Notes under the pieces: model-generated
Databases searched by the model: none
Seen by the model: the letters and a program-made list of their open reading frames with translations, nothing else
Told to the model about the DNA's origin: nothing
From: Archivesica marissinica
Lineage: Eukaryota; Mollusca; Bivalvia; Venerida; Vesicomyidae
NCBI GenBank assembly: GCA_014843695.1
Contig: CM026402.1
Span: 16,060,903-16,124,902, forward strand
Length of the DNA stretch: 64,000 bases
Direction of reading: 5' to 3'
In this document: positions 1 through 64,000 of the stretch, in pieces
Layout: each line of letters starts with the position of its first letter
How positions within the stretch are numbered: the stretch's first letter is position 1
Made by a program: the position numbers and the translations under genes

Positions 1-3000
1 GTATGTATACATGCAGCTTCCACCCAATGTACGACGCAATAGTATAGCCTTGTATGTATACATGCAGCATCCACCCAATGTACGACGCAATAGTATAGCC
101 TTGTATGTATACATGCAGCTTCCACCCAATGTACGACGCAATATCATAGCCTTGTATGTATACATGAAGCATCCACCCAATGTACGACGCAATAGTATAG
201 CCTTGTATGTATACATGAAGCATCCATCCAATGTACGACGCAATATCATAGCCTTGTATGTATACATGCAGCATCCACCCAATGTACGACGCAATATCAT
301 ACCATTGTATGTATACATACAGCATCCACCCAATGTACGAAGCAATATCATACCATTGTATGTATACATACAGCATCCACCCAATGTACGACGCAATATC
401 ATAGCCTTGTATGTATACATGAAGCATCCACCCAATGTACGACGCAATATCATAGCCTTGTATGTATACATGCAGCATCCACCCAATGTACGACGCAATA
501 TCATAGCATTGTATGTATACATGCAGCATCCACCCAATGTACGACGCAATATCATAGCCTTGTATGTATACATGAAGCATCCACCCAATGTACGACGCAA
601 TATCATAGCATTGTATGTATACATGCAGCATCCACCCAATGTACGACGCAATATCATAGCATTGTATGTATACATGCAGCATCCACCCAATGTACGACGC
701 AATATCATAGCATTGTATGTATACATGAAGCATCCACCCAATGTACGACGCAATATCATAGCCTTGTATGTATACATGCAGCATCCACCCAATGTACGAC
801 GCAATATCATAGCCTTGTATGTATACATGCAGCATCCACCCAATGTACGACGCAATATCATAGCCTTGTATGTATACATGAAGCATCCACCCAATGTACG
901 ACGCAATATCATAGCATTGTATGTATACATGAAGCATCCACCCAATGTACGACGCAATATCATAGCCTTGTATGTATACATGAAGCATCCACCCAATGTA
1001 CGACGCAATATCATAGCATTGTATGTATACATGCAGCATCCACCCAATGTACGACGCAATATCATAGCATTGTATGTATACATGCAGCATCCACCCAATG
1101 TACGACGCAATATCATAGCCTTGTATGTATACATGCAGCATCCACCCAATGTACGACGCAATATCATAGCCTTGTATGTATACATGCAGCATCCACCCAA
1201 TGTACGACGCAATATCATAGCCTTGTATGTATACATGCAGCATCCACCCAATGTACGGCGCAATATCATAGCATTGTATGTATACATGCAGCATCCACCC
1301 AATGTACGACGCAATATCATAGCCGTGTATGTATACATGCAGCATCCACCCAATGTACGACGCAATATCATAGCATTGTATGTATACATGCAGCATCCAC
1401 CCAATGTACGAGGCAATATCATAGCATTGTATGTATACATGAAGCATCCACCCAATATACGACGCAATATCATAGCCTTGTATGTATACATGCAGCATCC
1501 ACCCAATGTACGACGCAATATCATAGCATTGTATGTATACATGCAGCATCCACCGAATGTACGACGCAATATCATAGCATTGTATGTATACATGCAGCAT
1601 CCACCCAATGTACGGCGCAATATCATAGGATTGTATGTATACATGCAGCATCCACCCAATGTACGACGCAATATCATAGCATTGTATGTATACATGCAGC
1701 ATCCACCCAATGTACGACGCAATATCATAGCATTGTATGTATACATGCAGCATCCACCCAATGTACGACGCAATATCATAGCATTGTATGTATTTATGAA
1801 GCATCCACCCAATGTACGACGCAATATCATAGCATTGTATGTATACATGCAGCATCCACCCAATGTACGACGCAATATCATAGCATTGTATGTATTTATG
1901 AAGCATCCACCCAATGTACGACGCAATATCATAGAATTGTATGCATACATGAAACATCCACCCAATGTACGACGCAATATCATAGCCTTGTATGTATACA
2001 TGCAGCATCCACCCAATGTACGACGCAATATCATAGCCTTGTATGTATACATGAAGCATTCACCCAATGTACGACGCAATATCATAGCCTTGTATGTATA
2101 CATGCAGCATCCACCCTATGTACGACGCAATATCATAGCCTTGTATGTATACATGAAGCATTCACCCAATGTACAACGCAATATCATAGTCTTGTATGTA
2201 TACATGCAGCATCCACCCAATGTACGACGCAATATCATAGCCTTTTATGTATACATGAAGAATCCACCCAATGTACGACGCAATATCATAGCCTTGTATG
2301 TATACATGCAGTATTCACCCAATGTACGACGCAATATCATAGCATTGTATGTATATATGCAGTATTCACCCAATGTACGGGGCAATATCATAGCCTTGTA
2401 TGTATACATGCAGTATTCACCCAATGTACGACGCAATATCATAGCATTGTATGTATACATGAAGCATTCACCCAATGTACGACGCAATATCATAGCATTG
2501 TATGTATACGTGCAGCTTCCACCCAATGTACGACGCAATATCATAGCCTTGTATGTATACATGCAGCATCCACCCAATGTACGACGCAATATCATAGCCT
2601 TGTATGTATACATGAAGCATCCACCCAATGTACGACGCAATATCATAGCCTTGTATGTATACATGCAGCATCCACCCAATGTACGACGCAATATCATAGC
2701 CTTGTATGTATACATGAAGCATCCACCCAATGTACGACGCAATATCATAACATTGTATGTATACATGCAGCATTTACCCAATGTACGACGCAATATCATA
2801 GCATTGTATGTATACATGCAGCATTCACCCAATGTACGACGCAATATCATAGCATTGTATGTATACATGCAGCATCCATCCTATGTACGACGCAATATCA
2901 TAGCATTGTATGTATACATGCAGCATCCATCCAATGTACGACACAATATCATAGCATTGTATGTATACATGAAGCATCCACCCAATGTACGACGCAATAT

Positions 3001-6000
3001 CATAGCCTTGTATGTATGCATGCAGCATCCACACAATGTACGACGCAATATCATAGCCTTGTATGTATACATGAAGCATCCACCCAATGTACGACGCAAT
3101 ATCATAGCCTTGTATGTGTGCATGCAGCATCCACCCAATGTACGACGCAATATCATAGCATTGTATGTATGCATGCAGCATCCACCCAATGTACGACGCA
3201 ATATCATAGCCTTGTATGTATACATGCAGCATCCACCCAATGCACGACGCAATATCATAGCATTGTATGTATACATACAGCATCCACCCAATGTACGACG
3301 CAATATCATAGCATTGTATGTATACATGCAGCATCCACCCAATGTACGACGCAATATCATAGCATTGTATGTATTTATGAAGCATCCACCCAATGTACGA
3401 CGCAATATCATAGCATTGTATGTATACATGCAGCATCCACCCAATGTACGACGCAATATCATAGCATTGTATGTATTTATGAAGCATCCACCCATTGTAC
3501 GACGCAATATCATAGAATTGTATGTATACATGAAACATCCACCCAATGTACGACGCAATATCATAGCCTTGTATGTATACATGCAGCATCCACCCAATAT
3601 ACGACGCAATATCATAGCCTTATATGTATACATGAAGCATTCACCCAATGTACGACGCAATATCATAGCCTTGTATGTATACATGCAGCATCCACCCTAT
3701 GTACGACGCAATATCATAGCCTTGTATGTATACATGAAGCATCCACCCAATGTACGACGCAATAGCATAGTCTTGTATGTATACATGCAGCATCCAACCA
3801 ACGTACGACGCAATATCATAGCCTTTTATGTATACATGAAGCATCCACCCAATGTACGACGCAATATCATAGCCTTGTATGTATACATGCAGTATTCACC
3901 CAATGTACGACGCAATATCATAGCATTGTATGTATATATGCAGTATTCACCCAATGTACGGGGCAATATCATAGCCTTGTATGTATACATGCAGTATTCA
4001 CCCAATGTACGACGCAATATCATAGCATTGTATGTATACATGAAGCATTCACCCAATATACGACGCAATATCATAGCCTTGTATGTATACATGCAGCCTC
4101 CACCCAATGTACGACGCAATATCATAGCCTTGTATGTATACATGAAGCATCCACCCAATGTACGACGCAATATCATAGCATTATATGTATACATGCAGCA
4201 TCCACCCAATGTACGACGCAATATCATAGCCTTGTATGTATACATGCAGCATCCACCCAATGTACGACGCAATATCATACCATTGTATGTATACATGCAG
4301 CATCCACCCAATGCACGAAGCAATATCATAGCATTGTATGTCTACATGCAGCATCCACCCAATGTACGACGCAATATCATAGCCTTGTATGTATACATGC
4401 AGCATCCACCCAATGTACGACGCAATATCATAGCATTGTATGTATACATGCAGCATCCACCCAATGTACGACGCAATATCATAGCCTTGTATGAGTGCAT
4501 GCAGCATCCACCCAATGTACGACGCAATATCATAGCATTGTGTGTATGCATGCAGCATCCACCCAATGTACGACGCAATATCATAGCCTTGTATGTATAC
4601 ATGCAGCATCCACCCAATGCACGACGCAATATCATAGCATTGTATGTATACATGCAGCATCCACCCAATGTACGACGCAATAGTATAGCCTTGTATGTAT
4701 ACATGCAGCATCCACCCAATGTACGACGCAATATCATAGCATTGTATGTATACATGCAGCATTCACCCAATGTACGACGCAATATCATAGCCTTGTATGT
4801 ATACATGCAGCATTCACCCAATGTACGACGCAATATCATAGCCTTGTATGTATACATACAGCTTCCACCCAATGTACGACGCAATATCATAACATTGTAT
4901 GTATACATGAAGCATTCACCCAATGTACGGCGCAATATCATAGTATTGTACGCATACATGAAGCATTCGCCCAATGTATGACGCAATATCATAACATTGT
5001 ATGTATACATGAAGCATTCACCCAAATTACGACGGAATATCATAGCCTTGTATGTATACATGAAGCATCCACCCAATGTACGACGCAATATCATAGCCTT
5101 GTATGTATACATACAGCTTCCACCCAATGTACGACGCAATATCATAGCCTTGTATGTATACATGCAGCAACCATCCAATGTACGACGCAATATCATAGCC
5201 TTGTATGTATACATGCAGCATCCACCCAATGTACGACGCAATATCATAGCCTTGTATGTATACATGAAGCATCCACCCAATGTACGACGCAATATCATAG
5301 CATTGTATGTATACATGAAGCATTCACCCAATGTACGGCGCAATATCATAGTATTGTATGTATACATGAAGCATTCACCCAATGTACGACGCAATATCAT
5401 AGCATTGTATGTATACATGCAGCATCCACCCAATGTACGACGCAATATCATAGCCTTGTATGTATACATGCAGCATCCACCCAATGTACGACGCAATATC
5501 ATAGCCTTGTATGTATACATGCAGCATCCACCCAATGTACGACGCAATATCATAGCCTTGTATGTATACATGAAGCATCCACACAAGGTACTACGCAATA
5601 TCATAGCCTTGTATGTATACATACAGCATCCACCCAATGTACGACGCAATATCATAGCTTTGTATGTATACATGAAGCATCCACCCAATGTACGACGCAA
5701 TATCATAGACTTGTATGTATACATGAAGCATCCACGCAATGTACGACGCAATATCATAGCATTGTATGTATACATGCAGCATTCACCCAATGCACGACGC
5801 AATATCATAGCATTGTATGTATACATGCAGCATTCACCCAATGTACGACGCAATATCATAGCATTGTATGTATACATGCAGCATCCACCCAATGTAGGAC
5901 GCAATATCATAGCCCTGTATGTATACATACAGCATCCACCCAATGTACGACGCAATATCATAGCATTGTATGTATACATGCAGCATCCACCCAATGTACG

Positions 6001-8264
6001 GCGCAATATCATAGCCTTCTATGTATACATGCAGCATCCACCCAATGTACGACGCAATATCATAGCATTGTATGTATACATGAAGCATCCACCCAATGTA
6101 TGACGCAATAGCATAGCCTTGTATGTATACATGCAGCATCCACCCAATGTACCACGCAATATCATAGCATTGTATGTATACATGCAGCATCCACCCAGTG
6201 TACGACGCAATATCATAGCATTGTATGCATACATGAAGCATCCACCCAATGTACGACGCAATATCATAGACTTGTATGCATACATGAAGCATCCACCCAA
6301 TGTACGACGCAATATCATAGCATTGTATGTATACATGAAGCATCCACCCAATGTACGACGCAATATCATAGCATTGTATGTATACATGAAGCATTCACCC
6401 AATGTACGGCGCAATATCATAGTATTGTACGCATACATGAAGCATTCACCCAATGTATGACGCAATATCATAGCATTGTATGTATACATGAAGCATTCAC
6501 CCAAAGTACGACGCAATATCATAGCCTTGTGTGTATACATGAAGCATCCACCCAATGTACGACGCAATATCATAGCCTTGTATGTATACATACAGCTTCC
6601 ACCCAATGTACGACGCAATATCATAGCCTTGTATGTATACATGCAGCAACCATCCAATGTACGACGCAATATCATAGCCTTGTATGTATACATGCAGCAT
6701 CCACCCAATGTACGACGCAATATCATAGCCTTGTATGTATACATGAAGCATCCACCCAATGTACGACGCAATATCATAGCATTGTATGTATACATGAAGC
6801 ATTCACCCAATGTACGGCGCAATATCATAGTATTGTATGTATACATGAAGCATCCACCCAATGTACGACGCAATATCATAGCATTGTATGTATACATGCA
6901 GCATCCACCCAATGTACGACGCAATATCATAGCCTTGTATGTATACATGCAGCATCCACCCAATGTACGACGCAATATCATAGCCTTGTATGTATACATG
7001 CAGCATCCACCCAATGTACGACGCAATATCATAGCCTTGTATGTATACATGAAGCATCCACACAAGGTACGACGCAATATCATAGCCTTGTATGTATACG
7101 TACAGCATCCACCCAATGTACGACGCAATATCATAGCTTTGTATGTATACATGAAGCATCCACCCAATGTACGACGCAATATCATAGACTTGTATGTATA
7201 CATGAAGCATACACCCAATGTACGACGCAATATCATAGCATTGTATGTATACATGCAGCATTCACCCAATGTACGACGCAATATCATAGCATTGTATGTA
7301 TACATGCAGCATTCACCCAATGTACGACGCAATATCATAGCATTGTATGTATACATGAAGCATCCACCCAATGTATGACGCAATAGCATAGCCTTGTATG
7401 TATACATGCAGCATCCACCCAATGTACGACGCAATATCATAGCATTGTATGTATACATGCAGCATCCACCCATTGTACGACGCAATATCATAGCATTGTA
7501 TGCATACATGAAGCATCCACCCAATGTACGACGCAATATCATAGCATTGTATGTATACATGAAGCATCCACCCAATGTACGACGCAATATCATAGACTTG
7601 TATGTATACATGAAGCATCCACCCAATGTACGACGCAATATCATAGCATTGTATGTATACATGCAGCATCCACCCAATGTACGACGCAATATCATAGCAT
7701 TGTATGTATACATGCAGCATCCACACAATGTACGACGCAATATCATAGCATTGTATGTATACATGCAGCATCCATCCAATGTAAGACGCAATATCATAGC
7801 CTTGTATGTATACATGCAGCATCCACCCAATGTACGACGCAATATCATAGCATTGTATGTATACATGAAGCATCCACCCACTGTACGACGCAATATCATA
7901 GCATTATATGTATACATGCAGCATCCATCCAATGTACGAGGCAATATCATAGCCTTGTATGAATACATGCAGCATCAATCCAATGTACGACGCAATATCA
8001 TAGCATTGTATGTATACATTAAGCATCCACACAAGGTACGACGCAATATCATAGCCTTGTATGTATACGTGCAGCATCCACCCAATGTACGACGCAATAT
8101 CATAGCTTTGTATGTATACATGAAGCATCCACCCAATGTACGACGCAATATCATAGACTTGTATGTATACATGAAGCATACACCCAATGTACGACGCAAT
8201 ATCATAGCATTGTATGTATACATGCAGCATTCACCCAATGTACGACGCAATATCATAGCATTGT
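1..8264. repeat. 51-bp satellite array
   Basis: About 160 head-to-tail copies of a 51-bp unit that contains CATCCACCCAATGTACGACG and the palindrome ATGTATACAT. Copies differ by a few substitutions (for example GCAGCAT or GAAGCAT, AGCCTTG or AGCATTG) and the spacing hardly drifts. Because 51 is a multiple of 3 and the unit lacks stops in several frames, long open frames with a 17-residue period run on both strands; these are not credible proteins. Blocks repeat at larger scale: the variant cluster near 2311 recurs 1581 bp (31 units) later near 3892, and the block from about 4978 recurs 1479 bp (29 units) later at about 6457. The array runs off the left edge and into the gap on the right. Confidence 0.97.
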
Positions 8265-9264
8265 NNNNNNNNNNNNNNNNNNNNNNNNNNNNNNNNNNNN
8301 NNNNNNNNNNNNNNNNNNNNNNNNNNNNNNNNNNNNNNNNNNNNNNNNNNNNNNNNNNNNNNNNNNNNNNNNNNNNNNNNNNNNNNNNNNNNNNNNNNNN
8401 NNNNNNNNNNNNNNNNNNNNNNNNNNNNNNNNNNNNNNNNNNNNNNNNNNNNNNNNNNNNNNNNNNNNNNNNNNNNNNNNNNNNNNNNNNNNNNNNNNNN
8501 NNNNNNNNNNNNNNNNNNNNNNNNNNNNNNNNNNNNNNNNNNNNNNNNNNNNNNNNNNNNNNNNNNNNNNNNNNNNNNNNNNNNNNNNNNNNNNNNNNNN
8601 NNNNNNNNNNNNNNNNNNNNNNNNNNNNNNNNNNNNNNNNNNNNNNNNNNNNNNNNNNNNNNNNNNNNNNNNNNNNNNNNNNNNNNNNNNNNNNNNNNNN
8701 NNNNNNNNNNNNNNNNNNNNNNNNNNNNNNNNNNNNNNNNNNNNNNNNNNNNNNNNNNNNNNNNNNNNNNNNNNNNNNNNNNNNNNNNNNNNNNNNNNNN
8801 NNNNNNNNNNNNNNNNNNNNNNNNNNNNNNNNNNNNNNNNNNNNNNNNNNNNNNNNNNNNNNNNNNNNNNNNNNNNNNNNNNNNNNNNNNNNNNNNNNNN
8901 NNNNNNNNNNNNNNNNNNNNNNNNNNNNNNNNNNNNNNNNNNNNNNNNNNNNNNNNNNNNNNNNNNNNNNNNNNNNNNNNNNNNNNNNNNNNNNNNNNNN
9001 NNNNNNNNNNNNNNNNNNNNNNNNNNNNNNNNNNNNNNNNNNNNNNNNNNNNNNNNNNNNNNNNNNNNNNNNNNNNNNNNNNNNNNNNNNNNNNNNNNNN
9101 NNNNNNNNNNNNNNNNNNNNNNNNNNNNNNNNNNNNNNNNNNNNNNNNNNNNNNNNNNNNNNNNNNNNNNNNNNNNNNNNNNNNNNNNNNNNNNNNNNNN
9201 NNNNNNNNNNNNNNNNNNNNNNNNNNNNNNNNNNNNNNNNNNNNNNNNNNNNNNNNNNNNNNNN
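8265..9264. other. Assembly gap of 1000 N
   Basis: Exactly 1000 unknown bases, a conventional placeholder length. It lies between two unrelated satellites, so the true size and content are unknown, and the two sides need not be adjacent in the genome. Confidence 0.99.
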
Positions 9265-11774
9265 CCGAGGTGGCAACCCATCGACGGTCTCTCGCTAACA
9301 GACTGATCTGCACTCCGAGGTGGCAACCCATCGACGGTCTCTCGCTAACAGACTGATCTGCACTCCGAGGTGGCAACCCGTCGACGGTCTCTCGCTAACA
9401 GACTGATCTGCACTCCGAGGTGGCAACCCGTCGACGGTCTCTCGCTAACAGACTGATCTGCGCTCCGAGGTGGCAACCCGTCGACGGTCTCTCGCTAACA
9501 GACTGATCTGCGCTCCGAGGTGGCAACCCATCGACGGTCTCTCGCTAACAGACTGATCTGCGCTCCGAGGTGGCAACCCAGCGTCTCGTCCCTCCTCTCG
9601 CTAAAACAGAACGATCTGCGCTCCGAGGTGGCAACCCATCGACGGTCTCTCTCTCGCTAACAGACTGATCTGCGCTCCGAGGTGGCAACCCATCGACGGT
9701 CTCTCGCTAACAGACTGATCTGCACTCCGAGGTGGCAACCCATCGACGGTCTCTCGCTAACAGACTGATCTGCGCTCCGAGGTGGCAACCCATCGACGGT
9801 CTCTCGCTAACAGACTGATCTGCACTCCGAGGTGGCAACCCATCGACGGTCTCTCGCTAACAGACTGATCTGCGCTCCGAGGTGGCAACCCATCGACGGT
9901 CTCTCGCTAACAGACTGATCTGCACTCCGAGGTGGCAACCCATCGACGGTCTCTCGCTAACAGACTGATCTGCGCTCCGAGGTGGCAACCCTCGACGGTC
10001 TCTCGCTAACAGACTGATCTGCGCTCCGAGGTGGCAACCCTCGACGGTCCTCGCTAACAGACTGATCTGCACTCCGAGGTGGCAACCCATCGACGGTCTC
10101 TCGCTAACAGACTGATCTGCACTCCGAGGTGGCAACCCATCGACGGTCTCTCGCTAACAGACTGATCTGCACTCCGAGGTGCAACCCCTCGACGGTCTCT
10201 CGCTACAGACTGATCTGCACTCCGAGGTGGCAACCCATCGACGGTCTCTCGCTAACAGACTGATCTGCACTCCGAGGTGGCAACCCTCGACGGTCTCTCG
10301 CTAACAGACTGATCTGCCTCCGAGGTGGCAACCCATCGACGTCCCTCTCTCTCTAACAGACTGATCTGCACTCCGAGGTGGCAACCCATCGACGGTCTCT
10401 CGCTAACAGACTGATCTGCGCTCCGAGGTGGCAACCCATCGACGGTCTCTCGCTAACAGACTGATCTGCGCTCCGAGGTGGCAACCCATCGACGGTCTCT
10501 CACTAACAGACTGATCTGCACTCCGAGGTGGCAACCCATCGACGGTCTCTCGCTAACAGACTGATCTGCGCTCCGAGGTGGCAACCCATCGACGGTCTCT
10601 CGCTAACAGACTGATCTGCACTCCGAGGTGGCAACCCATCGACGGTCTCTCGCTAACAGACTGATCTGCGCTCCGAGGTGGCAACCCATCGACGGTCTCT
10701 CGCTAACAGACTGATCTGCGCTCCGAGGTGGCAACCCATCGACGGTCTCTCGCTAACAGACTGATCTGCACTCCGAGGTGGCAACCCATCGACGGTCTCT
10801 CGCTAACAGACTGATCTGCACTCCGAGGTGGCAACCCATCGACGGTCTCTCGCTAACAGACTGATCTGCACTCCGAGGTGGCAACCCATCGACGGTCTCT
10901 CGCTAACAGACTGATCTGCACTCCGAGGTGGCAACCCATCGACGGTCTCTCGCTAACAGACTGATCTGCACTCCGAGGTGGCAACCCATCGACGGTCTCT
11001 CGCTAACAGACTGATCTGCACTCCGAGGTGGCAACCCATCGACGGTCTCTCGCTAACAGACTGATCTGCACTCCGAGGTGGCAACCCATCGACGGTCTCT
11101 CGCTAACAGACTGATCTGCACTCCGAGGTGGCAACCCATCGACGGTCTCTCGCTAACAGACTGATCTGCACTCCGAGGTGGCAACCCATCGACGGTCTCT
11201 CGCTAACAGACTGATCTGCGCTCCGAGGTGGCAACCCGTCGACGGTCTCTCGCTAACAGACTGATCTGCACTCCGAGGTGGCAACCCATCGACGGTCTCT
11301 CGCTAACAGACTGATCTGCACTCCGAGGTGGCAACCCATCGACGGTCTCTCGCTAACAGACTGATCTGCACTCCGAGGTGGCAACCCATCGACGGTCTCT
11401 CGCTAACAGACTGATCTGCACTCCGAGGTGGCAACCCATCGACGGTCTCTCGCTAACAGACTGATCTGCGCTCCGAGGTGGCAACCCGTCGACGGTCTCT
11501 CGCTAACAGACTGATCTGCACTCCGAGGTGGCAACCCATCGACGGTCTCTCGCTAACAGACTGATCTGCACTCAGAGGTGGCAACCCATCGACGGTCTCT
11601 CGCTAACAGACTGATCTGCACTCCGAGGTGGCAACCCATCGACGGTCTCTCGCTAACAGACTGATCTGCACTCCGAGGTGGCAACCCATCGACGGTCTCT
11701 CGCTAACAGACTGATCTGCACTCCGAGGTGGCAACCCATCGACGGTCTCTCGCTAACAGACTGATTTGCACTCA
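9265..11774. repeat. 50-bp satellite array
   Basis: About 50 head-to-tail copies of a 50-bp unit (start CTCCGAGGTGGCAACCCATC, end CTAACAGACTGATCTGC). The unit is GC-richer than its surroundings and shares no obvious sequence with the 51-bp array across the gap. Copies from about 10621 on are almost identical. Copies between about 9580 and 10350 carry scattered 1-5 base indels, possibly real or from low-quality consensus. The last unit decays at about 11770 into single-copy DNA. Confidence 0.96.
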
Positions 11775-11998
11775 TTTGCTTTGGTACAGGTGAACTACTA
11801 GGCAGATCGGTGACATTTCCCCCAGAAAATGATTGCGAAGAATCACTCTGTTATGGTTTAAAACATTGAAAAATGGACCTTTGTCCAGGGATTGGTTGTG
11901 TTTTTTGGAACTCATCACAATGTCTCAAAAATGTTGTTAAACTTGTAAATAAAATCTAAAAACATCGAATACTAGAAAATATGCCTACTGTTGTGTTC
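11775..11998. other. Single-copy spacer
   Basis: AT-rich sequence between the satellite and the foldback element. I see no gene, repeat or RNA in it. Its last bases (11989-11998, TGTTGTGTTC) form the left copy of a direct repeat described with the next feature. Confidence 0.6.
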
Positions 11999-12914
11999 CA
12001 CAGGGATTCGGCACGCTTGGGGGTACTAGTATATATATTTAAGTACAGGGATTCTACTCTGTGGGATGTCAGATTTCGCATCGATCAGTAAAATGGCCCT
12101 ATCTGAAACAATTTTGAACAAATCTGTCCAAATATAACGCCTATCCCGAGTCTTTATATTGTTCTTCAAATAAAACACAACTTTAAGCTGCATGCATGTA
12201 TACTTTGCAAACAATTGCCACAGACATTGGCCATAGCAGGTCACATTTCCATACTAGGACACGGGTTCTGTCAGCAACAAAAAAAAATCTTCGACCGGAG
12301 AGTTTTAACTGTGAATAACATTATCAATAAAATGTGTTTCCACTAACGTGTAGGTTTATTCGGCAAAAATGTACGTCAAAAAGAGATTTCGTAGCATTTT
12401 CAATTTGTTTTGAAAATGTCTAAAGTGGCGCAATTCGCGTTGAAACGAGCGTTCTGATTGGATTATTAGAATGTAACAAGATGTTTTTTTATATATGAAG
12501 AATAATCATAATCCAATCAGAACGCTCGCTCGAACAGACGTACATTTTTGTCGAATAAACCTACACGTTAGTGGAAACACATTTTATTGATAATGTTATT
12601 CACAGTTAAAACTCTCCCGTCGAAGATTTTTTGTGTGTTGCTGACAGAACCCGTGTCCTAGTATGGAAATGTGACCTGCTATGGCCAATGTTTGTGGCAA
12701 TTGATTGCAAAGTATACATGCATGCAGCTTAAAGTTGTGTTTTATTTGAAGAACAATATAAAGACTCGGGATAGGCGTTATATTTGGACAGCTTTGTACA
12801 AAATTGTTTCAGATAGGGCCATTTTACTGATCGATGCGAAATCTGACATCCCACAGAGTAGAATCCCTGTACTTAAATATATATACTAGTACCCCCAAAC
12901 GTGCCGAATCCCTG
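11999..12914. mobile_element. Foldback element with long inverted arms
   Basis: Two arms of about 450 bp (about 11999-12467 and 12485-12914) are reverse complements with few mismatches, separated by a short AT-rich loop near 12470-12500. The ends read CAGGGATTCGGCACG inward. A 10-bp direct repeat TGTTGTGTTC lies at 11989-11998 and 12915-12924; it abuts the right arm and sits two bases from the left arm's match, so it is a likely target-site duplication. Long arms with a 9-11 bp duplication fit Mutator-like (MULE) elements, but the terminal bases are not diagnostic and no transposase is present. A 72-codon open frame occurs in both arms as mirror copies and resembles nothing known. Confidence 0.8.
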
Positions 12915-12924
12915 TGTTGTGTTC

Positions 12925-13350
12925 GTGTTCACAATTGAACTGAATCTAAAACAAGTTGGAAAGCTTGCACTTTTAGTACATGAATGATCACGTGGCATGC
13001 AGCAGGCACACTAAAATAGATGTGACACTTTGAGTGACAGATGTCAAAATTGACCGAATTTTGGAATAGTTGTTCTGCAGTAGACACTTTGACCTAGATT
13101 CTAACTTATTATGTAACCGGTTTACATACTGTAGTAGTGGAGTACTGAAAAAATGATTTTTGAAGGAAATGAATTAAAATCCGAGTATTTACTTACAATT
13201 TACCGAATATAACATACAACATGCTATTTTTTTCATATTTTAAAATGTTTTACGCAGTAGTTACGCGCCCTTGTGTGGGTACAGGATAACATACTCTAGT
13301 AGCTAGGTCTCTGTGTGAGGGTATGTGGGTACAGGATAACATACAATAGT
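12925..13350. other. Intergenic DNA, nothing recognised
   Basis: AT-rich, no convincing coding region. A short phrase (TGTGGGTACAGGATAACATAC) occurs twice, near 13275 and 13324, as a local duplication. Confidence 0.5.
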
Positions 13351-13440
13351 ATATAGTGTCATTGAGCAAGGCACCTCACACACATGCTTGCCCAGGAAAA
13401 CATGTATACGTCCCCGCAAGGGGTTTGATATTAATGGAAC
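13351..13440 (+). mobile_element. SINE fragment (no tRNA head)
   Basis: The stretch from GTGTCATTGAGCAAGGCACC to CCCCGCAAGGGGTTTGATAT matches, in the opposite orientation, the body of the better preserved SINE at 63349-63552. The tRNA-related promoter part is absent, so this is a truncated copy. Confidence 0.65.
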
Positions 13441-14140
13441 ATACATAGATCTATAGTCTCGGTGTTAAAATATATTTATTTGACTGACCAGGCAAATATA
13501 TATCGACGCCTGTTCCCAGGCTACTTGTAACCCTGAGGTTCATTATGCACTGTGCCATACACCGGTTATTGCATACAATAACACAATGCAACATTGTATA
13601 GTTATGGATAGAACAGGGGTTTATGATAGAACCCTTGTTTTTGCTTGATTAACATTCATGCGAACATTATTGAACAGACATTTATCACGTGACCAATGAA
13701 TAAAATATATAACCGAATAAATATGGCGGCAATGTGTGCAGTGGTTTGTGTTTTCTTTATCGTGGATATTAGTTATATATCTGTTGTAATAAGTTGATAA
13801 TAACAATACAAACAGTAGGTGAACTTTCTTTGGACATGTACATGATTTCTTTGTGATGTAGTTGAATAAGATACTATCTGATTGATTTCGTTGAATTTCA
13901 CTTGGTTGAAATTGAAAATTTGCCGGTTAAAAAGATCTCAAAATAACCGTTCTTTGTATGTTCCCGAATGCCGCTTATTGTATACTTATGCCGTTTTTTA
14001 CAAAACAGTGATGCATTAACGAATTCATTAACGGGATGCAAACGATTTCGTTAACTGTTACGGAATTCGTTAACGTTACAACTTGATTTCGTTAACTGTT
14101 ACGGAATTCGTTAACGTTACAACTTACATTCGTACAACAT
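13441..14140. other. Intergenic DNA with a 41-bp duplication
   Basis: No gene seen. A 41-bp block beginning GATTTCGTTAACTGTTACGG is present twice in tandem at 14044-14084 and 14085-14125; it is rich in GTTAAC. Confidence 0.55.
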
Positions 14141-14237
14141 AGGCACAAGACACATGTTTTGCCCTATGGTCATATAGTAAGTAAATATTACTTAAATATA
14201 TGACCATAGTCCAAAAAAATGATTGTGTCTTGTGCCT
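14141..14237. mobile_element. Small hairpin MITE-like element
   Basis: Terminal inverted repeats AGGCACAAGACAC (14141-14153) and GTGTCTTGTGCCT (14225-14237) enclose a second inverted pair around TATGGTCATAT and ATATGACCATA, so the 97-bp element folds into a nearly continuous hairpin. No coding content. Family unknown. Confidence 0.7.
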
Positions 14238-14552
14238 GTGGGTCAACAATGATTTAATGTCCTCATTCTGTGACTGTCCTAATTCCGGTGCTATTTGTTT
14301 AAATCTCGTATCGCGCGATATTTGCTGACGTCATACACGCGCTCCAGTGTAAATTTTTACTAAAGCTGTAGCTATCTGCCAAAAGAGAAACAAGAGTAAA
14401 ATGAGACAAAAACAGGTACAAATTTGTTGAAACATGTCACGCATATATAAAATAATACCTTTTCTACTATTACCAAATAAATGTTCATTTAAATACCCAT
14501 TTTTGGCCCCAAAAACATTGTTCAGAAATTTTACCATTCGTCTGCTCCGAAA
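14238..14552. other. Intergenic DNA, nothing recognised
   Basis: AT-rich sequence left of the Harbinger element. A 68-codon minus-strand open frame here has no recognisable domain and I do not call it. Confidence 0.5.
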
Positions 14553-14642
14553 CCAGGCCCCGAGGTTATAAAACTTTGTTTGGATCTCAGCTCTAAACTC
14601 GACTCAGACAGAATCGTAGGTTATAACACGTTTTGAGACTGT

Positions 14643-14676
14643 ACTCAGTTGAGCATGAGATCATGCTCAACTGAGT
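14643..14676. other. Subterminal palindrome, left Harbinger copy
   Basis: Two perfect 16-base arms (ACTCAGTTGAGCATGA and its complement) with a 2-base centre, about 90 bp inside the transposon end. It is conserved in the right copy at 30724-30757, so it belongs to the element and may be a transposase binding or hairpin-forming site (inference). Confidence 0.85.
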
Positions 14677-14682
14677 TTATCC

Positions 14683-15254
14683 TGGGTATACCAGTAACAT
14701 AAGCAATAGCCTGTGTATTTTTGTTCCAAAACGAGGCTGTGCAAATAATGTTCACTCTCAATTAAGCATAATCATATTTATGTTATTGTATGCAATATTA
14801 GTTAGTAAGAAATAAATCATAATTAAATCTAAAACAAAGTGAAAGCAACAGCACATGCCTCCATCTTTTATTTATGCGGTGATACCAATAACCGGTGACG
14901 ATGTAAATTTCACCTCACAAGTTTATACTAGTAGCAATAAATGCCATATAAAGCAATCATGTGACGTCACATGAGTAGCGGCCACCTTACAAATGCAGCC
15001 GATAGATAACAAATCCATTGAAATTCAACTAAATATTGACAACATGAACAAAAACTTACGAGTGTAAGAGGAAAAACAAGTTTTGAATAAATTACGGTAA
15101 ATTTACTTGTAGAAATGACATTTCAGCAAGTTTTTGCTATGGACAGTTGTAGAAATCCTACGGAAATTGTCACAAAATGAACATGTGCAGTTCATTTGGA
15201 TTTATTCTGATATCACCGCTTATTAGTATTCACCGATATTAGGGTCACTGGGGA
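14683..15254. mobile_element. Insertion found only in the left Harbinger copy
   Basis: The right copy passes directly from the subterminal palindrome to the block holding GAAAGAGTTA, while the left copy has about 570 extra bases here. Phrases such as GCGGTGATA recur inverted near its two ends, which suggests a small DNA element, but the termini are not clean. No coding content. Confidence 0.55.
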
Positions 15255-16029
15255 TAACTCTTTCGTATGGAGGCTTAAAGTTAAAAAGCCATAACCAGAA
15301 GCGTCACGCATCGTCTGTGCGCACAATAAGTACTTATATAATGTCGTCAATGATTAAAGATGATGCGTGCAGTGCCTCAAAGCATAGATGCCATAAGATG
15401 GTCAGAGGCGGAAGAGCTAACGTTGATAGATTTGGTTATACCTCAAGAGGATATGTTGTTTGGAGCCCTTAAAGGACCCTCCAAACACAAATCCATTGGT
15501 AAATTGAGGGAGGATGTGTGGATTAATGTTGCGGAAAAACTTAATGCTTAAGTTTGATAATATTCTCTGTTGTCCCCTTCACTGACACTGCTAGCAGTAA
15601 CTTCCCTTAGTTTTACATTTAAAGGGTCAAGGTCCGATCTACACACAAAATAATAATTCCTGTCTGTTTGTTTTGGAGATTAAAGTTGCAACGGTGTCTT
15701 AATTAATTTAACACTGATTAAAGTTGGAGGAATACAATATATAGAATGGATATGTTATCCTTTCTCGCGGTTGGTCAGTAGACCTAAAGCTACAAGTAAG
15801 TGACCTACAAATGTATATTTATTTGTAAACATACGACATGAGTCATAATGGTCATACCATTATCAGAGCTATTGTATACAGTTGTGGGTGTATGCTATAG
15901 CAGAAAGCTGGACCAAAGCGATCCTGGCTATAAGGAGCGAACATCGCATTTAACCCAGACACTTTATTTCCTAGGAACTTTTCAAAAGATTTGTTGAAGG
16001 AAAATCGTGTGCAGCCCTAAAATCCGTAT

Positions 16030-16146
16030 TTCATGACAAACGCATGGTGTAACCACCAAACTTATGTTAGCCAGCCAGTCGAACCTACAGCAGTGAGGGT
16101 CAAGTGATTGGAAGTCAATAACCTTAACCACTCGGCTATGGGATGC
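16030..16146 (-). mobile_element. tRNA-derived SINE fragment in left Harbinger copy
   Basis: On the minus strand a box A-like TAGCCGAGTGGTTAAGG and a box B-like GGTTCGACTGG are spaced as in a tRNA-Ser/Leu-type head. The same insert lies at the mirrored position in the right copy (29826-29945), so it entered the element before the two copies separated. Confidence 0.7.
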
Positions 16147-17904
16147 CCCCATTTGTACTATATACATCTGCACCACCGTACAGAATACAAACATTTGTTT
16201 ATAGCCACATTCACAATTTATGGAGGATGGATATGGACATCAAATGCAATGTAATTTATTTATTTTCAGACAGTTCACCCCAAGGAGATCGAGAAAATCA
16301 AGAAAAAATTTGCCAATCTGAAGCAAAGATGTAAGATAAACATAAGTTACATGTTGTGAATTCTGTATAGATAATGATATGTGTCAATAATACCCTTGTT
16401 GAGACTTTAGCCACTTCGCTCAGTCTTGCATCTCATTTCCTCACATGTATTTATATTATTGCTCATTGTCGAAAATCTACAAATCTAACCGTTCCACTGA
16501 TTTGTGTCACAAATACAGAATATAATGGTAAATGAATTGAAAATGTTTATAATGTATCCTGGATTACACGCAATGTGGTGTGATTAGGCGGTGGAAGTAG
16601 AATCAATTCATGCTCATTTTGTATTATGTTGAATAGAATGTAATTTTTTAATATTACGATTGAGTACACACAAGATATTGTTTGTTTGTGTGTAATATTG
16701 GCTAGAATCGTCACAACACCTACATCATCGTTGGAAACAGACCGGTGTCTCATGTGTACGCCCATAGCGCATTCAGTCAGTTGTATATTAACAAACACCC
16801 CGGAGAAGCTGACCAGTGCGCGTGTAGCTTTGCATATGATGTAAGAACCGTTGTCATAATCATAAATGTCATAATCTGGTTTTTTTTCAGCAAAAGAGAA
16901 AATAGATAAGTGAACGGCAAATAATAATTAACTCATGAACATAGAAAACTCTTGTTATATGGCCACTCATGACAATAATGCTTTCACTGTTCATTAAGTG
17001 AATTACAATTCAATCATTCATTAAAACAAACATATATCCTCTTAATATCATTATGATCAGATGGCGTATCAAACATGTTATCATAGGTAGGAGGATGACC
17101 TCTGACTCTGTCTATTATGCAGCTCATGTCAATTTCAGATTCTACTAAAATAGCCACTGTCGATAGTGACGATAGAGAACTCCAGGATTCATTTGTTTCA
17201 CCTGCTGAACAAGCCGGATGCAGTAGCATCATGGATACTTTGGGTGAGTGTGTTAATTAAGCCAACACTAGTACATAGAGATATAAACAAAGTGTCAGCG
17301 CTTCAAATTGATATCAACATCTTGACAACGTACATAATTAAATAACATCACAAACAAACAAAATATTTTTCCGTAAAGTGTATCACACAATATATATAGA
17401 TGGTCCAGTGATGGTCCTACCTACGAGGTTCCTGCTACATGCACATCATATTATGGCCTGCATTGTTAAATCATACGCGTCAGAACTCCATACCATGTCT
17501 TTTGCCATTAAACAATAGAAAGACCAAAATAATTTCATTATTAAATATCGGTATTCTAATAATACACAGTTGATCCAGGATCAAAATATTTATCTTGACT
17601 ATGGACTAGTGTTTATTTAGCAATATTCACAATTGTCCTGTTTGAACATGATAATGTGAACCTGTAACACATTCATTGTGCTTAGCTGCCAGGAAAACAT
17701 TATACATATTATGCTGCAAGAGTGACACTATCCTTGGGACAAGGTTAATATCTTTTTTGACTAGGATACATCGCTTGGAGTGTACAAATTCAAATTCTGA
17801 CACATGTACATTCTATCTGTTTTAGAACTCGTACTTGGCACAGAAAAACCAAAAAAGTCTATTCCATGTGAGTATCTGATAAAATGGATAGTATTAGTTA
17901 CGGA

Positions 17905-18495
17905 ATGTCCAGCCACAAGACATTATTAGGTGCGGTATGTCCAGCCACAAGACATTATTAGGTGCGGTATGTCCAGCCACAAGACATTATTAGGTGCGGT
18001 ATGTCCAGCCACAAGACATTATTAGGTGCGGTATGTCTAGCCACGAGACATTATTAGGTGCGGTATGTCCAGCCACAAGACATTATTAGGTGCGGTATGT
18101 CCAGCCACAAGACATTATTAGGTGCGGTATGTCCAGCCACAAGACATTATTAGGTGCGGTATGTCAGCCACAAGACATTATTAGGGCAGTTGTCCAGCCA
18201 CAAGACATTATTAGGTGCGGTATGTCCAGCCACAAGACATTATTAGGTGCGGTATGTCCAGCCACAAGACATTATTAGGTGCGGTATGTCCAGCCACAAG
18301 ACATTATTAGGTGCGGTATGTCCAGCCACAAGACATTATTAGGTGCGGTATGTCCAGCCACAAGACATTATTAGGTGCGGTATGTCCAGCCACAAGACAT
18401 TATTAGTTACGGTATGTCCAGCCACAAGACATTATTAGGTGCGGTATGTCCAGCCACGAAACATTATTAGGTGCGGTATGTCCAGCCACAATTAT
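17905..18495 (+). repeat. 32-bp minisatellite in left Harbinger copy
   Basis: About 18 copies of a 32-bp unit containing GGTATGTCCAGCCACAAGAC followed by ATTATTAG, with small deletions near 18165-18190. It lies in the last intron of the Myb/SANT gene. The right copy has the same repeat, inverted, at 27045-27515 with a different copy number and different variants. Confidence 0.93.
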
Positions 18496-18912
18496 AAAAT
18501 AACCAGCAATATCATGTATCATTTTCAGGTAATGGAAAGCTGCAGCCCAGTTGGAGAATACCATTCAAGATACCCAGCTGATCGCGTTGCAGCGAGATGT
18601 TTTATATGAACAGAAAGAGGCTGCCACTGCACAAAAGTTGTGTTACTCAACCATGAATCTTTATTATCAGTTAAAAATCCAGTCAGAATTTGGCTTATCA
18701 GTTACAGACGAACAGTGAACCTATAAATTTTGAACTTTAGATACTAGCATTATTAACATTAGTCATTTGAAACTTATTGGTATTTCACAATATTAGCAAC
18801 AGTTTGTAACCAAGTCTATATTTCTTTCATTACCAGGTTTATCTGTCTATCATTAGCAGCGGTTCTTCATTTATGAGTTTTGTCATGTGGCAGCCAAAAA
18901 GTAATACCCATC

Positions 18913-20843
18913 TCAACTAAAAAATGTATTCACGAGGTGGTCTCTCATTGCAGCACCATCAAATATCAGGTTCTCCTGCATGTCGATGTTTGTGTCTTGA
19001 TCTTCTAAACGGTCGTAGTTAATAATGTCGCCACGATTAATTCCAATGTTGTGAAGTACAACACATGCAGCCGTATTGATGACTGCCTGTGAAGGATTCG
19101 TCAGCATTTCACAGTGTAACACTCTAAAACGTCTCTTAATGATGCCAAATGTCTGCTCAATTAAAACTCTTGTCTTACACAGGGCATTGTTGTATTTCAT
19201 TTGTGAATCAGTAGCTGGATTTAGAAATGGAGTCATTAGGAAATAACGGCATGCATATCCGGAATCTCCCAGCACTAGTCCATCGTGTTCACCTGTGGAG
19301 ATAATAATTAGTGCTGTATTTGAAATAACATGTACTGACTGCTAAGTGTTCAAATACGTCATCGTTTCCTGAATTTGTAAATTAATTTAGCAGGGGAGGC
19401 ACCGTATTACTCTTGAAGATCTTGTTACAGATCAATATGTTTATTAACGATGAGCATGTTTATTGCTCTATTTCCTATAGAATTTTAGAGTATATCTTTA
19501 AAATTCCTCCTCCCTTAAAACATAATATTATGATCTTTTATGATTGTCGTCTAGCATTACCCAGTGGACCTATATAAAAAAATGCCTTGTGTAATCTACT
19601 TAGTTAACAGAATTTTTCCACTCCCAAATCCATTACAAAATCACAACATTATTTAGTTACCATTCTCAAACTGCAAACATAAAGCTGAACTACGAAACCC
19701 TCTGCTGTCATGTACAGAGCCCGGCCATGAAGCATTTAGACTTGTAACTCTAAAGGTCGCAGCACATCTGCAAAATTGTATGAATGATTTATGCATGATA
19801 AGAATAATACCACAAATAACAAGGTTAACGTTGGTAGTTACATGTACAAGCATAACTGTTGTGGTGGGAATTTAAATAAATGCAAAAGGAATAATATATG
19901 AAGTAACACATGTGTTTATATAGTGATTTTATATATTGTTAGTTTGAGATGTGACACTGTAAACAGTGGTGCTAATATGTCTAGTATACTTAGCTGACTG
20001 ACTGATTGTTAATATGTTCAGTATACTTAGCTGACTGATTGTTAATATGTTCAGTATACTTAGCTGACTGATGGTTAATATGTTCAGTATACTTAGCTGA
20101 CTGATTGTTAATATGTTCAGTATACTTAGCTGACTGATTGTTAATATGTTCAGTATACTTAGCTGACTGATTGTTAATATGTTCAGTATACTTAGCTGGC
20201 CGATTGTTAATATGTCTTTACTTAGCTGACTGATTGTTAATATGTTCAGTATACTTAGCTGACCGATTGTTAATATGTTCAGTATACTTAGCTGACTGAT
20301 TGTTAATATGTTCAGTATATTTAGCTGACTGATTGTTAATATGTTCAGTATATTTAGCTGACTGATTGTAAATATGTCTTTACTTAGCTGACTGATTGTT
20401 AATATGTTCAGTATACTTAGCTGACCGATTGTTAATATGTTCAGTATACTTAGCTGACTGATTGTTAATATGTTCAGTATACTTAGCTGACTGATTGTTA
20501 ATATGTCTAGTATGCTTAGCTGGATAAGTTCAGTGTCGGCAACAATTTGGTGAATACAGCCGGTTGCTAAATACCATAATGTTGTCAAAAGTTGCAACAA
20601 TGGTGGTACAGGTAAGTTTCTGTTTGTATTCGCCGACATGTCGGGGATAATTGTCATAATAAACATAATAGTTTCGGGTAAAAACCGATATCTCCGAAAC
20701 ACCTCGTCCTCTCAACTTCTAGTGGATTGCTCCTGTCGCGAAAAACCCGAGGGCGTCTTAATTTGCCCAATTGCGCGAATTATACGATTCCATCTTTGGT
20801 GTCGTCTGACTACATCGGCCATTTTGAGACTTGAGTTTGGTTA
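18913..20843 (-). pseudogene. HARBI1-like DDE nuclease, left copy (broken)
   Basis: Reading leftward: an exon 1 remnant (about 20843-20525) with the HTH-like N-terminus but frameshifts in its first 40 codons; then directly a 33-bp minisatellite where the end of exon 1 and all of exon 2 should be (the first catalytic D is lost); exon 3 (about 19768-19664) with small deletions but keeping the WPGSVHDS segment (second D); and exon 4 (about 19290-18913), intact, with the catalytic E in LIEQTFGIIKRRF and a natural C-terminus. The missing exon 2 makes it non-functional. Exon 4 here preserves the C-terminal frame that the right copy has lost. Confidence 0.85.
19965..20525 (-). repeat. 33-bp minisatellite in left nuclease gene
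   Basis: About 17 copies of a 33-bp unit (CTGACTGATTGTTAATATGT then TCAGTATACTTAG), some shortened to 25-26 bp. It is the inverted counterpart of the longer array at 24360-25450 in the right copy and runs into coding sequence at 20525, so the deletion of exon 2 and the array share an edge. Confidence 0.93.
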
Positions 20844-20965
20844 TTGAGTTTGTTCAAAGCTAATCTCGAGTTTTTCTCAATCTCAAACTCAACCGGAGTT
20901 CAAACACAAACTCAGAAGTTTTATAACCTACGTTTCTGAGTTTGAGACAGGAGTTGAGCACTGTA

Positions 20966-21490
20966 TCATGCATCGATGGAAGTGTCTATAATTCCGTCTA
21001 TAGTCTCCTCTTGTGTGAGTGTTGTACAGTTGGTGTCTTGGTAATCTGATTCGTTTTTTGTCATTTTCGGTTTCGGATCCTCGTCTTCTATAGATTCTTC
21101 AATTATGCGTTTACGTTTCTTCCTTGATGATAGTAAGGGACTGGATGACACGCTAGAATTAACAGTAATACATGGTTCATATGGTGTCGATGATTTAACA
21201 ATAGATTCGTTTGTGACTTTACCATCTTTATTTACTTTCACACTTACTTCACACCACCTTTCAACATCCGACCCTCCCCAGTCACTCTCGACAAGTCCCT
21301 CTTGTATCTGCGGAGTACTAATGTTAGTTACCCCCTTTTCGAACTGGTACTGAGAAGGGATGATTTTGTCGTCACCAGATCCACCCGGTATGAATTCCTG
21401 AGCTATTTCTACACTCTTGTGTTGTCTTACCAATCGTTCACAAAACCAATCTAGATTGGTGAACAGGTTGTATAAACAGCACTGCTTCAA
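20966..21490 (-). CDS. Uncharacterised open frame of the parvovirus-like fragment (174 aa)
   Basis: Third frame in viral order, 174 residues, rich in Ser, Thr, Glu and Asp with a basic stretch (SSRKKRKRIIEES) resembling a nuclear-localisation signal. The N-terminal third, around LDWFCERLVRQHKSV, looks folded and the rest disordered. I recognise no domain. The stop codon is almost at the junction with the left Harbinger end. It could be the C-terminus of the replication protein after frameshifts, or a separate small protein. Confidence 0.45.
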   Translation of the reverse strand: MKQCCLYNLFTNLDWFCERLVRQHKSVEIAQEFIPGGSGDDKIIPSQYQFEKGVTNISTPQIQEGLVESDWGGSDVERWCEVSVKVNKDGKVTNESIVKSSTPYEPCITVNSSVSSSPLLSSRKKRKRIIEESIEDEDPKPKMTKNESDYQDTNCTTLTQEETIDGIIDTSIDA

Positions 21491-21529
21491 CTTTGTTTTA
21501 GTGTGTTTGTCACTGTGGAGTTGTGGATA

Positions 21530-21976
21530 TTATTTTGCTTTCATTCTTACTGTAACCTTTTTAATGTCTTCAAGCACGTCTTGTATTTCTTTGATATATT
21601 CCGCTGATACCGAACCTCCATCTGTTACCTCTGTTTCTAACATACCGAAACTTCTTTTAGTGAGTTTGATGTCATATGTGTCGCCTAATCGCCAATTGTA
21701 ATTATACTTTTTGTCAAGAGACAACCCTATCTGTGCCACCCAGGCAATCAACCCCTCAGACATGTCATCATGTACTTCGCTAAACTTTAGTAAGTTTCTG
21801 TATGCTGGCATATGGTCAGGTTTGAAGAGCATTATTCCCTTGGTATGGAGTGGATTTTTCGTGTTGAAATATTGGTGAATACTTGTGTTCCTTTTTGTTT
21901 TGGTATCGTTTGTATAGAATTCGAGGTCCAATTCCGTTTCATTTGTTACATCTGTCCATGCTTGTGTGTTTGTCAA
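21530..21976 (-). CDS. Uncharacterised open frame of the parvovirus-like fragment (148 aa)
   Basis: It overlaps the end of the helicase frame by 38 bases in another frame. It may be a continuation of the same replication protein after a frameshift, or a separate overlapping gene, as is common in parvoviruses. Composition is mixed and globular-looking, with several aromatic residues; no motif I can name. A gap of about 40 bases separates it from the next frame. Confidence 0.45.
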   Translation of the reverse strand: MTNTQAWTDVTNETELDLEFYTNDTKTKRNTSIHQYFNTKNPLHTKGIMLFKPDHMPAYRNLLKFSEVHDDMSEGLIAWVAQIGLSLDKKYNYNWRLGDTYDIKLTKRSFGMLETEVTDGGSVSAEYIKEIQDVLEDIKKVTVRMKAK

Positions 21977-22621
21977 TAGGCTGTCCTTTGTCCTTAAAGA
22001 GTGAAAGGCACCTTTTAAGTATATTCTGAAAGAAAACCGGATTTGCTTTCTTATTAACCTTTGTTAGTATATTCGAGGGCTTTAAATTTGTGTACGAATG
22101 AATCCTATTTTGAAAAGCTAACCTTTCCTGCTCGAAAACCTTTGACCATGGAGTCTGATTGCATTGCAATAGTATTGGTGTTCTCTTTAAAATGCGTGGT
22201 TCTTTGTTTTTAATGTTAGCTAGTATGGGATAACCTTCCATCACTTGCTTGAGTTCTTCCATCTGCTCTGGTTTTGTTAATGATAGCTCCGGAATTATTA
22301 TCAATTCGAGACATTTTTGGAACGTGAAATCAGTGGAGTTTACAGTGCCACCTACAACATCTCGTATTGGAACTAATGCGGTTGACCAATAAGTCTTCCC
22401 TGCATTGCTACCACCTTGCAGCATAAGACAGTTTTTCTTTGGGTCGTACTTGCCTAGGATAATGCATATCATTAACAATAATTCCCCCCTGGTGCAATAT
22501 TTTGTTCTTTGCACCAGTCTCTAAAAGTAATGGCTGTTTCCTCAACAGATACACAATCCGTTGGAGGTAATGTAGCAGAAATGAAATGCTCTAGGTAAGA
22601 ATACCCAGAATTTTCCTTTTC
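21939..22621 (-). pseudogene. NS1-like SF3 helicase fragment, parvovirus-like
   Basis: The main open frame (22514-21939, 191 codons) contains a Walker A GGSNAGKT, a Walker B-like LIIIPELS, an intervening KQVMEG...KNKEP segment and motif C ILLQCNQTPW followed by a conserved-looking arginine. This order and spacing fit the superfamily 3 helicase of parvovirus NS1 proteins, which unwinds viral DNA during rolling-hairpin replication (family knowledge). Upstream, 22515-22621 continues plausible protein sequence in a different frame, so at least one frameshift is present. The N-terminal nuclease domain is missing at the Harbinger junction. Not expected to make a working protein. Confidence 0.78.
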
Positions 22622-22805
22622 AATCTCCGAGGTTATAAAACTTTTTTGAGTTCGATCTCAAGTTCTGTGCTCAACTCCTGTCTCAAACTCAGAAACGTAG
22701 GTTATAAAACTTCTGAGTTTGAGTTTGAACTCAGGTTGAGTTTGAGATTGAGAAAAACTCGAGATTAGCTTTGAGCAAACTCAATAACCAAACTCAAGTC
22801 TCAAA

Positions 22806-25800
22806 ATGGCCGATGTAGTCAGACGACACCAAAGACGGAATCGTGTAATTCGCGCAATTGGGCAAATTAGACGCCCTCGTGTTTTTTGCGACAGGAGCAA
22901 TCCACTAGAAGACTTGAGAGAGGACGAGGTGTTTCGTAGATATCGTTTTTTACCCGAAACTATTATGTTTATTATGACAATTATCCCTGACATGTCGGCG
23001 AATACGAACAGAAACTTACCTGTACCACCATTGTTGCAACTTTTGACAACATTACGGTATTTAGCAACCGGCTGCATTCACCAAATTGTTGCCGACACAG
23101 TGAACTTATCCCGCAGCACAGCCGGGAGGTGCATACGTGTTGTCACTCGCCATATTGCAGCAGCAGCCCCTCAATTTATTAAGTTTCCAACTGGAGAAAG
23201 TGCAGCAAAAGTGAAGTGTGCTTTTGCCAAAGTTCACGGTAAGAATGCATTTACATGTACAATAATGTGCGTCATTGATTTTAGTAAATTGTATACTGAT
23301 TGGCCAATCAAATAACGGATGTTGACACTAACGGGGCGCTTTAGGGTATTACGTTTACTGTTACCTACTGACACCGTTATATGTATTGGTATGTTTATTA
23401 CCAAAATCATATCGAGTAAATTATGTAATCGGATAGAAAACTATTTTTACTGGGTCCACATGTACACTATAATTAAAAGATTAAAGTGCGCATAAACTGT
23501 GTGCAAAAGAAAGCAGACCTATACATTGGTATATTGATCTATATACGCATAAGCTATACATTGACATACATGGGTCCTGTGCTATACAGTGACAGCTAAC
23601 ACACACGGGGCATTGTGCTATACAGTGACAGCTAACACACACGGGGCATTGACAGCTAACACACACGGCCCTGTGCTATACAGTGACAGCTAACACACAC
23701 GGGTCCCTGTGCTATACAGTGACAGCTAACACACACGGGTCCCTGTGCTATACAGTGACAGCTAACACACACGGCTACTTCCTTTACATTTTGGTGTAGC
23801 ACATCGGATTTGTTGTGATGATAAATCCAAAAATGCTCCTATTTTATACAGATACATATAATGTGATATATTTATTGCTTTAGGCTTTCCTAACGTGCTG
23901 GGCTGTATTGATGGCACATTTATACGTCTGCAGAGACCTTCAGAGAATGAAGCGGACTTCGTGAATAGGAAAGGTTATCATGCATTGAATGTACAGGTAC
24001 ATGCCATTCTTCATCCTTTATTAATCTAGCAGATGTACTGTGCTTAATGATAGAAGTACTATAGCCAGTTTGCAAGACAGAAACAACCGCATACAGGTAG
24101 AAAGCTGTTTAGTTTACACAAATATGGAATGCACTGCCATGAGTGAGACAGAGAGTGAAGCAATGTGGAATTTAAGGGCCTTTTTCTAAGGGCACAATCT
24201 TAATGGGTAAAGGTAAGGCAGTGAGCCAAATTTAAAATAACAAATAATTGTTTTATGTCTCGATATTTAATGAACACATAACACTATTTACCATTTAAAA
24301 ATACGGATTTGGAGTATCCAACATGAACATGCCGTAGAGACAATTCAAACAAAACTAAGTGAGCTAATAATACTTAACATATTAACAATCAGTAAGCAAA
24401 GTATACTAAACTTATTAACAATCAGTCAGCTAAGCATACTGAACATATTAACAATCAGTCAGCTAAGTATACTGAACATATTAACAATCAGTCAGCTAAG
24501 TATACTGAACACATAACAATCAGTCAGCTAAGCATACTGAACATATTAACAATCAGTCAGCTAAGCATACTGAACAATTAACAATCAGTCAGCTAAGCAT
24601 ACTGAACATATTAACAATCAGTCAGCTAAGCATACTGAACATATTAACAATCAGTCAGCAAAGTATACTGAACACATTAACAATCAGTCAGCTAAGCATA
24701 TTGAACATATTAACAATCAGTCAGCTAAGCATACTGAACATGTTAACAATCAGTCAGCTAAGCATACTGAACATATTAACAATCAGTCAGCTAAGCATAC
24801 TGAACATATTAACAATCAGTCAGCTAAGCATACTGAACATATTAACAACCAGTCAGCTAAGCATACTGAACATATTAACAATCAGTCAGCTAAGTATACT
24901 GGACATATTAACAATCAGTCAGCTAAGTATACTGAACATATTAACAGTCAGTCAGCTAAGCATACTGAACATATTAACAATATGTTAGCTAAGCATACTG
25001 AACACATTAACAACTCAGTCAGCTAAGCATACTGGACATATTAACAATCAGTCAGCTAAGTATACTGAACATATTAACAATCAGTCAGCTAAGTATACTG
25101 GACATATTAACAATCAGTCAGCTAAGTATACTGAACATATTAACAGTCAGTCAGCTAAGCATACTGAACATATTAACAATCAGTCAGCTAAGTATACTGG
25201 ACATATTAACAATCAGTCAGCTAAGTATACTGGACATATTAACAATCAGTCAGCTAAGTATACTGGACATATTAACAATCAGTCAGCTAAGTATACTGAA
25301 CATATTAACAATCAGTCAGCAAAGCATACTGAACATATTAACAATCAGACAGTCAGCTAAGCATACTGAACATATTAACAATCAGACAGTCAGCTAAGCA
25401 TACTGAACATATTAACAATCAGACAGTCAGCTAAGTATACTAGACATATTAACAGTTATGCTTGTACATGTAACTAACAACTTTAACCTTATTATATGTG
25501 GTATTATTCTTATCATGCCTAAATCATTCATACAATTTTGCAGATGTGCTGCGATCCGAACTTTAGAGTTACAAGTCTAAATGCTTCATGGCCGGGCTCT
25601 GTACATGACAGCAGAGTGTTTCGTAGTTCAGCTTTATGTTTGCAGTTTGAGAATGGTAACTAAATAATGTTGTGATTTTGTAATGGATTTGAGAGTGGAA
25701 AAAGTCTGTTAACTAAGTAATTACACAACAAGGCATTTTTAATATAGGTCCACTGGGTAATGCTAGACGACAATCATAAAAAATCATAATATTATGTTTT

Positions 25801-26349
25801 AAGGGAAGAGGAATTATAAAGATATACTTTAAAATTCTATTGGAAATAGAGCAATAAACATGCTCATCGTTAATAAACATATTAATCTGTAACAAGATCT
25901 TCAAGAGTAATACGGTGCCTCCCCCGCTAAATTAATTTACAAATTCAGGAAACGATGACGTATTTCAACACTAGCAGTCAGTACATGTTATTTCAAATAC
26001 ATCACTAATTATTATCTCCACAGGTGACCACGATGGACTACTGCTGGGAGATTCCGGATATGCATGCCGTTATTTCCTAATGACTCCATTTCTAAATCCA
26101 GCTACTGATTCACAAATGAAATACAACAATGCCCTGTGTAAGACAAGGGTTTTAATTGAGCAGACATTTGGCATCATTAAGAGGCGTTTTAGAGTGTTAC
26201 ACTGTGAAATGCTGACGAATCCTTCACAGGCTGTCATCAATACGGCTGCATGTGTTGTACTTCACAACATTGGAATTAATCGTGGCGACATTATTAAGTT
26301 TAGAAGATCAAGACACAAACATCGACATGCAGGAGAACCTGATATTTGA
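22806..26349 (+). CDS. HARBI1-like DDE transposase (nuclease), right copy
   Basis: PIF/Harbinger transposases cut and join transposon ends through a D-D-E catalytic triad. Exons deduced: 22806-23238, 23884-23996, 25544-25655, 26024-26349, all with GT-AG borders and matching phases. Exon 1 encodes the basic N-terminus and an HTH-like region (LLQLLTTLRYLATGCIHQIV). Exon 2 has the first D in LGCIDGTFIRL, exon 3 the second in WPGSVHDSRVFR, exon 4 the E in LIEQTFGIIKRRFRVLH. About 328 codons, a normal size. Compared with the left copy a small deletion after INRGDII (near 26297) shifts the last 20 or so codons, so the extreme C-terminus is altered. Introns contain minisatellites. The catalytic core may still be functional; expression is unknown. 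Confidence 0.88.
23555..23790 (+). repeat. About 35-bp minisatellite in nuclease intron 1
   Basis: About six copies of CTGTGCTATACAGTGACAGC followed by TAACACACACGGG, with one shortened copy. The left Harbinger copy lacks this region. Confidence 0.85.
24150..24212 (-). mobile_element. SINE fragment
   Basis: The segment GCAATGTGGAATTTAA ... AAGGGCAC matches the body of the SINEs at 45387-45621 and, inverted, 31383-31615. Only about 60 bp remain. Confidence 0.5.
24360..25455 (+). repeat. 33-bp minisatellite in nuclease intron 2
   Basis: About 33 copies of a 33-bp unit (ACATATTAACAATCAGTCAG then CTAAGCATACTGA). Variants GTATACTGG and GCATACTGA form runs, and the last three copies carry a 4-base insertion (CAGACAGTCAG). 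The left copy carries the same unit, so the seed predates duplication while copy number does not match. Confidence 0.94.
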
Positions 26350-26444
26350 TGGTGCTGCAATGAGAGACCACCTCGTGAATACATTTTTTAGTTGAGATGG
26401 GTATTACTTTTTGGCTGCCACATGACAAAACTCATAAATCAAGA

Positions 26445-26715
26445 ACTGCTAATGATAGACAGATAAACCTGCTAATGATAGACAGATAAACCTGGTAATG
26501 ATAGACAGATAAACCTGGTAATGATAGACAGATAAACCTGGTAATGATAGACAGATAAACCTGCTAATGATAGACAGATAAACCTGGTAATGATAGACAG
26601 ATAAACCTGCTAATGATAGACAGATACACCTGCTAATGATAGACAGATAAACCTGGTAATGATAGACAGATAAACCTGCTAATGATAGACAGATAAACCT
26701 GGTAATGATAGAAAG
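26445..26715 (+). repeat. 23-bp minisatellite downstream of the nuclease
   Basis: Twelve copies of AATGATAGACAGATAAACCT plus GGT or GCT. The mirrored site in the left copy (18831-18862) has a single unit, so the array arose in the right copy after the two separated. Confidence 0.93.
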
Positions 26716-26816
26716 ATAGACTTGGTTACAAACTGTTGCTAATATTGTGAAAAACCAATAAGTTTCAAATGACTAATGTTAATAATGCTAGTATCTAAAG
26801 TTCAAAATGTATAGGT

Positions 26817-29800
26817 TCACTGTTCATCGGTAACTGATAAGCCAAATTCTGATTGGATTTTTAACTGGTAATAAAGATTCATGGTTGAGTAACACAACTT
26901 TTGTGCAGTGGCAGCCTCTTTCTGTTCATATAAAACATCTCTTTGCAACGCGATCAGCTGGGTATCTTGAATGGTATTCTCCAACTGGGCACGCTGCAGC
27001 TTTCCATTACCTGAAAATGATACATGATATTGCTGGTTATTTTATAATTGTGGCTAGACATACCGCACCTAATAATGTCTCGTGGCTAGACATACCGCAC
27101 CTAATAATGTCTTGTGGCTAGACATACCGCACCTAATAATGTCTTGTGGCTGGACATACCGCACCTAATAATGTCTTGTGGCTGACATACCGCACGTGGC
27201 TGACATACCGACTAATAATGTCTCGTGGCTGGACATACCGCACCTAATAATGTCTTGTGGCTGGACATACCGCACCTAATAATGTCTCGTGGCTAGACAT
27301 ACCGAACAAACCACAACCCACCTAATAATGTCTTGTGGCTGACATACCGCACCTAATAATGTCTTGTGGCTGGACATACCGCACCTAATAATGTCTCGTG
27401 GCTAGACATACCGCACCTAATAATGTCTCGTGGCTGGACATACCGCACCTAATAATGTCTTGTGGCTGGACATACCGCACCTAATAATGTCTCGTGGCTG
27501 GACATACCGTAACTAATACTATCTATTTTATCAGATACTCACATGGAATAGACTTTTTTGGTTTTTCTGTGCCAAGTACTAGTTCTAAAACAGATAGAAT
27601 GTACATGTGTCAGAATTTGAATTTGTACACTCCAAGAGATGTATCATAGTCACGTTCACATTATCATGTTCAAACAGAACGATTGTGAATATTGCTAAAT
27701 AAACACTAGTCCATAGTCAAGATAAATATTTTGATCCTGGATCAACTGTGTATTATTAGAATACCGATATTTAATATTGAAATCATTTTGGTCTTTCTGT
27801 TGTTTAATGGCAAAAGACATGGTATGGAGTTCTGACGCGTATGATTTAACAATGCAGGCCATAATATGATGTGCATGTAGCAGGAACCTCGTATGTAGGA
27901 CCATCATTGGACCATCTATATATATTGTGTGATACATTTTACGGAAAAATATTTTGTTTGTTTGTGATGTTATTTAATTATGTACGTTGTCAAGATGTTG
28001 ATATCAATTTGAAGCGCTGACACTTTGTTTATATCTCTATGTACTAGTGTTGGCTTAATTAACACACTCACCCGAAGTATCCATGAAGCTACTGCATCCG
28101 GCTTGTTCAACAGATGGAACAATGGGAGCCTGGTCTTCCATACTGTCACTATCGACAGTGGCTAGTGTAGTAGAATCTGAAATTGACATGAGCTGCATAA
28201 TAGACAGAGTCAGAGGTCATCCTCCTATGATAACATGTTTGATACGCCATCTGATCATAATAATATTAAGAGGATATATGTTTGTTTTAATGAATGATTG
28301 AATTGTAATTCACTTAATGAACAGTGAAAGCATTATTGTCATGAGTGGCCATATAAGATAACAAGAGTTTTCTATGTTCATGAGTTAATTATTATTCGCC
28401 GTTCACTTTAATAAACAAATATCATGGATGCTTCTCTTAGCGCTATGTATCAATTCAAATATAATGCATATTATGCATACATGTACTATAAAGTTTAAAT
28501 TACCAATTATAAGGATTAGTCTCTTAACCAATCATGGTATTACACGTGTGTACATGTGAGACATTATGAGATGACTGTATTACACTGAATACAAGCAAAG
28601 TAGTATTCATATTTGTCAGTCTGTTCTCCCTTTAATCTTATGCTACCAAAGGGAGGCATATAGTCCTACTTTCAGTTTCGAGTTTTTTTAATCGCAAAAA
28701 AATACTGTACCAAATGCACAAAAGTGTACAAAATATAATGTTAGAATGTGTAGCAGCATTGCTACCAATACGTAAAAGTTGATTTTTTCAAATATCTTTT
28801 ACTTCATACGATGTAATGCTGCTTTGAGTGTGAGCTTGACGTAGAAGCCACATGTTTACGTTTTATGTGTAAACAGAGAGTCATTGATGGAAGGAAAGCT
28901 ACAAATGTCACATTAAATTAAACTTAATATCATCTGTATCAACAGATACAGGTAGACCTGTCATCCCTGGCCTGTCTTTAAACGCCAGGGCTATGGCCTC
29001 CTCACCCTTTGTAAGGTGAGGAGGCTCCTTCCCTCCCCCAGTCCTTTTTGTGGAGGTCCTCTTATCTATTTTCTCTTTTGCTGAAAAAAAAAACCAGATT
29101 ATGAAATATATGATTATGACAACGGTTCTTACATCATATGCAAAGCTACGCGCTCTGGTCAGCTTCTTCTGGATGTTGGTTAATATACAACTGACTGAAT
29201 GCGCTATGGGCGTACACATGAGACACCGGACTGTTTCCAACGATGAAGTAGATGTAGGTGTTGTGACGATTCTAGCCAATATTACACACAAACAAACAAT
29301 ATCTTGTGTGTATTCAATCGTAATATTTAAAAACTACATTCTATTCAACATAATACAAAATGAGCATGCATTGATTCTACTTCCACCGCCTAATCACACC
29401 ACATTGTGTGTATTCAAGGATATATATAAACATTTTCACTTCATTTACCACGATATTCTGTATTTGAGACACAATCAGTGGAACGGTTAGATTTGTAGAT
29501 TTCCGACAATGAGCAATAATGTAAATACATGTGAGGAAATAGAGATGCAAGACTAAGCGAAGTGGCTAAAGTCTCAACAAGGGTATTATTGACACATATC
29601 TATACAGAATTCACAACATGTAACTTATGTTTATCTTACATCTTTGCTTCAAATTGGCAAATTTTTTCTTTCTTTTTTCTACATCCTTTTTTGACGAGGT
29701 GAACTGTCTGAAAATATATAAATTACAAGCATTTGATGTCCATATCCATCCTCCATAATTTGTGAATGTTGCTATAAACAAATGTTTGTATTCTGTACGG

Positions 29801-30645
29801 TGGTGCAGATGTATATAGTACAAATGGGGGCATCCCATAGCCGAGTGGTTAAGGTTATTGACTTCCAATCACTTGACCCTCACTGCTGTAGGTTCGACTG
29901 GCTGGCTAACATAAGTTTGGTGGTTACACCATGCGTTTGTCATGAAATACGGATTTTAGGGCTGCACACGATTTTCCTTCAACAAATCTTTTGAAAAGTT
30001 CCTTGGAAATAAAGTGTCTTGGTTAAATGCGATGTTCGCTCCATATAGCCGGGATCGTTTTGGTCTAGCTTTCTGCTATAGCATACACCAACAACTGTAC
30101 ACAATAGCTTTGCTACTGGTATGACCATTATGACTCATGTCGTATGTTTACAAATAAGTATACATTTCATTTGTAGGTCACTTACTTGTAGCTTTAGGTC
30201 TACTGACCAACCGCGAGAAAGGATAACATATTCATTCTATATATTGTATTCCTCCAACTTTAATCAGTGTCAAATTAACTAAGACACCGTTGCAACTTTA
30301 ATCTCCAAAACAAACAGACAGGAATTATTATTTTGTGTGTAGATCGGACCTTGACCCTTTAAATGCATAACAAAGGGAAGTTACTGCTAGCAGTGTCAGT
30401 GACGGTGTACACAATAGGGGTGACAAAAGAGAATATTATCAAACTTACGCATTAAGTTTTTCGGCAACATTATTCCACACATCCTCCCTCAATTTGCCAA
30501 TGGATTTGTGTTTGGCGGGTCCTTTAATGGCTCCAAACAACATATCCTCTTGCGGAATCACCAAATCGATTAAAGTGAGTTCTTCGGCCTCTGACCATCT
30601 TTGTTTTGATCGAAAGCTCGCATCATCATTATTCATTGCCGACAT
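26817..30645 (-). CDS. Myb/SANT-like DNA-binding protein of Harbinger, right copy
   Basis: Harbinger elements encode this partner protein, which binds transposon ends and helps bring the nuclease to the nucleus (family knowledge). Exons deduced on the minus strand: A 30645-30449 (SANT-like helix segment RWSEAEELTLIDLVIPQEDM), B 29707-29640 (KKKFANLKQR, end of the Myb/SANT fold), C starting 29080 (TGGGKEPPHLTKGEEAIALA, typical linker), D 28176-28072, E 27584-27543, and a last exon 27010-26817 with a Gln/Leu-rich probable coiled coil ending SVTDEQ. A-B-C phases join cleanly. The donor ending exon C is unclear: its frame runs to a stop at 28908, so either the donor is non-obvious or the gene is broken there. 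A SINE and a 32-bp minisatellite lie in introns. Confidence 0.75.
27045..27515 (-). repeat. 32-bp minisatellite in right Harbinger copy
   Basis: About 14 copies of the unit that appears inverted at 17905-18495 (GTCTTGTGGCTGGACATACC then GCACCTAATAAT). Several copies have internal deletions near 27185-27210 and 27300-27320. Confidence 0.92.
29826..29945 (+). mobile_element. tRNA-derived SINE fragment in right Harbinger copy
   Basis: Box A-like TAGCCGAGTGGTTAAGG and box B-like GGTTCGACTGG are spaced as in a tRNA head. Mirror partner of 16030-16146. I do not call a functional tRNA, because a stable acceptor stem cannot be paired. Confidence 0.7.
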
Positions 30646-30723
30646 TGTAGTATTTATTGTGCGCGCAGACGATGCGTGACGCTTCCGGTTATGGCTTTTT
30701 AAGCCTCCATACGAAAGAGTTAA

Positions 30724-30757
30724 ACTCAGTTGAGCATGATCTCATGCTCAACTGAGT
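30724..30757. other. Subterminal palindrome, right Harbinger copy
   Basis: The 34-bp counterpart of 14643-14676, with 16-base perfect arms around a 2-base centre. Confidence 0.85.
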
Positions 30758-30861
30758 ACAGTCTCAAAACGTTTTATAACCTACGATTCACTCCAGTGAG
30801 TTTGAGTTTTGAGTTGAGTTTAGAGCCGAGATCAAAAAAGTTTTATAACCTCGGGGCCTGG

Positions 30862-31120
30862 ATTTTGTTAGCCAGATGTTTTACAAACATTCACGTGGTG
30901 GTCAGCTTTCAGGCTTTCTTACCATAGAAAATTAATTGAAATTGTTGACATTGGTAGATGTAATCAACATCACTTTTTGTAAAACAAAACCCGTTGCCTA
31001 ACGTTTTTGTTAATTCATTGAATTTGTTATATACATTGTATATACATGTATATATAAATTTGAAAAATAAAAAAAATACCAAAAACGTTTTAGATAAGAA
31101 CACACGTTTACTATAATAAC
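30862..31120. other. Spacer between Harbinger and the bHLH gene
   Basis: AT-rich, 259 bp, with a (TATA)-rich patch near 31028-31055. It would have to hold the promoter if the bHLH gene starts at 31121. TTTTAG at 31086-31091 could instead be an acceptor for an upstream exon. Confidence 0.4.
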
Positions 31121-34100
31121 ATGAAATTCACATCATTCATTGATTACCAGAGCACTCCGATGTTACAGACTGTACCATTGAACAGCAGTGGTGAAGAAAA
31201 TATTAGCCCGACAGATGCGGCAACCTCGGAGCAGAGACATAACCCTGTGTGCTCCTTGATCAATCTACCACCGTACCAGATGATTGGTGATAATGGAAAC
31301 ATTAGAGAACAACATAACCAGAAGGAAAGAAGAAGACGGTATTACTATTGTACATTAGCAGCTTTAGGTTGAAGTTTAAACTTTATTTATTTTACACCCG
31401 TTCGCTTTAGGTGCAAACGGTCCGGAGATCGCTGGAGCCATTACGATTGTGCCCTTAGGCAAGGCATTTAAATTCCATGTTGCCTCTTCTCTCTTCCTCG
31501 TGGCGATGGATTCCATCAGGAATGAGGTCTCGAGAGTGATTAATATAAGTTGTAAGGACTTGTTTCGCAATCGAACTAAAATAAATTTGTATAAACTATT
31601 CCATGGTATATATAGTTGCTCTACTTTTCTGGTTTTACATTATTTTATAATTCCAATGTGCAGTTTTCACTTACAGTCCTATCTTTTGATTGCATTTGAT
31701 TTGTATATAATTATGTTGAGGGCCTCATGGTAGATTTAACTTTTGTTAAACAAGTTCTCTCGTAGAATAATGTATATATGTTGACATTGAGATATTTAGA
31801 TCAATACCATATTGTAGCATGTATTCAAATGTTTAATTCAGACAAAGAATCAAAGAGGCATGTAATTTACTTAGACATCTCGTACCAGGAATGTCTGATA
31901 AAACGGACAAAGCAACTGTTTTTGAGTTTGCTGCAAGATATGTACATTTCCTGAAATCCCACACTGGAGCCCAGTTTGACAAGGTTAGTGGAACTTAATT
32001 TTGTCATTGGTGTCTACTGTTTTTTAAACTTATTTATCATCGCTACCAATTACCCATATGATCGCTACCAATTACCCATATGATCGCTACCAATTACCCA
32101 TATGATCGCTACCAATTACCCATATGATCGCTACCAATTACCCATATGATCGATGGGCAGTTTAACTAACAACACCTTTCCTGGGCAGGCTCCAGCAGTT
32201 AACCAGTATTTGGTGGACCGTAAGAAACTACCAACTTTTTCATATAAATAGATACGGTCTGAGCAGGACTCGAACCCGTGACCTTCAGTGATGGTTACAG
32301 TGGTATGTATGTAAATCAGTGACCATAAACACTCGACCACGGGGGCGGATCTTGGTGTCTACTGGTGATACACTTTTCTTTTGTACTTCCTGTCTGTCAT
32401 AGATCATGTCCATGCATCCTCGGACTAAACTCTTTCAGTACTCACAACTCGGTGTCGGAAGGCTAACTATTACATTTAGTTGTGCAGTACAGTCAAACCT
32501 GTGTTAGTGGTCACCTCCATTAAGCAGTCAACCTGCATTAATCAGCCAGTTTTCAGATTCCCAATATGTTTCTTTATTATACATTTGACCTCTATTAAGC
32601 AGCCACCTGTGCTAAGCAGCCACTTTCTGTTATTCCCTTGGCTGGCTGCCAGGGTTGATAAAAATCTGATTTTTTTTATTTAAATCAGATTTTTTTGATT
32701 TTTTTCATAATACTGTGAAGCTCGTGGAAATAAAGTGATTGAAATTCAAACTAATAAAACATTATTTATTTAGACATACTTAATATAATGACACATTCAA
32801 ACTACATCCCACACTTGAACTTGTTTAACTGCCTGTAAACAAACATAAGCTTGGCAGCTTTTTCGGAACTGGAACAGGACTGGTTGGTGCAGAATCAGAT
32901 AGATCACTGGTAGCAATTCAGGAACAATCTCAATGCAATTTTCAACACTGTGCATGAATGATAGTGTGATTTCATGCGGGCTACTAGTCCCTGCATGTCT
33001 TTATTACAAGTTTTGCATCTCGCACGACATCCAGTCTTGCCACAAACAACTATTTTGTCAAAATAAATCCAGTGGCTGCTTAAGACAGGTTCTACTGTAT
33101 ATTAGCATATATTCAGTGATTTTGTTGAACAAGTTGAAGTGTTTGAGTTTATATATTGAGCTCATTGGTTCATTTTATGTGCAGTGATTTGCCTATAACG
33201 GCCGGCCACAATAATATTTAGGTAAACCTTGTGAATCACAGTCGCATTGTAGAAACTGCCAATTACTTTAAACAGTAGTTATATACCGGTATTCAAATTT
33301 ATGCACAAGTACATACAATGTACATTGTATTAATAAACTACAAGTTCACATATGACATTTGCAATGGATGTGAAAACACGCTTTCAAGAAAAAATGTATT
33401 TAAATAAGCAATAGGGGCAGAACGTGTTTGACATCAATACGTAAATATTTAAAACAAATCTTAAGTTATTGACTTAAGTATCTTACACTGTTTAATATAG
33501 AAATTTAAATGACATAGCTTTAACTAATATATTTTAAAGTAATGTAGATGTTTGGAAAATTTAGTCTAATTTAAACATGTGACCAATGTCATATGGCGCT
33601 GGCCATATGCAACATAGCATGAGCAACGCACATGGCAATAACGGGTAGGTGAACGTCACAGACATAAAAATATACGTCGCATCACTTCTGACATATTGCT
33701 TTGGTTATGAATCAGCTCTGTGTTGATAAGACTTTCATATAAAGAGATTTGTTTCGAGGATATCGTAATGTACATGCACATCCCTTAACCCTTCGCTTGC
33801 TGAGTAAATAAAATCACGTTTGCAAACACCATAGATCCAGATCAGCCGCGGCGGTTCAACGCGTCTAATCAGGATCTATGCCATGTGTTTTAGCTCCACT
33901 ATCCGAATAGCAAACAGCATAGAGCCTGATCAGACGGAACGTTCTGTGCAGTCTGATCTGGCTCTATGCTGTTCGCAAAAATGGTTTTATCTGCCACTAG
34001 CGTGCACAGGGTTGAACTGTACTGGTTACGTTGTATATTATATTTTATATATGGAAGTATGTGAGATGGTACGGTGGTCGCCAGATCAGACAGGTGGGTT

Positions 34101-34273
34101 TTCTCTGGGTACTCCGGTTTCCTCCCACACGAATGACCATATATATGCTTTCATCCGCGCCAACGAGAGTGATTAATATAAGTTGTTAGAACTTGCTTTG
34201 CAATCGTTAATAAATAGAGTTTAAACTTTATTATATTTTTCAGGAGTTTTTGATGAAGTACTCTCCGTATTGA
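31121..34273 (+). CDS. bHLH transcription factor, TCFL5/SOHLH-like
   Basis: Three exons: 31121-31338, 31842-31983, 34244-34273, with GT-AG borders and phases that join to 129 codons plus a TGA. Residues 61-73 give the basic region (REQHNQKERRRR), with the His, Glu and Arg positions used for E-box contact in bHLH factors; helix 1 is RIKEACNLLRHLVPG; after a short loop, helix 2 is KATVFEFAARYVHFLK. The KTDKATVFEF-type second helix and short tail (FDK-EFLMKYSPY) resemble the TCFL5 and SOHLH germline factors, but orthology is not proved. The first 60 residues are Ser/Thr/Pro-rich and unstructured. An in-frame TAG 30 bases upstream supports the ATG at 31121 unless a further 5' exon exists. Mobile elements fill both introns; the 3' end is a 35-bp tandem array. 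Confidence 0.83.
31383..31615 (+). mobile_element. SINE in bHLH intron 1
   Basis: Same family as 37257-37480 and, inverted, 45387-45621: GGAGCCATTACGATTGTGCC, then a body with GCAAGGCATTTAAATTCCA and a tail with GAGAGTGATTAATATAAGTT. The tRNA-like head is degraded. Confidence 0.75.
32036..32155 (+). repeat. 22-bp repeat at a SINE end
   Basis: Five copies of ATCGCTACCAATTACCCATA plus TG, directly adjoining the SINE at 32150-32345. The unit resembles that SINE family's terminal phrase (GTCGCTATCGGTTGCCCAT, seen at 35770, 36404 and 60563), so the array seems to be the SINE's end amplified. Confidence 0.85.
32150..32345 (-). mobile_element. tRNA-derived SINE
   Basis: On the minus strand the head starts GCCCCCGTGGTCGAGTG (box A region) and has box B GGGTTCGAGTCC near 32270; the body continues with AGTTTCTTACGG and CAGGAAAGGTGTTGTTAG. 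Related copies lie at 44740-44975 and 60543-60735. Confidence 0.82.
32490..33097. mobile_element. pogo/Tc1-type non-autonomous DNA element
   Basis: Ends CAGTCAAACCTG (32490) and, inverted, CAGTAGAACCTG (33097) are flanked by TA on both sides, the target duplication of Tc1/mariner and pogo elements. Subterminal AAGCAGCCAC phrases recur in both halves. No transposase. A second repeat (AAAAATCTGATTTTTTTTAT, near 32660-32710) appears nested inside. Confidence 0.75.
33098..33784. other. Intron sequence, nothing recognised
   Basis: AT-rich part of bHLH intron 2 with no gene, RNA or repeat I can support. Confidence 0.5.
33785..34015. mobile_element. piggyBac-type MITE
   Basis: TTAA at 33785-33788 followed by CCCTTCGCTTGC; the right end reads AGGG then TTGA at 34012-34015, a mutated TTAA. 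Internally, AAACAGCATAGAGCCTGATC and its inverted partner form a hairpin. TTAA duplication plus CCC ends is the piggyBac signature. Relatives: 41571-41813 and 52690-52829. Confidence 0.78.
34055..34242 (+). mobile_element. SINE abutting the last bHLH exon
   Basis: Contains GGTGGTCGCCAGATCAGACA, GGGTACTCCGGTTTCCTCCC and the shared tail GAGAGTGATTAATATAAGTT. Its T-rich 3' end runs straight into the acceptor TTATATTTTTCAG at 34231-34243, so the SINE may supply the polypyrimidine tract of the last intron. The head is truncated. Confidence 0.75.
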
Positions 34274-34276
34274 CCC

Positions 34277-35295
34277 CGAGAATCTGAGTTGGTTACACAG
34301 ATGCAGCAACACAAGAATCTGAGTTGGTTACACAGATGCAGCAACACGAGAATCTGAGTTGGTTACACAGATGCAGCAACACAAGAATCTGAGTTGGTTA
34401 CACAGATGCAGCAACACGAGAATCTGAGTTGGTTACACAGATGCAGCAACACAAGAATCTGAGTTGGTTACACAGATGCAGCAACACGAAAATCTGAGTT
34501 GGTTACACAGATGCAGCAACACAAGAATCTGAGTTGGTTACACAGATGCAGCAACACGAGAATCTGAGTTGGTTACACAGATGCAGCAACACAAGAATCT
34601 GAGTTGGTTACACAGATGCAGCAACACGAGAATCTGAGTTGGTTACACAGATGCAGCAACACAAGAATCTGAGTTGATTACACAGATGCAGCAACACGAG
34701 AATCTGAGTTGGTTACACAGATGCAGCAACACAAGAATCTGAGTTGGTTACACAGATGCAGCAACACGAGAATCTGAGTTGGTTACACAGATGCAGCAAC
34801 ACGAGAATCTGAGTTGGTTACACAGATGCAGCAACACGATAATCTGAGTTGGTTACATAGATGCAGCAACACGAGAATCTGAGTTGGTTATACAGATGCA
34901 GCAACACGAGAATCTGAGTTGGTTACACAGATGCAGAAACACGAGAATCTGAGTTGGTTACACAGATGCAGCAACACGAGAATCTGAGTTGGTTACACAG
35001 ATGCAGCAACACGAGAATCTGAGTTGGTTACACAGATGCAGCAACACGAGAATCTGAGTTGGTTACACAGATGCAGCAACACGAGAATCTGAGTTGGTTA
35101 CACAGATGCAGCAACACGAGAATCTGAGTTGGTTACACAGATGCAGAAACACGAGAATCTGAGTTGGTTACACAGATGCAGCAACACGAGAATCTGAGTT
35201 GGTTACACAGATGCAGCAACACGAGAATCTGAGTTGGTTACACAGATGCAGCAACACGAGAATCTGAGTTGGTTACACAGATGCAGCAACACAAG
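34277..35295 (+). repeat. 35-bp array in the bHLH 3' untranslated region
   Basis: About 29 copies of CGAGAATCTGAGTTGGTTAC followed by ACAGATGCAGCAACA. The first unit starts 4 bases after the TGA stop. In the first part (to about 34770) units ending ACAAG and ACGAG alternate, giving a 70-bp dimeric higher-order repeat; the rest is almost purely the ACGAG type. Confidence 0.95.
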
Positions 35296-35483
35296 TCTTT
35301 GTTTTGAGAATGGCCTTTCTTAGTTTGAAGATTGACTCATAATAGTATATCTTTAAAAAAAGTATTGACACGGCTGTTGTTCAATCGTCTATAATATGTG
35401 GGTCATGTTGGTATCTGTAATCTGTTTGTTCATGCTTCAATGAACATCTCACACTGATGCCACTGGTTCCATCCTCGGTGTGT

Positions 35484-35545
35484 ATGATATGAGTTGGAAT
35501 GGTGGTCGCCAGACTTGACAAGTGGGTTTACTCTGCGTACACCAA
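35484..35545 (+). mobile_element. SINE fragment
   Basis: GGTGGTCGCCAGACTTGACA then GTGGGTTTACTCTGCGTACA matches the start of the SINE at 34055. Confidence 0.6.
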
Positions 35546-35751
35546 CCTGGATTGTTAACATTTGTTCTGGTCGTTTTTAAAATACATGAGGTTTAGTCAT
35601 TAAATGAACGTCTCTGAAAGTACTAAGCAGATTTTGATCGTATACATAAGATTTCTGTCCTTTTTGTAATAAAACCTGTTATGAAAGAATGTGAAAACTG
35701 CATGTTATATATATCAGAGTAAGAGCAAATGCTAATATGATATGGTGTGTG

Positions 35752-36000
35752 TGTTTTACGTTTATTTATCGTCGCTATCGGTTGCCCATATGAGCGACGC
35801 ATCCAGAAGAGATTAGTCATTTTAGATTTTTGGAGGATAGTGCAATGATACAGAGAGAGACCCATTCCAGAGTCTCCTCTGGTTCTTTTATGAGCACGGT
35901 GTAAAGCACCGACACGAGATCTCTGTTTAAAGCCCCATCTGAAAGACTTAATTTTATTAAGGTCAGACGGGGGATCGAACCTGTGATCCCTGGGTTACCA
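35752..36000 (-). mobile_element. tRNA-derived SINE
   Basis: On the minus strand a box B-like AGGTTCGATCCC precedes a body with GTGTCGGTGCTTTACACC and an end with GGGCAACCGATAGCGACG. The box A part of the head is missing. Same family as 36392-36970. Confidence 0.78.
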
Positions 36001-36391
36001 GTCATTATCAATGGAAGCCTGTTTATTATATACTTGATGTTCACTTGAGCGAATTTCTTTCCGCTATTATCGATTGAAACAATGTTTCTTATTTGTATTT
36101 ATAATTTGCTCTTTCACCATCGTAACAGAAGTTATTTTTCGTGCCCAATGGAATTTAATATATTGTCAATACATTTTATCAATCAAAGTTTATTTTTCCT
36201 GTGTAACAAAAATAATTCCTGTGAAGTTTGTCTATATGGCTGTAAGCAATTTTACATTTCTCTGCAACTGCTGGTCCGATTTTGGAATAATATTTACACA
36301 ATTGATGTTTTGATGAATCCGTTTAATTTGTCAAAAGAGTTAATCGTGTTCAACCTTTATTTCCATATGACCCTCAGGAATTTGGGTGTTT
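36001..36391. other. Intergenic DNA, nothing recognised
   Basis: AT-rich; two overlapping short plus-strand open frames have no recognisable content and I do not call them. Confidence 0.5.
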
Positions 36392-36970
36392 TACGTTTAT
36401 TTATCGTCGCTATCGGTTGCCCATATGAGCGACGCCTCCTGAAGAGATTAGTTATTTTAGATTTTGGAGGATAGTGCATGAAACAGACAGAGACCAATCA
36501 GGGTTCATTCTAGGTCAGAATTTTTGGGTGAAGTGAGAAAGCGCGTGATCGCTTCCTTAAATGGTGTTCTTTAATATACTTCTGCAAAATAGGGTTGAAA
36601 TGCACAGTACAACCATTAAATACAACATTTGAATAGGAGTGCTTTATAATGGGCCAGTGTATCTTACTAGACAACATTTTGTTTGAAAATTGTAAAAATC
36701 AAAAAAAAAATTAGGGAGAAGTGGGGCCCCCAGAGGGCGAAGTCAGGGTCCCTAGAGCGACTATATCGCCCTCTAGAATGATCCCTGACCAATTCCAGAA
36801 TCTCCTCTGGTTCTTTTACGTGCACGGTGTAAAGCACCGACACGACACCTCGGTTTAACGTCCCATCTGAAAGACTGTTAATTTTGTTAGGGTCAGACGG
36901 GGGATCGAACCTGCGATCCCTGGATTACCAGTCCAGCGTGTTACCACTGGACTACAGATTCGTCTGTCCC
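36392..36970 (-). mobile_element. tRNA-derived SINE, interrupted
   Basis: On the minus strand a full tRNA-like head (AGTCCAGTGGTAACACGCTG ... GGTTCGATCCCCCGTCTGAC) lies at about 36890-36966, with body and terminal part on both sides of a 289-bp insertion at 36499-36787. Removing the insertion restores alignment with the copy at 35752. Confidence 0.82.
36499..36787. mobile_element. Small DNA transposon inserted in a SINE
   Basis: Terminal inverted repeats CAGGGTTCATTCTAGG and CAGGGATCATTCTAGA (right end inverted), with a 6-bp target duplication ACCAAT at 36493-36498 and 36788-36793. CAGGG ends recall hAT, but hAT gives 8 bp, so the superfamily is open. Internal sequence is non-coding. Confidence 0.85.
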
Positions 36971-37256
36971 TCAGGAATGTTCACGTGTTCAAGCTTTATA
37001 GCCATGGGACCCTCAGGAATGATCAATTGGCTTGTCTGAAATTGTTCTACAAAACAAAGCACACCTGGGAATATTATGCTCTGTCCCCTCACTCCTCTTA
37101 CTAGTTTTCATCTCTAGTTTGCAGGACGACTTTCTTTGTTTTTTTTATTATACACTGATATAAGAAGTATATTGGGATTATATTGGAGTTACACATGTAT
37201 GTCTGTTCGTTTCTTGTCCGACTCTCAAACGTTCATCTCATCTAGACAACGTGGAA

Positions 37257-37480
37257 GTCGAGTCGTGATAGCGCAGTGGTAGCATGTTTGCTTCCGGTGC
37301 GAAAGACCCGGAGTTCGCGCCCCACTGGAGCCGTTACGATTGTGTCCTTAGGCAAGGCATATAAATTCCACATGCCTCTTCTCTCACTCATGGAGATGAA
37401 TTCCATTAGGAATGAGGTATCGAGAGTGATTAATATAGGTTGTAAGAACTTGTTTTGAAATCGAGCAAAAATATATTTGT
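37257..37480 (+). mobile_element. tRNA-derived SINE
   Basis: Head GTCGTGATAGCGCAGTGGTA (box A) with GGAGTTCGCGCCCC (box B), then GGAGCCGTTACGATTGTG and the shared tail GAGAGTGATTAATATAGGTT. The best head-to-tail example of this family here. Confidence 0.85.
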
Positions 37481-37647
37481 ATACACTAAACTAAACAATG
37501 AATCGTTATAGTCTTATTGTATGCTGTATGCTGTTAGGCAAAATGGTTGTCTTTGAAGCAATTTTAGAGGTAAAAACGAAATATGAGAAATGAAAGAGAG
37601 ATAATATGTTGTTTTTGGTGAAACATCATTATTGTTAATGCTGCTAC

Positions 37648-37785
37648 ATCAGGCCTGGAGGTTATAAAACTTTTCTCCAATCTCAATCGTCCGATTGGTT
37701 AAGCTGACAGTAGCACTCGGAATCAACCAATCAAATCACTTGAGCTTGAGATCTGAGAACAGTTTTATAACCGCGGGGCCTGGTC
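37648..37785. mobile_element. Harbinger-type MITE
   Basis: Ends CAGGCCTGGAGGTTATAAAA and, inverted, CCAGGCCCCGCGGTTATAAA match the termini of the large Harbinger elements at 14553 and 30861. At 138 bp with no coding capacity it is a deletion derivative that their transposase could have moved. Confidence 0.85.
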
Positions 37786-39140
37786 ATTGAATTGTCAGAA
37801 TGGGTATTACAAGAGGGGTGTTGGCTTAACTCTGGTATATCTTCATACATGTGACTTGTCATCTACCCATCAATCAGTAAGCATATCTACATGTACTGTA
37901 GCTCCATAGAGTACTCGGAATGTTTAACGGTTGTACCCTCTATGTTTTTCTCTTTGTTTTACTACCAATGTGTCAACATATGTAGTATTGGTACTGACGT
38001 CGAGAGGTGCAGTTATGGGTGTACGAGTCTAATTAATCATCAGTGTGTGATCTTGGAATTTCGATATTTTGGAATGGGACAACTGCCTTGTAGTAGCATG
38101 ATCACAAGAGGCAACTAATACAAGCTGAATATTTGGTTCGCTATATCTGTGATTCCAACTGGTGTGAAAGATTTGGAGGGTGACAGATTTTGTTTGGAAA
38201 ACAAAGCTCTATAAAGTTAGTCCTAACCTTCTTTGCAGACATCAACCTTGGCCTGAACATGAATGGAGTATTTGCAAATCATTAAACGTAAACTAATATG
38301 TAACTTTTGTTGATTTATTAAAAAACCCACTTCTGATTTTCAAGAATTTTTTGTCTGTTTAGTTGTTTTGTTATAAACTGATTTCATATGATCTCCCGCC
38401 GGAATTACGGCGAGTGCTTCTTCTTCTTGGTGATTTCGGCACTCCCTCAATATTGAGGATTATGTGTCGTCGCTGGTGAATTTTGAGATGATGATATTTA
38501 CAATGATTAATTAACAAATAAGTGAATGTCCAAAGACAAATATACTACAGTGCTTGTTTAAGATTTTGTACATAGAGTGAATGCTTTAGATCATGGCAGG
38601 GAGGGCAGAAACAGGGATAAGTGCTTTAAAGCCATCAAGTGTTATTGCTTCATGTGCGGCAAGGGGTAACAAGTTACATTGGATGACGGTTCTTGGCTAT
38701 TGCTTAGGCATTGTTTGTGTGTCAGTTAGGAGGCAGTTCTCAGAAACCAATGTGTGAACTTTTATGAAACGTAAACGGGTGTATATGGCAGAAAATGATG
38801 CAATTGTGCTCTAAATTACTCTTAGAACATCGAACGTCGTCTTCAGACATCATATATTACATTGACAACATCATAGAAGACATCACATCGGTTCGCGTCG
38901 GAACATGTTCTCAATGACAACATTTAAACATACAGTGTCAAAGAACGTGTGCAAAGCAGTAAAAAATAAAATGTGCTATGCCACTGCAATCAGCCAGTGG
39001 AGTAACTCATTTTAGTTCGCTGATAAATGTCGAATAATAAATATGTACATTTATCTTCATAGTGTGGTGTTGCTGTGGTGTTGCACATGCACGTTACGTT
39101 TTTTATTGTTAGCATTTTTGATGTCACACTTAACGCATGA
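37786..39140. other. Intergenic DNA, nothing recognised
   Basis: No supported gene or repeat. A 75-codon plus-strand open frame at 37891 lacks any recognisable domain. Confidence 0.5.
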
Positions 39141-39144
39141 CTTT

Positions 39145-39372
39145 ATACCCATGTGGGTAACATTTTTCATTGTCTCCTGGCAATGTCGCCGTATGAATAC
39201 AATGTCTGATGGCTGATCTGTGGTATTCTTGGTCTACTATGTGTAAACATATAAGCCTATGTGGGTAACATTAATTTTTTCATTGTCTCCTGGCAATGTC
39301 GCCGTATGAATACAATGTATGATGGCTGATCTGTGGTATTCTTGGTCTACTATGTGTAAACATATAAGCCTA
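39145..39372 (+). repeat. About 113-bp tandem duplication
   Basis: Two nearly identical copies (39145-39257 and 39257-39372) containing CATTGTCTCCTGGCAATGTC and TATTCTTGGTCTACTATGTG. Confidence 0.9.
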
Positions 39373-39762
39373 GCGGTTTCTCAATTCAAGTTATATACTG
39401 GTAATATTGCTTAATTCTGTGACAACGGATCTGAAATATTTGATACAGTATGGGATGAATCACTTGTTTCATTATTTGTTTTCTATGCTAATAATACATG
39501 TTGTTCTATGAAGTGATTATAATAGTAAATGTTTGAAAATCAGAATTTACAAACTTGTTTTGTTGCATGTGTTTGCTATAATAAAATATCTAATTGACGG
39601 CAGTGAGTGGATATTGCCAACTACATTGCCCATGTGGACATTATTTTACTTGGGTTGACAATATCATACACACTACCATGCAATATTTCTATTATACTAT
39701 CACAGATGATGTAGATGGACACAGTGCAATCCGAAAAAAAGTAATGTTATATGCTAAGTATT

Positions 39763-40016
39763 GCCCCCTTAGTTTAAACGTTATTTATTCTACAACGATT
39801 GCGAAGCAAGTTTTAACAACTTATATTAATCACTCTTGTTGGCGCAGATGAAAGCGTATATGTGGTCATTCATGTGGGAGGAAACCGGAGTACCTGGAGA
39901 AAACCACATGTCCGATCTGGCGATCACCGTACCATCTCACATACTTCCTGGTCCGAGGATCGAACCCAGGTTGCATTGGTGAGAAGCGAGCGCGCTAACC
40001 ACTGCGCTAATTGCCT
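39763..40016 (-). mobile_element. tRNA-derived SINE
   Basis: On the minus strand the head GGCAATTAGCGCAGTGGTTA (box A) and GGGTTCGATCCTCGG (box B) is followed by a body with GGTACTCCGGTTTCCTCCCA and the tail family shared with 34055 and 37257. Confidence 0.85.
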
Positions 40017-40276
40017 CATTGATGTATTTCTCAATATTCCGTAAGTGACACGACAGCACGTTACATATTCAACAATTGCAACAATACTCCATTGTGTCCG
40101 TTATATTCCAATAAGTCAGGTGTTTGATATTGACAAATATATTGTAAATTCATGGAATTTTCAATCCTAAAAATGATACTTAATTCCAAATACTTTTTAT
40201 TATACAGTACTGCTATAAAATAAACAGTTAAATAATAATTCTATCAAAACACAACAAAAATAAGTGTGAATATCGT

Positions 40277-40282
40277 TTTATT
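40277..40282 (-). terminator. Candidate polyadenylation signal of the SLC1-like gene
   Basis: AATAAA on the minus strand, about 60 bases after the stop codon at 40341-40343. Position fits a short 3' untranslated region; not proven. Confidence 0.5.
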
Positions 40283-40340
40283 TATACTATATACCGTACA
40301 TATATAATATGTGCGGCCAATGTCTATAGTTGAATAATGA

Positions 40341-40554
40341 TCACATATGTGTGTTTGTAGCAGAACTGCTCATTTCAAACCCGCGATTGATATGTGACTC
40401 CTTTTGTTCGCTGACAATCGGGTTTGATTTATCTTCAATTGGTTTATCTCCTCTGGTGTCTGAATCAATAGGTAGAGAATCGGCACAGAATTTGTCTATG
40501 AGCATAATTCCCGTCAGTTGGGTGATCAAGTTGACAACACTTCGTGAACGGTCT
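40341..40554 (-). CDS. SLC1-like gene, exon 10 (last)
   Basis: Encodes TM8 from DRSRSVVNL and an acidic/serine-rich cytoplasmic tail ending in TNTHM, then TGA. The substrate-binding arginine of TM8 and the following asparagine are kept, while the terminal Asp of the motif is Gln. Acceptor TTTTCAG at 40555-40561. Confidence 0.88.
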
Positions 40555-43500
40555 CTGAAAAGTTCCATTGATAAGATTGGTTTATTCCCTTAGCTCCTGA
40601 ATAACGATAACAATGAATGTGGATGAAGTAATGTGAAGGTGTAATAGAACTTTGATGTTTCAGCTGCATGACATCCACATACATTTGCTGTACATTTACA
40701 TACATAGCACTCAAACTCCAACCCAAAACATACCCTATTACACCCATTTTGCTCTAAATTTGGCTAGAATGAACATTTTAATGTCAATTAGGATTTCGGA
40801 CCCCTTGCAAAAATGATCAGTACTATCTAGAAGATGTCCGCTCATAAGCAAAAGAAACACTTGTTTGTACAGTCAAAACTGTCTTAACCTGTACTTTACC
40901 CACATGGAGAACCAAGGCATACATAATCACATCAGCCGCTACGACACAAGCCAATACGATTTTTGAAGTCACATAAGAGATTAAATAATCAAAAAGTTAT
41001 GACTATTTTATTTTGAAGAACACACTTTGCTACTTTCTAGTTTTGAATGTTATTATAATTCAGCATTATTGATATATCCGGATTCTCCAGCATTCGGTAG
41101 TCTCATGATTGTCTACTGTGACATGTTGGTGTAGCAACCGTGCAGTGGCTTTTGGTATTAAGTAATCCTTTGATTTATTTTTACAGATAGTTCACTTTCA
41201 CAGACACAAACTGGAAACATGTCATTGTGTACATACAATTAGTAACCCAAAGACAAACTTACATAAAGAATTCCAGTGCAAACAGCATTGCTGCGGCCTC
41301 GCCAGGTATGTTGAGTGCAGTGAGCAGGATAAGAACAGTAACGAGACTGGCACCCACTACTGACGGTATCGCCAATGCCGAGATCCATGCCAATAATCTG
41401 AAGTGGACATTCATCTCCACAATAACATAACTGTACCAGGAATGGTACTCGTCCTCAACTGAGTCCATATTGCACAGTTTACAAATGCGATGGCTCTCTA
41501 TGCCTATTTACCGACCCGTTTCAATGTCCAGATGATGCACATAGAGCCTAAAATCTTGTTAGTTCGCTCCTTAACCCTTACTGTGCTGGAAACAAGTTTA
41601 TATGTTTTGCAAACAACATAGAGCCAGATCAGACGGCACAGAACGTGGCATTTTATCAGGCTCTATGCTGTTTACTGTTAGACAAGTGGAGCTAAAACAC
41701 TTGGCTGAATAACAAACAACATAGATCCTGATCAGAAGCGGTGTTATGCGCGGCTGATCTGGATCTATGTTGTTTACACATTCCTTCAATTTATTCAGCA
41801 TTTTAAGGGTTAATGGGTCATTTACAAATGTATGTTTCACATTTAAATGACAATTTAAATTTGCTATAGGAACATAGTTTATACATTGACTTCACAGAGT
41901 CATGCCAATCTTGTATGAATTGGTATCGGATACGACGTTTAAAAATAGGTATATTATTCGTGTTATCATTAAAATTATATCTAATGTTAGTAAATCCAAG
42001 ATGATCAATGATAGATCATATTATATTAGACTAGCACTTACCACGTATGGCGCTGCATTGTTCGAAATATACATTGTTATAATAAATACTTTATTTAACG
42101 AGATAACTCAATCGAACAATTAAGTCAATCTTCTATGAGGCAACAAATTAACAATGTTAATAAGAGAATTATTATTTTTGATAATTTTAATCCAAAATAA
42201 TTAATTTTAAAAATCTTTCTTTTGCATTAATATACAGGGAGAAACCTACCAAGCTCACCTAATATAGCAATGGTGGGTGTCTGTTTACGGAGTCCAAAAA
42301 TACGCTTACAGAATTTAATGTGAAGTGTATCAATTTCCTTTAAGTTGTAGACACTCCAAACTCCAGCACCATACAATAACATGGGAGCAATCATAGTGTC
42401 GAATATATACAACTTAGTTTACGACTGCGTACTGGCCAATAATATTCATACTACAATGAAAAACACGGATACAACTTTCCATCTTGATTATTGTAAAGAG
42501 TAGCACATTAATACTTATTACATAACGAGGATGATGTCGGCCACATTGACTTCTCGACCAAGCGTCTGTATGATGAAGAAACACGAACACGTGATATACA
42601 TGACACTTCCGGCTCTTCCAATGGTTGCCGACAGTGGTGCCACCAAGCGTGATATTCGGGGATCCACGCCGTTTTTTACCTCTAAACTGTGGAAGGTTTC
42701 GGGAAGGGCAATCATGCTGAAAGGCAACCATATCCATATATGTCTACTAGAAACACTGAACCGAAGAGAAATGGAACGTTATCGTATTAATGAAAACTAT
42801 AGTTAAACGGTACGCCTAGATGTCTATAATCTCCGTGAGATCTAAAATCGAGTCTTTGTTTCGTGCAATGATGTTTGAAGTCTCTACAAATTGTGAGTGC
42901 GTGCGTTTCTCTCAAAAGATCTATTACTTTTTTTAATATAAATTATTGAAACTTCAGGCGCTTGTATTTACTTACGTACTAGACGTCACTAAGACGATCA
43001 TTATGGATGGTATGATGGTGCCGAAGAATTTGAAGGGGTTTGTTCTCCGTACGACGACGAACACAATAGGAAGTATAATGAATCCCCAGAGAATCGTAGA
43101 AACTTCAACTACAAGAACGTACAGACCAAGCTTACGGAACGTTTTTTCAACATCCGTCGTCGTCACGATAGCATTGGCGATAAGGCTGGCAACTCCTACT
43201 GGCGTCGACCTAAAATACTAGTACACTTAAACATCACTCACCAATCATAATGTATCTTAAATCTATAATATAAATCATAATATTAATATCACAAATGTGG
43301 TCCGCATAAAGCTTAGGACACAATGCGCCTAGTCCTGCTTCGTGACAAGATCTACAGGGGCATATATAGGTCGCTTCCGGTGTACAGGTAAGTAGCTTTA
43401 ACGCATGTAGAATGCAGGATTACTGAGGATAACGATCGGACTCATGACCTAGCGGTTAAGGTCGCTGAGTTCACTTATCCCTTATATCTGCAGGTCGAAT

Positions 43501-46500
43501 CCCATTAGTCGTCTTGGTATTATGTGATATAAGCTACCCGGCCTACCTGAAACAATGTATGGGAAACATGGGGTTTTCAACCGCATATAGTTGGATTGTC
43601 TGATCTCAATATAATCAAACTTCTACAACAAATAGGCAATGCTAGATTAATAATTATGTCTACAGCCGTGTTACAATAGATACGCCACTGCCGGGGTTCG
43701 ATCACACGCCACCTCGATCATTAGGCAAGTCTCATTACTAAGCTAAATTTATGGTAGATCTGTCCGTACTTAGCTGGACGGTAAATATGTCCATAATGTC
43801 GGACCGATTGTTAGGCCCGTAATACCAGTCGCATGGTCGGATATAACTGGCTGTACACATACTAGATCTAATAAATATGCATGTTGGTTCCTAATGCAAG
43901 TAAGGTATGTTGTAAGTTTTGGCCCATGGAAAAATATATAAATATAATCGTACCATATAAGGACTCTAAGGATTTTTAATATTATATCTGTTGCAGAACG
44001 GAAGAAGAAAAGGAACGGCTCGCCGTCTTCCTTCATTGCTGCAGCGCCAATGCCAAAAACTACGCTCACAACGATCAATCCTAAAACACATGAAACTGTA
44101 CAACGATCCGCCATAGTACAACAGTAACGAACTAGAGGTAATCACGTGGGGGGGGGGGGAAGGCACAAGATAAGAGCAAATGTTTCAGTTCACATGACCT
44201 TGAATTGACATTGAAATGTCAACCTCAAGGTCGTTGGGTATGACTTATATGGAAGAAAATTTCCCAATAGTTGTTCCTTTGGAACTATATGTATATCTTG
44301 TTTCGTTTTCCGGATATACGCACACTATATATAGTATTACTTCCTCCTGGACCAACCCTCTATATATCCACAAGTATTGAATTAGATAGATTTTCAACTA
44401 TATTTATCTACCTATGCAAACGATGGACTGAATAGTTTTACAGCCTATCAACACACTGGTATCATTTAAGGAAGCTATACCGAGCATAATGGCTAATTTT
44501 ACACCGTTTGAAGGGTCGGCAGCTGCTTTAAAGCTAGCGAAAACAAGCTGAGATGAGTTACCTAATGCAACCTGGTACATCCATTTCTTTATGTTGACGA
44601 GCTTTTGTTTTGTCATTAATGGTGTGTGCAATTAGTTATGGTAAGGTGAACCCTTAAATCTTCAAAGGCAGAGTAGCTAGACAGTATTAGTATTATAATA
44701 CAAAAGTCAAATAGTCAAAAACAACAACCCCGTTTTTTAAAGTTTATTTAACATTGCTATCGGCTGCGCATTTGAGCGACGGACAATTTATCTAACACAA
44801 GTTACAAAACCTTTCCTTGGCAGGCTCCAGCGGTTAACTAGTACTTCTGTACCAAACTGCCTACTTTTTCAAATACATGTACAGAGACACGGTTTGAGCG
44901 GGGCTCGAACCCGTGACCATCAGTGACGATATTCCTGATACAGTGGTATGACAACTCGACCACGGAGGTGAACTAACGTTATGTTTGGCTAGCACATTGG
45001 TAGAGCCGGCAGAACCCACGTATGTTGTATTTAATACACGCACAGTTAATTTACGTTATATTTACATAGAACATTGGTAGAGCCGGCAGAACCCACGTGT
45101 GTTGTATTTAATACACGCACAGTTAATTTACGTTATATTTACTAGAACAATGGTAGAGCCGGCAGAACCCACGTATGTTGTATTTAATACACGCACAGTT
45201 AATTTACGTTATATTTACATAGAACATTGGTAGAGCCGGCAGAACCCACGTGTGTTGTATTTAATACACGCACAGTTAATTTACGTTATATTTACTAGAA
45301 CAATGGTAGAGCCGGCAGAACCCACGTATGTTGTATTTAATACACGCACAGTTAATTTACGTTATATTTACCTAGAATATTGGTAGTTCATACAAATTTA
45401 TTTTAGCTCAATTGCGAAACAAGTTCTTTCAACTTATATTAATCATTCACGAAACCTCATTCCTGATGGAATCCATCGCCACGAGGGAGAGAGAAGAGGC
45501 AATGTGGAATTTAAATGCCTTGCATAAGGGCACACTCGTAACGGCTCCAGCGGGGCTCGAACTCCAGACCTTTCGCACCTGAAGCGAACGCGCATCCACT
45601 GGGCCATCACGACTTCCATAAAGAATATTGGTAGAGCCGGCAGAACCCACGTATGTTGTATTTAATACACGCACAGTTTATGTACGTTATATTTACTAGA
45701 ACATTGGTAGAGCCGGCAGAACCCACGTATGTTGTATTTAATACACGCACAGTTTATGTACGTTATATTTACCTAGAACATTGGTAGAGCTGGCAGAACC
45801 CACGTATGTTGTATTTAATACACGCACAGTTTATGTACGTTATATTTACCTAGAACATTGGTAGAGCCGGCAGAACCCACGTATGTTGTATTTAATACAC
45901 GCACAGTTTATGTACGTTATATTTACCTAGAACATTGGTAGAGCCGGCAGAACCCACGTATTTCTTCTCCAGTACTTGCACAGATTTAATGACATCGTGG
46001 GTGCCGTTGTTGGTAACGATTTCCACAGTCTTGAAATCATACTTTGTCTGTGCCTAGACGACAAATTATGAACGTTTATACAAACACATAGCAGCTTCCA
46101 TTGAAGTGTTCATACAAATAGTAGGGGCCTCCGTGAGTGACCTAGTGGTTACGGTCGTTGAAATCAAATATGTTGCCCCTCATCGCTGTTAGTTGAAATC
46201 CCAATGTCAACTTCTCGAATGTGAGGAAGCTATCCAGCTGGCTTGCGGATTGTCGGGGGTTCTACCCGGGTGCCCGTCAATGCCCTGAAATACTGCCCAG
46301 AATCCGGGGTCGTCCTCTAACAATATCCCAAAATGAAAGAAAGACAAATGACAACACGTCATGTATACAATAAGCTATCTTCACGCAGTAACGTTGCGCC
46401 ACAGCAAGCAAACTAACCACCACCTTTAGAAAGGCTACCCATTGGCGAAGAATCGATTTGAATGTTGATGGGACCAATGTTCGGTGAACCCCACCTGTTG

Positions 46501-49500
46501 TTTTTAAAGGTTATTGGTTTTATTGGTTATTTCATCTCAGGCATGTTATACTTTTCAAAGTTTATTGGTTATTTCATCTCGTGCGTGTTGGACTTTTCAA
46601 AGTGTACTGGTTACTTCATCTCGTGCATGTTAGACTTTTCAAAGTATATTGGTTACTTCATATCGTGCATGTTAGACTCTTCAAAGTATATTGGTTACTT
46701 CATCTCGTGCATGTTAGACTCTTCAAAGTTTATTGGTTATTTCATATCGTGCATGTTATACTTTTCAAAGTTTACTGGTTATTTCATCTCGTGCATGTTA
46801 GACTCTTCAAAGTATATTGGTTACTTCATCTCGTGCATGTTAGACTCTTCAAAGTTTATTGGTTATTTCAACTCGTGCATGTTAGACTCTTCAAAGTTTA
46901 TTGGTTATTTCATATCGTGCATGTTAGACTTTTCAATGTTTATTGGTTATTTCATCTAATTCATGTTAGACTTTTCAAAGTTTATTGGTTATTTCATCTC
47001 GTGCATGTTAGACTTTTCAAAGTTTATTGGATATTTCATCTAATTCATGTTAGACTTTTCAAAGTTTATTGGTTATTTCACCTCGTGCATGTTAGACTTT
47101 TCAAAGTTTATTGGTTATTTCATCTAATTCATGTTAGACTTTTCAAAGTTTATTGGTTATTTCATCTCAGGTATGTTAGACTTTTCAAAGTTTGTTGGTT
47201 ATTTCACCTCGTGCATGTTAGACTTTTCAAAGTTTATTGGTTATTTCATCTCGTGCATGTTAGACTTTTCAAAGTTTATTGGTTATTTCATCTCGTGCAT
47301 GTTATACTTTTCAAAGTTTATTGTTATTTCATCTCGTGCATGTTAGACTTTTCAAAGTTTATTGGTTATTTCATCTAATGCATGTTAGACTGTTCAAAGT
47401 TTATTGGTTATTTCATCTCGTGCATGTTAGACTTTTCAAAGTTTATTGTTATTTCATCTAATGCATGTTGGACTTTTCAAAGTTTATTGGTTATTTCATC
47501 TAATGCATGTTAGACTGTTCAAAGTATATTGGTTATTTCATCTCGTGCATGTTGGACTGTTCAAAGTTTATTGGTTATTTCATATCGTGCATGTTAGACT
47601 CTTCAAAGTTTATTGGTTATTTCACCTCGTGCATGTTAGACTTTTCAAAGTTTATTGGTTATTTCATATCGTGCATGTTAGACTCTTCAAAGTTTATTGG
47701 TTATTTCATCTTGTGCATGTTGGACTTTTCAAAGTTTATTGGTTATTTCATCTCGTGCATGTTAGACTTTTCAAAGTTTATTGATTATTTTATCTCGTGC
47801 ATGTTAGACTTTTCAAAGTTTACTGGTTATTTCATCTCGTGCACGTTGGACTTTTCAAAGTTTATTGATTATTTTATCTCGTGCATGTTAGACTTTTCAA
47901 AGTTTACTGGTTATTTCATCTCGTGCATGTTAGACTTTTCAAAGTTTATTGGTTACTTCATATCGTGCATGTTAGACTTTTCAAAGTTTATTGGTTATTT
48001 CATCTCGTGCATGTTGGACTTTTCAAAGTTTATTGGTTACTTCATCTCGTGCATGTTAGACTTTTCAAAGTTTATTGGTTACTTCATCTCGTGCATGTTA
48101 GACCACTGTGACGATCTGGGTTGTTAACTATTTTATTTTTATCATTAGTAATTGATGCTGACCAGAAAGCCGGCGACTATATTTGATACTTTGTAGGAAA
48201 TGTCACATGGTAGGAGCATCATTAAAATTAGCAAATATAAAAAATGCTTTAAAATGTAAACGGACGAATACGTTAAAAGCGAATGTCATTGGCTGCTGAG
48301 AACAAATTTGTGTACGTGAAAAATTAAAATAACATGTTATAAATGATTATGATTATTACTTCGTGAACTTTCTTCTGAACTAAGCAATCCACTATGTTCA
48401 CTTTTCAACTACTCAATTCACATTTCTATAGTACCTGATATATGGAAAGATGCAAATGTTACTCCACTATTCAAATCTGGTGATCGTTCTCTAGTTAACA
48501 ATTATCGTCCAATATCGCTCATAAGTAATTTAAATAAAGTAATTGAAAGAATTGTATTTAAACACACTTTCAACTTTCTACATGCCAATAACATCCTTAC
48601 TCCTTTACAGTCTGGATTCGTCCCGGGTGACTCCACCATTAATCAATTAACTTATATGCATAATGTTTTCGCACAGGCAATTGACTCCGGTAAAGAAGTC
48701 AGAGCGATCTTCTGTGACATCAGTAAGGCCTTTGATCGTGTCTGGCACAAAGGGTTATTATTTAAACTTAACTCAATCGGTATTTCTGGACCTTTGCTAT
48801 CCTGGTTCTCGTCTTATGTGCGTAGCAGAAAACAACGTGTGGTTCTCCCCGGTTGTAAATCTTCGGATAATTTTCTCACTACTGGTGTGCCACAAGGATC
48901 AATTCTCGGACCTCTTCTTTTCCTTATTTATATTAACGACATTGTTCGAGATATTCAAGCTAATATTAGACTTTATGCTGATGACACCAGTCTATACATT
49001 GTTGTTGAAAATCCAATTACGGCTTCTGCTATCCTTAACTCTGATCTCCGCACAATAGATTCATGGGCTTCAAAATGGCTTGTAAAGTTCAATCCTACTA
49101 AAACTGAATCCTTACTGATATCACGTAAACACCAAAGAAATAATTATCACCCTCCACTTCAAATGCAAACTCAACATATAACAGAAGTCCGGCATCATAA
49201 GCACCTAGGTGTGCATCTGTCACATGATCTTCGCTGGTCCACACATATAGAATACATGAAAACTAAAGTATGGAAAGGGATAAATATAATGAAAAAATTA
49301 AAATTCCAACTCGATAGAAGGTCATTAGAGATAATATATCTAACATTTATACGACCGATTCTCGAGTATGGTGATATTCTATTTGACAACTGTACCCAAT
49401 ATGAAAAAATAGATTTGGAACAAATTCAACAAGAGGCTGCCAGAATTGTTACCGGGACTACGAAACTGGTATCAATTGCTAAACTTATGACAGAAGTTGG

Positions 49501-52500
49501 ATGGGAATCACTTGAAACAAGACGATTCAAGCATAAACTAATCCTCTTCTATAAAATGAAAAACAATCTTACTCCAGCCTATCTTTCAAATCTTGTTCCA
49601 TCATCTGTTGGTAACGTTCATCGGTATCCATTAAGAAATTCACAAAATATACAGACCATATTCACACGTACAGATTTTTATTACAAGTCATTTCTTCCAT
49701 CAGTTATTAGAGATTTTAATGCTCTTCCCGTTTTGACACAACATGCAGGCACAGTAACAGCCTTCAAACGTCTGTTAAACAATGACTTACCGAAAGTGCC
49801 AGGTTATTTCTATACAGGAGATCGAAAACTTCAAATACTTCACACAAGATTACGTACTCACTGCAGTTCTCTCTGTTCTGATTTGTTTGATAAGAACATA
49901 ATTAATTCGCCATATTGCGAATGTGGAGCAATTGAAAATTCTCACCACTATTTCCTTGTTTGTTCACAATACACACATTTACGGACAGAAATGCTGAATT
50001 CAATCTCTCAAGTTTGTAGTCCTACAATGGATGTCATTTTGCAAGGAAATCCGACGCTTACATATGAATCGAACGCAGCATTGTTCAGTGTTATACGTAA
50101 TTATATTAGAGACACAAAACGGTTTTACTTCAGTTAATTTGTGAAATGAAGTAGGTATACAATGGTTTATAATACATTTTATTTCGAATGAGTAGATTTT
50201 CCTTTCCATCACTGACGATGTAGTGCAATTTCGTGTCGAAATTCTCGCCCTGTCACTTCCAAGAATCATGGTGGAGTGTTGTTCATTAATTCTGTATATC
50301 TCTTTTCTCCTCTATGTTCATTTACTTTTTGTTTCTCATCTTCTAATTGTTGTTTCTTTTTCATTTAATTTTCAAAACCTGTCATGTTCTGTACTCTTAA
50401 AAGTATTACATATTTATATAAATATGAATTAAGTTTAGTAATGTTATATGTAAGTACATATATATTATCATTCTAAAACATTACATTTTCCCTAAAGAAA
50501 AATCATTGATTTATGAAATTGTAAACTATTATGCCATGAAATGTTTGTGTATATTATTTAGAAAGGAGAGGACAATCATAAGCTATACAGCTTTCTGTCC
50601 AATTCCTTATATCAGTTGTTGTAAATAATCATGTATTGACAGAAAATAAATATGTTTAAACTAAATGATTATGAAAACTTAATAATAGCCGATCCCTATG
50701 ACAATAAATCGATTTGAAATGCGATTAAAAATTTAATCGGAAGTTATAACATTTTGAACATTATAACAAATCAGTTTCCGGTTCTATTTATTTTAATTTT
50801 TGAGGCATTTTGAGTTAAATTATCACTGAATCAAGCCCCGCAAATGTTCCAGACTCGAAACTCCATCGTTCCACATGTTTATTCGCCAAATTCAAAAATC
50901 CATATAAAGATTCGACAAAAAATCAACAGAGTAGTTAAGAGTATCTCTCTCCTTATAAATGATTCTGATGAGAATTACTGTACCTGATTATTCCGAGAAT
51001 TACTATACCCGCTGATTCCGAGAATTACTGTACCTGATGATTCCGAGAATTACTGTACCTGATTATTCCGAGAATTACTATACCTGATGATTTTGAGAAT
51101 TACTGTACCCGATGATTCCGATAATTACTATACCTGATGATTCCGAGAATTAATGTACCAGATGATTCCGAGAATTACTGTACCTGATTATTCCGAGAAT
51201 TACTATACCTGATGATTTTGAGAATTACTGTACCCGATGATTCCGATAATTACTATACCTGATGATTCCGAGAATTAATGTACCTGATGATTCCGAGATT
51301 TACTGTACCAGATGATTCCGAGAATTAATGTACCTGATGATTCCGAGAATTACTGTACCTGATGATTCCGAGAATTAATGTACCAGATGATTCCGAGAAT
51401 TACTGTACCTGATGATTCCGAGAATTACTGTACCAGATGATTCCGATAATTAATATACCTGATAATTCCGAGAATTACTGTACCCGATGATTCCGAGAAT
51501 TACTGTACCAGATGATTCCGAGAATTACTGTACCTGATGATTCTGAGAATGACTGTACATGATGATTCCGAGAATTACTGTACCTGATGATTCTGAGAAT
51601 GACTGTACATGATGATTCCGAGAATTACTGTACCTGGTGATTCCGAGAATTAATAGACCCGATGATTCCGAGAATTACTGTACCAGATGATTCCGAGAAT
51701 TAATGGACCCGATGATTTCGCTATATACTGTACATGATGATTCCGAGAATTACTGTACATGATGATTCCGAGAATTATTGAAATTGATGATTCCGAAATT
51801 TAATATACCCGATGATTCCGAGATTTAATGTACCCGATGATTCCGAGAATTACTCTACCCGATGATTCCCAGAATTACTGTATCCGATGATTCCCAGAAT
51901 TACTGCCCCTGTATATTCCAAGAATTACTGTACCTGTATATTCTAAGAATTACTGCACCTGTATATACCGAGAATTACTGTACCTGATGATTCTAAGAAA
52001 TACTCTACCTGTTGAAAGCAGGAGGCTATTATGTTTTCTGGTACAATGTTCCTGTAATGAAACAATTCATACTATATGCTACACTCTGCATATATAATAC
52101 AAACACAGAACAGCAGTTAAAAAGCGACATAACAACGGTGGAGGGTGGGATAGAATTTCTACAGACTGTAATTTTCTATTATACTTTTTTTTCCACCCAA
52201 GTATTTGCGACAGAAACGGAGTATTTTAACTAACAAACAAACGTCGTATACGACATTTGTTGGCATAACAACTTTATATAAAAAGTTGTAAAATAATGTG
52301 TAACACAGCATGGCCCTTTTGGGTCTTGTCTATAATTGGTTACAGGAATAGTTATGGTTCTCGAATTAAAAATATAAATACAAATGGATGAAGATAGTCA
52401 ATAATACGTCGACTATAGAGGTGTTTTTCTGTTACTTGGCACCGAGTTTATAATATCATGTAAGATAGGACACCACTGCCTGCCTAGATCGGTGTCCCAA

Positions 52501-55500
52501 CGTTTGTTCTGGGCCAGTGAGACCCTGGTCCGAGGTTGTAAAACATTTCCCAGATCTCCGGCTCAGTCTCAAGTTTCGGATTGATTGAACCGAAAGCAAA
52601 TTTCACACTCTTTCTAATCAAATAACTCTCAAGCTCGAGTTTGAGATCTGCGAAATGTTTTATAACAGTAACTATGTTGCTTGCTATTTGGACAAGTGTT
52701 TGAGCTCCACTATCTGAATAGCAAACAGCAAAGAGCCTGATCAGACGGCATGTTCGGTGCAGTCTGATCTGACTTTATATGTTTGCAAAAGAGATGTTAG
52801 TCGTTATTGGCCGGTCAATTTAGGGTTAACCATAGCACACCTATGGGTTCAGTATAATTGGAACAAGAATCGAATTCGCTACCTCCTAGTTACCTTAGAA
52901 GGTCAGCAAAGATGTCTTCTGTTTCCATGACGTCACCATTTAATCTGGAAGTATCCACACCCGTGTCAATACCCTCACCTGTAGAAAAGACACCCGAAAG
53001 TCAAATACTCGAACACAGCCGTTGCTAAATAATACAATTTCATGATTGGTATAAAGTAAAAACATGTACTAAGTATAGCGGTTTGTCATTGTAAAGTTAA
53101 TGACTTGTTTACATTCTAGTACCACATACATGTATACATTTGGAGGTTCCCCAAGCGATCCTGGGACGACATGGATACATTTGGAAGTTCCCCAAGCGGT
53201 CTGGGACGACATGGATACATTTGGAAGTTCACCAAGCGGTCCTGGGACGACATGTATATACATTTGGAAGTTCCCCAAGCGGTCCTGGGACGACATGGAT
53301 ACATTTGGAAGTTCCCCAAGCGGTCCTGGGACGACATGTATACATTTGGAAGTTCCCCAAGCGGTCCTGGGACGACATGTATACATTTGGAAGTTCCCCA
53401 AGCGGTCCTGGGACGACATGGATACATTTGGTAGTTCCCCAAGCGATCCTGGGACGACATGGATATATTTGGAAGTTCCCCAAGCGATCCTGGACGACAT
53501 GGACACATTTGGAAGTTCCCCAAGCGATCCTGGGACGACATGTATACATTTGGAAGTTCCCCAAGCGGTCCTGGGACGACATGGATACATTTGGAAGTTC
53601 CCCAAGCGATCCTGGGACGACATGTATATACATTTGGAAGTTCCCCAAGCGATCCTGGGACGACATGGATACATTTGGAAGTTCCCCAAGCGATCCTGGG
53701 ACGACATGGATACATTTGGAAGTTCCCCAAGCGATCCTGGGACGACATGTATACATTTGGAAGTTCCCCAAGCGATCCTGGGACGACATGGATACATTTG
53801 GAAGTTCCCCAAGCGGTCCTGGGACGACATGGATACATTTGGAAGTTCCAATAATAATAATAATAATAAAGACTTTATTTAAGGAGAGAACTCATTTGAA
53901 CAACTAAGTATATCTACCAGGAGGCACTCAACAAATTAAAACATCAGATAGCACACTGAATCATACAATCAATGACCAGTGAGACTTTCATGGGAAATAA
54001 GATATAAGCTGCAGGAACTAATATTTATATACATGTATTATAATAATAGCTGTCCTGTGACGACATGTATACATTTGGAAGATCCCTCAAGCGGTCCCTA
54101 TGACGAATTGCATACATTTGGAAGGTCCCATAGCGGTTGTGTGACGACTTGCATACATTTAGGAGTTTCCATAGCAGTCGTGTGACGACTTGCATCTACT
54201 TAGGAGTTTCCATAGCAGTCGTGTGACGACTTGCATATATTTAGGAGTTTCCATACCTGTCGTGTGACAACTTGCATATATTTAGGAGTTTCCATAGCGG
54301 TCGTGTAACGACTTGCATACACTTGGAAGGTCTCCATAGCAGTTGTGTGACGATTTGCATATATTTAGGAGTTTCCATAGCAGTCGTGTAACGACTTGCA
54401 TATATTTAGGAGTTTCCATAGCGGTCGTGTGACGACTTGTATATATTAGGGAGTTCCCATATAGTTATGGGACGACATGTATACATTGAGAGGTGTCTCA
54501 TGCGGTCTTGGGATGACATGTATACATTATGGAGTGCCCCATCTATGCTGGCCTGGTGCGACAGTTATACATTGTGGAGTGTCCCACACATGCTGTCCTG
54601 GGACGACAGTTATACATTATGGAGTGTCACATATATGCTGTCCTGGGGCGACAGTTATACATTGTGGAGTGTCACATATATGCTGTCCTGGGGCGACAGT
54701 TATACATTGTGGAGTGTCACACCCATGCTGTCCTGGGACGACAGTTATACATTATGGAGTGTCACACCCATGCTGTCCTGGGATGACAATTATACATTGT
54801 GGAGTGTCACATCCATGCGGTCCTGGGATGACATTTATACATTGTGGAGTATCACACCCATGCTGTCCTGGGATGACATTTATACATGGTGGAGTGTCCC
54901 ACCCATGCTGTCCTGGGATGACAGTTATACATTGTGGAGTGTCCCACCCATGCTGTCCTGGGACGACAGTTATACATTGTGGAGTGTCACATCCATGCTG
55001 TCCTGGGACGACAGTTATACATTGTGGAGAGTGTCCCACCCATGCTGTCCTGGGATGACAGTTATACATTGTGGAGTGTCCCACCCATGCTGTCCTGGGA
55101 CGACAGTTATACATTGTGGAGTGTCACATCCATGCTGTCCTGGGACGACAGTTATACATTGTGGAGAGTGTCACACCCATGCTGTCCTGGGACGACAGTT
55201 ATACATTGTGGAATATCACATCCATGCTGTCCTGGGACGACATTTATACATTGTGGAGTGTACCACCCATGCTGTCCTGGGATGACAGTTATATATTGTG
55301 GAGTATAACATCCATGCTGTCCTGGGACGACAGTTATACATTGTGGAGAGTGTCCCACCCATGCTGTCCTGGGATGACAGTTATACATTGTGGAGTGTCC
55401 CACCCATGCTGTCCTGGGATGACAGTATTACATTGTGGAGTGTCACATCCATGCTGTCCTGGGACGACAGTTATACATTGTGGAGAGTGTCACACCCATG

Positions 55501-58500
55501 CTGTCCTGGGACGACAGTTATACATTGTGGAGTGTCACATCCATGCTGTCCTGGGACGACAGTTATACATTGTGGAGAGTGTCACACCCATGCTGTCCTG
55601 GGACGACAGTTATACATTGTGGAATATCACATCCATGCTGTCCTGGGACGACATTTATACATTGTGGAGTGTACCACCCATGCTGTCCTGGGATGACAGT
55701 TATATATTGTGGAGTATAACATCCATGCTGTCCTGGGACGACAGTTATACATTGTGGAGTGTCCCACACATGCTGTCCTGGGACGACATTTATACATTGT
55801 GGAGTGTCCCACCCATGCTATCCTGGGATGACATTTATACATTGTGGAGAGTGTCACACCCATGCTGTCCTGGGATGACAGTTATACATTGTGGAGAGTG
55901 TCACACCCATGCTATCCTGGGATGACATTTATACATTGTGGAGAGTGTCACATCCATGCTGTCCTGGGATGACAGTTATACATTGTGGAGAGTGTCACAC
56001 CCATGCTGTCCTGGGATGACATTTATACATTGTGGAGAGTGTCACATCCATGCTGTCCTGGGATGACATTTATTCATTGTGGAGTGTACCACCCATGCTG
56101 TCCTGGGACGACATTTATACAGTGTGGAGTGTCCCACCCATGTTGTCCTGGGACGACAGTTATACATTGTGGAGTGTCACATACATGCTGTCCTGGGACG
56201 ACATTTATACATGGTGGAGTGTCACACACATGCTGTCCTGGGACGACAGTTATCCATTGTGGAGTGTCCCACCCATGCTGTCCTGGGATGACAGTTATAC
56301 ATTGTGGAGAGTGTCACACCCATGCTGTCCTGGGATGACAGTTATCCATTGCGGAGTGTCCCACCCATGCTGTCCTGGGACGACAGTTATACATTGTGCA
56401 GTGTCACACCCATGCTGTCCTGGGATGACATTTATACATTGTGGAGTGTCACATCCATGCTGTCCTGGGGCGACAGTTTTCCATTATGGAATGTCAAATC
56501 CATGCTGTTCTGGGAGGACATTTATACATTGTGGAGTGTCACATCCATGCTGTACTGGGGCGACAGTTGTCCATTATGGAATGTCACATCCATGCTGTCC
56601 TGGGGCGACAGTTATACATTGTGGAGTGTCCCACCCATGCTGTCCTGGGACGACAGTTATACATTGTGGAGTGTCACACCCATGGTGTCCTGGGATGACA
56701 GTTATCCATTGTGGAGTGTCCCATCCATGCTGTCCTGGGACGACAGTTATCCATTGTGGAGTATCACATCCTTGCGGTCCTGGGACGACATTTATACATT
56801 GTTGGGTGTCACATCCATGCTGTCCTGGGATAACATTTATACATTATGGAGTGTCACATCCATGCTGTCCTGGGATAACATTTATACATTATGGAGTGTC
56901 ACATCCATGCTGTCCTGGGACGACAGTTATCCATTGTGAAGTGTCACATCCTTGCGGTCCTGGGACACTGTACATTCATGGACGACAGTTACACATTGTG
57001 GAGAGTGTCACATCCTTGCGGTCCTGGGACACTGTACATTCATGGACGACAGTTACACATTGTGGAGAGTGTCACATCATTGCGGTCCTGGGACACTGTA
57101 CATTCATGGACGACAGTTACACATTGTGGAGAGTGTCACATCCGTGCGGTCCTGGGACACTGTACATTGTGGAGTGTCACATCCGTGCGGTCCTGGGACA
57201 CTGTACATTGTGGAGAGTGTCACGTCCGTGCGGTCCTGGGACACTGTACATTCATGGACGACAGTTACACATTGTGGAGAGTGTCACATCCGTGCGGTCT
57301 TGGGAGGACAGTTATGCATTGTGGAGAGTGCCACATCCTTGCGGTCCTGGGACACTGTACATTCATGGACGACAGTTACACATTGTGGAGAGTGTCACAT
57401 CCGTGCGGTCCTGGGACACTGTACATTCATGGACGACAGTTACACATTGTGGAGAGTGTCACATCCGTGCGGTCCTGGGACACTGTACATTGTGGAGAGT
57501 GTCACATCCGTGCGGTCCTGGGACACTGTACATTGTGGAGAGTGTCACATCCGTGCGGTCCTGGGACACTGTACATTCATGGACGACAGTTATACATTGT
57601 GGAGTGTCACATCCTTGCTGTCCTGGGGCGACAGTTATACATTATGGAGTGTCCCACCATGCTGTACTGGGATGACATTTATACATTGTGGAGTGTCACA
57701 TCCATGCTGTCCTGGGACGACAGTTATACATTATTGAATGTCACATCCATGCTGTCCTGGGACGACAGTTGTCCATTATGGAATGTCACATCCATGCTGT
57801 CCTGGGACGACAGTTATACATTATGGAGTGTCACATCCATGCTGTCCTGGGATGACATTTATACATTGTGGAGTGTCACACCCATGCTGTCCTGGGATGA
57901 CAGTTATCCATTGTGGAGTGTCACAACCATGCTGGCCTGGGACGACAGTTATACATTGTGGAGAGTGTCACATCATTGCGGTCCTGGGACGACAGTTATA
58001 CATTGTGGAGTGTCACCCGTGTCAATACCCTCACCTGTAGAAAAGACACCCGTAAGTCAAATACTCGAACACATTGTGGAGAGTGTCACATCCGTGCGGT
58101 CCTGGGACACTGTACATCCGTGCGGTCCTGGGACACTGTACATCCGTGCGGTCCTGGGACACTGTACACCCGTGCGGTCCTGGGACACTGTACATTGTGG
58201 AGAGTGTCACATCCGTGCGGTCCTGGGACACTACATTGTGGAGTGTCACATCCGTGCGGTCCTGGGACACTGTACATTGTGGAGAGTGTCACATCCGTGC
58301 GGTCCTGGGACACTGTACATTGTGGAGAGTGTCACATCCGTGCGGTCCTGGGACACTGTACATTGTGGAGAGTGTCACATCCGTGCAGTCCTGGGACACT
58401 GTACATTGTGGAGTGTCACATCCGTGCGGTCCTGGGACACTGTACATTGTGGAGAGTGTCACATCCGTGCGGTCCTTGGACACTGTACATTGTGGAGAGT

Positions 58501-61500
58501 GTCACATCCGTGCGGTCCTGGGACACTGTACATTGTGGAGAGTGTCACATCCGTGCGGTCCTGGGACACTGTACATTGTGGAGAGTGTCACATCCGTGCG
58601 GTCCTGGGACACTGTACATTGTGGAGAGTGTCCCACCCATGCTGTCCTGGGACACTGTACATTGTGGAGAGTGTCACATCCTTGCGGTCCTGGGACACTG
58701 TACATTGTGGAGAGTGTCACATCCGTGCGGTCCTGGGACACTGTACATTGTGGAGAGTGTCACATCCGTGCGGTCCTGGGACACTGTACATTGTGGAGAG
58801 TATCCCACCCATGCTGTCCTGGGACACTGTACATTGTGGAGAGTGTCATATCCGTGCGGTCCTGGGACACTGTACATTGTGGAGAGTGTCACATCCGTGC
58901 TGTCCTGGGACACTGTACATTCATGGACGACAGTTATGCATTGTGGAGAGTGTCACATCCGTGCGGTCCTGGGACACTGTACATCCGTGCGGTCCTGGGA
59001 CACTGTACATCCGTGCGGTCCTGGGACACTGTTCATTGTGGAGAGTGTCACATCCGTGCGGTCCTGGGACACTGTACATCCGTGCGGTCCTGGGACACTG
59101 TACACCCGTGCGGTCCTGGGACACTGTACATTGTGGAGAGTGTCACATCCGTGCGGTCCTGGGACACTGTACATCCGTGCGGTCCTGGGACACTGTACAC
59201 CCGTGCGGTCCTGGGACACTGTACATTGTGGAGAGTGTCACATCCGTGCGGTCCTGGGACACTACATTGTGGAGTGTCACATCCGTGCGGTCCTGGGACA
59301 CTGTACATTGTGGAGAGTGTCACATCCGTGCGGTCCTGGGACACTGTACATTGTGGAGAGTGTCACATCCGTGCAGTCCTGGGACACTGTACATTGTGGA
59401 GTGTCACATCCGTGCGGTCCTGGGACACTGTACATTGTGGAGAGTGTCACATCCGTGCGGTCCTTGGACACTGTACATTGTGGAGAGTGTCACATCCGTG
59501 CGGTCCTGGGACACTGTACATTGTGGAGAGTGTCACATCCGTGCGGTCCTGGGACACTGTACATTGTGGAGAGTGTCACATCCGTGCGGTCCTGGGACAC
59601 TGTACATTGTGGAGAGTGTCCCACCCATGCTGTCCTGGGACACTGTACATTGTGGAGAGTGTCACATCCTTGCGGTCCTGGGACACTGTACATTGTGGAG
59701 AGTGTCACATCCGTGCGGTCCTGGGACACTGTACATTGTGGAGAGTGTCACATCCGTGCGGTCCTGGGACACTGTACATTGTGGAGAGTATCCCACCCAT
59801 GCTGTCCTGGGACACTGTACATTGTGGAGAGTGTCATATCCGTGCGGTCCTGGGACACTGTACATTGTGGAGAGTGTCACATCCGTGCTGTCCTGGGACA
59901 CTGTACATTCATGGACGACAGTTATGCATTGTGGAGAGTGTCACATCCGTGCGGTCCTGGGACACTGTACATCCGTGCGGTCCTGGGACACTGTACATCC
60001 GTGCGGTCCTGGGACACTGTTCATTGTGGAGAGTGTCACATCCGTGCGGTCCTGGGACACTGTACATTGTGGAGAGTGTCACATCCGTGCGGTCCTGGGA
60101 CACTGTACATTGTGGAGAGTGTCACATCCGTGCGGTCCTGGGACACTGTACATTGTGGAGAGTGTCACATCCGTGCGGTCCTGGGACACTGTACATTGTG
60201 GAGAGTGTCTCACCCATGCTGTCCTGGGACACTGTACATTGTGGAGAGTGTCACATCCTTGCGGTCCTGGGACACTGTACATTGTGGAGAGTGTCACATC
60301 CGTGCGGTCCTGGGACACTGTACATTCATGGGCGTTTTCACAAATAAAACCATTGTCACTTGAACTGCTTTCCATTGAAAGGTGTTTATTTTCCAATTGA
60401 TTATTCAGATTGATGTTGTACCCGAATATGCTAAATCCAATTTGCATAGATTGCACTTAGCAGTTGTCTTCTCAGAGCGATTGAAGTCTTTCCAAACGTG
60501 TGACTGAGCGGGTGACATTTTTGAGGAAACTAATTAATTTTATTATTTAAGTTTATTTAACGTCGCTATCGGTTGCCCATTTGAACGACGGACAGTTTAC
60601 CTAACAACACCTTTCCTAGGCAGGCTCCAGCGGTTAACCAGTACTTGGTGCACAAACCTCCGTAAGAAGCTGTCAACTTCTTCATATATATGAGACACGG
60701 CCTGAGCGTGGCTCGAACCCGTAACCATCATAAAAACCGTACTTTAAATAGTACTTTTTGATAATATTGAGCAGTTAATTAAAATTTTAAGATACATGGG
60801 AGTGTATGTTGTTGCAAAGTGTCTGTACTATTTCATTCTCTGTCTAAACAGTTTTGATGTTTTGACATCATAATCAAACACTACCTACCTTAACACCTAC
60901 TGTAATTATCCGATTACACGGCAGAGTGTCAATTAACACATGCCATGGATAGGAAAACAACATGGTTTATTCGTACATCCTGGGGCGATTTCTTTTATAT
61001 TGGAAGGATTTATAATGGTTTCAAATGAAAACAAAATATCGGATTTATGACAGTTATTTCATTTTTGCAAATATAATATTTTTTACCGAATATTCGAATA
61101 CTGGAATAGTATTCGGATATTCGGACGCTCGAGCGAATATTCGAATATTCGCTAACACCCATGTTTATTTCCATGAAAGTGTGATATGAAACCAGAATAT
61201 TCAATCTTATAGTATGCAGCATAGCTTGCACTAGTCTGCCTAGCTGTAAAACTGAAAAATAACGAGACGTATGCTTACAACCAGGCTTAATCAGTTCTAG
61301 ATCGGGAGAATCCTTCTCCTATACACATATAAGATCTATCCAGAAGTCTTTTATATTCATTTTGTTTAATTTTTAATTTATGTTCAATCTGTTATTTCGA
61401 AAATGCTTTGATAGTAAATATCAGAATAACAATGCTTAATATAAAACGTCCAATTTTCCAAGTCTAAATATTTGGACTAGGTTAACACCTGCCCGGAATA

Positions 61501-63293
61501 GTTTACCTGGATTAATAATGTAGCATAACGCAGCTGCGATTATGGCGGCGATGAAGTGTGTAATCATAATGTAAGCCAGAGCATATGCACTCACTTTACC
61601 GTTGGTACGAGGGTCCATTTCCGCAGTGCCTGAAAAGAAGAATTGCAACCATATGGAGACAACATAAAATATCAATGAACAGATTGCCAAGTACACAACG
61701 ATATGTATGAACAGATTGCCAAGTACACATAACTATGTATGAACATATTGCAAAGTATATATAAATATGTATGAACATATTGCCAAGTACACATACATAT
61801 GTATGAACAACAGATTGCCAAGTACACATCCATATGTATGAACAACAGATTGCCAAGTACACATCCATATGTATGAACAGATTGCCAAGTACACATACCT
61901 ATGTATGAACATATTGCCACGTACACATCCATATGTATGAACAGATTGCCAAGTACATATAAATATGTATGAACAGATTGCCAAGTACACATACATATGT
62001 ATGAACAGATTGCCAAGTACACATACATATGTATGAACAGATTGCCACGTACATATAATAAATGTAAATAACGTGATTGGAATAAATGTAGCAAATTTCA
62101 TTTCATAAATTGACATCAATAATATGCATCCATAATGATTATTATACGGAATAGGTTTGCTCGATAACCTCAACTCCTTGCTTCAGCCACTACACCATGC
62201 TCTCCATGTTCCCTAATTCTCTGTCTAGTTTCGGGTGCGCGATCCAATGGTGGCGTATAAGGTGTGTGCCCCTAATACATAGTTCCCATGGCCTGTGAAA
62301 ACACTGTGAAAATGGCCAAACACTGATAAGATATTATCTTGGACGCCATTTTGTTTGGCAAGTTTTATAAATGGCAATTTCAGGATTTTCCTAGTAATTC
62401 TATAATTGCATAACATAATATTTTGTTTGTTAATATAAAATTTGGCATCATTTTAAAGGTATTGAAATGCACTTTTTAAATATTAATTTATTTTTTAACA
62501 ATTATGTATGTATTTTAATCCTTGCAGTTATTTTCGAAACTCTATGTTCATAGTTGAACTATTAATATACAGGTACATTATTATTTATTCGTTAGTGATA
62601 CGCCAGGAGTCCCATACGTACGATTCATAGTTACTGCTTTATACACGTATCACTATTTCTCAATAGCGCTGTACTAGTATTCACACTTTAGGGAACTACT
62701 GTATTCGAACACCTCCCCAGAGATGAATGAGAGCTTACGAAATTATGTGTCAGTTACAGAATACTCTTTAAGGAGCATACGCGGGTCTTTTTAATTGGTT
62801 TCCTCTGTTTTAATCATAGCTTCCTTTGCACAACATGCTATCAATTTTCATTCCTTTTCTCATCTTATAATTATTAAATTATTAAATATCGACAGGTATT
62901 CTACAGCATACCCAATGGATAAGTTACCGTAACAGTTTGTTATCACTTTAATTAACATGACTTTGATAACATCACATTTATCATACCGCATAATCTGGTT
63001 AGGGATCAACAGCGAACACAAAGGATTCCAACTATAAGGAACTATATGCATTTCGGGATAAATCGGATTTCATCTACCAAGTGAGGTAATAGAGAGATCA
63101 TTGTGCACAGTTTGGTTTCAAAAATATAAAATAATCGACGAAAGCTTTCACTAAAACCAATTTGCGTTATAAAGGTTTTCTAGCATTCTAGAAGAGTGTT
63201 TATGTAAAACATACTAACCAGCGATCACGCTACATACTACAAGCGGAACAATCATCATTTTTATCATCCGGATGTACAGCTCCCCAGGTATAC
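40341..63293 (-). CDS. SLC1-family (excitatory amino acid transporter-like) protein, 3' ten exons
   Basis: SLC1 proteins are trimeric plasma-membrane carriers that move glutamate, aspartate or neutral amino acids with sodium. Ten exons (63219-63293, 61507-61629, 52894-52978, 52009-52051, 45927-46053, 43954-44080, 42976-43209, 42522-42716, 41263-41397, 40341-40554) join with GT-AG borders and continuous phase into 451 residues plus stop; the N-terminal 70 or so residues lie beyond the right edge. Order matches the family: TM2 (IPGELYIRMIKMMIVPLVV), TM3, an extracellular loop, a helix at NVLGLIVVSVVFGIG, TM6, HP1 (TSSTMIALPETF), TM7, HP2, TM8. The NMDGT motif of TM7 reads GRAGS, and the TM8 motif DxxRTxxNxxGD reads DRSRSVVNLITQ, so acidic sodium ligands are missing. 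Intact splicing argues for a real, divergent gene rather than a pseudogene. Introns carry about 15 kb of satellites. Confidence 0.9.
41263..41397 (-). CDS. SLC1-like gene, exon 9
   Basis: Encodes hairpin HP2, with ALAIPSVVGASLVTVLILLT matching the family's ASIPSAGLVTM-type segment, and the start of TM8 (ALEFF in place of the usual VDWF). 135 nt, entered and left in phase 2. Confidence 0.88.
41571..41813. mobile_element. piggyBac-type MITE in SLC1-like gene
   Basis: Perfect TTAA at 41571-41574 and 41810-41813; ends CCCTTACTGTGCTGG and, inverted, CCCTTAAAATGCTGA. Internal inverted phrases around CAACATAGAGCC form two hairpins. Best preserved of three copies in the window. Confidence 0.88.
42060..42412 (-). 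mobile_element. Non-LTR retrotransposon 3' fragment
   Basis: A 61-codon minus-strand frame (42412-42227) with FDTMIAPMLLYGAGVWSVYN resembles the C-terminal region of LINE reverse transcriptases, which have a conserved P-x-L-x-YG-x-x-xW segment after the palm. Downstream AT-rich DNA with ACTTTATTTAAC on the plus strand resembles the LINE-tail fragment at 53843. It lies in the intron between exons 8 and 9. Confidence 0.68.
42522..42716 (-). CDS. SLC1-like gene, exon 8
   Basis: Encodes the end of HP1 (MIALPETFHSLE), the NGVDPRISRLV segment and TM7 (PLSATIGRAGSVMYITC), where the family's NMDGT is replaced by GRAGS and the following Glu by Ile. 195 nt. Confidence 0.9.
42976..43209 (-). CDS. SLC1-like gene, exon 7
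   Basis: Encodes the STPVGVASLIANAI segment, TM6 (LGLYVLVVEVSTILWGFIIL) and the first half of HP1 (NPFKFFGTIIPSIMIVLVTSS). 234 nt, strong donor AC|GTAAGT. Confidence 0.9.
43435..43565 (+). mobile_element. tRNA-derived SINE fragment
   Basis: Box A-like TGACCTAGCGGTTAAGGTCG and box B-like CAGGTCGAATCCC are followed by a short body. Same broad family as 46128 and the Harbinger-borne copies. Confidence 0.65.
43954..44080 (-). CDS. SLC1-like gene, exon 6
   Basis: Encodes GLIVVSVVFGIGAAAMKEDG and a helix ending ILRVLIW, matching the family's LGL-FGI-G-M-E pattern. 127 nt; the terminal TG joins the first G of exon 7 to make Trp. Confidence 0.9.
44740..44975 (-). mobile_element. tRNA-derived SINE
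   Basis: Minus-strand head CCTCCGTGGTCGAGTTG (box A) and CGGGTTCGAGCCCC (box B, near 44905); the opposite end at 44740 has AGTTTATTTAACATTGCTAT. Same family as 32150 and 60543. Confidence 0.8.
44990..45926 (-). repeat. 77-bp repeats derived from the exon 5 donor junction
   Basis: About nine copies of a 76-78-bp unit. On the minus strand each contains the last about 29 coding bases of exon 5 (encoding YVGSAGSTNVL), the donor, and about 45 bases of intron that starts GTAAATATAACG. Copies near 45147 and 45300 have lost a G at the donor and copies near 45071 and 45224 have another change, giving a 153-bp dimer pattern on the left; copies near 45780 and 45856 keep the intact CTAG|GTAAAT. A SINE splits the array at 45387-45621. 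Confidence 0.92.
45387..45621 (-). mobile_element. SINE with 13-bp target duplication
   Basis: Full SINE on the minus strand, flanked by perfect AGAATATTGGTAG at 45374-45386 and 45622-45634. Body as in 31383 and 37257; head with TGGCCCAGTGGATGCGCG and box B-like GAGTTCGAGCCCC. The clean duplication indicates a recent insertion, later than the satellite it splits. Confidence 0.9.
45927..46053 (-). CDS. SLC1-like gene, exon 5
   Basis: 127 nt, 42 codons plus one base, encoding part of the extracellular loop (AQTKYDFKTVEIVTNNGTHD, with an NGT glycosylation sequon) and ending in STNVL just before the next helix. Donor CTAG|GTAAAT at 45926-45921. Its 3' end is the source of the neighbouring repeat array. 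Confidence 0.88.
46128..46330 (+). mobile_element. tRNA-derived SINE
   Basis: Box A-like GAGTGACCTAGTGGTTACGG, a degenerate box B, then AGGAAGCTATCCAGCTGGCT and GGGTTCTACCCGGGTGCCCG. Confidence 0.75.
46505..48103 (+). repeat. 42-bp satellite in intron 4
   Basis: About 38 copies of TGTTAGACTTTTCAAAGTTT then ATTGGTTATTTCATCTCGTGCA. Since 42 is a multiple of 3, 14-residue periodic open frames appear in three frames; these are artefacts. Variants (TAATTCATG, TAATGCATG, TATCGTG) are interspersed. Confidence 0.95.
48358..50680 (+). mobile_element. 5'-truncated non-LTR retrotransposon
   Basis: Coding similarity starts abruptly at about 48365 inside a reverse transcriptase domain and continues through a stop at 50135-50137 and about 540 bp of AT-rich 3' untranslated sequence ending near AATAAATATG at 50645-50654. 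Antisense to, and inside intron 4 of, the SLC1-like gene. 5' truncation is typical of target-primed insertion. Confidence 0.85.
48656..50137 (+). CDS. Reverse transcriptase, Jockey/CR1-like LINE, partial
   Basis: An uninterrupted frame that really begins upstream at about 48372 (the first ATG at 48656 is internal). Motifs in order: NYRPISLIS, LQSGFVPGDSTINQL, FCDISKAFDRVWH (first catalytic Asp), GVPQGSILGPLLFLIYIND, LYADDTSLY (catalytic ADD), FNPTKTESLLIS and HLGVHLSHDLRWSTHI. After the polymerase, a helical region ends with a Cys/His cluster (CECGAIENSHHYFLVC), as in many Jockey-group LINEs. The N-terminal endonuclease is absent, so this copy cannot be autonomous. The open frame suggests a fairly young insertion. 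Confidence 0.9.
   Translation: MHNVFAQAIDSGKEVRAIFCDISKAFDRVWHKGLLFKLNSIGISGPLLSWFSSYVRSRKQRVVLPGCKSSDNFLTTGVPQGSILGPLLFLIYINDIVRDIQANIRLYADDTSLYIVVENPITASAILNSDLRTIDSWASKWLVKFNPTKTESLLISRKHQRNNYHPPLQMQTQHITEVRHHKHLGVHLSHDLRWSTHIEYMKTKVWKGINIMKKLKFQLDRRSLEIIYLTFIRPILEYGDILFDNCTQYEKIDLEQIQQEAARIVTGTTKLVSIAKLMTEVGWESLETRRFKHKLILFYKMKNNLTPAYLSNLVPSSVGNVHRYPLRNSQNIQTIFTRTDFYYKSFLPSVIRDFNALPVLTQHAGTVTAFKRLLNNDLPKVPGYFYTGDRKLQILHTRLRTHCSSLCSDLFDKNIINSPYCECGAIENSHHYFLVCSQYTHLRTEMLNSISQVCSPTMDVILQGNPTLTYESNAALFSVIRNYIRDTKRFYFS
50681..50950. other. Intron spacer, nothing recognised
   Basis: AT-rich sequence between the LINE end and the 25-bp array. Confidence 0.5.
50955..52008 (-). repeat. 25-bp repeats derived from the exon 4 donor junction
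   Basis: About 42 copies of GATGATTCCGAGAATTACTG plus TACCT. On the minus strand each unit reads ATCAGGTACAGTAATTCTCG, aligning base for base with the real exon 4 donor region (AACAGGTAGAGTATTTCTTA), which forms the last unit of the array. Most copies thus present a strong-looking CAG|GTACAGT. Confidence 0.92.
52009..52051 (-). CDS. SLC1-like gene, exon 4 (43-nt microexon)
   Basis: Encodes NIVPENIIASCFQQ, matching the NLFPENLVQACFQQ-type signature of SLC1 proteins. Acceptor TTACAG|G, donor CAG|GTAGAG. The phase (1 base + 14 codons) joins exon 3 to exon 5 exactly. Confidence 0.88.
52529..52666. mobile_element. Harbinger-type MITE
   Basis: TCCGAGGTTGTAAAACATTT and, inverted, GTTATAAAACATTTCGCAGA flank a short non-coding core with CTCAAGCTCGAGTTTGAGAT, as in the Harbinger ends here. 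Terminal bases are eroded. Confidence 0.72.
52690..52829. mobile_element. piggyBac-type MITE, left-truncated
   Basis: Shares TGAGCTCCACTATCTGAATA and GCAAAGAGCCTGATCAGACG with the copy at 33785; the right end AGGG|TTAA is at 52822-52829. Confidence 0.75.
52894..52978 (-). CDS. SLC1-like gene, exon 3
   Basis: 85 nt encoding EGIDTGVDTSRLNGDVMETE then DIFADLL, the loop leading to the family's FPENL segment. Acceptor TTTTCTACAG|GT, donor AG|GTAACT. About 60 bp across its acceptor is copied at 58014-58074. Confidence 0.85.
53135..53848 (+). repeat. 41-bp satellite
   Basis: About 17 copies of GATCCTGGGACGACATGGAT then ACATTTGGAAGTTCCCCAAGC. The motif CCTGGGACGAC links it to the arrays to its right. 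Confidence 0.95.
53843..54048 (-). mobile_element. Probable LINE 3' end with (AAT)n tract
   Basis: Seven AAT repeats are followed by AAGACTTTATTTAAGGAGAG and CCAGGAGGCACTCAACAAAT, resembling the DNA at 42080-42160 beside the LINE fragment. Read on the minus strand this is a LINE tail ending in (ATT)n. It separates two satellite blocks. Confidence 0.6.
54055..54480 (+). repeat. 41-bp satellite, diverged subfamily
   Basis: About ten copies of GTCGTGTGACGACTTGCATA then TATTTAGGAGTTTCCATAGCA. More diverged than its neighbours on both sides, but clearly related through GACGAC-TGCATA-ATTTAGGAG. Confidence 0.92.
54480..56945 (+). repeat. 45/47-bp satellite
   Basis: About 54 copies of CCTGGGACGACAGTTATACA then TTGTGGAGTGTCACATCCATGCTGT; a 47-bp form has GAGAGTG. 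A 411-bp block around 55210 recurs at 55621. Unstopped frames across it are artefacts. Confidence 0.95.
56945..60330 (+). repeat. 43-bp satellite with about 1-kb duplication
   Basis: Copies of CATTGTGGAGAGTGTCACAT then CCGTGCGGTCCTGGGACACTGTA, mixed with 26-bp short forms lacking the first part and longer forms carrying TTCATGGACGACAGTTA. A block of about 1 kb is duplicated with an offset of 988 bp (for example the rare GCAGTC variant at 58385 and 59373, and the TTATGCA variant at 58933 and 59921). A frame of over 1000 codons here is a satellite artefact. Confidence 0.95.
58014..58074 (-). other. Copied exon 3 acceptor junction inside the satellite
   Basis: About 60 bp (ACCCGTGTCAATACCCTCAC, CTGTAGAAAAGACACCCG and on to ACTCGAACACA) are almost identical to 52966-53027, covering the first coding bases of exon 3, its acceptor and the adjacent intron. 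It sits as a single insert between satellite units. Confidence 0.9.
60543..60735 (-). mobile_element. tRNA-derived SINE, head-truncated
   Basis: Ends with GTTTATTTAACGTCGCTATC on the plus strand and contains CAGGCTCCAGCGGTTAACCA; box B (GGGTTCGAGCCACG on the minus strand) is present but box A is missing. Confidence 0.78.
60736..61500. other. Intron sequence, nothing recognised
   Basis: AT-rich. A cluster of GAATATTCG palindromes at 61083-61152 may be a decayed foldback element. Confidence 0.45.
61507..61629 (-). CDS. SLC1-like gene, exon 2
   Basis: 123 nt encoding GTAEMDPRTNGKVSAYALAY and TM3 (IMITHFIAAIIAAALCYIIN) ending in PG, which matches the family's LDPKTSGRLG... and IHPG landmarks. 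Acceptor TTTTCAG|GC, donor CCAG|GTAAAC. Confidence 0.9.
61675..62060 (+). repeat. 32-bp minisatellite in intron 1
   Basis: About 12 copies of ACAGATTGCCAAGTACACAT then ACATATGTATGA. Each unit carries the perfect palindrome CATACATATGTATG or a close variant. Confidence 0.93.
62061..63218. other. Intron sequence, nothing recognised
   Basis: AT-rich, no supported feature. Confidence 0.5.
63219..63293 (-). CDS. SLC1-like gene, exon 1 of those visible
   Basis: 75 nt encoding IPGELYIRMIKMMIVPLVVC then SVIAG, the TM2 signature of SLC1 proteins (FPGELLMRMLKM-type). Acceptor TTGTAG|GT. Further 5' exons must lie beyond 64000. Confidence 0.9.
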
Positions 63294-63348
63294 CTACAAC
63301 AGGTACACATTAATAAATACCATACGGATACAACATGAAACAATTGTA

Positions 63349-63552
63349 TGTTCCTTTAATGTCAAACCCCTCGCGGGGACTTAGACATGTTTTCCTGGGC
63401 AGGCTTAGCCGACCTAAGCGATTAACCAGTACTAAGCAATGTGTGTGAGGTGCCTTGCTCAATGACACTACATACGTGGCGTGACAGAGTATCGAACCCG
63501 GGACAGTTCGATTCCAAATCCGAAGCTCCACCACTGGACCACGGACGCCACA
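63349..63552 (-). mobile_element. tRNA-derived SINE
   Basis: Minus-strand head GGCGTCCGTGGTCCAGTGGT (box A), GGGTTCGATACTC (box B), then a body with CAAGGCACCTCACACACATT and CCCCGCGAGGGGTTTGACAT. Confidence 0.85.
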
Positions 63553-63608
63553 ATTAGTATATATCACACGGATACAACATGAAACAATTAGTATATATCA
63601 CACGGATG

Positions 63609-64000
63609 TGCAATTCTCTTGACATACGTACAACATATAACAATTCTCCAGGCATATCTACAACAGGTAACAATTCTCCAGGCATACCTACAACATGTAA
63701 CAATTCTCCAGGCATATCTACAACATGTAACAATTCTCCAGGCATATCTACAACATGTAACAATCCTCCAGGTATACCTACAACATGTAACAATTCTCCA
63801 GGTATACCTACAACATATAACAATTCTCCAGGCATATCTACAACATGTAACAATTCTCCAGGTATACCTACAACATGCAACAATTCTCCAGGCATACCTA
63901 CAACATGTAACAATTCTCCAGGCATACCTACAACATGTAACAATTCTCCAGGCATACCTACAACATGTAGCAATTCTCCAGGTATGCCTACAACATGTAA
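63609..64000 (-). repeat. 30-bp repeats derived from the exon 1 acceptor junction
   Basis: At least 12 copies of CAATTCTCCAGGCATACCTA plus CAACATGTAA, continuing past the right edge. On the minus strand each reads TTGTAGGTATACCTGGAGAA, aligned with the real acceptor and first codons of the exon at 63293 (TTGTAGGTATACCTGGGGAG). Each unit is a potential decoy AG. Confidence 0.92.

Follow-up and report, generated by a model that had tools for sequence, protein, structure and literature searches.

The window, a 64,000-nucleotide stretch (C17:16060903-16124902) of the 1.54-Gb genome of the clam Archivesica marissinica, contains on its minus strand ten exons (A to J) of an SLC1 gene, all with GT-AG borders and together encoding an in-frame product of 451 amino acids; the earliest exons of this SLC1/EAAT gene fall outside the window (Table 1). 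The product was identified as a glutamate transporter by its match to the Pfam SDF domain (E=1.7e-79), and its closest named proteins were the EAAT1-like proteins of Ruditapes and Mercenaria, with 73-74% identity. Its alignment with these venerid clam proteins was unbroken at all junctions, including those bearing tandem arrays, indicating that the exon borders are well placed and that array copies are absent from the protein models of the relatives. This continuity suggests that the transcript is probably spliced normally.

Table 1. Exons, tandem arrays, and displaced or inserted elements of the SLC1 gene (positions in the window)
Feature	Position	Strand	Remark
Exon A	63219..63293	-	acceptor matches the 30-bp unit
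Exon B	61507..61629	-	
Exon C	52894..52978	-	acceptor has one extra copy at 58014-58073
Exon D	52009..52051	-	donor is copy 1 of the 25-bp array
Exon E	45927..46053	-	donor is copy 1 of the 77-bp array
Exon F	43954..44080	-	
Exon G	42976..43209	-	
Exon H	42522..42716	-	
Exon I	41263..41397	-	
Exon J, including stop codon	40341..40554	-	
77-bp array	44976..45961	-	unit is 35 bp of exon E end, donor, and 42 bp of intron
25-bp array	50970..52015	-	41.8 copies; starts 7 bases within exon D
30-bp array, part in window	63611..64000	-	acceptor A; extends past the window, about 83 copies in total
SINE-like insert between acceptor A and 30-bp array	63345..63550 (limits approximate)	-	SINE class by eye
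42-bp array, intron D-E	46519..48103	-	border match not above shuffles
41-bp arrays, intron B-C	53128..54461	-	border match not above shuffles
43/45-bp array, intron B-C	54499..60326	-	kin of the 41-bp array; border match not above shuffles
32-bp array, intron A-B	61675..62066	-	scores 13 on acceptor A, shuffles up to 12
60-bp copy (98%) of acceptor C	58014..58073	-	39 bp intron and 21 bp exon; inside the 43/45-bp array

Three arrays in this gene were found to be tandem copies of its own splice junctions, with the 77-bp, 25-bp, and 30-bp arrays corresponding to the donor of exon E, the donor of exon D, and the acceptor of exon A, respectively. The 77-bp array is broken at about 45384-45614 by a dispersed insert of ~230 bp; TRF reported 12.6 copies with the insert included, and about 10 copies were counted by eye. 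The 25-bp unit includes the exon D donor, with exon content limited to 7 bases, and the 30-bp unit comprises acceptor A and some 18 bp of exon sequence. The initial annotation had described two donors and one acceptor, each adjoining an array whose unit includes the junction. The units indeed match borders E, D, and A, but the 30-bp array lies 318 bp from acceptor A, the gap being filled by a SINE-like insert, which is missing in two paralogs of the gene, and by degenerate copies. A second SINE-like insert, its class also assigned by eye, lies near 44745-44975, beside another border array.

To compare the array units with the exon borders, each consensus unit was aligned without gaps to all 19 borders of exons A-J and its best score recorded, with 60 shuffles per unit. 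The three border units scored 46 (77-bp, donor E), 22 (25-bp, donor D), and 20 (30-bp, acceptor A) on their own borders, against 12-13 at most for shuffles. The remaining six consensus units scored 8-13, with shuffles reaching up to 10-12; the 32-bp array has a marginal border score and was taken as not border-derived. With the related 41-, 43-, and 45-bp arrays (see below) counted as one, the window gene contains about six array families, three of which are border-derived.

The other arrays that the initial annotation had listed (42, 41, 45, 43, and 32 bp) are all present, but those of 41, 43, and 45 bp look like one related family: the segments at 53.1-53.8 kb and 54.0-55.0 kb are 73-74% identical, and by eye a motif is common to both. 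Arrays occupy 10,973 of the 21,595 bp of intron between exons A and J (51%), so that the description of arrays as most of the gene's intronic DNA barely holds. The acceptor C copy within the 43/45-bp array is single and lies 5 kb from the true exon C. In one of the paralogs (paralog C), a 43-bp array abuts the true acceptor C at the same breakpoint as this copy, which fits a later deletion between two acceptor C copies. On the plus strand, antisense within intron D-E, an open frame of 594 amino acids (48353-50137) contains an RVT_1 reverse transcriptase domain (E=9e-33).

We investigated the age and turnover of the border arrays in two tandem paralogs (B and C), which exon H matches placed some 60 and 103 kb farther on in the same chromosome. 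All three border arrays were present in the window gene (paralog A) and in both paralogs, with copy numbers in A, B, and C of 83, 49, and 284 for the 30-bp array, 42, 47, and 24 for the 25-bp array, and about 10, 3.6, and 2 for the 77-bp array. The presence of the same arrays at differing copy numbers indicates that seeding preceded the gene duplications and that much change in length has occurred since. A genome search gave at least 10 matches to the 77-bp unit and at least 231 to the 30-bp unit; every match of the former, and those among the matches listed for the latter, lay at the three paralogous loci. Together with the lack of relationship between the units and the fit of each unit to its own border, these matches support separate seeding of arrays at three junctions of the SLC1 gene, as had originally been suggested. 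A further border-derived array, with a 72-bp unit, occupies the donor of an exon-A-like copy that lies upstream of paralog B (locus L014, C17:16195044-16195400), outside the exon sample described below.

The exon-side copy was almost identical across the three paralogs. Across paralogs A, B, and C, AG was kept in 399 of 411 copies of the 30-bp array; in the 25-bp array, GT was intact in 107 of 112 copies. In both cases preservation was on a par with that of many other positions of the unit. No sign of purging of decoy splice sites was detected among these 112 and 411 copies, and the 30-bp array thus places hundreds of decoy acceptors ahead of the true acceptor. Evidence for homogenization within paralogs was mixed, differing between arrays and between paralogs in a comparison that included edge copies. 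Within-copy identity of the 25-bp array was 0.911 in paralog B versus 0.854-0.859 between copies, and the values for A and C (0.858 and 0.836) were not above the between-copy level. For the 30-bp array, within-copy identity was 0.888 in paralog C versus 0.835-0.855 between copies, and 0.867 within paralog B versus 0.872 with A.

To estimate how common border-crossing arrays are, we assembled a sample of exons picked by Pfam match, blind to arrays, comprising 164 exon sides outside the window gene. It included 43 of the 57 listed CCT chaperonin matches, 11 of 95 SLC6 matches, 1 of 9 sugar-transporter matches, and 27 SLC1 exons from outside the window cluster (genes D, E, and F and loci L001-L008). 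The 14 CCT matches omitted include near-identical pairs and matches in long open frames, which are perhaps arrays themselves. Paralogs B and C, the exon-A-like copy with its 72-bp array, and C1893, which is closely related to gene D, were removed before counting. Sample borders were the ends of HMM or tblastn matches shifted to the best nearby GT or AG, and some sides may therefore not be true splice borders. With a threshold of at least 2.5 copies, border-crossing arrays with units of 22-97 bp were found at 11 of the 164 exon sides (6.7%): 4 of 86 in CCT, 2 of 24 in the SLC6/sugar transporter set, and 5 of 54 in the other SLC1 exons. Six were at donors and five at acceptors, compared with two donors and one acceptor in the window gene. 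The arrays cross the border by 2, 2, 4, 5, 16, 30, 35, 39, 49, 59, and 77 bases; seven of the 11 thus cross by 16-77 bases and the other four by just 2-5, giving a slight exon content. Four of the arrays belong to gene E (donor of exon A and acceptors of exons B, G, and I), and none was found on the eight exons of loci L001-L008. These results show that border arrays are real and widespread in the sampled genes.

A search for displaced arrays covered 52 non-crossing array-border pairs within 500 bp and returned six rows with P<=0.02, the matches lying mostly on the intron side. Five came from arrays starting 1-16 bp off the border; the remaining row, at 84 bp, was a repeat report of one of those five arrays. 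One of them, with a 42-bp unit at the donor of exon F of gene F, probably derives from the border and has an indel at the junction; it did not enter the count.

We next asked whether arrays start at splice junctions more often than elsewhere. The distance to the first array was determined for each of the 164 exon sides outside the window gene and expressed as starts per kb at risk, only the first array being counted. Border-crossing starts numbered 11 in 6,322 bp (1.74 per kb), and the rates in successive intron bins were 1.22 (0-50 bp), 1.15 (50-100 bp), 1.00 (100-200 bp), 0.77 (200-300 bp), 0.46 (300-400 bp), and 0.51 (400-500 bp). In this small sample, the border rate did not differ significantly from that of the adjoining 0-100 bp of intron (17 starts in 14,297 bp; ratio 1.46, one-sided P=0.21), but exceeded that of the first 500 bp by a ratio of 2.12 (P=0.026) and that of the 200-500-bp zone (19 starts in 32,423 bp) by 2.97 (P=0.006). 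There was no spike at the junction, and a mechanism that targets exon borders, as the initial annotation had proposed, is not supported by these data. The start rate rises smoothly toward exons, reaching 2-3-fold relative to deeper intron (P 0.006-0.03), which may reflect a mild exon-proximal bias.

An earlier expectation derived from collapsed flanks (6 arrays observed, 5.3-9.3 expected) was discarded: where a border array fills the flank, the collapsed length is tiny and the expectation becomes inflated. The start-rate analysis used in its place is less favorable to the null. Any microhomology at the seeding duplication, looked for by eye, would be masked by rotation of the tandem unit, which hides the first breakpoint.

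Single genes were compared with a whole-intron null. For exons A-J of the window gene, 2 border arrays were observed versus 0.24 expected (P=0.018, or 0.066 with half of the intron discounted), a P value that is untrustworthy because the gene was chosen for its arrays. For gene E, 4 border arrays were observed versus 0.45 expected (P=0.0007, or 0.007 with half of the intron discounted).

The border arrays are best explained, with a probability of about two in three, as mirage-type minisatellites, named after similar repeats in amphioxus, in which tandem duplications happened to span a border and were followed by unequal exchange or slippage, with no need for targeting of the junction. A short tandem duplication of 22-97 bp would by chance span an exon-intron border, and a seed window overlapping the junction would yield a unit with the exon edge and the splice site. 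The array would then expand or shrink by unequal exchange or slippage, and such seeding would be ongoing throughout the array-rich introns of the genome. We infer duplication and exchange as the mutational step. Border arrays would be tolerated because the copy beside the coding exon stays the real junction, with further copies lying in the intron. In favor of this reading are the high border scores of three families, the differing array sizes of the paralogs, the border arrays of unrelated genes, the similar start rates at the border and in the next 100 bp, and the unpurged splice dinucleotides. Against it stand the higher border rate relative to the 0-500-bp and 200-500-bp zones, the excess in gene E, the gradient that shared sequence explains only in part, the slight exon content of four of the 11 crossings, and the mixed evidence for homogenization.

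Alternatively, exon-proximal DNA might be prone to seeding, if transcription, splicing, or chromatin (R-loops, nucleosome edges, or GC steps) made breaks or template switches more frequent in a zone of some 100-200 bp around borders and thereby produced border arrays at 2-3 times the rate of deep intron. The smooth fall in start rate from the border to about 0.5 per kb at 300-500 bp agrees with this idea, as do the ratio of 2.03 between the 0-100 and 200-500 bp of intron (P=0.027), the excess in gene E, and the lone ectopic acceptor C copy within an array. However, the gradient reached only P=0.049 in CCT/SLC6 alone and P=0.214 in the other SLC1 genes, and a gradient would also be expected from dilution of deep intron by repeats and from heterogeneity between genes. 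In a rough comparison of 361 kb, sequence common to other loci made up 10% of the DNA up to 100 bp from CCT and SLC6 exons and 24-29% at greater distances, and such inter-locus repeat dilution may account for only part of the gradient; heterogeneity between genes may add to it, since the first array per side alone was counted. Exon-proximal seeding appears unlikely. Its boldest form, in which a process coupled to transcription or splicing would make exon-proximal DNA of the clam lineage a true hot zone for new minisatellites, with several percent of exon borders seeding arrays and introns being rebuilt from copies of their own borders, appears more doubtful still.

Seeding could also be uniform, with arrays anchored on a conserved exon edge persisting or staying recognizable, if the undrifting exon copy resupplied an intact unit by conversion. 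Such survivorship would account for the near identity of the exon-side copy in the three paralogs and for the well-kept splice dinucleotides of the array copies, but many unit positions are kept as well as GT and AG, and interior arrays are about as homogeneous (percent matches of 91 for the 42-bp and 89 for the 45-bp array) as border arrays (85 for the 25-bp and 92 for the 30-bp array), which makes it improbable. Misplacement of repeats at exon borders during assembly might be suspected from the very repetitive region and the greatly differing copy numbers of the paralogs, but copies within the arrays diverge from one another by an average of about 9-18%, the arrays and junction sequence are common to three paralogs, and the pattern recurs in unrelated genes on other chromosomes, so that an artefact is highly improbable.

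The novelty suggested in the initial annotation does not stand, because structures of the same kind were described in amphioxus. According to passages of two reports (PMC3087553, PMC3902484), the term mirages was coined for tandem repeats spanning exon-intron boundaries in amphioxus Adh3, and such repeats are also known from troponin C, PGBD5, and globin genes, affecting donors as well as acceptors, with units of 10-72 bp in Adh3 and 150-160 bp in globin genes. The same passages describe an unstable copy number, many copies that retain AG/GT, and splicing left undisturbed, as indicated by Adh3 data and globin RT-PCR. The clam arrays resemble mirages in that the unit spans the exon-intron boundary, both 5' and 3' boundaries are affected, and the units of 22-97 bp lie inside the mirage range of about 10-160 bp. 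Mirage length is unstable between haplotypes or somatically; the clam comparison covered paralogs, which differ strongly in copy number. Mirages also undergo concerted evolution within clusters, edge copies excepted; in the clam arrays, the signs of homogenization were mixed. In contrast to mirages, the clam arrays occur in a bivalve instead of a cephalochordate, reach up to about 284 copies, and are found several per gene and on about 7% of sampled exon sides; undisturbed splicing was reported from transcripts in amphioxus, and for the clam arrays it is suggested by protein continuity. In the open-licence literature, we found no earlier report of border-spanning arrays in bivalves. The clam arrays represent this kind of structure in another phylum, apparently at high frequency.

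Two other known structures share some of these features. Tandem genomic duplication of AG|GT segments as a source of new introns, described for potato RdRp (PMC4974935) and in the Rogers model as cited in PMC3087553, likewise involves a short tandem duplication bearing splice-site sequence, but in the clam existing borders are copied into an existing intron and no newly formed intron was seen. Intronic minisatellites of the ordinary kind are similar in unit size, homogeneity, and copy-number differences between paralogs, whereas the clam unit contains an exon edge and a splice site. If about 7% of exon borders bear arrays, many introns would carry tens to hundreds of decoy splice sites beside the real one, and the genome could serve to test, under natural conditions, how the splicing machinery chooses the correct site. 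Border arrays would also supply numerous datable examples on which models of intron growth and gain by duplication could draw.

Outside the gene, the window contains a 51-bp array (162 copies, 1-8264) and a 50-bp array (50 copies, 9265-11773). A large imperfect palindrome occupies 15255-30722, with arms at about 15.3-21.0 kb and 22.7-30.7 kb whose matching pieces are 91-98% alike, and the same 32-, 33-, and 23-bp tandem arrays lie in or beside both arms at unequal lengths.
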